Below are positions 1 through 64,000 of a stretch of DNA of 64,000 bases, piece by piece (the stretch's first letter is position 1; each line of letters begins with the position of its first letter). The stretch covers positions 186,001 to 250,000 of the forward strand of contig JAFCMP010000257.1 of NCBI GenBank assembly GCA_017506865.1, read 5' to 3'. The translations under genes were made by a program, and so were the position numbers. The stretch is from Tribonema minus (taxonomy: Eukaryota > Sar > Xanthophyceae > Tribonematales > Tribonemataceae). The notes under the pieces are model-generated. The model did no database searches and had not been told where the DNA came from. It saw only the letters and a program-made list of their open reading frames with translations.

Positions 1-193
1 ACACATAGTGCGTCATGTACAGCTGCTGGTTCATCATACCTCTGAACCCTTCTGCCCTTTCACCGGCCTGAGCGCTCTCACTACATTAGTTGTAATGATT
101 TCGCCCGTGGCAACGCTGCGCCCATGTTCGTCCATAGCGCTGTATCTGTGCTGCAATCTGACTTCAACTTCAACTTCAACTGTTGGTCACCAG

Positions 194-3100
194 GCGCAAC
201 AAGGCCGGCACCGCCAAGCTGTTCCCCGAGTACCACGTCTACCTTGCGGATGGTGACAAGTTCCTCATGTGCAGCAAGCGCCGCCCCAACAACAAGACCT
301 CCAACTACATCATATCCATGCGCGCTGGCGATCTGAACCGCGGCAGTCCCAACTATCTCGGCAAGCTCAGGGCCAACTTCATCGGGACGGAGTTCCAGGT
401 AGGTGGCCATGTCTGTACCTCTATTGATGGAAATCTGAGGGGGGGGGGGGGGAATTTGGGGGTATTGGATAGGGGTTGTGCCTGGCGTTTCTGGGGGGAA
501 GCGCAGGAGCGGCTAGGTGAAGGTAGCACTCTGCGCGAGCAGTGCTCAGGTCAATATGACCGCCAGCTTATATTGTTATTGGTAGCAAAAGTGGGTTTTC
601 CGCAGTCATTGTGACTCACGTCGTTATGCTGCTGGTGCGTCCATCACCAATGGGCGTACCACCCTTCTCACAACCTGGTATTGACGGCAATTTGCCATCA
701 CAAATACAGTTTTGCACAAATGAGACATCCGGACACCTGGTCCATTGCTTCATCAACACACAGTCAACGCCTCTCTCACCAATTCTCCCCCCCCCCTCGC
801 CCCCTCCCCTCTCGGCAATGAACTTGAGCAGATCTTTGACCACGGTGCCAACCCCCGCGACCTACTGGCCGGCAACTTTGGCCACCCAGAGCAAGCGCGT
901 TCCGAGCTGGGCGTCGTTCTTTACGCCAGCAACGTTCTCGGCTCCAGGGGCCCGCGCAAGATGCAGGTGGCCATTCCCAAGATCAGAGAGGATGGTACGC
1001 CGCTGGCTTTGGCCAAGGGTACTGGGGCTGGTGCCAAGGGCACCATGCCGGTGAGTGCAAGGGTACCGTGATTCACGGAGTAAGAACCCCCCTCCTCTTG
1101 CATAAACCCCCCCCATCCTATTCTGTAGTAACTCTGAAGTATGAGACACCCCGTCTCTGTAGAGGTGTGCGTATGTGTACGCAAGACAGGGGGTAAGAAA
1201 TCTGCAACTGCATTGTAATACAGTGACATTGGGCAGAAAACGTTTTGGCATAGCCTGTTGGCTCGACTCTACCTGCCAATGTGCTTGGGGATATACGCTG
1301 GCAGAGTCAGCATCAGCACAATTTGTGTCCCCTGACTGTTTTAGCCTGCTCGTTTTTCCCATGCAGGAGGCGAACATTGTGCTGCACCTGTAAGGGGTAG
1401 TGCAGCTTCTCTGCAGTTGACCTCATGTGCTGATGTGGTACCTGCGTAGCTTGCCCCAGTTAGGGTTAGGGCAAGTCAGCCCTAGCCCTAGCCCTAACCC
1501 TGATTCTAACCACCAACCCTAAGCCTATTGCCCCTCATTGCCTCGTCCCCTCTGCAGGAGGGGGACATGATGATACCTACCAGCATCATGATGTTGCTGT
1601 ATTGGCAAACCTGCATCATCAGCCTGTAGCAACTGACCCTGACTGTAGTCCTAACCTAAACCCTGACTTCAAATGCTTACCCCCAACCCGCACCCCATCC
1701 TCCATTCCCTGCTGCAGGAGGAGGACATGATGATGCACCTCAAGAACCACAACTGCGAGACGCTCTGCTACCTCATCAACAAGCCGCCGCGGTGGAACGA
1801 TCAGGTGCGAATGCGATGACACCTGAGCACTGCTGTAGGCCTGAGCGATGCTGGGGTGAAACGACCAGGTGCAAATGTTATGACACCTGAGCAATGCTGC
1901 AGGGTGTGCTGAGAAATGCCGCAAAAGCAGTGACTGGTTGCGATGCTGCCTGAACATTGCAGCACGGGTGCTGAGTACTGCTGCAAGTACAATGATACCT
2001 GAGCACTGCTGGCGTAGCGAGTGAGCAATGCTGCCTGCAGGGCCTGTGTGATTTCACTCGTCGATGGGCAAGGTGAAAGTAAGCGACCCGAACCTAATGC
2101 TAACCTTGTGGCACCAGGAAGTGCACTATGGTGCAGTAAGTTGATGAGTGTACTTGGCTGGTATGGAGGCACATTTGTGTTGTTACAAACTCCTGTTCAA
2201 CTTGCAGTAAGGCGAAGGATGTCCATCGGACAAGGTACCTGTGCCGGTAGGATGAGCGCAAAATGTGTGGCATTAACATCAAAAAAGTTGCTGCACACTG
2301 AGTGAGCAGTAGCCTGTACATGACGCAACAGCTAGGGCAAACAGCTTACTTACCGTACCGTGCGGTCCATGCCACAAGCAATGAGTGTCAATGATGTTGG
2401 TGTTGAAAGCCATCACTGCACGTTCACCGCGCACAATTCCTCTGTCGACTCCAGCCTCAGTTAGCTGATGCCTAAAAGAGGGCTAGGATGAGGGGTTGAG
2501 TGTGATTCATGTGAGCGTTAACCTTATGCCTTAGATTTGATGCCACCACCTTGCCAGTCGGCCACCTTGCTGTCACCCTAAACATGCCGGCGGCACCTCT
2601 GACTGCCAGTGCTTACCCCTGCTGATCATCATCGCAGGTGTCCGCCTATGTTCTCAACTTCAACGGGCGCGTCACCATGGCCTCCGTCAAGAACTTCCAG
2701 CTGGTGACGCCCGATGACCACGAGACGGTGGTGCTGCAGTTTGGCCGCGTCGCCAAGGACGAGTTCACCATGGACTTCCAGTGGCCCATCACCCCCCTGC
2801 AGGTACTAACCCTAGGCTTATCTGACATGTGCCCCCCTCTTCCTGCCTTTGAATGATTGACTGTCGACCTCCGGGCCCATCACCCCCTGCAGATACGTAG
2901 GTGTCTCTGGCACTTGTCCCCACACCCTACCCCGCGTTCAACAGATTTCACTGTAGGCTTTCAGTGGCCAAGCACCCCCCTGCAGGCACGTAGGTAACCC
3001 TGATGCTTGTCTGCATGTTGTGCTTGTGCCTTCAAGTGCTGCGCTCTCCTGCGTCAACCGCTGAGACTGCGTACAAGTGTTGTGGAAGCCCCCGTGAATC

Positions 3101-3927
3101 GGCCTCAGGTCTGGTGCTGATGTTTTGCCTCTTCGTTAGGCTAATTGTGTCTGGTAGGGCTGCCAAGGCCCACTACTATGAAGTGGGTCATCCAGTTGCC
3201 CCCCTGATGTCAACCTTGTTATGGGTGAGACAGATGAAATGGTTGTGCTTTATGACCAGTGCTTCGCTGACCCTAAGCCTGGGTGCTTCAAATCACGGTA
3301 AACAAGTAAATGCTGGTGCCACTTTGCCCACTGCACCTTGCCCACTGTAGCAAGAGTTAGGGTCGAAGACCATGGGTAATGTGAATATTAGCAGGCACGA
3401 GTCAATGATCAGCCTCTGTGTTCAGCTGTCAGCAGCGGCGCCTTCAAAGCGACCATGTATGCTGACAGCCGCTGGGTGATCATTGCAACTTTTGTTCACC
3501 GGCAAACCACACTGGTATTGACACATTTGTCTCATGCAGCCTAGAACCTGCATGAGCACGTGTACTTCGAAGTATCAGTCAGTTACCTTACAACACTGAA
3601 TCCACTTGCATTTTGAAGCCTTTCATGCGCTCCGCAGGGGCGGGCAGACGCTGACCAATGTTGAGGAGTTGAGTTTGATTGAGAAATGTATAAAAGGCCA
3701 GTTGCTGAGCATTGTTGAGCGTAGATAGCTTCATTCCGCCGCTTGCAAGGAGCTGTCATGTGGCCGAGCAATGCTGCTCAAATAAACAAAGCGCACTTAC
3801 ACATCACAAACATTGGCAGTCAGCGCTGTGCTCATCAACCTTGCTTGTCCTTGTTGTGTTTGTCATCCCTCATCAGGCATTTGCCATCACGCTCAGCAGC
3901 TTCGACTCCAAGATTGCCTGTGACTGA
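194..3927 (+). CDS. Tubby-like protein, C-terminal tubby domain (5' end outside or unseen)
   Basis: Five exons join in frame: 194-398, 832-1050, 1718-1804, 2638-2802 and 3877-3927, giving 241 residues of the tubby phosphoinositide-binding domain. Visible family motifs are NYIISMRAGDL and YLGKLRANFIGTEFQ in the first exon, LYASNVLGSRGPRKM in the second, LNFNGRVTMASVKNFQLV in the fourth and the invariant tail AFAITLSSFDSKIACD before TGA. All introns are GT-AG and phase 0. The first listed exon starts at a CAG acceptor at 192-193; the N-terminal part of the protein must come from exons upstream that I cannot identify. Tubby proteins bind PIP2 at membranes and act in ciliary trafficking or signalling in many eukaryotes; the role here is inferred from the family only. 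Introns 2, 3 and 4 hold decayed copies of exon edges (see findings). Confidence 0.9.
1358..1585 (+). repeat. Decayed copies of tubby exon 3 acceptor edge
   Basis: Two segments, at about 1358-1392 and 1548-1585, resemble the real acceptor and start of exon 3 (1710-1745). Each has a GCAG acceptor followed by a GAGGxGGACAT-like stretch. Both have drifted and neither keeps a usable exon reading. Confidence 0.7.
1850..1895 (+). repeat. Decayed copy of tubby exon 3 donor edge
   Basis: The exon 3 end with its donor and the first intron bases (about 1792-1835) is repeated at 1850-1895. Both have GTGxAACGAxCAGGTGC followed by ATGACACCTGAGCA. Confidence 0.75.
2862..3016 (+). repeat. Decayed copies of tubby exon 4 donor edge
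   Basis: The exon 4 tail plus donor (about 2762-2830) recurs at about 2862-2910 and 2943-3016. The second copy keeps the order TTCAGTGGCC, CACCCCCCTGCAGG, then CCCTGATGCTTGTCTG. The copies are clearly worn. Confidence 0.7.
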
Positions 3928-6243
3928 GGGAGCAGTTAGCAAAAGCGACGGCACCAATGGAGAATTTCCCCCAATTGTGTGGCATAGTAGGGTAGGAAGC
4001 AGTGGCACAATGACTAGACCAAAGTGCGCGTTAACACATGTGCTATGGTGCAAGCACCTGTGTGTTGTCAGGGCTGGTTTGATCGGTACCCCCGCGTTTG
4101 TGAGTTTGCCATGGTGTAAATGTAAATGCAGCACTCTGTCAAAGCGGCCATGTCATTCAAAAAAAGCAGTTTATGTTGCCACTTTGTGATGCTTGCTGCA
4201 CTGCCGTCTGTCACCCCAACTCATGCCTTGATGCCCAGTAATTTACACATACCTAATACCATGCCCACACATTCAGAGCCTGATGCCAGTGCTCAAACTC
4301 AGCAGCCATGAAACTGTATGTGTGCAGCCATACACGTGTTTGCCTCTGTGTCAAATGCAGACTGGGTGCAAATTGGCGCTGCAATTGCTTAAAACTAAAA
4401 GTGAGCCCTCAGGGACATGTGACAGAGCTCGTGTTGTTTCGTTTTTGCAACATTTGCTGCCCCTACTCAAAGCATTACACATCGAATCACAGCAAGAGAC
4501 CGCTACTGCTTGGAGTTCAGACACGGAGGTTGTATGCAAGCCAACCTCTTGGTGCTGCCTGATTGTCGTCTTTGATAAGCCTGTCTGTGACCATGAGTAA
4601 TCACACATAGTCCATTGTGGTGAAAGCAGTGCAACTGGAAAACCGAGTGAGCATTCTGCTGTGCCTGAGATGCGACAGATACAGCCACATGGACCCAATG
4701 ACCGCGTTGCGCAATATACTAAGACATGCACTACAGCCGGATGTGATTCAGGCAACAGCCTGTGCATGAACAGCAGAACATCTGATATTACAGCAATTTG
4801 GTGCACGCAAGCTCAAACCAGTGCGCAAACTTCAACAACCCAGATCAAGGCACACAGCAGCATGCACCAAAGGCACACAACGGTGGGTCATCATGCAATG
4901 AGGATATTCGTTTCATTGCGCGTGCCATATGCTTGACGCGTGATCGCCAAGCCTTGCCGACAAGTCTTAGTGCACAGCACCTCACATCAGCATCTACACA
5001 GCGTACAGTGTGCATGTGGGCTAGATACACTAGTGTAGTTAGATGTCACCTGTCCTGCTCAAGCACACAGGAGAGATGTGACATATTCGCATGTCCTCAT
5101 TTCAAAAACACATGCGCTCTGAACGTGGGAGCTGTACCGCCGACGACAACACTACCGCAGCCAGGCGACCTGCATACCTGCAGTCGCTTAGGCCACAGGC
5201 CATCATGTACACATGTATTGCAATCCAGGACGACTGGACGCACCATATATCCCTCTTTTTACTAGTGGGGTTAGGCCCCCTGCCTGCATGTACTAGTATG
5301 TATGCCGATGTAACGCAGTGGGGGAGACGGCTGTGCCAGGTGGAGATGGTGGTTTGACTATTGTACGTTGTACAGCGTGCACATGACACACTAGCATCTG
5401 CTCTGTGACCAAGCCCTGCACTCGCGTGTTAGTCACGGTGCTCCATGCACTGAGCACTCAATGGCGACGATCATCCAATATGTCGTACTGTGACCAGGCC
5501 ATGGTACATGTGGAAGCAAGTGCCATGCTGACCATTCCCTCTTGGTAGCATAAGGACATTTGCAAGTGGAAGCGGATTGCGGTCATGACAAGGGTGTCAT
5601 CAGCTGCTGTCGAGACCCAGGGCTTCTTTGACGAGACGCAGGCTGGGGTTGATGCCAGGATGCGGCAGGCCATCATCATCGTGGCTCACAAAGTGGTACA
5701 CTACTTTGCCCTGTCAGCAGTGAACATCAGCAGAAAACAGCTTGAAGATATTAGCACCGGCAGGTTTTTACACTCTGCATCATCATGATTCATGTGCCAT
5801 CACAGGTGCTATTACACGGGTGGTCGGTGTTGTTGCCAAGAGCAAGTACTTTGAAGGGCAACCGTGCTGAACATCGTAAGAGCAACGGTGCACATGTGAG
5901 TATTTTGGCGGAGAAGTAGTCTGCCTGAAAGGCCTTTGTGCCCCGAAGATCATGCATGCGTGTGCAGCAGGTGGTACATACTTCATGGCAGGCCAGGTCG
6001 TCTGGATAAAGAGTGGCGCACAATTTGAGGCAAAAGTTTGATGCTGCCAGTGTAAATTTACACAATGCTTCTCGTCGTCAGGCAATGCGGTTGAACACAC
6101 TTCGAAAGTGAAATATGAGCCAAAACATGTTGAAAGATCCGTTGTTTGTGAGCCGCCACGCAGGTTCCATTGGGGCCGCAGCTGATGCGTGTATGCCCAA
6201 ACCCTGACCCTGACCCTAAGCTGAGGGCTTGCACGCCGCTCAC
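3928..6243. other. Intergenic stretch between tubby-like and peroxiredoxin-like genes
   Basis: No conserved gene was recognised. Many short open frames occur on both strands without family resemblance. The only stretch that looks protein-like is at 5549-5788 and is listed separately. Interspersed CCCTGA/CCCTAA units lie at 6199-6222 beside the peroxiredoxin donor. The missing last exon of the peroxiredoxin-like gene should lie in this region. Confidence 0.5.
5549..5788 (+). CDS. Orphan exon-like open frame, function unknown
   Basis: An open frame of about 80 codons runs from a TAG to a TGA and reads as plausible protein (CKWKRIAVMTRV, then ETQGFFDETQAGVDARMRQA). An AG at 5553-5554 could be an acceptor. 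I found no partner exon and no family. It could be an exon of an unrecognised gene or chance. Confidence 0.25.
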   Translation, partial: HKDICKWKRIAVMTRVSSAAVETQGFFDETQAGVDARMRQAIIIVAHKVVHYFALSAVNISRKQLEDISTGRFLHSASS

Positions 6244-7464
6244 CTGCTCATCGACGACAACGCATCCACAGTTGCCAGCGGGCATGGGGGGATGCCCCTT
6301 CTGAAATATCTCCACCTTGTCAAAGAAGGCCCCCATATCAAACGTGCCAACGAACTGCTCAATGACAGTGCGTCCCGGGTCGCTCAAGAGGGGATACCCA
6401 ATGCCCAGCTTGTCTTTGAAGGCCTTGTTCTGGAACGGCCAGTCATGAGACACACCCAGGACCTTGATGTCGCTGTGGTTCTCGGAAATGTCCTTGAGGC
6501 TGGTGAGCTGAAACTCAGGGCCGCCCAGTGCATCCCCGCTGCTCATCGCAGCAGTCAAGCAGAACGAGTAGAGTCAAGAGCGTGGAGCTGTTGATTTGGG
6601 CGAAGAGTGTCCTTCTGAATTATACAGACATACATTTGTGTTGATCGTACGTACGTATGTGCGCGCGGTGTGCGTGCATTCCGCAAATCCGACAAGAGCC
6701 ACAGATAAGAGGCAGCAGTGCTCTGCTGAGTACAGATTCGTCGTGCACTCAAGTGTTTGTCCAAAACGCCCCACTGCGCCGCCCCGCATTTACAACGGCT
6801 CCACTTGCCAGGTCACAATGCGAGTTGCTGGTATTGACAATGTTTTTGTGATCGCTGAGTCCGCAACAGTTGATAGAAGAGCTCAGAGCAATTGGTCGCC
6901 GAAGGCTGGTGTGTAGCACCCCTAATTAATATGTAGTGTAAATGCTGTGGGATGGTGGCAGCCCAAGGCAACAAATTTCCAGTGGCGTGGCAGTTGTTAT
7001 CTGTGAGTTCTCCAGGAGGCCGAAGCAATAATATCCGAAGGGACAAATAGCACTGAAAAGTGTGAATTGCTGCCCCAAGTGGTGAGCAAATTCGGTGAAC
7101 CACAGCGATCTTCGAGTGGCTGCAAACAAGATTATAATGATCCGCTCCTCAAAAACAGCATGTCGCTTCCTCAGTGAGATTATGGTGATTGCAGTAGGAA
7201 GTTTGCCTGTATAGCTTCAAGGTTGTCTGAGAAGGACGCTGGAGGCACTCAACGATGGACATGAAGCAAGCAGTAGCCGAATGCCAGCTGACATTTTTGC
7301 GACGAAGCACCAGACCAGCACGCATGATTTTGGCCGTACCTGAACGCATTGGTAAAGAAGGCTAGCACCACCTTGTGACCTTGCAAGCTGCTGAGCGTGA
7401 CATTAGTCATGTCGTCGCTAACCAGGGTAAACTCAGGTGCCGGGTCGCTTTCTTTCACGGGCAT
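6244..7464 (-). CDS. Peroxiredoxin-like (AhpC/TSA fold) protein lacking the peroxidatic Cys; 3' end not found
   Basis: Exon 1 is complement(7340-7464), starting at ATG with MPVKESDPAPEFTL, the usual start of this family. Exon 2 is complement(6244-6538). They join phase 2 to phase 1 across an intron of about 800 nt, giving 140 residues. The thioredoxin-fold blocks are clear: KVVLAFFTNAF, IKVLGVSHDWPFQNKAF, GIGYPLLSDPGRTVIEQFV. In active peroxiredoxins the block AF(S/T)PxC follows; here it reads AFSGDALGG, so Ala stands near residue 45 where Cys is expected. A Cys pair (NCGC) sits near residue 133. Exon 2 ends at a good donor (GTGAGC); the last exon was not found. An upstream exon is possible, since an acceptor-like CAG lies near 7479. 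It is either a redox-dead homologue or a gene with an unseen micro-exon. Confidence 0.75.
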
Positions 7465-8193
7465 GACGTCTGCAGCTTCTGCTGTGTGTGAACAGGTAGG
7501 CGCCTTCCCACTCCCAAACAACGGCACTTGAGTCCAGCGATCAATGATACAAGGCTGATGGCAACGCAGAGGTCACCAGCTGGGGCACTATTGTTTGCAG
7601 GTCAACGGCAAGGTTCAATGCGCGAAGTTCAACTGCAACCGTAGACAGTGAGGCACGCGCTGCAGTGCAGCCGTTAACAGATCCTGAGTGCATGAGGCAT
7701 CAACTATCAACCAGCGCTCTGGCACCCCCCTTATCGTCTTGAACAAAGCAGTCAGCTCGCTGGACGGTGTTGTTGTATAGACACGTCGTGATGACATATC
7801 GGCATGTCCAGATATGTGTCTCATGGACGCAAATGTGGTGGCAAGACCAACAAATCGAAGACAGTTCTGTTTTATTTGCCATGTATTCACTGAGTGCAGC
7901 AAGCCAGCAAAACAGACGGACAGGTTGACTCAAACGAGCGTGCCTCCGCTCACGCATCATGCAAAACTTGATCTGGTTTCATATTATCTCTCGTCGAAAA
8001 AGCCATCACACACGCTGCTTCAAATACCTCAGGTTTGCATGAACACAGTTGAACGGACTGTGCCTGTGCGCAGCGTCTCAATGAGCAGACGCCGATCTGC
8101 CTGTGCCCCTACTAACATTATTGCAGCAGTGTTCTGACATGTATCTGCAATGCAGAACAGACGAGTGCGGCTGCTGCGCCAGGCACTTTGTAC
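7465..8193. other. Gap between two minus-strand genes
   Basis: Upstream side of the peroxiredoxin-like gene and downstream side of the 8194-8712 gene. No conserved frame, RNA gene or repeat array was recognised. It should hold the 5' region of the former and the 3' UTR of the latter. Confidence 0.4.
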
Positions 8194-8712
8194 TCAGAGA
8201 CGCTCCTCCTTCAACTCGTCGTACAGATCCATAATGACGCCCATATTCTTTTTGTTGAGCCGTGCGCCGCGCGCGCGCATGCGGTCGGGCACAGCCTTGA
8301 GCAGCTCCTTCATGAAACTCGCATCAATCTCATCGCCGTCGCCGCGCGCCGCCGCCTCCCCCACCATGGCAATGCACAGCAGCAGGTAGCGCATGTCCGA
8401 GTGCATGCGCTCGCAGCGGGTCTGCGCGTCCACCGCCTTGTACAGCATCACCGCGCACGCGCTGCGCCCGAGCAGCTCATCGCGTATTGCCTCATCGGTC
8501 CACGTCACGGGCAGCGGCAGCTTGTTCAACTTGAAGTTGACGGCGCGTACGAGTTCATCGCCCATCATGTGGACGTAGCCCCTGCGCGCGCTGCCACAGC
8601 CCAAGCCCAGCTGCGGCAGGGCTACGAGATTGTAGGCGATGAGCGTTGCGGCCACCTCCTCACGCTGCCGCGTGCTGCGCTTGGTGAGGGTGCTGACAAA
8701 GAGCTTCAGCAT
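8194..8712 (-). CDS. Hypothetical protein, 172 residues, alpha-rich
   Basis: A clean frame starts at ATG (8712) with MLKLFVSTLTKRSTRQREEV and ends in a charged tail, DLYDELKEERL. Codon use is strongly biased to G/C third positions, unlike the flanks, which supports it as real coding DNA. It has no signal peptide or membrane segment; the sequence suggests stacked amphipathic helices. The frame stays open upstream of ATG to two CAG acceptors near 8738-8750, so this could also be the last exon of a longer gene. I do not recognise the family. Confidence 0.6.
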   Translation of the reverse strand: MLKLFVSTLTKRSTRQREEVAATLIAYNLVALPQLGLGCGSARRGYVHMMGDELVRAVNFKLNKLPLPVTWTDEAIRDELLGRSACAVMLYKAVDAQTRCERMHSDMRYLLLCIAMVGEAAARGDGDEIDASFMKELLKAVPDRMRARGARLNKKNMGVIMDLYDELKEERL

Positions 8713-9127
8713 GGAACGGGCAGGAGCGTTACCGATGTCAACTGCAACTGCAACTTTACCCCAAAGACATTGATCAGAATCTACGTCAAAAACGGGTATT
8801 ATGGTACTTCAACTTCTGCTTCAACTATGTCTGAGTCACAACATGTTGAGTGCTCCCTGGCACATGTCATGATGTCATCTAGACGACTATGTCGCGGCTG
8901 GGGGGTACATTAGAGCCCTGCACTGAAGTCAGTTCCGTGGTTTTGTTTCATCGCAGGCCTTGGTGTGTAATGCGAGCTGGGCCTGACCAATCACTGGAAG
9001 GGCAGTTAGCTTGAGTAACGTAGCTCAGGTAGCATACCATAGGAGACATTGATTCCTGTGCACAGCTGCACTTCTGCTTCTACCTTCTACCTTGCCAGTT
9101 GCCCTCCAGCAAGGTAGCTATTGGCAA

Positions 9128-9262
9128 GTGTGCGCCCAGGTGGTCAATGCAACGCATTTCGACCTGTACGACAATACAATACAGGTCGAAATGCGTTGCA
9201 TTGACCACCTGGACAATACAATACAGGTCGAAATGCGTTGCATTGACCACCTGGGCGCACAC
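9128..9262. repeat. 41-bp inverted repeat with a third, internal copy
   Basis: Left arm 9128-9168 and right arm 9222-9262 are exact reverse complements. A second copy of 33 nt of the right arm sits at 9180-9212, so the left arm can pair with either. The loop to the near copy is only 11 nt. The two right-hand copies are direct repeats joined by ACAATACAATAC-type spacers. Confidence 0.95.
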
Positions 9263-9561
9263 AAGCAGGTTGTAGGACTGCATGTCGCTGTTCTTGAGCT
9301 AAACCAGGACCCCCAGCCTCCTCCCTTGACGCGCCAGTAGGACACCTGGTGAGACGTGCCTTGCGTTCCCATTGTGTCAGCCACATCACTTTCTGGAAGA
9401 TGATCCGTCTGACTGTCACTTCCCGCTTGCTACAACATCCTGTATGACAGCATAGCATGGTAGCCTGATTCAGTCGCAACATGCCTCTCATACTTGACAT
9501 TGCCCAGACGACATACATCTAGTTCACCTCTGCTAGCTAGAAACCCTGTCGTCTGGACGAC

Positions 9562-9625
9562 TATATCACAACAATTTTCCAGAATTATGTCGCGACAATT
9601 TTCCAGAACCATGTCGCAACATGAT
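9562..9625 (+). repeat. 24-bp short tandem repeat, 2.5 units
   Basis: Units start at 9562, 9586 and 9610 and share ATxTCxCxACAATTTTCCAG. The third unit is partial. Confidence 0.8.
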
Positions 9626-10032
9626 GTCACATAATGTGATGGAACTCAAGGGTCACGTTTCTTGATTTTATTTAAGAAGTTATCGTCTTTGAAGATTCCA
9701 TTGGGGTTTCAAGTGGGGTGTGTGTGGGCCACCAATTCCACTTTTGTGCCCTCGTCTCCGTATGGTGCGAAACAAGAAATGAGCGGGGCACCTAGGCCCA
9801 TCGCTCACCGCAGCTTCATGGACGAGCAGCAATAGCTGCATTTTTTAGCTGCATTTTCTTTTCAGAGGGCAGACAGCAGTTGCATCACGGTGCCTTGCCA
9901 GCGCGCCGTGGATGGCAGTCCATTAACAACATCACCTCCACGAGAGCAACGCGTGCTGTGCCGAGCTCGTACATTTCATCACGCTGCTAGTATCTCAAGG
10001 CTGTCGCAGCAGGTGCTTAATAATAATGAAAA

Positions 10033-10069
10033 ACGAATCAAAAAGATCATTGAGCTCTAGGTGACAAGG
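10033..10069 (+). repeat. Dispersed 37-bp repeat, copy 1
   Basis: ACGAATCAAAAAGAT followed by TGAGCTCTAGGTGACAAGG is shared with 51819-51855 at 35 of 37 positions. Flanks differ, so this is a short dispersed element of unknown nature. Confidence 0.8.
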
Positions 10070-10320
10070 GATGGTTAGCCGCAAGTGCCTTCCACCAATA
10101 ACCGTGGTCGCCGCTGCTGCAGTCATTGGCCACGAGTCAAACAGTGCCACCATAACCACAGTAGACAAAAAGACTTCTGTGTGCAAGCTTTTTATGATAT
10201 GTACATACATAGAAGCACACGTGCAATCGCTGCAACACACCGTGACTGCGAGAGCGTGCTTGTACCAGCCATCATCGAGCTCAGCGAAGACAATTGCTCC
10301 AAGGACGCTGAGATTTCTAG

Positions 10321-10718
10321 GCTGGATCAGCTCCCATGAAGGCTGGACCTACGTTTGTGAGCGTCGTTAACAATTGCCGGAAACATATTTGTTCCATTGC
10401 CTGTGGCAGCTTGAGCTTTCGGCCGCGGCGCAACAAGAGCACATGGTTTGAGCAAATGGGACCTCACAACAAGCACATAAAGGATTTGTGTCGTCGTGCA
10501 AAGACGCAACAATCGACCTGCTTTGCAGGTCTTTGGGCCTGCGGCCTGCGGCTGCGGGGTCGCAAAAGAGGTCGATTGTTGCGGAGTGATGGTCTTCACA
10601 CGACGACACAAATCCTTTATCTGCTTAGCGCGCCGCAGCCGAAGGCCAATGGAACAATATGTGTTTGCGGCCACGACGCTCAAACGTAGGTCCAGCCTTC
10701 ATGAGGAGCTGATCCAGC
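10321..10718. repeat. Long imperfect palindrome (foldback element or inverted exon copy)
   Basis: Both ends begin with GCTGGATCAGCTCC read inward and continue as inverted copies through ATGAAGGCTGGACC and AAAGGATTTGTGTCGTCGTG to GCAACAATCGACCT. The arms are about 185 nt and differ by small indels and substitutions; the centre is G/C-rich. Right arm read on the minus strand stays open (KQIKDLCRRVKT), so the source could be coding. No target-site duplication is evident. A foldback DNA element and an inverted duplication of a gene piece both fit. Confidence 0.75.
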
Positions 10719-12224
10719 TTGCGACTTTGCTTGGGTTCTCTCCGTGTGTGTGAGTCAGCTTCTGGCGTACACTTGGCTGGCGTGACTGGAACCAAAAAGC
10801 AAGTGAATTGATTCGCTTCCGAGAGAGTGACGCGCCCAAATCAGGACCGCCAAACGGAGTGCGTGTGAACAGCATGCATGCATACACATTGACTGTGTAT
10901 ATATATAATCGCTCTGCAGGTCTTTGGGCCCCGGCCCCAGTGCGGCGGGGCATGCACGCTGCTCAAGCCTATAGTCCAACGCAGGAGCGGAGGCGCACAT
11001 CTAGGTGTAACATGCATCTTACAAACTTTGAATGCACCCTGCACAATGAAACATGATGCATATCCACATCCGATTTAACCTCCAAATTACCACCATGCTG
11101 TTTGTGATGGTTATTGCATTGAAAGTGGATACATTCTTGAAGTTGCAAGCATGATGCATCATGATGTGCAAACAAATTTCGTTTGAGTTTGCGCTATCAT
11201 GAAGCACATGGTTTGCTACACATGCATGTGTGAATCCACGTTTATGGATGCGTGCATGCATGTTATGACAGTTTCTCAATTGTTTTGGATGCATGCATGA
11301 CAGTTTCTCGAATATGCTGAAGAAGCATGTCCCGCAAAACAACACATTGCAGCGTGTACAAAAGCATCCCATTCTTGACTGAACTGGACATGCAACAGCT
11401 GTAGGCGAGGCAAAAGACAGCAGTGCATCTGACTTCGGAGAAGTCCTGTTTCCACAGTACACTCGCAGACTAGGCTGCTGCGTTGACGCAAGCTTTTCGA
11501 TTGCATAGGCAACCCGGCCTCCCTTGGGCCTTTATAAATACAAGTCCATACGTACACACAGCCTCCTGAGGCACACATGGATTGTATTTGTACCTCACCA
11601 TATGTAGTGCACATTGGGCCATCCCGACTGCTGCATGTGGCCGCGTGCTGCTGACAATAGCGCTAAACATCATGACTGGTGTGCCTGTATGGGCGTATAT
11701 GCAGCAGCTGCTGCTGCTGTAGCAGCCAGCGTGCATGGGCACTTGTGACTGCTGCCGCGTGTGCCACTCTAGGGGTAACTACCGTGATGCCAGGGCGTCA
11801 AAATCTGCTGCTGTTGTCGCCAGTGGCGATGCCGGCGCTGCTGACATCGCTGCTGCTGCTGCCATGGCGCAGCTGCATTGTCCACCATTCCCCGCGCTGC
11901 TACCATTTGCTGTGCTGAGCATCGCTGCGGCAGTGTTGCCGCATGCTGTGCAGGGAGCTGTCGTGCTGTTCTTGCCGTGACGCTGCTTCCTGGTGCTGCG
12001 TAAGCCGGTGCAGGCGCCCCCCGCTGCTTCACACACCACCACGCATGACCCTGGTAGCTGAGCATGACGCGAACTGTCACAGCGGCAGCGGCGCTTGTTG
12101 TAGCGCCACGCAGCCCTGCTTCTTGCAACTTGCCCCATTACTAGGGCTACGGTCAGGGTCACCTCACGTTGCCTCCGTCACGCCGTAGGAGCCTTCAGGC
12201 ACAGCAGCGCTCCACTGCCGTTGC

Positions 12225-12995
12225 TCACCTGGCGCCGTGTTTCGCCCCCCGCCGCTGCCCCGCGCGCCAGACCTCCCTGCCGCCCTCCGCCGCGACAACG
12301 ACCGCCCCCTCTGCGCTGAGCGCTGCTGCGTACGCGCACCGCGACCGCGTCCCCCACCACCATCCCCACCTGTCGCCGCGCGAGCGCCACAGCGTGCGCG
12401 CCCCATCGCTCAGCTCCAGCCGCCCGCCGCAGCTGAGTCGCAGCGCGCACGCCTCGCAGTCACCGCTGCTGCTGCTGCTGCCCGCCGCGCGCCGCCTGCC
12501 GATGCGCTGCTGCAGCCACAACCAAAGCGCGGCGCCGCAGCGGCGGCGGCGGCGCGCAGCGTCCACGGCCCACACCGCTTGCTGCGCTGAGTCTGCCGCG
12601 AGGGGCGGTGGCAGTGCGCTGCTGCTGCTGCTGCTGCTGAGCGTCCCTGCGTAGAGGGCGAGGTTGCCGTTGCGGTGCAGCAGGAGGTAGTGCGGCGAGC
12701 ACTGCGCGGCGCCAGGGCCAGCGGCGGCGGCAGCGCGGTTGTCGCACGTGTTGACGAGTGCGCTGCCGGGGCGCATGAGCACGGCGGCGGCGGCGCCGCG
12801 TGCGGCTGCCGGCAGCACTGTGAGCACGGTCACTGCTGCTGGCTGCTGAGCAGGGGAGGTGACGCGTGTGCCCGTGGTTGGCGTGCGTGTTGCTGGCAGG
12901 ATCTGCGCCGTGGCGGCTGTTGTATAGGGAGCTGATGCTGCGTGTGCCACTGTGGGAGGCTCAATGCGCTCCTGCAGGAGGGGTTGTGTTTCCTG

Positions 12996-13036
<41 letters not shown>

Positions 13037-13514
13037 GTGGTGGTGCTGCTACTGCTGCTGCTGCTGCTGCTGCTGGTGGTGCTGCAGCTGCCATTGATGA
13101 GTGCACATCTGCTTCAGGCAAAGTGCTCCCTCCGACTACGTCACCGCCCCCCATCTTCGGTGACAACTTATCGCCTGTTGGAAGCCGGTGCGCTGGTAGA
13201 TCTGCCGCTGCGGTGCTGCTACTGCGTTGGTCAATGACGGTGTGAGCACCCGCTGAGGCTGCCGCCACTTCCGCTGGTATGTTGGACATGTCCAGAGTGG
13301 AAGATGAAACCAGTTCTGATGATGGAAGATGGTGCTGCTCAGAAGGCCTCACATCGCTGCTTGGTGCATGTTCCAAACGTGCCGCAAAACCGTTGCAGCA
13401 TGCCGCTGCTGTAACTGCACCAGCTGCACCTGGCTGCACGTTGCTGCTTAGACCATTTGGCGGGTCTACGGGCATGGTGACTGCGCTGCTGTTGCTATGT
13501 GATGTGGGCAAGCG

Positions 13515-13545
<31 letters not shown>

Positions 13546-14741
13546 TGTACTACCTCCCCATCCACCTCAACATGCGCTGCTGCCGCCGCTGATGCTTTCT
13601 GCTGTGGCTGAGCACTGCTTACCAGCACGCCATCGCCTCGCTCCACTGCAGCACTCAGCAACTCCCCTTCTGCTGCCCCAGCAGTGCCTTGCGGGTGATT
13701 GGCTGTCACTACCCTCAACCTTGCACCCGGCAGCAGTGCTCCGCCGATGCCAAACACAATTTGCCCCGCAACTGCCGCTACGCAGCAGAAGAAGCTGAGG
13801 CGCATCATGCGCTCCCACGACCAGGACACCGGCACCTGCAGTGCATCGCTGGCGGCGCAGCGCGTTAGCCGGGGCCCGCCGGGGCTGTGTGCATGCCGTT
13901 CACTGGTGCTGCGGTGGCGTTTGCCGCTGCGGCGGGGGCTGGCAGCGGTGGCGACGGGCGCAGAGGGACAGGCATCGACGTCCGGAAACTGTACGCCAGC
14001 TATGTCCATGGCTTTTTCAGTGTGGGCCTCGGTTGCGGTGTCACTGATGTTGCTGAGGGAAGGGCGCCGGTTGCGGTGGCGTACATCGCGCAGTGCTGCA
14101 TAGTAGTGATATCGCTGCCGTGCAAGCGTCCCCGCATCCCGCTCTCCATGCGAAGGGCATCCTCCAGCGCTGCTGTAGCCACCCTCGAAGCTGGTACTCG
14201 AGTCGTAGGCAGATGTGCTGGCCGCTTGTTGGCAGCTGGATTCATCGGCACTGCCCCACGTGCTGCTCTGGCGTGAGGCACGGCACTGTCGGAGCCGCAG
14301 CTGGTTCTCTCTTGAGATGATCGGTATCGCTGCTACGCCCCCCAAACCTTGCGGGTCGCATACTACTGCCAGAGCAGCGCAGCGCAGGCAAACACGGTGG
14401 CTGCCGAGATAGCTGTTGCCCTCTAGTCTGACTCGCGCCTTGCTGCAGCCAGCGCAGACGTCCTCGGCGCAGCACGGGCAGCTGTAGCTGAGGACGCTAG
14501 TGGCGAACGGCGCAGAGCAGTTGTAACATCTGAGCGCCAACAGCTGGGAGAACCCTGACAGGTCAAAGCTGCTCGCACAAGACGCCGACGTGCTTGATTG
14601 TGATGGCGAAACTTCGCTGGGCGTCTCGTCTCCCTCCCACGAGGACAGGTCGCTCTGCAGCTGCCTCGGTTCTTGAAGAGCAGCTGCAATACCCGCAGCC
14701 ATTTCGATTTGAGGGCCTACTGACAACGGGAGACTACGCAT
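12225..14741 (-). CDS. FYVE-like zinc finger, membrane helix and bulb-lectin domain protein
   Basis: One long frame of 838 residues begins at ATG 14741, which directly follows an acceptor-like CAG, so an upstream exon is possible. Residues 72-121 hold eight Cys in the order CX2C-X12-CX2C-X4-CX2C-X18-CX2C, ending HRVCLRC, as in FYVE/RING-like fingers. Residues 314-338 form one hydrophobic helix (FFCCVAAVAGQIVFG). A Ser/Ala-rich stretch with long alanine runs follows. The last 180 residues show bulb-type lectin strands: LLLHRNGNLALYAG (close to the mannose site QxDxNxVxY), AVWAVDAA, LRLSCGGRLELSDG and VVVAAEGGREVWRAG. The stop codon TGA lies within a good donor (GTGAGC at 12228-12223), so a further 3' exon cannot be excluded. 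Ligand and location are unknown; the layout suggests a one-pass membrane protein. Confidence 0.65.
12988..13075. repeat. GCT/CTG trinucleotide tract inside coding sequence
   Basis: A nearly pure GCT run with a GGT interruption encodes polyalanine on the minus strand within the lectin protein. A second, shorter CTG run is at 13516-13545. Confidence 0.85.
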
Positions 14742-14977
14742 CTGTCGCAGGATAAATGAAATGCACTGTTGCAAGCCGTTACTTTTCCGAAGAAACTTCA
14801 AGAAGCACTCGAATGGTATTTGGATTGGAGCTGCAGGGCAGAAAGGAGACTCAAATGCATGCAGGTGCTGTGCTGCACCGTCATCTTCTTTTCGAAGCCT
14901 GCATGGCGGCCAGGCCGGCTCCTGGGTCGGCGCTGGCTATGGTTTGCCGCCTATGATCGCCGCCTCCCTGCATGCGT

Positions 14978-15403
14978 GCTGGCGTGCATCGACCGTGGGG
15001 ACGTGTCGAGGGATCTGCGGGCGCGGCGGCGCCAGCCAGTTGAGACTGCAAGGACCAGCCTGCCCCAACAGTAACCTGCAGCAACGTGCGGGAGGTGGAC
15101 GGGGAGGCTGGCTTCGACCTAGGACCATGGCACACGCTGCAGCTGCTGCTCACTGTCATGCTCGCAGACGGCATCATCTGCGCTGAAGGACAACAGTAAC
15201 TGCGCCGTCGTCGAATCACGGCGATCGAGTACTGCAGAATGTGCCATGGTCCGAGGTCGAAGACCGCCTCCCCCTCCACCTCCTTCGCAGCCCGCACTTT
15301 GCTGAAAATCACTATTGGAGCGGGCTCCTCGTTGGCATTTTAGTTGCCCCCCCGCCGCACCAGCAGGTCTCCCAACACGTCCCCACGGTCGATGCACGCC
15401 AGC
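14978..15403. repeat. Inverted duplication of a coding-like segment
   Basis: Left arm 14978-15142 and right arm 15232-15403 are diverged inverted copies. Shared blocks are GCGTGCATCGACCGTGGGG, GGAGGTGGA and GGACCATGGCACA. Read outward from a common sense, both arms keep the peptide blocks ACIDRGDV and FDLGPWH, so the source was probably an exon. The parent gene is not in the window. Confidence 0.7.
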
Positions 15404-15965
15404 TGGTACGCCGCGGCATCACGTAAAAACAGGCGCGCGCAGCTGTAGCGCCCTTGCTGCTGGAGCACCTAGGTCACGCGCTGCAGCTGCCTCTGTGGTG
15501 AATGCCGCAAGCAACCCATAGCCGCGCAGTCCCGTGAGCTAATGCTGCAGGAAGCATATGTAAAACAGTTGTCAGTGCCGTCCAGCAGACGCCAGTGGCA
15601 TTAAGCGGTTGGGGCGGTGATGTCAGCTGCATGGACCAGGACGCACCGCAGCAGCACCAGCAGCAGGACGTCGTCACCGATGCCCGCAGGGGCAAGGTGA
15701 AGTTTGCGGTTCCGCACTGCATGGAATAGGTTTGCACGTGAAGGCGCCGGCCGGCATGCAAGGGAGGCGGTTCAGCTGGTGGAGGGCAGGGGGGCAGGGG
15801 GGGCGCCGCGCTCAGAAGCACTGTAGTCTTAGACCTCAGGCCTGGTGCGATCGACGATGACCACCTTTACTTCCATCCGTTCAGCCACTTCTATGTGGGG
15901 GCCGTGCATGCAGGGAATCTCGGGGCTCGTCGCAGCTACAACAAGGCTACAACATAACGGGGAAG

Positions 15966-16022
15966 GGGGGGGGGGGGGGGGGGGGCGGCGCGGGGAGGGG
16001 GGGGGGGGGGGGGGGGGGGGGC
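15966..16022. repeat. Long guanine runs
   Basis: Two near-pure G runs of about 18-24 nt flank a short GCGGCGCGGGGA core. Lengths of such runs are uncertain in assemblies. Confidence 0.9.
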
Positions 16023-16511
16023 GGGGCATGGCTTTACGTCAAGAATGCATCGATGCGTCCTCGACTTGACTGCCAGTGACATATGGTATATACAAAATCA
16101 GCACGTTCACTTGCTCAGAAACTTGTTGTGCATCGTTGTATGCAGTGCTACAAGCTGGTCAACTTTTGCTGACAGGCAGAGGCACCTCACTGACAGCTTG
16201 AGCTGAAGAGGGGACTCGCACCTGCACGCGCGCTGCGATGACTACCACAAAGTGGGAGCTCTCACGCAATACCATTAAGATGTCATTGATTGAAGCACAC
16301 AAGTGCACAGTTTCCAAAAGAATTTGCTGGAAAACGCTGAGTCAAGCTGATGCTTCAAAAGCAAGCTTGCGCTCGTGTGGGGCCAGGGTTCAACGACGGG
16401 CCACCGTAGCTGACCGCAGCTCAGCAAGCAATCAGCAAGCAACGAGCATTGGCAGCAGCACAACCACAGGGTCTACACACTTACATACACCACCACCACC
16501 TGCTTCTTGAC

Positions 16512-19500
16512 ATGGAGTTCGTGAACGCTCAGGTAAGCTGACTAATATACATAGTGAGCGGCCACAGATGCTGCTCGTTGGGACTTCATTTGTGTCGTCC
16601 CTAGTATAAGAATGGCCTCGGCTCTCTTTCACATCATCACCATGTCAAAAGAGATTGTCGACCGCTGCAACATGGACTCTCTGCGGACTTATGTAGGGCA
16701 CGGCCTCATTGCTTGTGTGGCCTTCTGGACTATTTACGGTCATCGCAAAGCCTCAGCTAAGCGCGATAATGTACTTGGAGGCGTTAAATGCTGAGCCATT
16801 GCTCGTGGTATTTCCCCGGTCGTGTGCATATAGGTACATGAGTTACTGATTGCAGCGCAGCAGACCATCGCTTATGTGATACTGCTTGCATGAGAAGGAG
16901 AGAAAGCGGAAGGGAAAGTTCTCACACACTGACCGGCATGCGCTGCCCATAGCAGCACTCAGGCTTGCCGTGTGCAACCTCTTCCTGTGCCAAGCAACAA
17001 AAGCACAAATAGAGCTTTGAGCTTTTTTATTCATGTGGCTTTCGACATGCACTCATTTCTTTGCTTCTTTTGTGGGCAGGGCGTGGACAATGGTCACCGC
17101 AGCCATTACAGCGACCACTCAATGGGCGGCAGCCATCACAGGCAGTCGCTGTCTGGCAGCAGTGACAGCGAAGCGCGCCGCAATCCCAATGGAGAGCAGC
17201 GCTCAAGCGCCTCTGGCTACCCGCACGCACAGCTCAACAACCACTCACGTGACGCGCGCAACACGGACAATGGCCGTGACGGCGAGGGGGATCGTTCCAG
17301 ATACATAGCAGCATCGGCGCTGCCGGTAGCAGCAGCGTCATACTACCCCGCAGTGACGGAGCGGCCCGGGAGTCGCCCCAAGACGCCGCCGCCTGCCTAT
17401 TCTGCAACTTCAAGTTCAACTTACGGGCAGGCGCCGCCGCCGCCGTACACAGGGGCGTCAGCGGCATCAACGGGATCGTATGCTTCACAGGCCCTCTCAA
17501 AACCCCTGTTTGAATACGCGGTGCCACCTCAACAGGCGCCTGCGCAACCCGCATATCAGGCAGCGGCGTCATACTCTTCGCAGCCCCCCTCGAAACCCCT
17601 GTTTGAGTACGCGGCGCCGCCTCAGCAGCCAACGCCTGCGAAGCCCGCGTACGCATCATCTTACTCGTCGCAGCCGCCACAGAAGGGCGTCATGAGCGGC
17701 TTCATGGCGGCACTGCAGGCGCAGGGCGGCGGCTCCATACCTACCGCAACCATAGCGACGCCAACGACAAGTAAGCTGTACCCTCTGCCGGGCAAGGTGG
17801 GGGACGCCATGTACCTACCGGGGGGTGCCTCGACGCTATCCGCACCCCCCAAACCCCCCCACAGCATCCCCTCCCAACCAGCCCTCTACCCTAGTGCTGC
17901 GTCGTACGGCGGCGGCGGCAGCGGCGTGCAGGCGGCGGCGCAGTACACGCACAGCGCGTCGTACGGCGGCAGCAGTGCTTACGGCGGCAGCAGCGCTCAG
18001 GGCGGCGCGTACGGGGGCAGCAGCGCTGAAGCGATGACGGCTCAGTATGCGCAGAGCGCGTCTTTGTATGGCGGCGGCGGGGCAGCGTCGTCCACTGTGC
18101 AGTATGCACAGAGCGCGTCCTTGTACGGGGGCGGCGCGCAGTCGTCTCAGTACGGGCAAGGGCCCGCGCAGAGCGCGTCGGCAAACTACAACTCCAACTT
18201 CAACGCCAGCACGGCGCGGCCGTATGATCCGGTGTACGCGCAGCAGGCAGATCAGGTGAGCTTCATGAGCTGAGCGCTGATGTGTGCATGTGGTTGAACT
18301 AGAGGTTTGTCAACATCTTCTGTTATGTGTTGGGCATCTGTAGCTGTCGCCTGCAAGCACCAGCTTAATGTTGACGGTGATGCTCTCTCTGTGTGTATGG
18401 GGCAGTGCACATCATAACATGCTACGCATCTAGAGCTGATTCTGCAGTAACGCTACCTCTCAATCTACTTTGCGCTCAAGCTGCTATTCACAGCATTTCC
18501 AGTCTGTGCTTCAGGAGGTCACGCTGGCCTGAAGTGGCACTGTTGTGCACTTGTTGTGAGGTGAAGAGCGCTTATTTTTGATGTAGCAACGGGAGCCCTT
18601 GTTTGAATTGAAGGGCTGGCGCACAAGAAGCGTCATCCTCTGGTAGTTGCAGGAGCTTTGCACTTTGACAGAAAATCCTCCAGCAAGTCGCGTTCTCTGC
18701 ACTGGCAATTGGTGCAGGCAGCAATACAATGCTCAGCATGAGCTTTCGAAACGGTGCCCAGGCTGTTTGGAAGCACACTCATCAGCAGCGACTGGTTGCT
18801 GAACACACTATCTGTGTGCGCAGTGAAGTTATCACTCGACCGTCCTCTCATCTCATGACTCATCTACTCGTCTGTCTTGCGCTCTGTGTGCGCAGGCTGT
18901 GGGAGCCAATGTGCGCATGATATCAGGGTGCGCAGACCACCAGACGAGTGCTGACGTGAGGGACGTGGTGACCTTTGGACAGGGCAGAGGAGCGGGCGGA
19001 GGTCAGTGTTGAAGTTGTTTTGAAGTTGGAGCATGAGCTCATTCCGGTTTGCAAACGTTCGTGTACAGCCACACGTGACTCTACGTGATGACACCGCTGC
19101 AATGTGAATTACCCATGTACTTGCATCATTACTCGCAGCTCGCAGTGGTTTTTATGGTGTTATTTGATGCGACGGCGACACTCAACGGCCCTGGTCATTG
19201 ACATAGCTATAATCTGAAGTATTTACATCCTGTACGTGCTCTTTACGCCAAAGGCCACATCAACACTCTGCTCTTCGCATAAAAGCAAGCAGGCGACGCC
19301 GTTTAAAACACAAACACGCTTTTCAGAATGCTTACTTCGGCATTCTTACTTCACCATGCATCTAGCACTCGCCTGAGTGAGCGCTGACATCACGTGCCGC
19401 CACGTACATCTCGTTTGCATGCGTCATTTGTCCTCGTCAGCGCGTCCTAGCATGCACGCGTCCGCTGTCCGCTTAGGGTTAGGGTTAGGGTTAGGTTTAT

Positions 19501-22500
19501 CGTTCTCGCGCGCATTTCATTGACTACATATGCTGTGTGCGTCAATGCAGTGACCCAGCGCGTTTCTTTCAATGCCGCTGTAAGCTTCTATGACCATGCC
19601 ACATGCTTATGCTACATGCATGATCCTGGTACCTAGACGCATGCAGCACATTCTCATCTATTTTGACGCCTCTGTGTCCCATTTTGTTGCGGTTGCAGCT
19701 TGCACCAACGCGCTGCTGCAGAGTGTGCAGGAGGGGCCCACGTCATGGATTGGTATACTGAGGCGCATGCAGCGCGTGCTGAAAGCCAAGCGCTTCAAGC
19801 AGGTGTGTATGTATGCGTGTATGCATGCAGCTCTTGGTAGACCGCATCGGAGGCATATCTATGCCTGAGGACTTTGGAGGGGGGTGGGAAAGGTGCAGTT
19901 CGTTTTACCGAGTACATGTGCTTTTTGTGGGTTTCCTGAGCGCCTCTGCAAGCACTGGATCCGTGCTTCTGATTGCTTACACATGAGGTACAATTTATGG
20001 TTAATTGTGAGTTCCACAACAATAAACTTTTATCTGCAACTTGAGACACACACAGTGCTGTTGAAGCCTGCAGTTGTGTGGTCCGGGCTAGGGTTAGGGT
20101 TAGGGTCAGGGTCAGTGACTCAATGTAACGCTCATCAGACAGTAAGCAGGGTCAGTGCTGGGGGTTCTTTCGATTTTCCAGTTTTTCCAGAACACGCAAA
20201 CTAGCATAGTCAATGGGAGTATGTGAACATGCACAAGGGCACTTGACAGAGATGCTTGCTGGAAAGCGCAGCATGCCGCACCGGCTTCCCTCCTTACTGG
20301 CGTTGAGCAGGTGGTGGTGACACTCAAGGCTCATCATGTGATGGTGATGATTCGCATGAATCGACACCTGCCCCTCGCACTGGCTGAGTTGAACCAGCCC
20401 CAACCTTTACTCTACCATTGTCATATGGATGCATTGTGCCGCAGGTGCCTCAACTCAGCACAATCACTGTGCCAAGTGAGACTTGTCAGTCATATTGCCC
20501 TGTGGAACTGACCCTGAGCTGTCCCTATTGGTCCTGAATTATTGTGTGCACCCATGTCTCATGCTGCAGGTGCCTCAACTGAGCACGAGCAAGGTACTGG
20601 ATCTGCAGGCCCCCTTTGAGATCATGCAGCCTGGGGGGCGCCACAGAAGCCTGCTCATAGGTAAGTACGTATAGCTGATTGGTACTGTATATAAGGTATG
20701 TAAGCATGCAGCCGGGGGGGTGCCCATATAAGCGTGCTCAGTGATAAGTATATGTACAGAAGCCTGCTCATTGGTAGGCAGTAGGTCTCGATCTGTGGTT
20801 TGAGATCACGGAGCACCAGCATTGCTTCTTCTTTGAAGTGGGACCCTGCCATTGTATGCTCGTTGGTGCACCGGCTGATACTTGCAACTTCAACCTGTTT
20901 CAGTCAAGGTCAGTGTTCCTGACGTTGGAGCGTGTTGCTGCAAACAGTCACAGGGCAGCGACCGAGCTGCGCAGAACCCCACAAGCCCTGGCATGATATG
21001 CAACCGCTGCTATGGAGTGCTGCCACCTCACTCATGAGAAGCCTCCGCTGCTATTGAGCAATGCCACCTCTTTGACATCATGTATGTAGGCCCCAGTATG
21101 CTGAGCATCCGCTGCTGTTGAGCACCGCCACCTCCAGGATCAACTACTGCGGCCAGCGCAACGAGCTGCGACAAACCCTACAAGCCCTTACATGAATTTG
21201 CTGCTGTTGGGCAATGCCACGTCATTCATATATGCAGGTCATTCATATACTTCTATGCCTGTACTCATGTATACAGGCCCTGTTTTGATTAGCGTCCGCT
21301 GCTGTTGAGCGCTGCCTCAGGCATCAACTACCGCGGCCAGCGCAACGAGCTGCGTGGCTGCCACAACGACGTCTTCGCAATGAAGCGCTACATCACGTCT
21401 CAGGGGTTCACAGAGACGGCCGATACCATGTGCGTGCTGGTGGACGATGGCCGACACAGCAGCCCCACGTGCGCGACCATTGTCGCAGGCTTCCGGTGAG
21501 TCACTCATTCACTCACTCACTCACTTGTTTGTTTGAAATGTGCCTGGCGCTGTTGCCTTCAGTACTAACAGCACATTGCAGCCGTACGTGCAAGAACATT
21601 GTCGCTGGCTGCAGGTGAGTACTCACTGACTCACTCGCTCTACATTTATGCTTTGCACTCAGCGCATCTCAATACGTCGCTGTTTACACGCACAAGCATG
21701 GTTGCTAGCTCCAGGTCAAGAATACTTTGACCCGGTGCAGGTGATTTCAGGTGCATGGCGCCTGTTCAACGGCCCTATGCAGGCGCCGAAGGCACACTTT
21801 TGCGATTGCAGGGGTGGGGTGCCGGTTCACACAGGATTCTGTTTCTGCTTGCGTGCACTGCGGCACCTCAGGGTAAGGGTATGGTTTGGGTCGGGAAGGA
21901 GTGGGCTCCAGCCTGTACAAGAGACGGCAATGCTGAGAAATTCACAAGTGCATGTCTGGCTCCTACCCCTAACCCTAACCCTAACCCTAGTTAGGCGCTG
22001 GACATACAAGTATAGCTTGGGATTGCGATCAACTCATAACTTATGTCTGAGTCGCGTGCGCTGTGGCGTCTCAGGGTGATTATTACGATTGTGGTGGGGT
22101 AGGACCAGGGTTCCAGCCTCAACAAGAGACGGCGATGTTGAGAAGTGCACGAGCGCATGCCTGCCCATCTCTTCAATCTTGCACCTTCTCCGCATGTGTC
22201 GCCGAGTAGGGTCAGGGATAGGGGTCCACCCTAACATTAGGGCTAGGGCTAGCGTCCTGGACTTAACCCAGCCTTGCCCTCGACCACTGGTATGCTGCCA
22301 CTCAACGCGAACTTGTCGCTAGCGTACACCACGGTATTCATGCATGTATGCAAGGGCATCACAAGCAGCGCTCTGCAACGCTCTTACGCCGTTCTTTGTC
22401 ATGGCGTGTTGACTTGATTTGCAGGTGGTTGGTGGACGGTGCCCGAGCAGGTGACTCGCTGTTCTTCCACTACAGCGGCCACGGCGGCAGCGTTCCAGGT

Positions 22501-25374
22501 ATGTATCTATGTGTATGTATGTATGTATGTATGTTCACATAGATCTAGGGTTAGATTAGGGGTGGCAGAGTTGAGTGGAGGATTAGGGCCAGTTCAAGTG
22601 GCACGTCCGCACAGACATAGACATAGAGCTCTTCTGAGGCAACTCCTCACGCAATTCACGGGCTTGGCTATGTGGTGATGAGACTTATTGTTTCAAGCAG
22701 CAAATGGGCCAGTAGGACATTCCGCGTTTCATCCAATTGCTTACGTATCGGCAGTATGTCAAGCACCCTACACTGGGGCCATGAGCAATCTGAGCCTTCA
22801 ATGTCGTATCATGTTGCCTGCTCCAAGCTTTCAGAACGCGTTGCTGCAGCCTCGGGTGTTAGCATACCTGCAAATCATGGTGTCGTGGACTGCTGCTTGC
22901 ATCTTCTGCCACGTACCATGCGCTTAACATTGGCAGGAACGTCATTCTGCATGTGTGTGTACTTGACAGCAGCCTGGTCTTAACTTTCGGTGCCTGTGCA
23001 GCGTTGAACTCGACATTTCACATGGCAGCCGCGCGCTGAATGATGCTAACCTGAGTGGCTGCTGCATGCGCTGCTGCAGACGACAACGGCGACGAAGCCG
23101 ATGGCATGGACGAAACCATCTTGCCACTTGACTATCTGACTGCGGGCCAGATTCGTGATGATGACATCTACAAGTTGCTGGTCAAGCCTCTGCCGCATGG
23201 GGTCGAGTTCACCATTGTCATGGGTAAGCACACTGAGCACAAGTGGTCCAACAGTGCATGTAGTGCATGTGTATTTCCAAATCAAGCCCTGATGTGCCAT
23301 TAATGTGAGAATTGTGTTACAGAATGCACATATCTAATACACTCTCGCATATAAATGCAACCACTTCATTCAAAATACGTGCGCTTACATATGCAGTCAG
23401 TCAAACTGGCCAGCATTGTTAATTATGGCCGGCTTGCATACAACTCATCTGCCTCAGACACTGGCAACATTCTGTATCCAACGCACGTACTTTTAAACTG
23501 CCTGAGCCCTGCTACATGCTTCCTCAAACTCTCCTTTTTTGCGACTATGCACTTGCGCATACTCGAACTATCAAGTGGCTAGCGTCAAATGAGCCACAAG
23601 TCAAGTGTGATGAGCCTGTTGTAAGTTTACATTTCAGGTGTATGTACGTGCGATCATGGAGCTGGACACACTTGCATGCATCGAGCCACGCGAGAGGTTG
23701 TGTAATCGTGCACATGGCAGAACGCAATGGTGCAGGCCGCCATGTGTACCTGGAAACCAGCGTTATTGAGCCAATATTCACTTCAAATTTAGGGTTCATG
23801 TATGTGCGGTTGTGGAGCTCAACACACTCTCATGCAGCGAACATGTTTCTTTCACGCCAGCTGCCATGGGAGAGGTTGTGTAGTAATGCACATGGCCACA
23901 TGCGATGGTGTAGGCCTCCGTGTGTACAAACCTGGACACCGTCGCAGTGTGGGTGCTTGTCGACACAGCGGCTTCTCTTGCGTAGGCCTATCGTAGGTAA
24001 AATTCCAGCTTATGCTGAAGGCGCTTCCTGAGTGCATCTCGCAATCTCAGCGGCTTCCCGTACGTCCTTTTGCTCACTGTCTTTTGCAGACTCATTGTGT
24101 CTTGTCTTGCAGCCCTAACCTGCTCTTGTTTCTACCCCTACTCTAACTGTTGACCCTAATCTAGCCTCGCAGCATCTCTCCTGCAATGCGTTGTGATTTA
24201 AGCTGTAGTGTGTGCCACAATACCGTCGGTCTAGCTCCTTTTTGTGCACCCTAAACCCAACCGCACTCCCCGACCTAACCCCAAGCCCTAAATCCACACT
24301 AACATCATCTCATCAATGACAAGTTGCCTTGCTGGCTGTATTGTGTGTGCGTTTTTGTCAGACTGCTGCCACTCTGGCACCATCATCGATCTGCCCTACT
24401 CACTGAGCGTTGATGACGAGCTGGTGCATGCCATGGACGCTGGCCAGGCGGTGCCGCAGCTGGTGAGTCACACTTTGAAGTTGAAACACACTAGAAGTAT
24501 GTTGTCAGAAGCCGGAGTCGGCGGCCAGGCAGTGCTGCAGCTGGTGTGTAACAGCATGAGCTGTGGCTTTGTACATTGTAGAAGTGAAGTTTCCTGGCCA
24601 AAAGCGAAGCCTGATACCATGGCACAGATAAGCAACATAACGCAGTCACGGTCAGCAGTTCATTCCTCAAGGCGTACTGCAAGCTTTGCAGTGCTCAACT
24701 TCCCTCTCAGGTTGGGCAAATTGCGCACGTGTGCTTCAGTGAGCATTAGGCCAGCTTCCTTAGAATGGCGCGATTTCTTGCTACAAGGCAGCTCCACAGC
24801 CGTAGACTTTTGGCCGCCCCATCGCTGAGTCATGTCAGTATTAAGCTATTTGTGGCACTCTGGGATTACGCTGCCACCGCGGCAAACCAGTCAGTGACCT
24901 TCATATGCATTGCACACTGTGCACGAGTCTCACAACTTGAAAGTTACCCTACCAATGAAGTTCATGGGTATTATTCACAAGAGATTGAATGGACGGTCTC
25001 GTGAGAGCATACCTGATGGTGAAGTAGGAACATATATACTGGCTGTTATTGAGCATGGTGTACTTTCAGCTCAGCGCCCACGGCAGTACAGTATACTGGA
25101 GGGTGAACTCAAACCACTTGCTACTGCGACTCACAGCATTCAATTTCTCTACAGCATAACGAACGCAGTTTGCTGAGCATATGTGCGCTGCTTCTCTCCC
25201 CCAATCATGCCATAGAAACCAAACGCGGACTTCAACATGGGCAAGATCCTGGGCATCGGCAAGCATCTCATGCGCATGCGCAAGGAGGGAAAGACGGCCA
25301 TGCAGATTGGCTCGCATGCTGCAACAGCGCTCGGCCTTGACAAGAAGTTGAAGAAGCTCGGTCTTGGCTTCTGA
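16512..25374 (+). CDS. Type III metacaspase (p10 before p20) with low-complexity head
   Basis: Exons: 16512-16532, 17080-18255, 18896-19001, 19699-19802, 20570-20660, 21321-21495, 22425-22498, 23080-23223, 24362-24462, 25216-25374. All junctions are GT-AG and keep frame; 716 residues. Residues 8-399 are Gly/Ser/Tyr/Pro/Gln-rich with repeats such as [13 protein letters not shown] and [12 protein letters not shown]. Residues 400-495 are p10 ([15 protein letters not shown], then [13 protein letters not shown], then [16 protein letters not shown]). The same exon runs straight on into p20 ([22 protein letters not shown]). Catalytic His577 is in HYSGHGG; Cys633 is in DCCHSG; the acidic loop [19 protein letters not shown] is complete. 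The C-terminus ([19 protein letters not shown]) is typical of the family. Metacaspases are Ca-dependent Arg/Lys-specific proteases linked to stress and cell death. The seven-codon first exon is the least certain part. Confidence 0.88.
16612..16794 (+). CDS. Possible small one-helix membrane protein, 60 residues
   Basis: The frame [16 protein letters not shown] through a hydrophobic stretch [13 protein letters not shown] to a basic tail ([11 protein letters not shown]) lies inside the proposed first intron of the metacaspase. The ATG is preceded by AAGA. It may be a nested small gene, or a sign that the metacaspase start is elsewhere and this is a separate upstream gene. I do not recognise a family. 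Confidence 0.35.
   Translation: MASALFHIITMSKEIVDRCNMDSLRTYVGHGLIACVAFWTIYGHRKASAKRDNVLGGVKC
19473..19497 (+). repeat. Interstitial TTAGGG repeats
   Basis: About four units of TTAGGG lie inside a metacaspase intron. Other runs are at 20089-20116, 21965-21990 (CCCTAA), 34396-34441, 51788-51812 and 62296-62320, nearly all intronic. Confidence 0.9.
20436..21190 (+). repeat. Decayed copies of metacaspase exon acceptor edges
   Basis: The acceptor edge of the p10/p20 exon (20560-20600) recurs at 20436-20478 (GCAGGTGCCTCAACT shared). The edge of the next exon (21300-21365) recurs at 21118-21190, keeping ATCAACTACTGCGGCCAGC and CGCAACGAGCTGCG, and more weakly at 20934-20993. Confidence 0.75.
21580..21640 (+). 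repeat. Decayed copy of metacaspase exon donor edge
   Basis: The end of exon 21321-21495 with its donor and the ACTCACTCACTC stretch recurs at 21580-21640 as ACATTGTCGCTGGCTGCAGG followed by TGAGTACTCACTGACTCAC. Confidence 0.7.
24500..24556 (+). repeat. Decayed copy of metacaspase Cys-exon donor edge
   Basis: GGCCAGGCGGTGCCGCAGCT with its donor (24441-24475) recurs at 24519-24550 as GGCCAGGCAGTGCTGCAGCT followed by GGTGTG. Confidence 0.7.
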
Positions 25375-28300
25375 ACTTCAATAGCGCCGCTGTGGCAGAC
25401 ATGTCAGTCAAGATGTCTTGAGCTTTCAACGACACACACGGTGCAGAGCTTGAGTTGATGTATGGAAAGGATTGAGCTGCTTTGGATGGTGAACTGCAAG
25501 GATCATGTGTGCATACCAGCAAGTGACTGTACTGTTGTGACACCGTGTACAATACTCTCCTTTCAAGCATACATTATCAGCAATTGAGAGAAGGGAAGGG
25601 GGGCACATGCTTCACAAACGATGGTGTCGTGCAAATAAACTTCACTGGGTTCCGGCAGAAATTCTCAAGGTATAGTAGATCCCTCAATGAGAGTCTCCTC
25701 AAACTGCAGATTCGGAATGATCATGCTTTTTGCTCCATTCACCAGATGGCTGGCGGGTCCGCAGCAGCAGCAGCAGCAACGCCATGATACCAGCACTTTC
25801 ATCCTGTGTCGCTCAGGCAGTTGTAACCAGCGGGGGCTGCTTGCAACTCCTTTTGCAGCCTGTCCATGTTTATTATTGAATCACAATAATATCTCCCAGC
25901 ACCGTCCACGTTTCAAGTTTTTCGAAGATTCTGCCGCCCCTTGCCATGTTTGTGGCGCAGGTGTTGCGAACCCATCAGTGTGCACCATACTTCAAGTTGC
26001 CATTGCAGCACCGCTCACTGCATATTCCATCAATGAAAAAGCTGTAGAATCACATGCATGCTCAGCTCCAAAGTTAAGACAGGGGCACTTCCAACTGTAC
26101 CACAAAAGGTTGCGCACTATCTGGTCAGACTTTCTTAACCAGATAGCCAGTTGCCTCACATGCACCGCTCCAAGGCATGTGATTTGTTGAACAAGGTTGA
26201 CTTGCCGGTGATTTTTGAAGAGCTTGTATGTATTCATATGTTGGCCGCCTACATGATCACATCTGCCTGGTGAGCCTGCACGCCCACACGTATTGCCAAC
26301 ATGATTCACTTTGTATTGGCGCTGTGGCTTTGCTGACGCCTGCAAGCCGCTTGAAGCCAACATGACTCTCTTGTGAGGCGTATTTGAAAACAATGCTTTC
26401 AGAACCGGGCATGCACAATTCAAGGCACATGGGTAGTCACCCACTTGCGCAACACACATGCTGAGCTTTGCTGAGAAGAAGCCTCGGCCTCGCAACCCCC
26501 CTTTATTTCCCAATTGCGGGAGAGGACCCACTACAAGTGGGTCGAGTTCTGGGTACGTGAACGCACGTGAACGTGGAGAAGGCAGTTCTCTGATCTTCAC
26601 ACCGAGGGTGTGCACCTCATGTGATTTTTGCTTGAGTGATGTACGAAGCAGCACCTTCAACCGCTCACGTATACTACAGTTGGTTCACCGTAAACTCGTG
26701 ATTTGCAGCGTCTGCACCGCTCATGCCCCCCCCCCCCCCCCCCCCTCCGGGACGGGGGGGGGGGGGGGGGGGCGTTAACTTAGCTCGCATGCGCTTTACC
26801 TGAAACTAAAGATATGTTATCCACCAATGAGCTGACAAGAATGAGGTTTGCCGTGCCAGTCGGACCCTGCCTAGAATGTCCCCCCCCCTTCCCCGGAGGG
26901 GGGCGTCTCGCTTCACGCACAGCCACGGCCTGTGCAACAGCAGCACCTGCTCTTATTCACAAACACAGATTTCAGACGAATGCGTGCTTGACCGCTCAAA
27001 AAGGTTAGCCCCCCTGAAGTCAGATGTGCTATGTGGGGGCCTACTAGTAACTATAGTATACCAGGTTTGCCCCCCCCTTCCCCCCCTCCGGGACGGGGCA
27101 GGGGGGGGGGGCATCGCACACAGACATGGTCTCACAGACTGCGCCTGACGACCAGATCTGCACATAGATGTCTGAGAGGAGACTCCTAACGGTCATGGTG
27201 CGGCAGCAGGGAACTTGATTCGTCTACTGGTGAAAATACTTCGGAATTAATCAGTTCACTGCTGTGTTGTTTGTTAAAAGTATTGTAAAGCAGCTATTTC
27301 CTTCGTCCATGAACATGGACATCGGAAAATGCGTGGTGAACAGCACCTGCCGATTACACCCCCCCCCCCCCGCGCGCTGTACCTCAAAAACCTGACTGTC
27401 CAGCCATGTGTTGTCACTAAAGTAACTTCGAGTTCTGGTGGATAATCCCCAAAGGCAAATGTACAAACAGAAAACAAAAAGCAGCCCCTGCTGTCGCCCA
27501 CAAACATACCTACATGCAAAGTGCGTGATTGCAGTGCAACGTTGGCCAACCCAGCAGCCCCGAAGTTGGCCAACATTGCCCCCGATCCGGGGGGGCCCTT
27601 CTCTCCGTCTCGCTAGCGCACTCTCACACAGACTGCGCCTGACACACACTGAGATGAGACGCGTGATGGTGCAGCAGGCAGCTTCATCACTTGCTGCATG
27701 GACTGCCAGAAGGATGCGGTCGCGCGTGCAGCAATACGACTCAATCCCCTCTTCTTGCGAAGGAGGGCGTTTTTATCGGCGATCTCAAATTTTCTTGGAG
27801 CCCTATGAGCAGCGCCATGGTCTCACCAAGATAGCGGCAGCGGCGCTGCGTCAGCCAAGGGACGCAGTATTATAGCGCAAATCCATCACCAGCGCTGCTG
27901 CCAGCTGGTCAGCGTCCGACAGCGTGATGTAGTTCGCACTTCGTTCTCACAGGCCATGTAAGGTTCTTGTGCACCTCTCTTGGACAGCGCCGTGGCTACA
28001 GCACGGCGCTTGACGCCGCTCGCGTCATAAGGTTTCTAAAGCAGACCGACCTGACCAGCCTGTCAGATCGCTCGCGCGTGCGTAGGTAAAAAGCGAAAAA
28101 GGTCCGTCGTTAAATCTCAGGGAGACCTGAGTAACGTACACAGGAATACACAGGAATTGCCCGAACAGGCGCCTGATAGTGAATTGTTGTTTCAGCTGGA
28201 GATACTTGAGGGGAGCGACCGCCAGCGCGTCATACAGCGTGTCATACAGGTGCGCACCTCACGTTTGCCTTACCTTTACCCCATTCCAACAACCGTTCGC

Positions 28301-28869
28301 CAAGCGCCGCTACTTTTTTCAAGCGGCTGCAGCGGTAAAGCACGAAGCGCAGAGAATACCGCCAATTGTGCTTGCTGCAGGGTGTGAGTTTCCCGTGCTT
28401 GCAGATCGGTACTGGGGTCTAGATCAAGGTTTAGACCTTCCTTGCTGTGTGTATGCATTACGGTTGCTCCAACTGCGATCTCTCTCCGCGACGAGTTTAC
28501 AACTGATGGGTTGTCGGTATCCCATACTTGTTTCAAGGCCAAGCTCTTGCGCGATAGCATTCGCGTGCTGCGATGCCTCAGCATTGCTCTTAAATTGATT
28601 TGAGACCTGAGAGCTAGGTTTAGTGGCGACAAGGAGCATTACCGTAGTGACTATTGGACGCATCTTGCGTGTTGCCATAGAGTCTGAGGAGAGCATTTGA
28701 CGTGTAAAGCCCGGTTAGCTCTGTGCTCTGTTGGCAGGCAAACGTGTTTGCGTAAATTTCCAGTGGGCTTGGGCTCATTAACCTGAAATGCGCCTGTATT
28801 CTACTAGAGTCTGCCGTAGCTGGATCGTTGTAACCGGGGTTCTGCTCTCTTTTCCTCCTGTGCAGGTGC
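25375..28869. other. Gap between metacaspase and LRR gene
   Basis: No conserved gene was recognised. Holds three C-run/G-run hairpins at 26726-27110 and a repeated segment around ACAGACTGCGCCTGA at 27133 and 27627. A minus-strand frame at 25992-26660 is open but has no family. A possible 5' exon of the LRR gene ends at a donor at 28249-28250 (WRYLRGATASASYSVSYR, phase 2), which would fit the phase at 28866. Confidence 0.45.
26726..27111. repeat. Three C-run/G-run foldbacks
   Basis: A run of about 20 C, then TCCGGGAC, then about 19 G at 26726-26772. Related shorter forms are at 26879-26906 and 27069-27110 (again with CCTCCGGGACGGGG). Each can fold on itself and could form G-quadruplex or i-motif DNA. 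Confidence 0.85.
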
Positions 28870-31680
28870 ATGTTTCACGTCTTGTACCTGTTGTTCCTGT
28901 ATCGGCATTATGGAGGCACCCGCGCAACTTGGAACGAGGATGCCTCTACGTTTCAGAAGTGGACCTCACAGTCTTTGTCGCAACAGCGAGTTCCAAGACC
29001 TGCAGATACGGCGTCATCATCAGCTGAATCAGATTCTGAATCAGCTGAGGAGCGTACACCAAAGTCTCCTGATGTAGAGGAGGGCCAGGCACGCGAAAGG
29101 CGAGCTCCTATAAGCACTGCCGGGCCAAGCGCAGCTTCTGATGATGTCGTTGAAGGCCCTCACGACATCGACAGCAACTTGCTGAGGAGGAAAGTTATCC
29201 AGAACAAGCTAGACACGCTCTGTTTCCTGGGGTCCATTGCGGCGGACATTGATGTCGTCTTTGACTGGCTGTTCGTCACCCACAAGGTGGTCAGTCAGCT
29301 CAAGGTGCCATCATATGTGTTTGCGGTTTTTGGATCCCTGTGCTGGTGGTTTGTCACCTTCGAGTGCCACTTCGTGTCAGCCATATCCAAACGGTGTTGC
29401 AACAAACGCTTGACCCCGGGGCAGCATATGTCGGAGGGCGCTCTGCTCTTCATCAACCTCTTCGCCGAGGATTTGCCACAGATTGTCATCACAGCCGTTT
29501 CGTCCAGTATCGACAGCATGTTGACGGCCATTGCAGTGCTCAACATCGCCACATCTGTGGTGGGACTGCTGGTCAAGCTCGCCAAAGCTAAGAAAGACTT
29601 CCATACAACGTCAACTCCTGCGGAGATGGATATTATTGGTGGCGAGGACGCTCAGCAAGGGGTAGTGGACGGCAGAGGATTGGTCATCAGGATACTGCAA
29701 GCGAAGGACTCCGCATCGAGGGAGGCGAAGCGGCTGACTGCATTGGCAGAGCTGTCTCACAGGCTGGGTGATCTGAGACCAGACGACGTAGCCACTGTCA
29801 GGTTCGCGACTCAGAAGAGATGTATGCGTTTCGTCCAGTATTGACAGCATGTTGACGGCCATTGCAGTGCTCAACATCGCCACATCTGTGCTGGGACTGC
29901 TGGTCAAGCTCGCCAAAGCTAAGAAAGACTTCCATACAACGTCAACTCCTGCGGAGATGGATATTATTGGTGCCAAGGACGCTCAGCAAGGGGTAGTGGA
30001 CGGCAGAGGATTGGTCATTTCAGGATACTGCAAGCGAAGGACGCCGCATCGAGGGAGGCGAAGCGGCTGACTGCATTGGCAGAGCTGTCTCACAGGCTGG
30101 ATGATCTGAGACCAGACGACGTAGCCACTGTCAAGTTCGTGACTCAGAAGAGATATATGCTCGGAACGGACAGAGCTGGAACGTTGCTTCAACTACTCGA
30201 CGAGGCAGGCAGCGATGCACACACCCTGATTCCGCAGCTGGACGATATTCAGGGTGTCACATTCAATGGTAAGTAAGCAAAGTTGCCGATGCAAATGGTC
30301 GGAGTCAACTTTTTTGCAAGCCCTGCAATTCTCACTACGGCCATCAAACAGCTCTCTGCAATGTGGAGCGTATTCAAAGTTTGTGCTGCGGCAGTTGTGT
30401 TGGTGAACGCAGGTAGATGCTGCCGCTTGAGAGATGTTGTATGGCGGTAAATTTGTACTTCGTCTTTCCACTTTGCATGATCGACACATTCAACAAGGAC
30501 ATGGTGACCTGAACCTGCAATTGCATTTTTTGTTGGTGAACGCAGGTAGATGCTGCCGCTTGGGAGATGTTGTATGGCGGTAATTGTACTTCGTCTTTCC
30601 ACTTTGCATGATCGACACATTCAACAAGGACATGGTGACCTGAACCTGCAATTGCATGATCACAACCGCACTTGGGTGACAGTGATGCCCGCCCATAGAT
30701 ATGATCATCGCAAAGACGCAATAGGCATGCCTATAATAATATGTTGAATATGCATCAACACTTTCTGCTTGCTTCAAATGCCATTGTTTACTACAGCTAT
30801 GTACCATATGGCAATCTGGAGAGCATCAAGTATGTAGTTCTCAGGCTGTCATGGTCTTGCTGCAGACAAGGCACAGTGAACGACGTTGTTGCAGGCCGTC
30901 ATGGCGCGCCTGCGGCCGCTCCTACTGATGCCACTGGGCCACTCTTGTCCTTTAGGTCGTGCAGGTTTGCGCATGTCAAAACTACCGGAGTCGGTCAAAT
31001 ACCTGACAGCGTCGATACATCTCCAGCTGGTCAAGTGCGAGTCACTTAGAAGTCTGCCTGAGTCACTCAGCAGCCTGCCAACATTGACCCGTCTGGATCT
31101 GCATAGATGCACGCTGCTGACCAGCCTGCCGCAGTCATTTGGCGACCTGACCGCGTTGACTGAGCTGCACATAATGCACAGTGAGCAGCTCACCACTTTG
31201 CCAAACAGTTTCGGCAATCTCGCAGGGTTGACTGTGCTGGATTTGACTGCATGCACAGCGCTCAGCAGCCTGCCAGGGTCATTCGGCCATCTGCCAGCAA
31301 TAACCAATCTCAACTTGAGTTTTTGTAAGTCACTTCCAGGTCTACCCGACACATTTGGTAACCTGACAGCATTGACCGCACTAAGTTTGACCTCATGTGA
31401 GTTACTCGGGAGCTTGCCAGACTCGTTTGGCAACCTCACAGCATTGACCACACTAGACTTGCGCGCCTGCAGGTCGCTTAGGAGCTTGCCAGAGTCGTTC
31501 GGCAACCTGAACAGGTTGACCACACTCTATTTGCAGAATTGTGAGTCCCTCAAGAGCCTGCCTGAGTCGTTTGGCAATCTCAGCGCGTTGACCAAGATAT
31601 TTGAGAATGGTCACCCAGGGTACTATACGATACCACCAGGCATGAGGCGATATGTACAGCTTGGAAGGCGTCATTATTAA
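28870..31680 (+). CDS. Multi-helix membrane domain plus leucine-rich repeat protein
   Basis: The first long exon opens 28870 (MFHVLYLLFLYRHY; an acceptor just upstream suggests an earlier exon) and runs to a donor after 30268. The LRR exon is 30965-31680. Phase 1 joins correctly (VTFN-G-LRMSKLPESV). The N-part has an acidic Ser-rich segment, then hydrophobic helices with KVPSYVFAVFGSLCWWFV and ALLFINLFAEDLPQIVIT, which recall the XK-related family. The LRR part has about eight repeats of the type SLPESFGNLTALTTLDL. A 331-333-nt tandem duplication (29501-29826, 29828-30158) lies in the first exon. Read unspliced it ends in TGA at 29842-29844; skipping 29802-30023 as an intron restores frame. 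It is either a newly split gene, a truncated allele or an assembly error. Function is unknown; LRRs suggest protein binding. Confidence 0.6.
29501..30158 (+). repeat. Recent tandem duplication, unit about 331 bp
   Basis: Copy 1 (29501-29826) and copy 2 (29828-30158) differ at about ten positions, near 97 percent identity. Copy 2 has two extra T in TTTCAG at 30018-30023. Confidence 0.95.
30400..30657 (+). repeat. Tandem duplication, period 133 bp, in LRR gene intron
   Basis: Units 30400-30526 and 30533-30657 both start TTGGTGAACGCAGGTAG and end CCTGCAATTGCAT, and are almost identical. Confidence 0.95.
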
Positions 31681-33550
31681 AGGGTCAGGTTAGTGGAGGC
31701 CAATGGCATCAATCTTACTTCATGTTCACCAACAAACTTCAGCACAGTGCAGGCCTTGTTGTTGCTTCCTGGTGCGCGCTTTGACTATACTGCATTGTGC
31801 CACTTGCACTTTTGACACGTGTACTGCAACTGGCACGCTACGAGGATCCGCTCCGCCCATCCGCGACCCTGAAACCCAAAAAGCAACCGAGCACTTATGC
31901 TACAGTGAGGTCAGTCAAGACCCTCAAACTGTTGAAGTTTGATAATAGTAGGTTGTTGGCCTCACTCAGACGCACCAGAGGAGCTCTTGGCTGTTTAAGT
32001 TGAGATGGGTGGAGCCGTGCTATTGCACGTTGAGCAGTGATATGACAGTTGAAGTTGGCATGAAGTTGAAGTTTGAATATCACCGTTGAAGTTCAATATC
32101 ACATCAGGATCAATATCAACTTCAACAAGTGAGTAGTCAGCAGATGCCCCTGACATAGGGCTACAGCATGCAATAACCCAACTTAAAAATATCAGTTCTG
32201 CCCTGGAGACTTTACTACTGGACAAGGGCCTCGGTTGCTTCTTGGCTTTCAGGGTCGCGGATGAGCGGAGCGAATCCTTACGGTAAAACCAGCAACATGA
32301 TTGTCATGTCAGCCCTGGATTTTCTTGTTGGCGTGCGCCTGCCTATACCTTACAAGCTTGATTGTGTTCCCTCGTGTATTTGACACTGCAACTGGTTTGC
32401 TGATACCAACAAGGCAACCTGATCAACTTTGTGCAGCTCATTGTATGAAATGCTTGATGGCGCACCACCATGCCTTCAACTGCGCTGGTCGTTGTTGCAG
32501 CAGCTGGGAGCATGATGCATGTGTTTGCTGGTGGAAGTGGCACGTACCACAAACAAGAAGAATATGCTAACTTTGTAACTGCCAAGAAAAGGTTTGGACT
32601 TCAACTTGGACTTCGCTTGCAGTGCCATGTAAAGTGATGACATGGATGCCCATGTTTTACTAGCAGTACTTGCACATTCACGTCCACTGCCTGTATACAC
32701 CAGATCCCCTGCAATGTTGTTTCATAAATCAAAAAGAGGCTGCGTCTTGCATGCACAACTGCAACACAAGCATTGATGCTTACAGATGACTACATATGAG
32801 CCAAGCTTCCCCAAGCCTGCGCAGTTGGTCAGATCACGCATTTGACCCCACCAGCTTCAGCGAGTCACCTGCACAATTCTACATGCTACAGTCACATCTG
32901 CCTTCCGGATACTGTTGATTGTGCTTGATGGCTAGGCAAAATGCGACTTTTTAGGTGCAGCATGCAGCATACAGCAATGCAGCAACGAACGAGAAGCGCT
33001 GAGCCTCACTCTTCCCAAAACCTTGATTGTGTGTCTAAAGCTGAAAGGTGCAGTCTCTGGGTTAAAGTTACTCGCAGTGACTGCAATGCGTTGGTGTCAC
33101 CATTGCAGTGGCAGCAGTAGAGTCAGTAATAATAACTGCGTGCTCACGCACGCAAGTCGCTGCTGTTTGAACTCACTGATATAATATCAGATAAACTACA
33201 TAAAGTTCTGGTACTCGAATCCATGAGATGAGTATAACACAACACTCGAGATGGTCACTCTCGTGGCAGGCAGGGGGGCGCATGCACAAACAGATAACAC
33301 AACACAGGTTTGGCAAAAATGATGTGTCAATCACATGATTTACAAAAGAAATGCTGGATGCCCTGAAGGCTCTGACAGTGGTGGCCACCTGACAGCAACG
33401 AAAAACATGTCACTCTCTCTGGAAGTAAATACAATGTGCGGCTGATCCTAGCGGGCCTCCACAGCGTCAACATGTGCCTGAATACAGCACCAGGCAAGAA
33501 TTGAGAAACTTCACCTGCAGCCGCTTCAACTTGAGGTTCAAGTAGCAAGG
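31681..33550. other. Gap between LRR gene and EF-hand gene (convergent 3' ends)
   Basis: Holds an inverted repeat (31843-31891 with 32230-32278) around a stretch rich in TTGAAG/CTTCAA units at 32045-32130. No conserved gene was recognised. Confidence 0.5.
31843..32278. repeat. 49-bp inverted repeat around a 338-bp centre
   Basis: Arms 31843-31891 and 32230-32278 match at 45 of 49 positions (shared core CATCCGCGACCCTGAAA). No clear target-site duplication was seen. A non-autonomous DNA element is possible. Confidence 0.75.
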
Positions 33551-35474
33551 TCAGCTCTCTGTCTCAGGAGCGGCAGCATTGCTGGAGACAGGTTTCGGGG
33601 AAACCATGGGGGAGGGCAGCCAGTTGAGCCACTTGAGGAACTCAGAGAATGACACCAGGCCGTTGTTATCGAGGTCTAGGCCATCGAATGCGGAGTCAAC
33701 ACTGACATCTCCTCCTAGCAGCCCCATGCTCTCAAGCAGTTGTCCCAGCTCACTCTTGTTGAGTGTGCGCGAGCCGTCTTCGTCGTAATGGTTGAAGAGT
33801 GCCATGGCCTTGCAGAGTACCTGGCCAGGGGGCGAGCAGTCGAACAAGTGTGTAGTTAAGGAGGGGATGCCCATCTGGCCATGTCATCAGTGCACTGCTG
33901 AAGGACCATTGAGGCAGGGACACTAAGTCCACTTGATTACAACGCAAAAACAGGCTCTGGTACATGGCAGGCTTTATCAACTAAGCAAGTTCACGCCCTC
34001 AGCAATGACCAAGAAAGCGTACCTGGTATTTGGCTTCATCTGCGAGGATGCTGACGCCCTGTTTGGAGCGCAGCCATGCTGTGAACTCCTCCTGGTCAAC
34101 GCTGCCGCTGCCGTCTGTGCAAGAGAAGGATGAGGTGCATCACTTGGTCAGCGACTGTGTGTGCATGTGATGTAGTGAATGGCGTGTTGACCACACTGAG
34201 CAGGGTGGCTGCACGCTGCTTCACAGGCATCTGCGCTTTGAGCTCAGACTGTACATGCTGAAAATGCTAAGCAGTGGTGCCAATAGACTGCTGCGCACGA
34301 AGCAACGCATATCCTGGTCAGTGCCGCCGTTGCCGCGAGTGAAAGCAAAGGCGATATTTGAGATTTCGAGTGCTGTGCGCTGCAGACATAGATGCTGACC
34401 CTAACCCTAAGACGCCGTACTCTAACCCTAGCCCTCTGAGTGTGACAAGGGTACACCAGACGTCAACTGCCCCCAATGTTCTGATGGGAGCACAAAGATT
34501 TGTGCCATGGTTGATGCCATCAACGGAGGTTCCAATGCACTGCAGGCACTGAGGTCATTGGTACACAAGCGAAAACGATTTGCAGAACGCTGACTCGAGA
34601 TCATCTTGGTTCACGCTGCCGCTGTTGTCTTTCAAAAGACATGGGCGTATCATACCTATGCAGCGGCTTCGCAAATACAATGACAGGACCAGGTAAACTG
34701 GCCCAGTGTCGTGGCTGTCAGGGGGCCAAAAATTGTGGAGGGGGTCATTCCAGCAGAACAAAAGGACCAATGAAGCCCCAGGTGCCTCAGTACTGGCCAG
34801 TTCAGCGACATGGACTATGTGAGTGGTGCACACAGAGCGCCCACCAAACGAGCATCGCAGGTGGCGTGGCCACGAGGCTGCTGTGTTGCAAGACCCATGT
34901 ATTATCACTGAGCGGCTTTGGTGATGCAGAATTCAATCAATGCCGGGGACACAATCCATCCAGAGGCATTTGATTTGTGTCAGGTGCACACAGCACTGCT
35001 GCATCAGCAAAGCATGCCAGCCAGCATGCTTTTTTTATAAAGCATGCTGGTCGGCGGCAACTTCACGATCTCAGTATGGCTGGCATGTTACGTACCAGAT
35101 GATGATATCAGAGCGAGCAGATACGTGGGGCCAGTGGTGTCCCATTGAAGTGAACTGGAATCTGTACAGCCGCTGCTGCTGCTGCTGCTGGCTACAGAAG
35201 GCGTTTCTAACAAGTGGCGATGTCAAGCCTAGCACACCACTTTCACCAGGCACCTGGGATGCACACACCATGTGCCTTCCTCACCTTTGTCCATGAGCAT
35301 TAGCGCCGCCTCAGCACGCTCCGAGCTCAGGCCAAGCTGCTCCTCTACCAGGACTGTCAGCTCACTTTCGTCCAGCTCCTTGTTGGAGTTAGTATCTAGC
35401 GCTTTGAACATGCTGTCCGCGACCACCTTGGGGACGTCGGCTGAGCCAAAACCCACAGTGCCATGGCTGCACAT
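33551..35474 (-). CDS. Four-EF-hand calcium-binding protein
   Basis: Exons complement(35285-35474), complement(34023-34114) and complement(33551-33820) join in frame to give 183 residues. ATG 35474 is the first Met; an acceptor-like AAAG at 35499-35502 leaves an earlier exon possible. Loops in order: DTNSNKELDESE, DKDGSGSVDQEE (completed across the first splice), DEDGSRTLNKSE and DLDNNGLVSFSE. All four keep Asp at position 1, Gly or its usual substitute at 6 and acid at 12. The size and paired layout resemble calmodulin-like sensors. The C-tail is Pro/Ser-rich. Intron 1 (34115-35284) holds two further EF-like acceptor edges, one of which is an open loop. Confidence 0.85.
34318..34360 (-). repeat. 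Decayed copy of EF-hand exon 2 edge
   Basis: Read on the minus strand, AACGGCGGCACTGACCAGGA follows a CTTTCACTCG stretch and resembles the start of exon 2 (GACGGCAGCGGCAGCGTTGA). It has lost the acceptor AG. Confidence 0.55.
34556..34640 (-). repeat. Open copy of EF-hand exon 2 edge (possible alternative exon)
   Basis: On the minus strand an AAAG acceptor is followed by an open frame that completes an EF loop after the shared 5' exon: DNSGSVNQDDLESAF, then CKSFSLVYQ and TGA. Phase equals that of the true exon. Confidence 0.55.
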
Positions 35475-35961
35475 GGTGCGCCGCACCGGGCGGAAGCTTT
35501 GACAGGCTACAACAGCGCAAATCTCAGTTGAAGTTTCGCTGCAAACTTCAAGACCCCACTGTAACTGGTGAGGCTGTCGGAAACCTTGAAACATTGTCCC
35601 TGAAATGTGAGAACAAGGGTGATTGTGTGTCGCTTGAGGACATGGGCATTAATTGTTGATAAATGTAGAGCGCACCGTGCGACAGCAGAGGGCACCCAAG
35701 CGCACGCAGTTGAGCTGTGGTAGCCAAAACGCACAAGAGCTGTAAGTGCATACGGGCGCATGAAGTCTACACACGCCCAGAGCTGAAACCAGCACCTTGC
35801 CAACTCTACACTGCCATGCCAGCATGCACACACAAAGAAAGTCCAGCCAACCTGGTGCAAAGCAGACGGCCAAAGGGTGTATTGAACCTGTACAGGAAAG
35901 TGTCACGACTTGGCTGTGTCTGCTACCACTGTGCTGTATTGAGTTGTGCCTGCAGGCTGTG

Positions 35962-37752
35962 CTACAAATTTTGTTGTCTTTGTGCCAGCCGCTCCTGCCT
36001 TCGTCTTCTAAGCTCACGGTCCCATTCTTGTACCATGGTCGTCTTGAAATACCCGGCAGTTGATGCAAAGAAGGGTGACAGATCCATACTTTGTTCTGTC
36101 ACGGCAGGGGAGCCAGGGCAGCACAGATTTAATAAGGAAAGAGCTCTTTCGTACACGACAAGCAAAATCACAGGGAACATTGCCAGGGGTTAGTCGAAGG
36201 CGCATGAACGGTGCAATGGCGCACTGTTGCTGTACCTATCTGCTGTGTGGACTTGGGCGATTAGTGCTTCATGCCTAATTGTGCACGTATGGCAGTGCGC
36301 ACGCACAAGGGCTCCTAACACCCGCAAGCTACCCACATCCACTCATGTTCCAGAATCCAATGTTGCCTTTAGTACTTGCAAGTAACTAATGGGTATGCAG
36401 CAATTGCATGAACCCGCAAGATGTCTTGAAAGCTGCATTGTTCTAGTATTGAAATGAGCCACATACTGTAGCTCAGGCAACACGATCACCAAACTGCGTC
36501 GCCGGCAACCAAAATCTCTACGCGTTGAAACTCCACATACAATCTGCTTTACCAAGTGAAAGTGAAAGAAGCTTTGTCATGCTCAATGTTGGACTAAAGT
36601 GCGTCAGTGAGTATACTCAACAGCTACCAGGACCTTTTGGCCGCGACTTGATGGATCCACTGACCTCTTTCATATTCGTCCGCCTGAACGATCATCTCAA
36701 ATTTGTCCAAGTCCTTGACCATGAGGGCCTCCGGCGTTGCCCCCGCTTCGTACTCCTCCCAAAGCCCCTTTATGAGCGCTGCTGCATGTGTCCCCTCCCC
36801 CAGCGCAGCTAACATCTGATCTAGAGCCCGCAGCTCACGTGCGTGTTTGTCCTCGTCGGTTACACCATCCAGGGGGGTGATGTCCCCTGCCAGAGCTTCT
36901 GCCAGGTCGTGGACGATGGCCATCATGGTGCATCTGAGGAATGCGGATCAGCGCATGAAGACGAGGGTGACTCGTCAGAAAAGCTGCAGGCAATCTCAGG
37001 AGACCTCAAAACTTATGAGCCTGTGTGCATTAGGGTTCCCTCGCACGGCAGGTAGAGAGCCTCTGAAGCAGTGCATATGCATGTACAGCGACCATGTGCA
37101 TTCATGGGTGCGAGGTCAGCAAGGCATTGCCGCATAGCATAATCTTGATTGCGGTGGCAACGCATACACGCATCCAGCAGCAATGAAGGCATGCGAACAG
37201 GGCGCCATATAAAATACTCAAAACTCAGTAAACTGCATTGAAGCGAGACCATTTACTTTGCGGCATGTGATGTCCGCTTTGCTGCGTGTTGATACACTCT
37301 GTTTGGTTCTGACCTTTTTGTATCTAGCGCGCCTGGCATGTGTCTGACATTCGATGTCGAGAGCAGACCGGGTGCATCCACTGTCAGCAGCACAGGTAAA
37401 ATCCCATGTTTGCGCACCTTTGCTTGTCAACGCTGTCGTCCGTAATCAGCAGGCTCATGACACCCATGCGATACTGATGGTCAGCCACCGATTCCGGCAG
37501 TGTGACTCCTTCTCGAACCCAGCCCGTTCGCTTGAGCGTCTTCAGCAGCCCCACGAAGTTGAGAAAGTCGATGGCACCGCCTGCAGTTGGTGTTGCAGGC
37601 GTGCCATGGGAAGCCTCCGCTGCTTGCGACATCCGGGATAGCTGGAGTCTGTGCGGTTGCGGTGGGGCTGTAGGAAACGCAGTGGCAACAGGCAGTGCCG
37701 CAAGCAGGCAAGCGGCTAGAAGCACCACCTGATGGCAGCAACAGTGTAGCAT
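35962..37752 (-). CDS. HD-domain 5'-nucleotidase, HDDC2/YfbR-like, with signal-type leader
   Basis: Exons complement(37418-37752), complement(36665-36933) and complement(35962-36095) join in frame to 245 residues. Family blocks: FLNFVGLLKTLKRTGWV, ESVADHQYRMGVMSLLI (first His), IVHDLAEALAGDITP (HD at about 120-121), WEEYEAGATPEA, KFEMIVQADEYE and FFASTAGYF. Known members hydrolyse deoxynucleoside 5'-monophosphates with a metal at the HD site. Residues 1-25 form a hydrophobic signal (HQVVLLAACLLAALPVATA) followed by Phe-Pro, then a Ser/Thr/Pro-rich linker. In algae with secondary red plastids, Phe right after the cut marks plastid import, so plastid location is inferred. The gene is divergent from the rhomboid gene, 218 bp between ATGs. 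Confidence 0.88.
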
Positions 37753-37970
37753 GCACGATAACACACTTGCAACTCTAAGTACTTTCAAGTTCACTTGCAG
37801 TTTGGGTGGTGATACATACCCCTTTGCGCTGGGTAGGAAGCCGTTTAAAAAAGCTAAGCTTTGTTGTGCTATATACAGTGGGCCAACGTGCAGGTTCAGG
37901 TGCGGTGAAGCACTGCAGCACTTGTGGCTTGTCGCCCTCAGCACGAGCCGTTGCAGGCTGTGGACGAGAC
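37753..37970. promoter_or_regulatory. Divergent promoter region, HDDC2-like / rhomboid
   Basis: The two start codons point apart across 218 bp, so both promoters must lie here or overlap 5' UTRs. No clear TATA box was picked out. TTTAAAA at 37844-37850 is the most A/T-rich spot. Confidence 0.5.
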
Positions 37971-40900
37971 ATGCGGCTTCCATCACCGAAACAGGCAGCA
38001 ATTCTGGCTGCTTGCCTGGCATCCACGACAGTATGCGACGCGCTGCAAGACAGCAGCAGCAGACGGGTGCCATCCGTACCGCTGCCGGAACCTCTGACAG
38101 CGGCGCAATCATTTCGGGGTGGGGTGCAAGGATCCTGGGAAGAGAGGGTGGCAGAAAGGAAACCTGGAGAAGTGAGGCCTCCGCGTGGAGCCGAGTGGTC
38201 TTACGATGACGACATGAGGAGCGGACGGCCGGGTGGCGGTGGAGCTGCAGCCAGGCGACGAGGAGGACGTGGCACGCCGGGACGCAGGTGAAACGCATCT
38301 GTTGGTGTGGGAGCAGTAAACATGCACACTGAGGTGCTTCCGAGTTCGCATGTTTCTTAGTCGATGCCTGCCCAAAACTGTCGCTCGTGCTGCTCGAGCC
38401 GTTGCTCACAGCGACGCGTGTAGGGCGTAAGGTTGGCACTTCAAAGAACATCGATGAGTTCAGTATCGCAGCGTCCAACTACCATGTGAGCTGTGCGATC
38501 GTCAGAATCTGCTGCACATCCAGTTTGAAAGTAAGATCGGCATTTAGATCTAATGCATTCATTCTCCTTGACATTTGCGATGGCTGAATGTACGTTTTAC
38601 TTGTCGCACGTTGGGCAAACGGCACTCTACTGCGTGAGCTTGAGCTGCTGCATGTAAGCGAGGAGTGGCGCGGTGCCAAGGCCTCTGCTCTAGCCCACAT
38701 ATAACCTATACATATAGCAACCGATTCACTATTCAGATAGACAAAGACGCGATGTGCGCTGCCTGTTGACAGCCACATACTACTCTGTCAAGCAGGGTCT
38801 GTGCTGTCCTCATGCTTGTGCAGGATAGTCTCTGCTAAGTAGTGCTTAAGTGCCTGAACAGAGAGCGCTGCTGTGCATAAATTTCACCCCATGTCTCTGT
38901 GCTGGAACGCTTGAATTACTCTCCACATCAGGGTGACGCTCATGCCAGTCACTCAGGCAGCTGGCCGGTCACAGCCAAAGAGAGCTGCGCAGATTGCGTA
39001 CAATAGTACATCAACTAAAAAGTGCCCAGCTTCAAGGGGCTTCTCCAGTGACTGAGGTTTGCCAGTCGCTCGAGCGAGAAGCAGCTGATTTCAGGCCCTG
39101 GGCAGACAATCAACCCGACAAACTTCATAGTGTTGAACGCCTTTTCTGTTTCCATAGCTAGGTGCTATGGAAGCTGGAGGCGTGCTGCACAGCAGCAGTG
39201 CTCAGATTATCAGCGATTCGTCGCACGCGTGATGCCACGCGTGCAACGTGGAAATCTTCGCCACCGAATCCAGTGTTCGCAAGTGCTGTGAGGCCGGCTG
39301 CGTGAAGTCTTTACCTTAATGTATTGAAAATGTTTCATGTGAGGTGCTTGGTCTACGCACAACAGTGGAGCTCACGAATACTCCTTAGCTCAGCAAAAGG
39401 GCATCACACTTGTGTTGTCTGGATCCAGTCTTCGCAACCTGTGTCAGGCTTGCTGCGTGACAGGTATTCATGCCTTGGATCGGCTATTATAAGCGCAAGA
39501 ATGGAAGCAGAAGGGAATCAACTGATGTTATATACTGGCGTCGAGCTTGAGATGCATGTGTCTGCATTCAGCTAGGTAGGTGCAGTGTCCTTTTGGGAGG
39601 CTTTGTACTGAGCGATGCCCTTGCACTGCAACAACAGAAAAACCTTCAGCTAAGAAAACGTCAGTGGTGTGCGCAGCAGGACCAGCCTATGACTCTAAAT
39701 CGCTTCACTCAAGTGCACCACTTCAATCAAGTGTCCAATACTCTGTAAATGAGATTTGAAGTGCTAGACTGGTGTACCCCACCTAGGTCAACTGATGCAC
39801 ACACATGACTCACCAACCCTGATGCTGCTGCAGGAGGGCGAAGGTCAAGGGGCAGCATCGTCATGGTCCAACTGCAACTCATGACCTTCAACCAATACAC
39901 CTGCCGATTCTCAAAACCTATTGCTGCTGCAACTCCACAACCCTGATGTTGCTGCAGGAGAGCGGAGGTCAAAGGCGGCACAGTTGTGGTTCACACACTG
40001 GTGGTTCTGAGCTTTATTGTGCACGCCGTTAGGAACGTCATGCCACTGGACTTTTTGCAGCTGCACCACTCGCGTCCCCAGCTGTGGCAGCTGGTGACGG
40101 CGCTGTTCATGCACGCGGACAAGGAGCACCTCATGTTCAACATGTTCATGCTGTAAGTTCAACATTGAAGTGCTATTCATGCATAGCACCTAATGCACAC
40201 CGATAAGCAGCACCTAATGTTCAACTGTTCATGATGTGAGTTCAGTATTGAAGTAAGATACAGTGCTGTTCTCAGAGTCTGCAAGTGCAATGCTTGAGCA
40301 ACACTGTTCAGTCAGAGGGAGCGTGATGACCATGCATACTGACATACACCCATTGTTTATGAAGTCCATGCCATGGGTAGGACGTTGCATGACACATGCC
40401 CACATGTCCATGTCATTTTAAAGTCAACCTCAAAACTCACTGGATCTCGCTCCATGACATTACGCTGAATTCATGGCGTGACCATCCTCTGTTGATGCGC
40501 GCTGGTGGCTAGCCATGCATCATCACCTCTATCAGTTTCAACCTCAAACACTTCCATGCCCAGCTTCAAGCGCACGGCCTTCTGCAGAAATGAATTGATT
40601 ACATGATGCCTTGTGCACCAGTTGGCTACGTCACGCCACTCATGCTTACAGTTTGTCATGTGAAGCCGTCAGTAGCTGAAAACTGCCACCATTGTCGGTC
40701 GTCTGCCACCTATTTGTAGCCCTGACCACTGCTGCTGGTGTCCGTTGGCTGCTGCAGACTGGTTTTCGGCAAGATGGTAGAGGAGGATGTGGGCAAGAGC
40801 GGTGAGCACTGCTGCTCATTTGTAATTGTTATTGCTTGAGCGCTGACGTGGAATTTAGTAAGCACAAATACTGACACAGGCAAGAGCGGTGAGGACCGCC

Positions 40901-42267
40901 CGTGGGAATGATATCTCCTCGGTGCTGAAGCAATAGGCACCTTCCAGGTGTTTGTGGCATGACTCATTCGTCTCGACATAACCCTCAGACGGGCTTCAGG
41001 CAGCAGGTTGAGAAGTGTGTGAAGTGTCATGATGCACACCTGATGTGAGATGGATGTGTTCTGCATTGCCTCACCGCTAACGTAGTCATCAGTTGCGTTT
41101 GGGATGATTGTCAGTGATTTATCACACTTCAACTTGAAATAGCTGAAGTGTTGTAGCTGAATACTGCCGTACGCTAGCTTGAGATAGATTTTTTACACCC
41201 ATTTCCAAATGAAGTTCTTGAAGCCACTTCTGGCCACTGCACCTCTGACTCTCTGTGTGTTTTGCTCGTATTGCAGCTCTGCTGGGGTCCTTCCTGGTGT
41301 GTGGAGCGCTGTCAAATGGCATCAGCTTGTGGTTCTCCCCAAGAAATGTCACATCTCAGGTGATGACTTGCTACACGATGCTGCACAACCGGAACTTGCA
41401 GTCAATGCAGTCAATCTTCAGCTGCAGCTTGGTATTGCTGAATGAACTGCATGGAGACCAGTGCTTCAGGGCGACCGCAATTGTGAATGCGTGCTTGATG
41501 ATGCAGCGAGGTGAATAAAGTCTTTGCAGTGCTTCATTGGCCCAGCTCGTTCACATTATATCACAAGCCAAATGCCGCACTTTGCAGCCGCGACCTATCT
41601 ACCTGATTGCGCACTGCAACTCTCTTGAGGGCACTTCTGACCTCTAGTACCCTGCAACAGCAAAGAAGACCTACAATGATGGTGCGCGTGTGACATGAGC
41701 TGCGCGGAGCACTGCCTCACATGAAGTGCCTTCACTATGTGTCTCCCTGACATACCTACTCTCACACCCCTTTGCCCGTCACCCCAGGGTGCATCCGGGG
41801 CCATCTTCGGCCTGTACGCAGTCTCCGTCCTCGCCAAGCTGCTGCCCAAGCACGGCGCGAGCGCAGCACACCGCGCGCGCAGTCTCGTCGAAGCCGCCGT
41901 CTTCGGCTGGTTCGTAACCGCCACGCTCATGGACGAGCTACGGCTAGTGACCAGTGGCCACGCTACACGCACGAACCACGCCGCGCACTTTGCGGGGGTG
42001 ACCGTCGGAGCGCTGCTGGTGTGGCTAACGCGCAGGGGGGCGGCGGCAGGGGGCGCGGGGGCGAGTGATGACTTTGACTCAGACTACGACTCAAAGGCGG
42101 CGAGGCGCGGGCGGGATGCGTGGGAGGCGGAGGCGGAGCCGCCGCGGCGACCTGACTGGCCAGGTTCACAGCAGCAGCAGCCGCCGCCGCAGCGGCCAAA
42201 GCCGGGGGCTGCACGGGGGGGCGCGCCACTGCCAGGGGGGAGAAGGGGGGAGCGGGATCGGTGGTGA
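37971..42267 (+). CDS. Rhomboid-family intramembrane serine protease
   Basis: Exons 37971-38287, 39958-40152, 40758-40801, 41277-41359 and 41788-42267 join in frame to 372 residues. The N-terminus (KQAAILAACLASTTVCDALQ) is signal-like and is followed by an Arg/Gly-rich stretch. The core starts VVVHTLVVLSFIVHAVRN; then WQLVTALFMHADKEHLMFNM (the conserved His/Asn loop), FGKMVEE, GSFLVCGALSN, the catalytic GASGAIFGLY (Ser216) and RTNHAAHFAG (His280). The tail is acidic then Pro/Gln/Arg-rich. Rhomboids cut membrane proteins within the bilayer; with this leader a plastid or mitochondrial inner membrane site is plausible. Exons 2 and 3 have decayed copies of their edges in the neighbouring introns. 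Confidence 0.87.
39820..39890 (+). repeat. Decayed copy of rhomboid exon 2 acceptor edge
   Basis: ACCCTGATGCTGCTGCAGGA followed by GGGCGAAGGTCAAGGGGCAG parallels the true edge at 39939-39985 (ACCCTGATGTTGCTGCAGGA, GAGCGGAGGTCAAAGGCGGC). Confidence 0.8.
40176..40250 (+). repeat. Decayed copy of rhomboid exon 2 donor edge
   Basis: The exon end with its donor (40120-40168) recurs: CACCTAATGTTCAAC, TGTTCATGATGTGAGTTCA, then ATTGAAGT. The copy keeps a GT after ATGAT. Confidence 0.8.
40870..40900 (+). repeat. Decayed copy of rhomboid exon 3 donor edge
   Basis: GGCAAGAGCGGTGAGGAC at 40879-40896 copies the exon 3 end and donor GGCAAGAGCGGTGAGCAC at 40792-40809. Confidence 0.75.
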
Positions 42268-43612
42268 TGGTGGCGTTGGGGTGCTTAAGGGGGGGTGGTG
42301 GGGGTTAAAGGGGGGGGGGGGGGGGGGGATGGTGGGGCTGCAATGTGCCAGCATGCACAGGAGAGTCAGTGGCGCCTGTCTGTCTGTGGGCGGAGAGGGT
42401 GCTTCACATGTACAACCATAGCACACACACACAATACAGAGTCACGCATTCGTTCTGTAGGCTGTGTCATGCTGCTTACATGGGAGCGCCGCTGCTGTAC
42501 ATCTTTGTTTATGTGTTGTTTAGAGTCCATGTATTGCTGCAACGCCCTTCAGCGGTGCATGACCTATAATTGTTCTGACATGCCTGGTTTTCATTGTTTT
42601 GGTAGTCTCTCATCGGTGCTGCACTGGCAGCATGTTGAGCGTCTCAGAATACATGCTGGCTGTGTTGCCCCTCAGTTTCAGAGGCGACCACACCCGCTGT
42701 ACCGTTGTCACGACAATATTGACATTGCCTAATGCCTTGCTTCACTAACCTCACATCCAGTCATATCCCACAGGTATGTTTAAAGTTGTCTGCTGCCTAC
42801 ATGTCGTGACGTTCTGTGTCGAGGCTCAACAAGCTCAACCTGTTAGTGAGTCATAGCGGAGTTAAACGACTGTGGTGGTGCAGGACTCCGAGTAATACGG
42901 CAAGCATCTACCTGTACATCGCAAGCAACCACTTGATGTTCAGTGACTCTGCGAGCAAGCGCCGATCCTGGCCGTGGAGTATTGTACGTGTAGAATGGTA
43001 TGTCCTACACGCGAGTCCTGACCTCTATTGCTGACATCACAGTCCGCCAGGACAACAAAGCAAAGTGCCTGGTCGATGGATGCTCATTGACTTCAAGCAC
43101 GCAACAGACAGTACTGCAGTCAGCGTATATGAACAGGTTCCATTTACGCAGACAAAACAGGACCCAGCCGTGAGGCTGCACACAATATTTCTGACTTGCA
43201 TTCACAAAATTTCTTCACGGCAGGCTATGCTATGCATGTATTCTTGGAAAGGTATCTGTTTAGTTGACATTGGACGCACACCTATCCATGTGCGCCGCCC
43301 TCTGCCTACAGCTGTGGCCAATCCCACGCTTGTATTCACATGTAGGTAGCAGAAAAATATAGGTTAAACAGAGCGCACCCCCCCTCAACCCCCTTTGAGC
43401 AAAAAGGCAGCCTACGCTGCCTGCTAAGAAAACTCGCTCCTGCACTGACGCGCCCAGAGCTGAGGCAAAACGCGCCTACATCCCCCTCCCCCCCCCCCAC
43501 AAGATAACAAGTCACTGCCCTCCTCCCCATCTTTTTTACCTTGCCCCCCCCCCCCCCCCCCTTTTTCAGCTGTTCTCACGATGACACAGTGACTCCCCCC
43601 CCCCACCACCGT

Positions 43613-46199
43613 TCATTTCTCAGCTTTGCGCAAAGCCGCGCGCGCCGTGCGCTCCCGCGCGTATTCACGCAGGCACAGCACGCCCGCCACCAGCAGCAGC
43701 CCCGTAGCGTGGTAGCGGTGCACCGTTAGCGGGTGGTGGTACTTGACGAAGCGGCCATCAGCGCGCACGACTTGAGCCTGTATGTCGCTGCAGGGCTTGC
43801 ACTGCGGGTAGAAGCGCTGCGTGACGGTGAGGCCGGTGACTCTCCGCCACAGGCGCGCGTTGGCCTGTTGAAGTTGAGAATGAACATTGAAGGGAACAAC
43901 AATCATGAACTGAATGTTGATGAATTCATTGATCATGGTGAGGTGACTCTCCGCCACTGGCGCGTGCTGGCCTCTTTAAGTTGAAAAGGAGCAACGCCAT
44001 GGAGACGGATGATGAATTCATCGAAACAGCGTTGCGGCCACCCTCATCCATGTAACAATGCACTGGTACCGAGCATCCACGTGGCAGCGTTGAGCATCCA
44101 CATGGCAGCCCCTACCATCCATACGGCAGTGCTCACAGTCATGTGGCAGCAGCACTCAACCCCGTGCTCTTGCTGCACCGAGTGGCGAAGTTGTGATCCA
44201 TGTCACAACGTTCATCACCACCCAACAGCACTCACACATCATCACGCGTGGCAGCACTCACCCTTGTGACATGCTTGGAACAGTGACATGTGGTTCGCGT
44301 TGCAGCACTCACAATCAGTGTGGCAATGCTCAGCGTTTGATGCGGTGACGACGCTCTACCTTCCTTACGTACTTGAGCAGTGGCATGTGGTTTTCGTTGC
44401 AGCGCTCACCACTTACGTGACAGCACCGCTCGATCCTCATCACGCGCGCTGTAGCAGTCACCACTTACGTTACAGCAACGCTCAACCATCATCACGCATG
44501 GCAGCGCTCACCTTCTTGACGTACTTGAGCGGCAGCATGTGGTCCGCATTGTAGCGTTCACACTGATGACCACCATCACTACGTCTGGGGTTCAGCATCC
44601 ACATGGCAGCGACCACCGCACCCGTACGGCATCGCTCGCCACCCACTCGGCAGTGCTCACCCGTTACGCGCGCCAGCGCTCAACCCTCATCACGTGGCAG
44701 TCCGTTGTAGCAGTCACCACTTATGCGCCAGCAAAGCTCGACCCTCATCACGCGTGGCAGCGCTCACCTTCTTGACGTATTTGAGCGGCGGCATGTGGTC
44801 CGCGTTGTACTTTGCGCCGGCGCGCCGCCCGCACGAGTGGCACCCATACGTCTCCCCCAGCGCATTGATCACGCCGCGCTCCTCCGTCGTCGCATACAGC
44901 AGCGTCGCCGGCAGTGACGCCTTGAACCTGCTGAATGCCCCCAGATTGTCTATGAGGCTCGGCGCGATCCCCCCAAATGTCCCCCCCAGGCACTTAAATA
45001 GGGCCAGTCCGAAGGCGACAGCGCTAGCCTCCGCAGGGCCCGGGTCGGAGGCCGTTTCTATCGTGGACTGAACTGCAAGTTGAAGATTGCCGGTGGTGAG
45101 CGCTGTGGAGACGGCCTCGCTGACGTGCAGCGCCACGAGCGACGCTCCCGCGACGGTTACGAAGCCGAGGGCGTTGGGGATGCCCAGGGGGGTGGAGGCA
45201 GCCACCCGGAGCACTGCCCCCTGTACCGCCTGGCTCAGGTTGAGCGCCATGTAGAAGGTGGCACCGCCGGCAGCGACCTGACATGTGCATTGTGACACTG
45301 GGCGTTAGGGTGAGCATTTGATATCAGCGCCATTTTCGGCTCTGGTCGTGCCTAAGGTTGACCGCCAAGCAAAATCTCTTTCTCTAAGGCAGAAATGTGC
45401 GAAGCTTTCAAGACGGTAATCGGAGCAAGAGGTATGTGCCCTGTGCAGATACAAAACGCCACGATGCACTATACATTAAGCGGGGAGCTCCCCATGGCCA
45501 CCGCAGCGAGCGAGGCGACATGATGCCCATGTGTCTTCTGCGCCAATGCGCGTCGCTGCATTAGGTGCCATCATTCACGCACGATCAGGCCCTGACACCT
45601 CAGGTCGGTGGCTGCCGCTGCACCCAGAAGAGCAATGGCTATTTTGTTAGGAGGTTTTAAGCACAACACCAGTGTACTTGTTGGCGCAATGCTGCTGTGT
45701 ATGCACACGATAACATGATTTGCCCGCTAGCCAGATCTAGATAAGGCATGCTGGTGCCTATTCCGAGCTCTCACTACATATATCATTACGCATGTACACG
45801 TGCAAAAACTGCAGCAGCATCAGACAACTGGATCCTGGCACTTAGATCTACAGCTGCTGGTCGACCATGAATTGAAGGATTGAATGCACATGAGGGCTCG
45901 AGACTCTGCATGCACGCACCTGTGCCAGCCCATGCACTGTACTGGAGAGAGCCTGTATGAAAGCGCGCTTCACCTTCCTCTCAGAAAGCCCAGCATCTGA
46001 CATCCATTCCGTCGCTGCCTTTTCAACCTGTGTCACCTGGAGAGAGGGAAGTGGCAGTTGCTGTAAGATCCAGTAAGCGAGAACAGTGATGCAGCCAGGC
46101 TTTCTGAGCGTTCAGTACCTCTTTTTGACGCGAAGCCACAACACGCTCGCTGCGGGAACCGACGGGCTTGTCATCTTTCGGCGTCCAAGGCCACGGCAT
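43613..46199 (-). CDS. Membrane protein with HNH/treble-clef-like zinc site, function unknown
   Basis: Exons complement(46119-46199), complement(45920-46036), complement(44768-45277) and complement(43613-43864) join, all phase 0, to 319 residues from ATG 46199 (MPWPWTPKDDKPVGSR). Residues 67-200 hold several hydrophobic or Gly/Ala-rich helices (ALGFVTVAGASLVALHVSEA). Then come C212-H-S-C215, A-D226-H227-M-P-P and, over the next exon, Q-C258-K-P-C261. CxxC, DHxxP and CxxC in this order is the layout of HNH-type treble-clef sites. A last hydrophobic stretch (YHATGLLLVAGVLCL) ends before a basic tail. I recall similar unnamed eukaryotic proteins but can give no function; nuclease activity is not implied. 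ATG lies 83 bp from that of HSBP1. Confidence 0.75.
43930..43990 (-). repeat. Decayed copy of last-exon acceptor edge (HNH-like gene)
   Basis: GGTGACTCTCCGCCACTGGC, then GCGTGCTGGCCTCTTTAAGT at 43939-43981 parallels the true edge at 43837-43876 (GGTGACTCTCCGCCACAGGC, GCGCGTTGGCCTGTTGAAGT). Confidence 0.85.
44050..44766 (-). repeat. Intronic array of decayed exon donor edges
   Basis: Read on the plus strand, the true exon end (44761-44812: CTCACCTTCTTGACGTATTT then GAGCGGCGGCATGTGGTCCG) recurs at about 44512-44556, 44362-44402 and 44264-44307, with decreasing likeness. Between them lie many worn units of TGGCAGCGCTCACC, the donor part alone. Confidence 0.8.
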
Positions 46200-46282
46200 G
46201 CCGCAAGCAAGCGTACAACGTGTTTCTCGACTGCTCTTGAAGTTTGGTTTGAAGTTCCCACCAACGAAAAAGTGCTTCGGTG
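46200..46282. promoter_or_regulatory. Compact divergent promoter, HNH-like gene / HSBP1
   Basis: Only 83 bp separate the two start codons, so 5' UTRs and promoter elements of both genes must be very short or overlap coding or intron DNA. No named element was recognised. Confidence 0.55.
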
Positions 46283-46822
46283 ATGGCGGTAAGTGATCTT
46301 CTGGCGTACTGAAGTATTATCTCAGCACTCATTTCACTGCCGTTTACTGAGGCCTCGTGATGTCCTGTACTTGTGGCTCCTCAGGATAACTCACATCCCA
46401 AACGAGGGGCATCAGGCGAGGACACCCACGCCGACGAAGATCTCATAGAGTTCGTACAGGGCGTGCTGGAACAAATGGTGAGTTCCTCTTGATCTTCTTC
46501 TACGACCTTGCGGCTTTCTGAGTGCAGGTGTAGCGTCTATTTCAAAAACGGCAGCTGTTTTTGCCGTTACCAGCGTGCGTTTCCCGCCCTGCCGTTATAT
46601 ATTGTCGGTGTCAACGAGCCAACATCCTGCTTTTTGCCCCTCAAACATCTCCCGTGCCTATCAAACTTCTTGCATCTGCTGCAGCAAACACGATTTCAAC
46701 AAATGTCCGACACCATAATAGGAAGGGTGGACGAGATGGGGGCGAGGCTAGACGACTTGGAAAAGTCCATAGCCGATCTCATGGAAGCGGTAAGCGTTGA
46801 CCTATTGCAACAGAGTACCTAG
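46283..46822 (+). CDS. HSBP1: Heat shock factor-binding protein 1
   Basis: Exons 46283-46288 (Met-Ala only), 46385-46477 and 46685-46822 join in frame to 78 residues, the family's usual size. The coiled-coil core is unmistakable: [30 protein letters not shown] and [27 protein letters not shown] donor-like site after GAAGCG (46790) could end the exon, but reading on gives [11 protein letters not shown], which matches the family end, so I keep the read-through to TAG. HSBP1 is a small nuclear coiled-coil protein that binds the HSF1 trimer and damps the heat-shock response. Confidence 0.88.
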
Positions 46823-48378
46823 GTAGCTTTTGCCGTTGCTGATACCCTCATGGCAATGTGTGTGGAATCACTTTCTGCGCGTGCTGCAAGGTTGACCCTC
46901 TGCTCCATTTTGACTTGAACGCACCGAGCAACAAGCACTGAGTCCCAATGAGCAATGCGTACCACACGAGACTCAAAATATCATAGTGGCTGATCTATCT
47001 GAAAAGCTCAATATATTTGAGCAGCGTCATGGAAAACATGAACCAATGAAGCCAGCTTGAGGGCGGGCAACTGCCACCACACTTAGCCGTTGTTTTGCAG
47101 CTGCCAGACCCTCGCTCGTCCTTTTGTTGACTCCATGAAGCTCAATTCTACTGGTGCAAAGTCCTAGCAGCTGCTCGCAACTGTCGTTCGCGCCACTTGC
47201 GCTGTATGACAGTCAGATCGGCTTGAACACATGCCAGGCCGCAGCGCACATACATGATGCACCGGTGTCGTAACCACGCTTTTGCTTGCAACTGCTAATG
47301 CTGAGTGCTGCCACCAACCACTGCGCTGTGTGCGGCACCTGCGAGGGGTGACTACAGTAGGTATGAGCTTTGCAGGTCGCGGTAAACCGGGGATTGCCTG
47401 ATCATGTGCAGTAGGCGTGGATACAAAACTGGTAGCATCAATGTTGATGAATGGATTTTGTCTCATGTCTGAAGGTGTTTTGAGTCATGCACTAGTCTAG
47501 ATATCGGGCACTTCTTTATAGTGCTGCGCCAATCAACTCGCCCTGAAGGCGCTGTGATGTATAGTCAACATCATGCCTGTGCGTTTGTGCTACCCGGGCA
47601 GACTGGTGTGGAAGGAGCAGCGGGCGGCGATGGCAAAGACGAGACACAAGCATGACCATCCGCATGTACACAAGAATGTAAATACACGATTAATTGCACT
47701 CACTGCTCCCAGGTTTTGCCCTTTCATTGTTGCTGCGCTCATGAAGGCCATATCAGAAGGCTCGTATTTGTGTTCAGCATAGTAAGCTCTGGTCAAAATG
47801 CATCCCTGGGTGGTGCTCACTGCTTCAGGTCGCTGATTCCTGCTGATTACGATGGCGAACTGGCACCACGATGCCGCAGAAGCTGTCCAACCACCACACG
47901 ACAAACCAGCACAATGACCATCAAGCAAACCCTACTTAGAGACACACTCCTAGGTCGGGCGGCAGTTCTCAGCACCCTCCAGGCCCCCGGGGGGGGGCTT
48001 TGAGCTTGCTCTCCTTCATGCAGATCGCCAAGCTGAAGCAGCGTCAACTCGACAGTGCGAGCCACATAGCCATCTGCTCGCTGCTGTGCCAACGTTGCTA
48101 CAACGTTTGCTGCCGAGGCTTCCCCACAACGACTCAGGCCGCTACGTCTGGTGATTGGGTGCGTGTGGATCGACCAGCTTCGCGGGTTCTATAAGTCGCA
48201 GAGACACACACAGGTGCCGCGGCTTGGGCGCTGCTATCCCGGAGAAGCCACCGCTTCTGCTTCTTCCAGCGCCTCGCGCAAGCTGCGCAAGTAAGGTGCA
48301 TTAATTGCAAGTCGCGGAGCCCACACGCAACCCCAATCAGAAAAAGCAGGCAGTCTGGAGAGCACCTAGGCGCGGACC
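46823..48378. other. Gap between HSBP1 and acidic/Lys-rich gene
   Basis: No conserved gene was recognised. Frames at 47573-47782 and 47590-47928 are open by chance as far as I can tell. It should include the promoter of the next gene. Confidence 0.4.
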
Positions 48379-51300
48379 ATGAGCGGGAAGCAGTCGTGGG
48401 CGGACGAGGACTCTTCAGATGACGAGCCTGTGGCGGCTGCGCCGGCACCTAAGCCAAAAACGATCGATTGGGCAGCGGACTCTGATAGGTGAGGTTGCCG
48501 GCAGCGTCTGCTTACTAGCTGTCGTCAGCAAACTTTCATGATTTCTTGGCTGAATCCTAGCTTTGGCTTCAGAACATCGTGCGAATTCAGGCGTAGCGCT
48601 GCACATGACGTGAAACATTGTCAGCGCTTAGACTGCTCCAGCATCATGAACAGTGCGCATGCTTCAACAACGTTGTTGCCAGCAGGCTTAGCTCAATTTG
48701 TGCCGTCGCAGGGTTAAGGATTGCCATTATGCTGTCAGGGTACGATAGCATGTCGCGGCTCCTGTCAGCTGCAGAAAAACAGTTGCTTTCTAGATGATTG
48801 CAACTTGATGTTGAAGCCACGGTGCCTGCGACACATCATTTGGAAGTTCCAGAACAGGTTTGTTTTTCATTGCGCATGCATAAGCTACTGATTGCGTGCA
48901 TGTGTGTACCCTTCACACTGACTTGCGCTTCTGCATATGAACGAGGAAGCGAAGTCACTTCTTCGTCTGTGTCTTAAGTTGGTCTGAGTTCACCACACTG
49001 GGTGCAGCTGCACTGTACAGCTGTACTGTACTGCCAGCGCGCGCCACTGACACTTCTGACACAGTACCTGTTGTTGGTTTTTATTATGTCCATTGATGAC
49101 GTTATCCTGCTCAGCATTTGAACAAGGAATGATGTTGACGCACTGCAAGTTGCTCATCTGGCACTGCTGTGCCTAGACCGATGCACTGTGATGCTGTGCT
49201 GTGGTTGCGTGGGGTGCAACTTCCCCTCGCTGACTGCATCGAACACAAATGCATATATGTTGTATGATCATGTGTGGCAGTGCCGCCCTGGTTGCATCAC
49301 GCCACTCTTCCTGACCATGGCCGCATGAGTACGACTTGCAAGCGCCGCCAGGTATACCGCTACTAGTTTTTCAGTGTGCCGTTGTCGCTGCAGCTGTCAC
49401 CTGTGTATTCAATTGGCCACTGGCTGCTTGTCCACTTGGTGGCGCAGTTGTGGCAGTTGACAGTGCCGTTTTTTGTGCATGCCTGGAAGGGTCTTTAGAC
49501 GTGTGATGACAGCCTAAGGCCTCATGAGTTTCACGTGCAAACGACGCCATCTCTGCAGGCAACTTGGCTAGAGACTTAGCCGCAATACAGCTGCTGCTCT
49601 GTGCATGGTATGCACAAAGGCATGTATGTATGATAGAGCAGTTAACATTAACGCTTGTGATGGCACAAAGGCGGCTCTTGCTCTTGCGCTTGCTCTTGGC
49701 TAACGACCACTTGTGTGACACGCTGTTCTCTTTTTTTTCTGCTGCAGTGAGGAGGAGCCGGAGGTTCGCGAGGAGCGTGAGCCCTCTGACCCCTTGGGCC
49801 TGAACAGCTCTGATGAGGAGGAGGAGAGCGATGAGGAATATGAGGAGCCAACCGAACAGCCTGCAGGTAATACTACTAGCAAACTAACACATAATACTCA
49901 GATATGTTGGTCCATGTGCAGTGCGCTGCCAGCTTCATGCGATTGCTGCGGACGTGCGTCAAGCACATACATACATGCCCTCTCTACATACCACCTTCCT
50001 GCTTTGGATGTGGAGTGGAGGGCAGACGTCAGACTGCAGGTGCGTGTTGAGCACTGAGGTAGCGGCTGTGTGCTAAGCGCTGTATCTTCCGCCCGTGCCA
50101 TTGCAATGGCTGGAGTGTCCTACAATGCGCGTAGTCCCTGAGTTTTGACTGCAGCGCCCCTGGATCGTGTGTAATCTACGCCTGAGCACTGCTGAAGTAC
50201 CATACCTACCTACCGCGCACGGTGCTGCATCACCCATGGCAAAAATTGACCCGGCCATTGTAGAGAGGCAATGACAGGTCTTGCAAGGAACACCATATCC
50301 GGCGTTGCATAACTTGCTGGTGCCTGATTGCTGGAGGTGATGGCAGCTCTCCCTAAACCGTCATGACAGCGTATGTTGCGGACCGTGATGTTGTTCGGCA
50401 TGAGATCAGATTGTGGGTACATGCTTAGGCTACAAACCCCGCACCGCCTGCGTCGCGGTGAATGAGAATGTGTTTGCACTTCTGCAGGATCATACGCTGG
50501 TGGTGACCATGTTATCACTGGCCTTCAGTGGCTGCCACAGGCATGCCACACTCGATGGAGTGCAGTGTCACCATGCCGCATTCGGGAAATTCAACGAATG
50601 CCGCTTCAAAAGTAGGATGTGAACATGATGAGGTATGCGGGCGATGGTGATGCTAGAACATCTCAGGGGTAGGATTGAGGTTAAGGTTAGGGTATTTGGG
50701 TTAAATTGAAATTATGTGTGGATGCAGCAGCCTGAGCACTGTTGCATGGCTGGTGCCCTCTCTGGCATGATCTGTGTGGTGCACTTGCTGCAGTAGTGCC
50801 CTGCGAAGTACGCTGGCATTCAACACAACCGCCTGCATCAAACTTCAAGTTGAAGCTGACCATACTGCACAAAAGTGAACCTGCCCCCCCCCCCCACCAT
50901 CGAAAGTGGTTGTGCTCATCCTGATGATGGGGACGCAAGGTGCAATCCCTCAAACCAGAAAAGGCCATAGACTTGCAGTTCTTTGTGTTGCCCTTTCATC
51001 TGAACACCACTTGCACCATCGACATTCGCAAGTCACAGGTGGCAGCTTGACCACTGGATTTAGGGACAGAGGCTGAAGTCCTCAGGACTTGAGACAGGAC
51101 AAGCGCCCTTATGCTTGACTGCCTCCTCCATGCTTGCACAATCCGGACCCTACGGTCAACGTGTTGAATTCGTGCGCTCAACTTCATGAGCTGTACTTTG
51201 TAAACAAGTCCTTCAAACAATCATCTCACGCGGTTGAGCCGTGCACCCCCCTGCCCTTCAGCAGGCGGCACCAGCGACGAGGGCGACGAAGGCAAGCCCA

Positions 51301-52501
51301 AGGCAGACGCCCCCAAGCCCTTTGAACAGCTCTCCAAGAAAGAGCGCAAGGCCCTCAAGCAGAAGGAGCTGGCGGACCTGGAGGCGCTGCTCGGCGAGTT
51401 TGGCGTTGACAAGTCCGCTATTAAGGAGCAGGATGGCGCCGCCGCTGCCGCCGCTGCTGCTGCCGGCGAGGAGGATGCGGGCGGCGAAGCCAACGGCGGC
51501 GGCGACGCTGGCAAGAAGAAAAAGAAGAAGAAGAAGCCGGTGCCCGGCGCGGCGGTGAATGGAAAGGCGGCGGAGCCTGCGGAGGCTGCTGCGCCCGTGC
51601 CGGCGGCGGCTGCAGCTGCAGGTGACTTGGACCCCATTTTGCCTGAGCCTTGCGAGTGTTTGCATGGTGTCATGTAGTGTACCTACCTACCTACCTATCT
51701 TCTGGGGCGCTATCGCGTGGCGTAAGGCCTGCTGATCATGTGCAGAATCAGGTGCAGACGGATGCTCTCTCTGACGTGGACTGATGAAAACCTAACCCTA
51801 ACCCTAACCCTTACCCTGACGAATCAAAAAGATTGTTGAGCTCTAGGTGACAAGGTATCGCGTGCCATCACGTAATCACATGCGATGCATGTTTGCAGCC
51901 GCAAGCCGTGGCCTTCTGCTAGATGTGGAGCGACGAGAAACCGATGGCACCTTTCTGCTGCCTCAAACTGCATGGCGGCGGCAACTGAACCCACACCAGC
52001 AGCCACTGCAGCACCTCCAGAGTTTGTCTCCTCTGTTACCGTCGGCGAGTGAAACTGTGAAACAACCAACTGCTCCTGTGCATGTGCTATCCTCCATTTG
52101 CTTTGAACAAATGCTGATATTGTGCTTACGGGCGATCGATCCGCAACAGCGCGGTTCATGCGATGGTCACGTTGAAGCGACGCAGCAGGTGCATGATGTT
52201 GACGCTACTTCAGGCCCAGGTATGTCTACGACATCGTGCAAGCACATCCTCCGCAGCACATCATTAACCCCTCTCTCTCATGCTGCGCCAACCACTGCGT
52301 GGCGGTGCAGAGGGCGTGCTGCCACCATCCGCAGCAGCGCTCAAGCTCAAGGCGGCGGCCGCAAAGAAGAAGGCAGCCGCCAGCAAGAGCAGCGCGGCGG
52401 CAGCGGCAGCCGCGGCGGCTGCCAAGGAGGCTGCTGCGGAGAAGAAGAAGAAGGGCAAGAGCAAGGACAAGGCGCACTACAACCAGGCTCCCACACGATG
52501 A
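48379..52501 (+). CDS. Acidic and Lys-rich probable nuclear protein
   Basis: Exons 48379-48488, 49748-49866, 51265-51621 and 52311-52501 join in frame to 258 residues. It starts MSGKQSWADEDSSDDEPV, continues with acidic runs (NSSDEEEESDEEYEE), then a basic coiled segment (FEQLSKKERKALKQKELADL followed by EALLGEFGVD), an Ala/Gly stretch, a Lys run (eight Lys) and an Ala/Lys tail ending KDKAHYNQAPTR. The LSKKE...LEALL segment resembles a conserved eukaryotic family of small lysine-rich proteins that I cannot name with certainty. The Lys run suggests nuclear or nucleolar location. Introns of 0.7-1.4 kb hold TTAGGG-type repeats and the second copy of the 37-bp repeat. Confidence 0.75.
51788..51855 (+). 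repeat. Intronic TTAGGG-type run next to dispersed 37-bp repeat, copy 2
   Basis: CCTAACCCTAACCCTAACCC at 51790-51809 is followed at 51819-51855 by the repeat also found at 10033-10069 (35 of 37 positions). Confidence 0.85.
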
Positions 52502-54080
52502 TAGTGTGTGTTGCTTCGGGGTTACTGCGGGGTTGCACGAGCTAGAGGGATGGTGGGGGCTACCTGCTTCACAGCTCTGTGCGTGTAAGGGTGGGAGAGG
52601 GGGAAGATCGCACCGAGGTGACTCTCCATTGTGAACTTCAAGAGGTTGTAGCAGAGTTGGGGGGATAGGGGGGGGGAGGTGTTTTCTGTGACACAGCATC
52701 CGCTGGCCCTGTAGGTCAAGTGCTCCTTGTTGCAACTACTGCTGTGCTTCGAGCGTTCGCGATTCGCTCATGCACAAGTTGAGGTTGCTCGGGAGACGTC
52801 GACTGCTGCAGCTGCGTGGCACCTTCTGTGCTTCGCTGCTTGCGCATGGAGGGCCTTAAGGCTGTTGCCGAGCTGCATAGTACGTTCTAGTGCTGGTGCG
52901 CCAACTGCCACATTGTCTCTTTTGCTGCCAGGGGGAAAACGGGGGAGGGGAAGGGGAGTATTTGGTGGGGGGGGGCATGCCGGGCGGCTGTGTGAATGGC
53001 CACACTCGATCACTGTGTGCATCATCACAGCTGTGTGCGTAGGGGGGTTGTCTGTGGCAGGCCAAGTAGTAAGCAGAGCACACACACACACAAAAGCACA
53101 CGTGCATGTAATTGCACAACCAAGCCATCTCAAACCATGCTCACTGTGTGTCTTGCTGTATTCTTGTCATAGCGCAGCAGATTAGATCCGTTGTTCACAG
53201 AACGTACACAATACTGGGATTGCAGTAGGAGCTTGCACGTTGTAGCCTATTCGTGTTCACTAAATGCTCTTGCTACATGTTTGTGTGGTGGTGTACTGTG
53301 TTACTTACAGACAACGGTGCTGCCCCACAGTCGTAATGCAATGGCTTACCTCCTCAACAACATTTCTTCGTTGTTGTTGTTAACTGAAGTCAGCATTACC
53401 GAGCTATATACATGTCTGGTAGCTGGCACCGGCACTGGTGATACCGATGCCGACAGAACTCTGACGCCTGAAAGTAGATTTTCACTTTAAACCATCACCT
53501 GTAGCCAGCGCTGGCGCTGGCCAGCCCAATACTGGCTTGCTGTGTACCCATTGTCATACAACTCACTGTGCAAATGGTGGTGCACACCAGTCATACATCG
53601 CCGTTTTCCAAATTTCGACCATAAGTGGCAGCAAAGTCACGTTAGGAGAATGTCCTTGCTCACAAGAGGACCCACCTTTCTCATGGCAAGCAGTGATGAC
53701 TTGGCATGGCAAGCAGTGACGACTTCCTGCGTTAATAAAAAAGAGAGAGTGCCTTTGCTTGCATTTCTGACCGCCGCCACTGATCTCGTGAGGTTCATGC
53801 ATAAAACCTCTCGAGATCAGCCTCTGTTTGCAGAGTACAAGCACACAGCACGTGCGTAGGGTTGGTGTCCCATGTGTGACTCGCCGGCATGTGTCAACTT
53901 CCAAGCAAAAACGTAACTAACTCCAGCTTAAACCATGCACACAGAGGCACATCAGCAAGGGCGTGACCAAAAACAACGAATCACCAACAGGGCTGCAGCA
54001 CAGGCTCGCTGGCGCACGAGCATGCCACCCCCTGAGAACCCGTGAGTCAATCTCTAAGCAACTCAGGCGCTGGGAACACC
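52502..54080. other. Gap before the pseudophosphatase gene
   Basis: Holds G-rich runs near 52660-52680 and 52960-52976, an AC/TG-rich stretch at 53080-53100 and a short hairpin at 53781-53822 (CTGATCTCGTGAGG ... CCTCTCGAGATCAG). No conserved gene was recognised. Confidence 0.5.
53781..53822. repeat. Short hairpin, 14-bp arms
   Basis: CTGATCTCGTGAGG and CCTCTCGAGATCAG pair with one mismatch over a loop TTCATGCATAAAA. A structured 3' UTR or a palindrome remnant are both possible. Confidence 0.6.
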
Positions 54081-57000
54081 ATGGCCACCAAGCTGACGGA
54101 CTGTGTGTTCATCGGGGACGCTGAGTCCTCGCAGGATCCAGAGTTCATCGAGCTCAACAAGATCACGCACATCATCAACTGCGCTGGGAGACAGTTGCCT
54201 AACCTGTGGGAACGACACGGGCTGCGATACTTAACATTCCCGTGGGACGACACGGAAGCATGCATTCTCTTCGACGGCCACGCCAACATCGTCGTGAAGC
54301 AGATCACGAGCTTCATCGATGGCGCCACCGCCGCGGGAGAGAGCATACTCGTCCACTCGTTGGAGGGGACAAGCCGATGCGTGGCCTGCGCCATGTCGTA
54401 CCTCATGTACAAGTTCAGATGGGGGTGTAAGAAGGCCTTTCAGTACATCAGCCAGAAGCGCCCTGACGCCGCACCAAACCAGGGCTTCATTCACCAGCTC
54501 TACCTGCTCGATGAACGCCTTTGCATGGCTCGGTGGGGCGACGGCGCGCCGCCAACGGAGGCGGAGCGAGTGAGGCACTCTGATTGGCCGGTTCGCTCGT
54601 CTCCGCACAGGAATGGCAAGGGGGGGCCTTGGAGAACCGCAGGGGCGTCGAGAGGGGGTGGGGTGGGGAAGCATGGTTGGGCAGATGGCTATGAGACGGA
54701 TGAGGTAAGTTGGCGGATGTTGAGGGTGTTCGCCGTTGCTGTCGACCCCATTGGCACAGTGCATAGAGGGTTTGGGGGTGTTATGTCACTTTCATGCTGG
54801 CAGGACTCCCTTTGTTTCGCTTACCCGAAGCGTTCATGTGTCCGCCAACTGATCAATTCAAGTACTAGACTAGGGAGTTTACATATTTTGTGGCATTGAA
54901 GTTTGTTGATGGCACATGCCAATCGCCTTACCATGTGCGTGCACCGTCTATGTTTCCACACCAACACTTGAATGCGCCTGCATTTAGGTGCCAATTTAGC
55001 CTTTGTAGCAGAACACTGCTTGAGACCGGTGTTCCAACAGCTCAGAGTTGACGCAAGAAATGGCATCCTTGAAGTCTGCAACACCTTGAAGTATGATGAC
55101 ACTCCCCATACCCTTGTAACCTGCAGTAACAGTGCTGGCACTGCTCTGCCTATCAGCCTACTTCAAGCATTTACAGAATGGCCATGCTCTAATAAGGCTC
55201 ATCAGCACGCACTGGTCACTGCTGGTTCAACCAATAACACCGCTGTGATATATCGCCTCTGGACGCTGGCTTGTGGCATGAGTCATGACACTGGTAAGGG
55301 AGTGGCCGATGAGTCATGACACTGGTAACAGTGGCCGATCAGCAAGGAGTACTGGCACGCTATACACCAGGCTCATGGCTGTGTACAACACCAGCACACT
55401 TTCACAAGCACCTAAAGTGTGCCTCTCCTCTTTTGGTTTTTTATTTCAACGCTAGCATCAGGAGAGGAGCAGCCAGCACGTCGCCAGTTGAAGCAAGCCT
55501 CAAGTGGCTGAGTGCACATCAAATGCAATCAACAAGTTATTGCTCACGGCATGTTGCCAGACTCTTGCAGCTCAAGCCGCCAACTCTCCATGCTCAGTGC
55601 GCCAATGCACACCACACACACCGACAGCAGGGTTGAACCACAGACTTCAGCAGCAAATGATGGCCTGGTTGTGAACTGCTGGTGCTCTACATGTGAACTG
55701 ATGATGTACTGCAGCTGACACGACAACGGGCGGTGACCTGAGCCTCACTCACCTACACACATGACTTTCGCCTCCTGCTTTCCCGCCAACAGGAGCAGCA
55801 GATGCTGGTGAACAGCTTTCTCAACAGCCAGTGTCTCATCGAAGACGTACCGCCGCCGCGCCTCAGCAAAGATTCCCACACCGTCTCCTCCAAAATCCGG
55901 TGGGGGGATCACGCGCACAACCACAGCGCCGCCGGCACTGGCAAACACGCCAAAGGCGAACACCGGGTGATCAAGGGCGGGGAGGGGGAGGGGGGCCAGA
56001 GGGGGATTCTGAAGGGGGCGCGTGCCAGGGCCATGGCAGCAGCGGCGGAGGTCGCGGCGCGGGAGGCGGCGCACGCCGTGGCGCACGCCGAGACTGTTCT
56101 GCGGAACAGTTCTGGAAGCGGCCGCAGGCACGCAGCTGCTGCTGCTTCTGCTGGGGAGGATGCAGGGGCGGGGGGGAGGGGAGCTGTGGCGGCGGCGGCG
56201 GCAGCGGCTGCAGCAGTGAGCAGAGGCGGAAGTGCGACAGCTGCGCACAGCCCTGTCGTGGTGACTGCCAAGGCATTGGGTAACACTGCCAGCGCACCGC
56301 TGCCGGCTGCAGCGGCAGCGCCTGTACTGGGCGCACAGGCAGCAGCGCCAACATTGGCGGCGGCGGCGGCGGCGCCGGCAGTAGCGGCGCCAGCGCAGCC
56401 TACTCACAACTTATCAAGAGGCAGCAACATCAGTCTGGAGGCAAATCCCGCAGCTGCGTGGGTGCAGGAAGGCCATAATCATGTGACGAGTGGCATGCCT
56501 GCTGCTGGTGCTTCGGCTGCCACAGCTGCGCCTGCCGGTGCAGGTGCGCTGGTACAGGAGCACGACGAACGCCATTCACAGCAGCAGCAGCCGCGGCAGC
56601 GCTCACAAACGCAGGTGGCAGGTGGGGCTGCTGCTGCCGCCCCTGCTGCCGCTGCTGCTGATGCTGCTGCTGGTGCTGCTGCCACGCCCGCTGTTGCGAC
56701 ACCTGCTCTGCCGCAGCAACAGCAGCAGCAAGAACAATGCCGGCAAAGTGTTGGCGCTGCTGCTGGACCATCCGCTGCAGCCGATTATGTCGTGCCAGCA
56801 CAGCCTTATTCGGAGCCAGCGGCGGCAGCGGCGCCCGCTGCTGCCAGCGCATCATCACCTGCTGCAGCGCTCAACACTCGGCCTGCAAACCGCAGCGACA
56901 GCAGCAGCAGCGGCACTGGCACCGGTATCAGGAGCATGGTGGCGACTGCACCGGCGCCGCTCTCGGTGAGTGGTGCTGCTGCCATCAGCGCGGCACCCAC

Positions 57001-59365
57001 CACCATCGCAGTCTCTGCTGCTGCTGCTCCTGCTGCCACCGCCGCCGCTGCCGTGAGCCCCATCCTGCGGCGCGGTGTGCAGGCCCAACAGGCGATTGCC
57101 GCGGCAGGCCCCGGTCTGAGCGCGCTGCTGCTGCTGGCGAGTGCGCCTGATCCTGTCATACGCCCCGCCACTCCACACAAGAAGCAGCATCAGCAGCAGC
57201 AGCAGTCGGCGCCTGCTGATGATGCTGTTGCAATCAGGCCGCACGTAAGCAATCCCAGCGCGACCGCTGCTGCATCACGTGGCGCCAGCAGCAGCACCAG
57301 CGCTGACGATGTGGGCGCCGGCGTGCACGGCGGCGGCGGCGGCAGCGGCACTGCAGATGCCAGCAGCAGAGCGCAGCAGCGGCTGCAGCACGCAGAGGAC
57401 GCGCAAGCGATGAGCACTGCTGCGTCATCGCGCTCGACGCGCCCGCACAACACGCTGCTGCAGGCGGCGCAGCGGCAGCAGCAGCAGCAGCTGGCAGAGC
57501 GCTATCCCGCCACTGCGCGCAGCAGCAGCAGCAGCAGCGGCGGCGCCTCGCCAGATGGCGTAGCGCTGCGCGCCGCCGCCGCCGCCGCCATCGGCAAAGT
57601 CCCCGCGACGCTGCGACGCCGCGGCTCCAGCGGCTCCATCGCCAGTGCCGCCGCAGCTGCTGCGGACCGCAACGAGTCACTGCGGGCATCAGCAGCAGCG
57701 GCAGCAGCGGCGGCAGCAGCGGCGGCATATCAGCAGGGCGTCGGTCCCGCGCTGCGACCGCAGTCGCACAACCCTGCCTCCGACCCGGTACTGGCGCGCG
57801 GACTGGGCAACAGCGGCGGCGGCGGCGGCGGCGGCAGCAGCGGCGGCGGCGGAGGCGCAGCGAGCGCGGCCGGGCGGCAGAACAGCGGCGGCATGGCGCA
57901 GTATCAGGGCGGCGGTCCTGTGAAGGCGCTGGCGATGGCGCTGCAGGCCGGGGGTGCGGGGGGGGGGTACCCCATACGGTCACGGCCGCTGACGGCGCCG
58001 GAAGCGTGGACGCCATTTGGGGGGGGGGGACAGGGGGGGTTGGGGGGACAGGGGGGGCTGGGGCGGCGGCGAGGGAGCGCCAGCTCTCACCAGTCGGAGG
58101 ATTCGGCGTCGAGTTCGTCGTCGTGGCAGCCTTTTCAGGTGAGTGGCGTGAGCTACTTGTGGAGGCGGACATTCAGGCAGCTGGGTGTGAGTCCTGGCCA
58201 TTGAACCAACAGCATTGTCTATAAAAAAGAGGTTTTTGCGACATGCATACGTAGTGGTGTGTGGGGGCAGTGGCCGCCGCCGCCGCCGCAGCAGCAGCAG
58301 CAGTATGCGCTGCTGCGGCAGTGGCAGCGACACTGCACGGCCGATGCTGGCCTTCGTCACACCGTCATATTTCATCACATCATCTACAGGACTCGTTTCC
58401 CGGCTACTTGTGTCACAAGCTCAGCTCTCAACAATGTCCACGGTACTTTAACCAACAATGTCAATGTCCTTGGTACTTTACCTGAACATGTACTGATACA
58501 ATACCACTACCTTCGTGGGACCTTCTTGCAGCAGCAGCAGCAGCAGCAGCGGCGACGAAACGATAGCGCGACCGCCGCCGACCTGCGCCCCCCGCAGCCC
58601 TCCGCCTGTGCATCGCCATACGCACGCCAGAGCCGCCAGCCAGCGCGCGTTCCTCAGACGTATCGCTCCGGCTCTCCGGCACCTACGCGAACACGGCGCC
58701 AGGCCGGCAGCGGCGGCGGCGGCGGCGATGCTGGCGGCGGCTACACCGCGGCTGACTTGCTGGCGCGAGAGGCGCGTCTGCTGCTGCAGCAGCAGCAGCA
58801 GCAGCGCGGCAGGCGACCCGCGACAGGCGGCGGCGACGGCGGTAGCGGCAGCGGCGGTGGCGGCAGCGGCGGCAGCAGTGGGTTGAGGCAGCCTGCTGCC
58901 GTGCGCGTCATGTACGAAAGCCCGAGTTCGCAGCGCATTGGCGGCGGCAGCAGCAGCAGCGCTCATCCAGTGTTGGTGCGCGCCGCAAATCCGCGTCTCT
59001 CCGCCTCTGCCGACTTTGAGCGCGGCATCAGCGGCGGCGGTCTTTGGGCCACATCGGCGGCAGCAGCAGCGGGAGAGCGGCCGCGCAGCGCCTCCGCCGC
59101 GCCCTCGCTGCGCGCCAGCGGCAGGAGCGCAGCATCGCCGCCGCAGCAGCAGCGGCGGCAGCGCGCACCGAGCCCCGCACCCGCCGCGGCGGCGGCGCTG
59201 CTGCCGCGCGAGGCCACGGACCGGGACACGCTGCGTGATCCGAGGATGTATGCTGGTGGTGGCGTGAGGCAGCTGAAACGCAGCGCGAGTCTGACGTCGC
59301 GAATGCCGCCTGCAGCGGCAGCGACCGTGGGGGAGTTGAGGGGGAGCACCCCTCGATGGCGTTAG
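54081..59365 (+). CDS. STYX-like dual-specificity pseudophosphatase with giant low-complexity tail
   Basis: Exons 54081-54704, 55793-58138 and 58532-59365 join at phase 0 to 1267 residues. Residues 1-155 are a dual-specificity phosphatase fold: DCVFIGDAESSQDPEFIEL, ITHIINCAGRQLPNLW, LTFPWDDTEA (general-acid loop) and ILVHSLEGTSRCVACAMSYL. The active signature HCxxGxxR reads H92-S93-L-E-G-T-S-R99, so the nucleophile is Ser, as in STYX-type pseudophosphatases. The rest of the fold is kept, which argues for a binding role. ATG at 54081 sits in a good context (ACACCATGG) after an AG. Residues 209-1267 are Ala/Gln/Ser/Gly-rich, encoded largely by CAG, GCA, GCG and AGC repeats, with no domain. An extra small exon near 58280-58330 is possible. 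The target is unknown. Confidence 0.8.
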
Positions 59366-60966
59366 GGCGCACTCGCGGATCGCAGCTGGCACTAGCTCCT
59401 GTGGTCTGCAACCTAGCGCTAGGGCAGCGTTGGCCACTGGCATTGGACTCGAGTTTAGAGTTGAAGTTGCAGCGCGAGCACTGGGGCTCGGCAGCGAGCT
59501 GCACTTGCGCCGCCCCCTCTGCTGATTGATGTTGATTATCGGTGTCGTTGATGTGTTGGTGAGCATGTGTTGCATTGGTTTCCTCCAGTTTTGGCGTTTG
59601 TTACATGGCAACCAGTTTCTTACCTGAGAGTCTTCTCATGGCGCGCTTTGTGTGCTCGTGTGGATGAGACAGACGTGACGTTTCTTTCATGCTCGGCCCG
59701 AAGTCACAAAGTGATGTGCTGCTGGAATGTAAACGGCGCTAATGAAAAGAGACTGTACACGTCAACTGCTGAAACCTCATGTAAACAAAACATGTCCTGC
59801 TGATCGTATGTAAATAATGTAGGTCTTGCAAAAAAATCCCGTCGAAGTGTTTGATGTTCTTCAAGTATGCTTCCTCAGTGTTAGCCCCCCCCCCCCCCCG
59901 CCCCCGTTTGTTTGCACCCAAGCTTTCGCCCATGATACTGTTGATGCACAGCCTACAAGCGCATAGCTCCACTCTGTCTGTGGCGCTTCAAATTGGCTAT
60001 TCTTTGTCGGTGTGATGCGCATGGCGGTGTCAACAGAGTGTGGTAAGTGAGACACTCTATGGAACAAACATTTGGTGTGCAGCCACAACTTCCTATTCCT
60101 GCATTTCTACTGATTGCCAATGCAACCTGTTTTCGGCTCGGGAAAATGCCTCCAAGAAACTCTAGCAGACAGAGTTTGCCACAGTACGTCATGCCATGTG
60201 GTGATGCCAAGTCAATGATTGCAGGAGCTTCTGGTTACCTTCTGCACACAGTCTGCTTGCGTCGCGTGTGACTCTCCTTGAACCCAAACCCTTAGTGTTT
60301 ACCTCAGTTCTGCAATGAGTTTCAGACATGGCACATTGTTCTCAGGCCAGCAGTGATTGCCGTCTTTCAGACCACTCTCATGATTCTCATGTGCGGTTGC
60401 TCAGGTGCACAACCCACAAGCATCGAAGGCAAGCATGCAGGCTTTCTGCAGCGAGTTACACCTACTTCAAAGTACCGTGGTTTCCATGATGAAGTGAAAA
60501 AGGCAAGAGGGTCCCAACGACTCATAGAAACCCTGCACACATGCACACCATGAAGAACAGGTTGACGTGTACACAAGAGAGGCAGCAAAAACGCCCTCAC
60601 AGCGGCTGATGGAATGTTGGCGTCCATGCGAAACCCCTGACCGGCGCACACAATACCAGCAACTTGAACATGTGTCACAGAACCTAAGGCATGGAGGTAT
60701 GATGCACACCACCGCGCTGCAGCCGCACCCAGCGGTGATTTCACAAGCCGGCCAAATGCTAACAGTCGAAGGCCACACACACAAGGGTAATGTGCACACC
60801 GTAATGCCGAATGCGTGTGCCCCCCATACAAGTCCCCCCCCCTCTCCCTTCTGTACAATGTTGGGTGACGCAGTGTGTCCCTGCTGCTGTGAGCGCCGGC
60901 AGCTGCAGCTCAACACCACTTCAATTGGAGACATCAACTTGTGCGGTGGTCACTACTTCAACAGAG
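59366..60966. other. Convergent 3' gap between pseudophosphatase and acyl-CoA synthetase
   Basis: Both genes end into this region, so it should hold two 3' UTRs. A C run lies at 59887-59903. No conserved gene was recognised. Confidence 0.5.
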
Positions 60967-63900
60967 CTACTTCAAGGATGCGTACATGGCCGCGATTTCC
61001 TTCTTGAAGAGCTTCTTGGCCTGGAAGCGCTTGAGTTTGAAAGTGGGCGTGAGGAGGTCATTGTCCACGCTGAAAGGCTCCACCACTAGGTGCACGGCCT
61101 GTGTGTGTCGGAATCAGCACGCGGGCAAAGGGTGAGCTGAAGTTTGAAGTGGAGTGGGGCATATGCACAAAGGTGACTGCGACGCTGAAGAGAGCACATT
61201 GCGAGACCATGGGCAGCGGCAGCGCTCAACAGCAGCAGCGCACAACAGCAGCAATCACAGCAGCAGCAGCAGCAGCAGCAGTGCTCAATAGCAGCGACCA
61301 CAGCAGCAACGATCAACAGCAGCCACAGCCGCAGCAGCAGCGGCAACCGCAGCAGCATGGCCACAGCAGCAGCAGCAGCATGGCCACAGCAGCAGCAGCA
61401 GCAGCAGCAGCGCTCAACAAAAGCAGCAGCAGCAGCAATGCTTCACAGCAGCAGCAGCAGCGCTCAACATCAGCCGCAGCAGCGCTCATCCCTCACCTTG
61501 GCGAGCTCGAACCCGTGCAGCTTGGCGGCGCGTCCCGTCACCGTCATCTCCCCCAGCACCCACTTCACCGCCGCGGCATCCTTCACAAGGTCCTCAGGCT
61601 TGGCCGACTTGCCGTTGTCCGCTGCCCACTTCCCCAGGACGTCAAAGTCGGGCACAACGATTGCCACCACGCACGACTGCAGAGAGTCGCCGTAGACAAA
61701 GGACTGCGCGACGGCGGCGCACGTCGCGTACACGTTCTCCACCTTCTCCGCCGCGACGTACTCGCCCTGGCTGAGCTTGAACATGTTCTTGACGCGATCC
61801 ACGATCTTGAGCTGGCCGGTGGGGAGCCAGATGCCGACGTCGCCCGTGTGCGTCCAGCCGTCAGAGTCAATGGCCTCTGCCGTCTTGTCCGGCATCTGCA
61901 GCGGGGGAGAGATGAGCAGGCGCACGCATCAGGAAGGAGCTGATTGCGGCAGTCAGAGCTTGGCGTCAACTATTCAAGTGCCAAAGTCAATTATCACACA
62001 TGCAGCCGTTGCGTCGATGGCCTTTGCCGTCTTGTCTGGCATCTGCGACAGTTAAGAGATCAGCAGGCGCGTTATTGATGGCGGCAAGGCTTTGAGCAGC
62101 AGGGGAGAGCTCAGCAGGCGCGTTGTGAACAGTGGCAAGGCTTTGGGTAGAGGGTGCCAGACACAAGGCAGACTTTTTTCGCACTGGAAAAGTGCAAATT
62201 GTTGAAGTGCTGCCCACATGCAGTATGGCCTTTGCCGGCTTGTCTGGTCTCTGCAGCGGGAAAGAGATTGGTAGATGCATGGGTGAGCAGTGTCAACCTA
62301 ACCCTAACCCTAACCCTAAGGCATTAATTATTCAAGTTGAGGAGCCCGTGTTCCTCCTTGTGCAAAGCAAAGGCCATCATTGACACGGCCTTTAAGCAGT
62401 AGCACCTCATCAGCAATACCTGCCCAGCTGTTGACCTGCACAAATCTTGCGACAACGTTGTAAGCAAACAGGTCTATACTGCACATACTCCAACCCCACT
62501 GATCACCATCACCGTCATCATCAACAACATGCCTACATATACATGCCCCACCCCTCCCACTCACCATGTAGTACCCCTTGAACACGGAGGGCCCCCTGAA
62601 GCAGATCTCCCCCCGCCCCGCGCAGGGGATGGCGTTCCCCTCCCCCGCATCGTGCTCCGTGTCAGTGCTCAAATAGCCCATGTCTGGCACCGAAACGAGC
62701 TTGATCTCGGTACTGGGAGAGGGACCTCCAACGTGTCCCGAGCTCACGTCGGCAATGCTGGTGAGGGTGCCCGCCGCAGCGGTTTCAGATTGGCCGTAAC
62801 TGTTGAAGGGGCAGGGATATCATGGAACGATGGGTTTAGCCACGGCGGTAGGAGAATGGAAGTTACAGCTGGGATATGTGTAAATCACGGTGCTTTACCT
62901 CAGGCGGGTCTCAGTTGGATGAAAGAACCGCAGCAGAACACTGTTACAAACCACATGCGCGGTGATTAATGTTGAGAACCATGTGTATGTACTGCGTGGT
63001 ATTCAATTGGCGCAATGCAAGGAGTGTGCACAGCAGGGTTGGTAATTACGGCACATTGAGGTACTTCCTTACGCGCCAATGATCACCAAGAGCGCCACGA
63101 GCAGGAAGCCAATGACTACGACCACATTGAGTTTCATTTGATATTACCGACAGGGTGAAGATTTGAGATTCAGGGGTAGAATTTTGAGCTAGGGTTGGAA
63201 GCATTAGTAGGGTTGAGGTTTTGCACTCTCCCTCAATCACCACTGATGTGTAGGAGATGGTGTCTTCCACTACTGTAAGAAGAGTTTGAGGTAGATCTAC
63301 ATAGGTCTCCATGACCACCGACGAGAAGACCAAGCGCAGAAAGTCTATGATGTCATATACTACTTGACGTTAGGGGTTTGAGGTAGTTGGGGTTTATAGA
63401 GGGTCCAGATATTGGTTTTGCAATGTGCGCTCACCCCTTGCTGACCACCGACGAGACGGCCACTCGCAGAAAGTCCATGATGTCATCTACTACTTGAAGT
63501 TGGGCGTTTGAAGCAGTTAAGGTTTGAAGTAGGTTCAAAGTTAGGGTTTGAGGTTTGTGCTCAACCCTAAGTGACCATTAACAAGAACACAACGCGCAGG
63601 AAGTCCATCGCATCAATTTCAGGCAGGACCAGGCTTGAGGTATAGCTAGGGCTTAAGTGTAAACAGATGTTGCAGTTCGCACTCACCCCTCAATCACCAT
63701 TAATGAGAACCCTACTCGCAATGACGCCATCCACTAATTGAAGTTAGGGTTTTGAAGTAGTCGAAGTTTGAAGTAGGGTCAAGTTTAGGGTTTGCAGTTC
63801 GCGCTCACCCCTCAATGACCACCGACGATAACACCATGCGCGAAAGCCCATCACGGTTATGTCAGGCGGGACCAGTGGCTAGAGTTTGTAGTTACACTTT

Positions 63901-64000
63901 GAAGTATTAGGATTTGAAATCTGCGCACTCACCCCTCGATGACCACCGACGAGAAGACCACGCGCAGGACGACAATGACGACTCTCCACTTTTTGAAAAG
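60967..64000 (-). CDS. Long-chain acyl-CoA synthetase, C-terminal half (5' exons beyond window)
   Basis: Exons complement(63933-64000, continuing out), complement(62565-62799), complement(61497-61895) and complement(60967-61098) join in frame to 277 residues. Blocks of the AMP-forming family: FSSVVIEG-YGQSETAAAGTLT, SGHVGGPSPSTEIKLVSV, GRGEICFRGPSVFKGYYM, GWTHTGDVGIWLPTGQLKIV, DRVKNMFKLSQGEYVAAEKV, and the tail PFSVDNDLLTPTFKLKRFQA ending MYASLK. It activates fatty acids to CoA esters with ATP; this class is usually membrane-bound. The N-terminal half is outside the window. Introns hold copies of exon edges, including a long array at 63073-63860 and CAG tracts at 61220-61490. Confidence 0.9.
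61220..61490 (+). repeat. CAG-rich tract in acyl-CoA synthetase intron
   Basis: Several short CAG runs separated by CTCAAC or GGCCAC units. The GCGCTCAACA-like spacing recalls worn copies of a donor edge mixed with triplet expansion. It is intronic by the exon model. Confidence 0.7.
61995..62275 (-). repeat. Decayed copies of acyl-CoA synthetase exon acceptor edge
   Basis: Plus-strand text of the true edge (61868-61915: TGGCCTCTGCCGTCTTGTCC, GGCATCTGCAGCGGG) recurs at 62008-62065 (TGGCCTTTGCCGTCTTGTCT, GGCATCTGCGAC) and at 62225-62272 (TGGCCTTTGCCGGCTTGTCT, GGTCTCTGCAGCGGG). Confidence 0.9.
63073..63860 (-). repeat. Array of acyl-CoA synthetase exon donor-edge copies
   Basis: At least six units at roughly 63073-63130, 63300-63335, 63433-63475, 63560-63600, 63678-63715 and 63795-63840 copy the true exon end at 63925-63985. 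On the minus strand most read FLRVxFSSVVIEG-like and several end in GGTGAG. Spacing in the array is about 110-135 bp, larger at the low-coordinate end. Spacers share TTAGGGTTTGAAGTAG-like sequence. Confidence 0.85.

What the first reader, a model, noticed from the sequence alone, without database searches (positions are those of the whole stretch)
1358..64000. Introns repeatedly carry decayed copies of the neighbouring exon edge, splice site included
Seen directly in six genes (tubby-like, metacaspase, EF-hand, rhomboid, HNH-like, acyl-CoA synthetase). Copies of an exon start with its acceptor lie upstream of the true exon; copies of an exon end with its donor lie downstream. Copies span 20-70 nt of exon plus adjoining intron and grow worse with distance. 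This looks like a genome-wide process that enlarges introns by repeated local duplication across splice junctions and leaves decoy splice sites. Chance does not explain so many ordered cases. Cause (replication slippage, a repair pathway, or a selected role in splicing) is unknown.
Basis: partly seen in the sequence, partly recalled or inferred. Interest (0 to 1): 0.88.

Follow-up and report, generated by a model that had tools for sequence, protein, structure and literature searches.

The report
Exon-edge copies buried inside introns
In several genes of this DNA, the introns hold worn copies of the edge of the neighbouring exon with its splice signal, most simply explained by repeated local duplication across splice junctions that makes introns longer, although why the copies stop within about 44 bases of exon is unexplained.

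Summary
Of 49 splice junctions that I placed, 13 have a copy of their own edge in the adjoining intron (p<=0.005 each, against 1000 distant segments); 0 of 49 on the other side, 0 of 49 inverted. Five of the 13 junctions were placed by eye with the repeat in view; without them 8 of 44 remain.

Copies of exon starts lie upstream, copies of exon ends downstream. In 19 of 20 copies 10-44 nt of exon are recognisable (the other is a weak 58-nt stretch). Exon parts are better preserved than intron parts; mismatches fall on all codon positions, so copies are not coding; decoy splice sites survive no better than decay predicts.

Best explanation: serial local tandem duplication across splice junctions. 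The order follows because only the original site keeps the protein intact. A simulation of uniform duplication does not fully fit: it predicts more intron-only repeats, and deep-exon copies that are nearly absent (1 of 149 positions). A filter or bias at splice junctions is therefore also needed; a splicing-linked mutation process remains open.

The parts
1718..1804 (+). tubby-like exon 3, source of acceptor copies
   Evidence: spliced alignment; Pfam Tub on exon 2
1483..1589 (+). copy of tubby exon 3 start with acceptor GCAG (cut at about 1558)
1362..1389 (+). second copy of tubby exon 3 start with GCAG
1806..2033 (+). repeated intron start after the tubby exon 3 donor (nearest copy has only CAG of the exon)
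2638..2802 (+). tubby-like exon 4, source of donor copies
2854..3018 (+). two copies of tubby exon 4 end plus intron start (cuts about 2893 and 2986; GT lost in both)
20437..20466 (+). copy of metacaspase exon a0 start with acceptor GCAG
20570..20660 (+). metacaspase exon a0
   Evidence: placed by eye; continues in frame into exon a
20702..20799 (+). two copies of metacaspase exon a0 end: one with about 40 nt of exon (by eye), one with 18 nt
20953..21170 (+). copy of metacaspase exon a start with about 120 nt or more of intron
21321..21495 (+). metacaspase exon a
   Evidence: (alignment begins one base before the acceptor used)
21573..21653 (+). copy of metacaspase exon a end with GTGAGT
24362..24462 (+). 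metacaspase exon d; donor placed by eye
   Evidence: acceptor, donor
24523..24553 (+). copy of metacaspase exon d end with GTGTGT
34023..34114 (-). EF-hand exon b; donor placed by eye
34312..34351 (-). copy of EF-hand exon b start (AG lost)
34601..34639 (-). second copy of EF-hand exon b start with AAAG
39808..39870 (+). copy of rhomboid exon a start with CTGCAG
39958..40152 (+). rhomboid exon a; acceptor placed by eye
   Evidence: Pfam Rhomboid on a later exon
40192..40266 (+). copy of rhomboid exon a end with GTGAGT
40879..40899 (+). short copy of rhomboid exon b end with GTGAGG
   Evidence: p=0.009
44768..45277 (-). HNH-like exon, both ends placed by eye
   Evidence: reading frame; no Pfam family at E<=1
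44512..44553 (-). HNH-like exon end, copy 1 (93%), followed by GTGAGC and further intron similarity
44360..44399 (-). HNH-like exon end, copy 2 (80%)
44262..44301 (-). HNH-like exon end, copy 3 (71%)
61497..61895 (-). acyl-CoA synthetase exon c
   Evidence: AMP-binding_C hit
62003..62070 (-). copy 1 of acyl-CoA synthetase exon c start with GCAG
62225..62279 (-). copy 2 of acyl-CoA synthetase exon c start with GCAG
63068..63980 (-). array of up to eight copies of an upstream acyl-CoA synthetase exon end plus donor (the last two recognised by eye only); the original could not be singled out and may lie beyond base 64000; not in the junction counts
   Evidence: spacings 124,122,122,130,130,75,157

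Best explanation
Short stretches of genes (displacements here 81-256 nt for nearest copies) are duplicated locally, head to tail. When a stretch straddles a splice junction, the gene survives only if splicing keeps using the original site, so an exon-end copy ends up downstream in the intron and an exon-start copy upstream. Each event lengthens the intron and leaves a decoy. The decoy then decays as non-coding DNA while its source exon is held by selection, so exon-edge copies stay recognisable after intron-intron repeats of the same age have faded. New events at the same junction push older copies outward. A further filter must act on top, because copies hold no more than about 44 nt of exon: most likely, longer exon pieces bring enough exonic splicing signal for the decoy to be used, and are purged. 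Shown: local direct duplication, its sidedness, lack of coding constraint in the copies, better preservation of the exon part, the shallow exon reach. Inferred: the tandem mechanism in the worn cases, survivorship, the purging step.
For: Direct repeats exceed inverted ones 4- to 26-fold and drop to background beyond 600 nt. Intron-side similarity runs the whole distance between original and copy in two of 20 copies (metacaspase exon a donor 119 of 119 nt, tubby exon 4 donor 90 of 90 nt, both 64% identical), and continuous units are seen in the HNH-like gene and the 63-kb array (346 nt at 250 nt spacing, 559 nt at 130). Sidedness 13:0. Exon part more alike than intron part in 16 of 20 copies, p=0.006; nearest copies only, 11 of 14, p=0.029. 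Mismatches by codon position 29:22:38. Two near-identical (97%) tandem duplications lie away from any junction I placed: 331-nt unit at 29496-30160 and about 131-nt unit at 30395-30657.
Against: In simulations of uniform duplication with survivorship and decay, the six runs with a mean junction rate of 0.28-0.39 have an intron-interior rate of 0.25-0.34 and deep-exon copies at 0.04-0.17. Observed with the same score limits: junctions 14 of 39, intron interior 168 of 1129 positions (69 of 943 without the two repeat arrays and the CAG-rich intron), deep exon 1 of 149. The observed ratio of junction to interior rate is about 2.4; sets of 20 introns in those six runs gave 0.62-1.90, sets at lower rates up to 2.44. 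Adding a 44-nt cap makes the junction rate too low (0.08-0.18). Nearest donor copies reach 39, 42, 42 and 44 nt at four junctions and about 40 nt at a fifth (by eye), with 18, 21 and 10 nt also measured at donors; a gradual filter does not predict such a cluster. In many copies intron similarity stops after 5-30 nt although the displacement is 80 nt or more.
Confidence: 0.55

Rival explanations
1. The duplications are aimed at splice junctions by a process tied to transcription or splicing (for example breakage at paused polymerase or RNA-DNA hybrids near exon ends, repaired with local copying), which sets breakpoints within about 44 nt of the junction on the exon side.
For: Junction-to-interior ratio about 2.4 against 0.62-1.90 in matched simulations; exon reach at most 44 nt at 13 of 13 junctions scored, probability about 2e-6 under uniform breakpoints and no purging (the tubby exon 3 donor row set aside); shallow exon 40-mers 19 of 75 copied, deep ones 1 of 149; cluster of donor reaches at 39-44 nt; unannotated DNA has few local direct repeats (0.050 of 3035 positions at score 14 or more, inverted 0.036) against 0.226 of 934 in intron interiors, decoys included.
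Against: Two 97% duplications in the window are not at junctions. None of 14 junctions in other genes has a copy. I know of no pathway that leaves this product.
Confidence: 0.22
2. The decoys are kept by selection because they act in splicing (competing or regulatory splice sites).
For: 16 of 20 decoys keep the splice dinucleotide; between decoys the exon-like part is more alike than the intron-like part (63-kb array 0.55-0.70 from -30 to 0 but 0.39-0.48 further out, against 0.36-0.59 on the intron side; HNH-like 0.63-0.83 against 0.37-0.57; the array may include the original).
Against: 16 of 20 is not above decay (expected 0.64, p=0.10); the decoy-decoy difference is also expected if each was copied in turn from a conserved exon; no codon-position constraint.
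Confidence: 0.08
3. The copies are remnants of once-used alternative or duplicated exons.
For: Whole-exon duplication is a common known event (recalled); some decoys have an AG near their exon-like start (read by eye, not counted).
Against: Copies carry one splice site and about 10-44 nt of exon; deep exon sequence is nearly absent from the introns (1 of 149).
Confidence: 0.06
4. Chance similarity, low-complexity sequence or assembly error.
For: The window is rich in CAG/GCT and G/C runs.
Against: The strongest low-complexity stretches were left out; distant and inverted controls are near zero in introns and at junctions; copies are worn (exon parts 59-100% alike, median 80%), unlike assembly duplicates.
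Confidence: 0.02

Closest known systems
Intron gain by tandem genomic duplication (PMC3443670, PMC2891723: passages seen; PMC4974935: search listing and start of abstract)
   Same: Local head-to-tail duplication inside a gene, with splice signals inside the duplicated stretch.
   Different: There the stretch is exonic with a cryptic AGGT and a new intron is born. Here the stretch straddles an existing junction, copies intron as well, and lengthens an existing intron.
[quoted passage not shown]
   Same: Short local repeats left by repair.
   Different: Those are short repeats flanking a new intron, not serial copies of an exon edge within it.
Minisatellite or tandem repeat in an intron (recalled)
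   Same: The 63-kb array has units of mostly 122-130 nt.
   Different: Each unit carries an exon end and usually a donor site; the other junctions have one to three worn copies.
Introner elements of green algae (recalled)
   Same: A process that multiplies intron sequence.
   Different: Introners resemble each other between unrelated genes; here junction segments do not match introns of other genes beyond score 19.

Membership tests
Intron gain by tandem genomic duplication | Duplicated stretch is direct and head to tail | tested here: inconclusive
   Direct, with 0 of 49 inverted; intron similarity runs the full displacement in only 2 of 20 copies, plus continuous arrays in two genes
Intron gain by tandem genomic duplication | Duplicated stretch is exonic and supplies both splice sites of a new intron | tested here: not met
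   Copies include intron sequence next to a junction that already exists and hold a single splice site
Introner elements | Similar sequence in introns of unrelated genes | tested here: not met
   Junction segments score at most 19 against introns of other genes, 20.5-57 against their own in 11 of 37; whole introns were not compared with each other
Duplicated or mutually exclusive exons | Copy holds a whole exon with both splice sites and an open frame | tested here: not met
   10-44 nt of exon in 19 of 20 copies, one splice site, mismatches at all codon positions
Intronic minisatellite | Array of several similar units head to tail | tested here: inconclusive
   Met for the array at 63068-63980, not for junctions with one or two worn copies
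Repair-made templated insertion | Both orientations, microhomology at the joints | tested here: inconclusive
   No inverted copies at junctions but local palindromes exist elsewhere; microhomology not tested

The most novel reading that the evidence does not exclude
A mutation process linked to transcription or splicing copies the neighbourhood of splice junctions, reaching at most about 44 nt into the exon, back into the adjoining intron again and again, so that introns in this lineage grow from their ends and keep a readable record of it.
Probability: 0.2. Interest if true: 0.88.

Novelty: new variant of a known kind. Interest (0 to 1): 0.6.

Why it matters
How introns become long without transposons is, to my knowledge, poorly documented. 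If local duplication across junctions is common in this lineage, exon-edge fossils would date intron growth event by event, explain clusters of decoy splice sites, and mislead gene prediction. The sharp limit on how much exon is copied makes a link between mutation, repair and splicing directly testable.

Tried and rejected
No whole genome was held and no relatives were found in the prokaryote or virus collections (two window proteins tried), so genome-wide and cross-species tests were impossible. Rfam gave nothing at gathering scores, ARAGORN in its bacterial setting no tRNA. Inverted-repeat counts missed palindromes that pair with themselves (seen), so inverted counts come. One search aligned several originals to themselves when the displacement was small; those rows were not used and one search replaced it. 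In one search the looser alignment of one tubby exon 4 copy ran on to 58 nt of exon and of the two EF-hand copies to 45-51 nt. One search shows why this was not used: at looser scoring, random pairs also extend 83-114 nt (medians), while at the scoring and at a stricter one they extend 0 nt (medians) and real copies stay at or below 44 nt. Exception, set aside: the tubby exon 3 donor copy at 176 nt, 58 nt at 59% identity (1 nt at the strict scoring). In one search the metacaspase a0 donor row for 81 nt snapped to the 113-nt copy and is counted once; that nearer copy is measured by eye only. Deep-exon counts: one search included the reading frame 28834-30269, whose 97% duplication gives 0.129 of positions; I left it out (2 of 323, which also counted single-exon genes) and restricted the count to 65-120 nt from placed junctions, own intron only, (1 of 149 from 32 junctions). 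The acceptor of the 17-kb reading frame was not found and was dropped. Two donors (tubby exon 2, acyl-CoA synthetase exon b) were moved by eye to GTGAGT sites near the alignment ends; neither has a copy. I first expected uniform tandem duplication plus survivorship to explain everything; the simulations do not fully agree, hence the moderate confidence. They are a toy: one intron of about 650 nt, exons of 150 nt, invented rates. Eight literature searches (listings only, empty) showed me no paper that by title or start of abstract describes serial exon-edge copies inside introns; that library lacks most subscription journals. The organism was not identified; 'green alga' is a guess.
Full report
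What was checked. The window is intron-rich eukaryotic DNA with 51-56% G+C in 14 of 16 4-kb blocks. Exons were placed by spliced alignment to recalled protein templates and by reading frames. Pfam supports tubby, peroxiredoxin, EF-hand, HD, rhomboid, AMP-binding and dual-specificity phosphatase; the metacaspase rests on the template alone, and the HNH-like exon has no family. This gave 49 junctions: 37, two metacaspase a0 junctions found, and ten of moderate confidence added. No transcript data were available.

The repeats are real. A self-comparison, apart from codon-repeat stretches, found local direct repeats concentrated in and around the six genes. Rates fall to background beyond 600 nt, and inverted repeats are 4 to 26 times rarer at the same distances. 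Against 1000 distant segments per junction, 13 of 49 have a copy in their own intron at p<=0.005, 0 of 49 on the other side and 0 of 49 inverted.

Anatomy. Copies of exon starts with their acceptor: tubby exon 3 (two), metacaspase exons a0 and a, EF-hand exon b (two), rhomboid exon a, acyl-CoA synthetase exon c (two). Copies of exon ends with their donor: tubby exon 4 (two), metacaspase a0 (two), a and d, rhomboid a and b, HNH-like gene (three), and an array of up to eight in the acyl-CoA synthetase gene whose original could not be identified. The tubby exon 3 donor has copies of the intron start. The recognisable exon part is 10-44 nt in 19 of 20 measured copies, though 9 of the 10 source exons are 87-510 nt long; stricter scoring gives the same ceiling, looser scoring is uninformative. 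Exon 40-mers centred 20 or 30 nt from a junction have a copy in the own intron at 19 of 75 positions; those centred 65-120 nt away at 1 of 149. Within 20 nt of a junction 30% of 153 positions have a local direct match at score 16 or more. Under breakpoints uniform between 10 nt and the smaller of displacement and exon length, 13 of 13 at or below 44 nt has probability about 2e-6; this ignores any purging.

Decay. Exon parts are more alike than intron parts in 16 of 20 copies (p=0.006), as expected if the source exon is constrained and the copy is not; longer alignments on the intron side may add to the difference. Mismatches are 29, 22 and 38 at codon positions 1, 2 and 3 (of 188, 190 and 184 sites; not clearly different from even, p=0.09). 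Splice dinucleotides survive in 16 of 20 decoys, no more than expected (p=0.10; the expectation of 0.64 assumes 80% identity per site). The gradient with distance is clear in the HNH-like gene and weak overall.

How it works. Local head-to-tail duplication straddling a junction gives this order, because only the outer, original site leaves the protein unchanged. The exon acts as a fixed reference that lets old events be seen. But in simulation, uniform duplication that yields junction copies as often as here also yields intron-only repeats and deep-exon copies more often than seen, and capping the exon part at 44 nt makes junction copies too rare. So either longer exon pieces are purged and detection favours junctions more than the toy model allows, or the breakpoints are biased toward junctions. 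The present data cannot decide; two near-identical duplications (29496-30160, 30395-30657) lie away from placed junctions, which favours the first.

Compared with what is known. Tandem genomic duplication is an accepted route to new introns when it copies an exonic AGGT (PMC3443670 and PMC2891723, passages seen). This case has the same kind of mutation but a different target and outcome: existing junctions are straddled and existing introns grow. Introners and duplicated exons were tested and do not fit. Eight searches of open-access papers showed no description of serial exon-edge copies in their listings.

Verdict. A genuine, non-random feature; ordinary in its likely raw mechanism, unusual in density and in the shallow exon reach. 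Whether it is genome-wide needs the rest of the genome.

Noticed in passing
14978-15403: Palindrome of about 430 nt (outer 52-nt arms 88% alike, 71% over all); 15091-15142 and 15232-15283 are an inverted pair that may include coding sequence.
   Followed up: partly
31843-32278 and 9128-9262: Two more local palindromes; the second combines a perfect 41-nt inverted pair with a perfect 42-nt tandem repeat, so it looks young.
   Followed up: no
29496-30160: 331-nt tandem duplication, 97% alike, inside an open reading frame; the unit is not a multiple of three and shifts the frame.
   Followed up: partly
30395-30657: About 131-nt tandem duplication, 97% alike, in the presumed intron after position 30268.
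   Followed up: partly
19473, 20085, 21962, 51791, 62297: Short interstitial runs of TTAGGG or its complement, 3.8 to 4.7 copies each; at least 21962 and 62297 lie in placed introns.
   Followed up: no
unannotated parts of the window: Local inverted repeats are nearly as common as direct ones there (0.036 against 0.050 of positions), but at background in intron interiors (0.009 against 0.006 far), as if hairpins in introns were removed (score 14).
   Followed up: partly
12228-14936, 55742-58201: Long reading frames full of CAG/GCT repeats; the first has a FYVE match below Pfam's cut-off.
   Followed up: no
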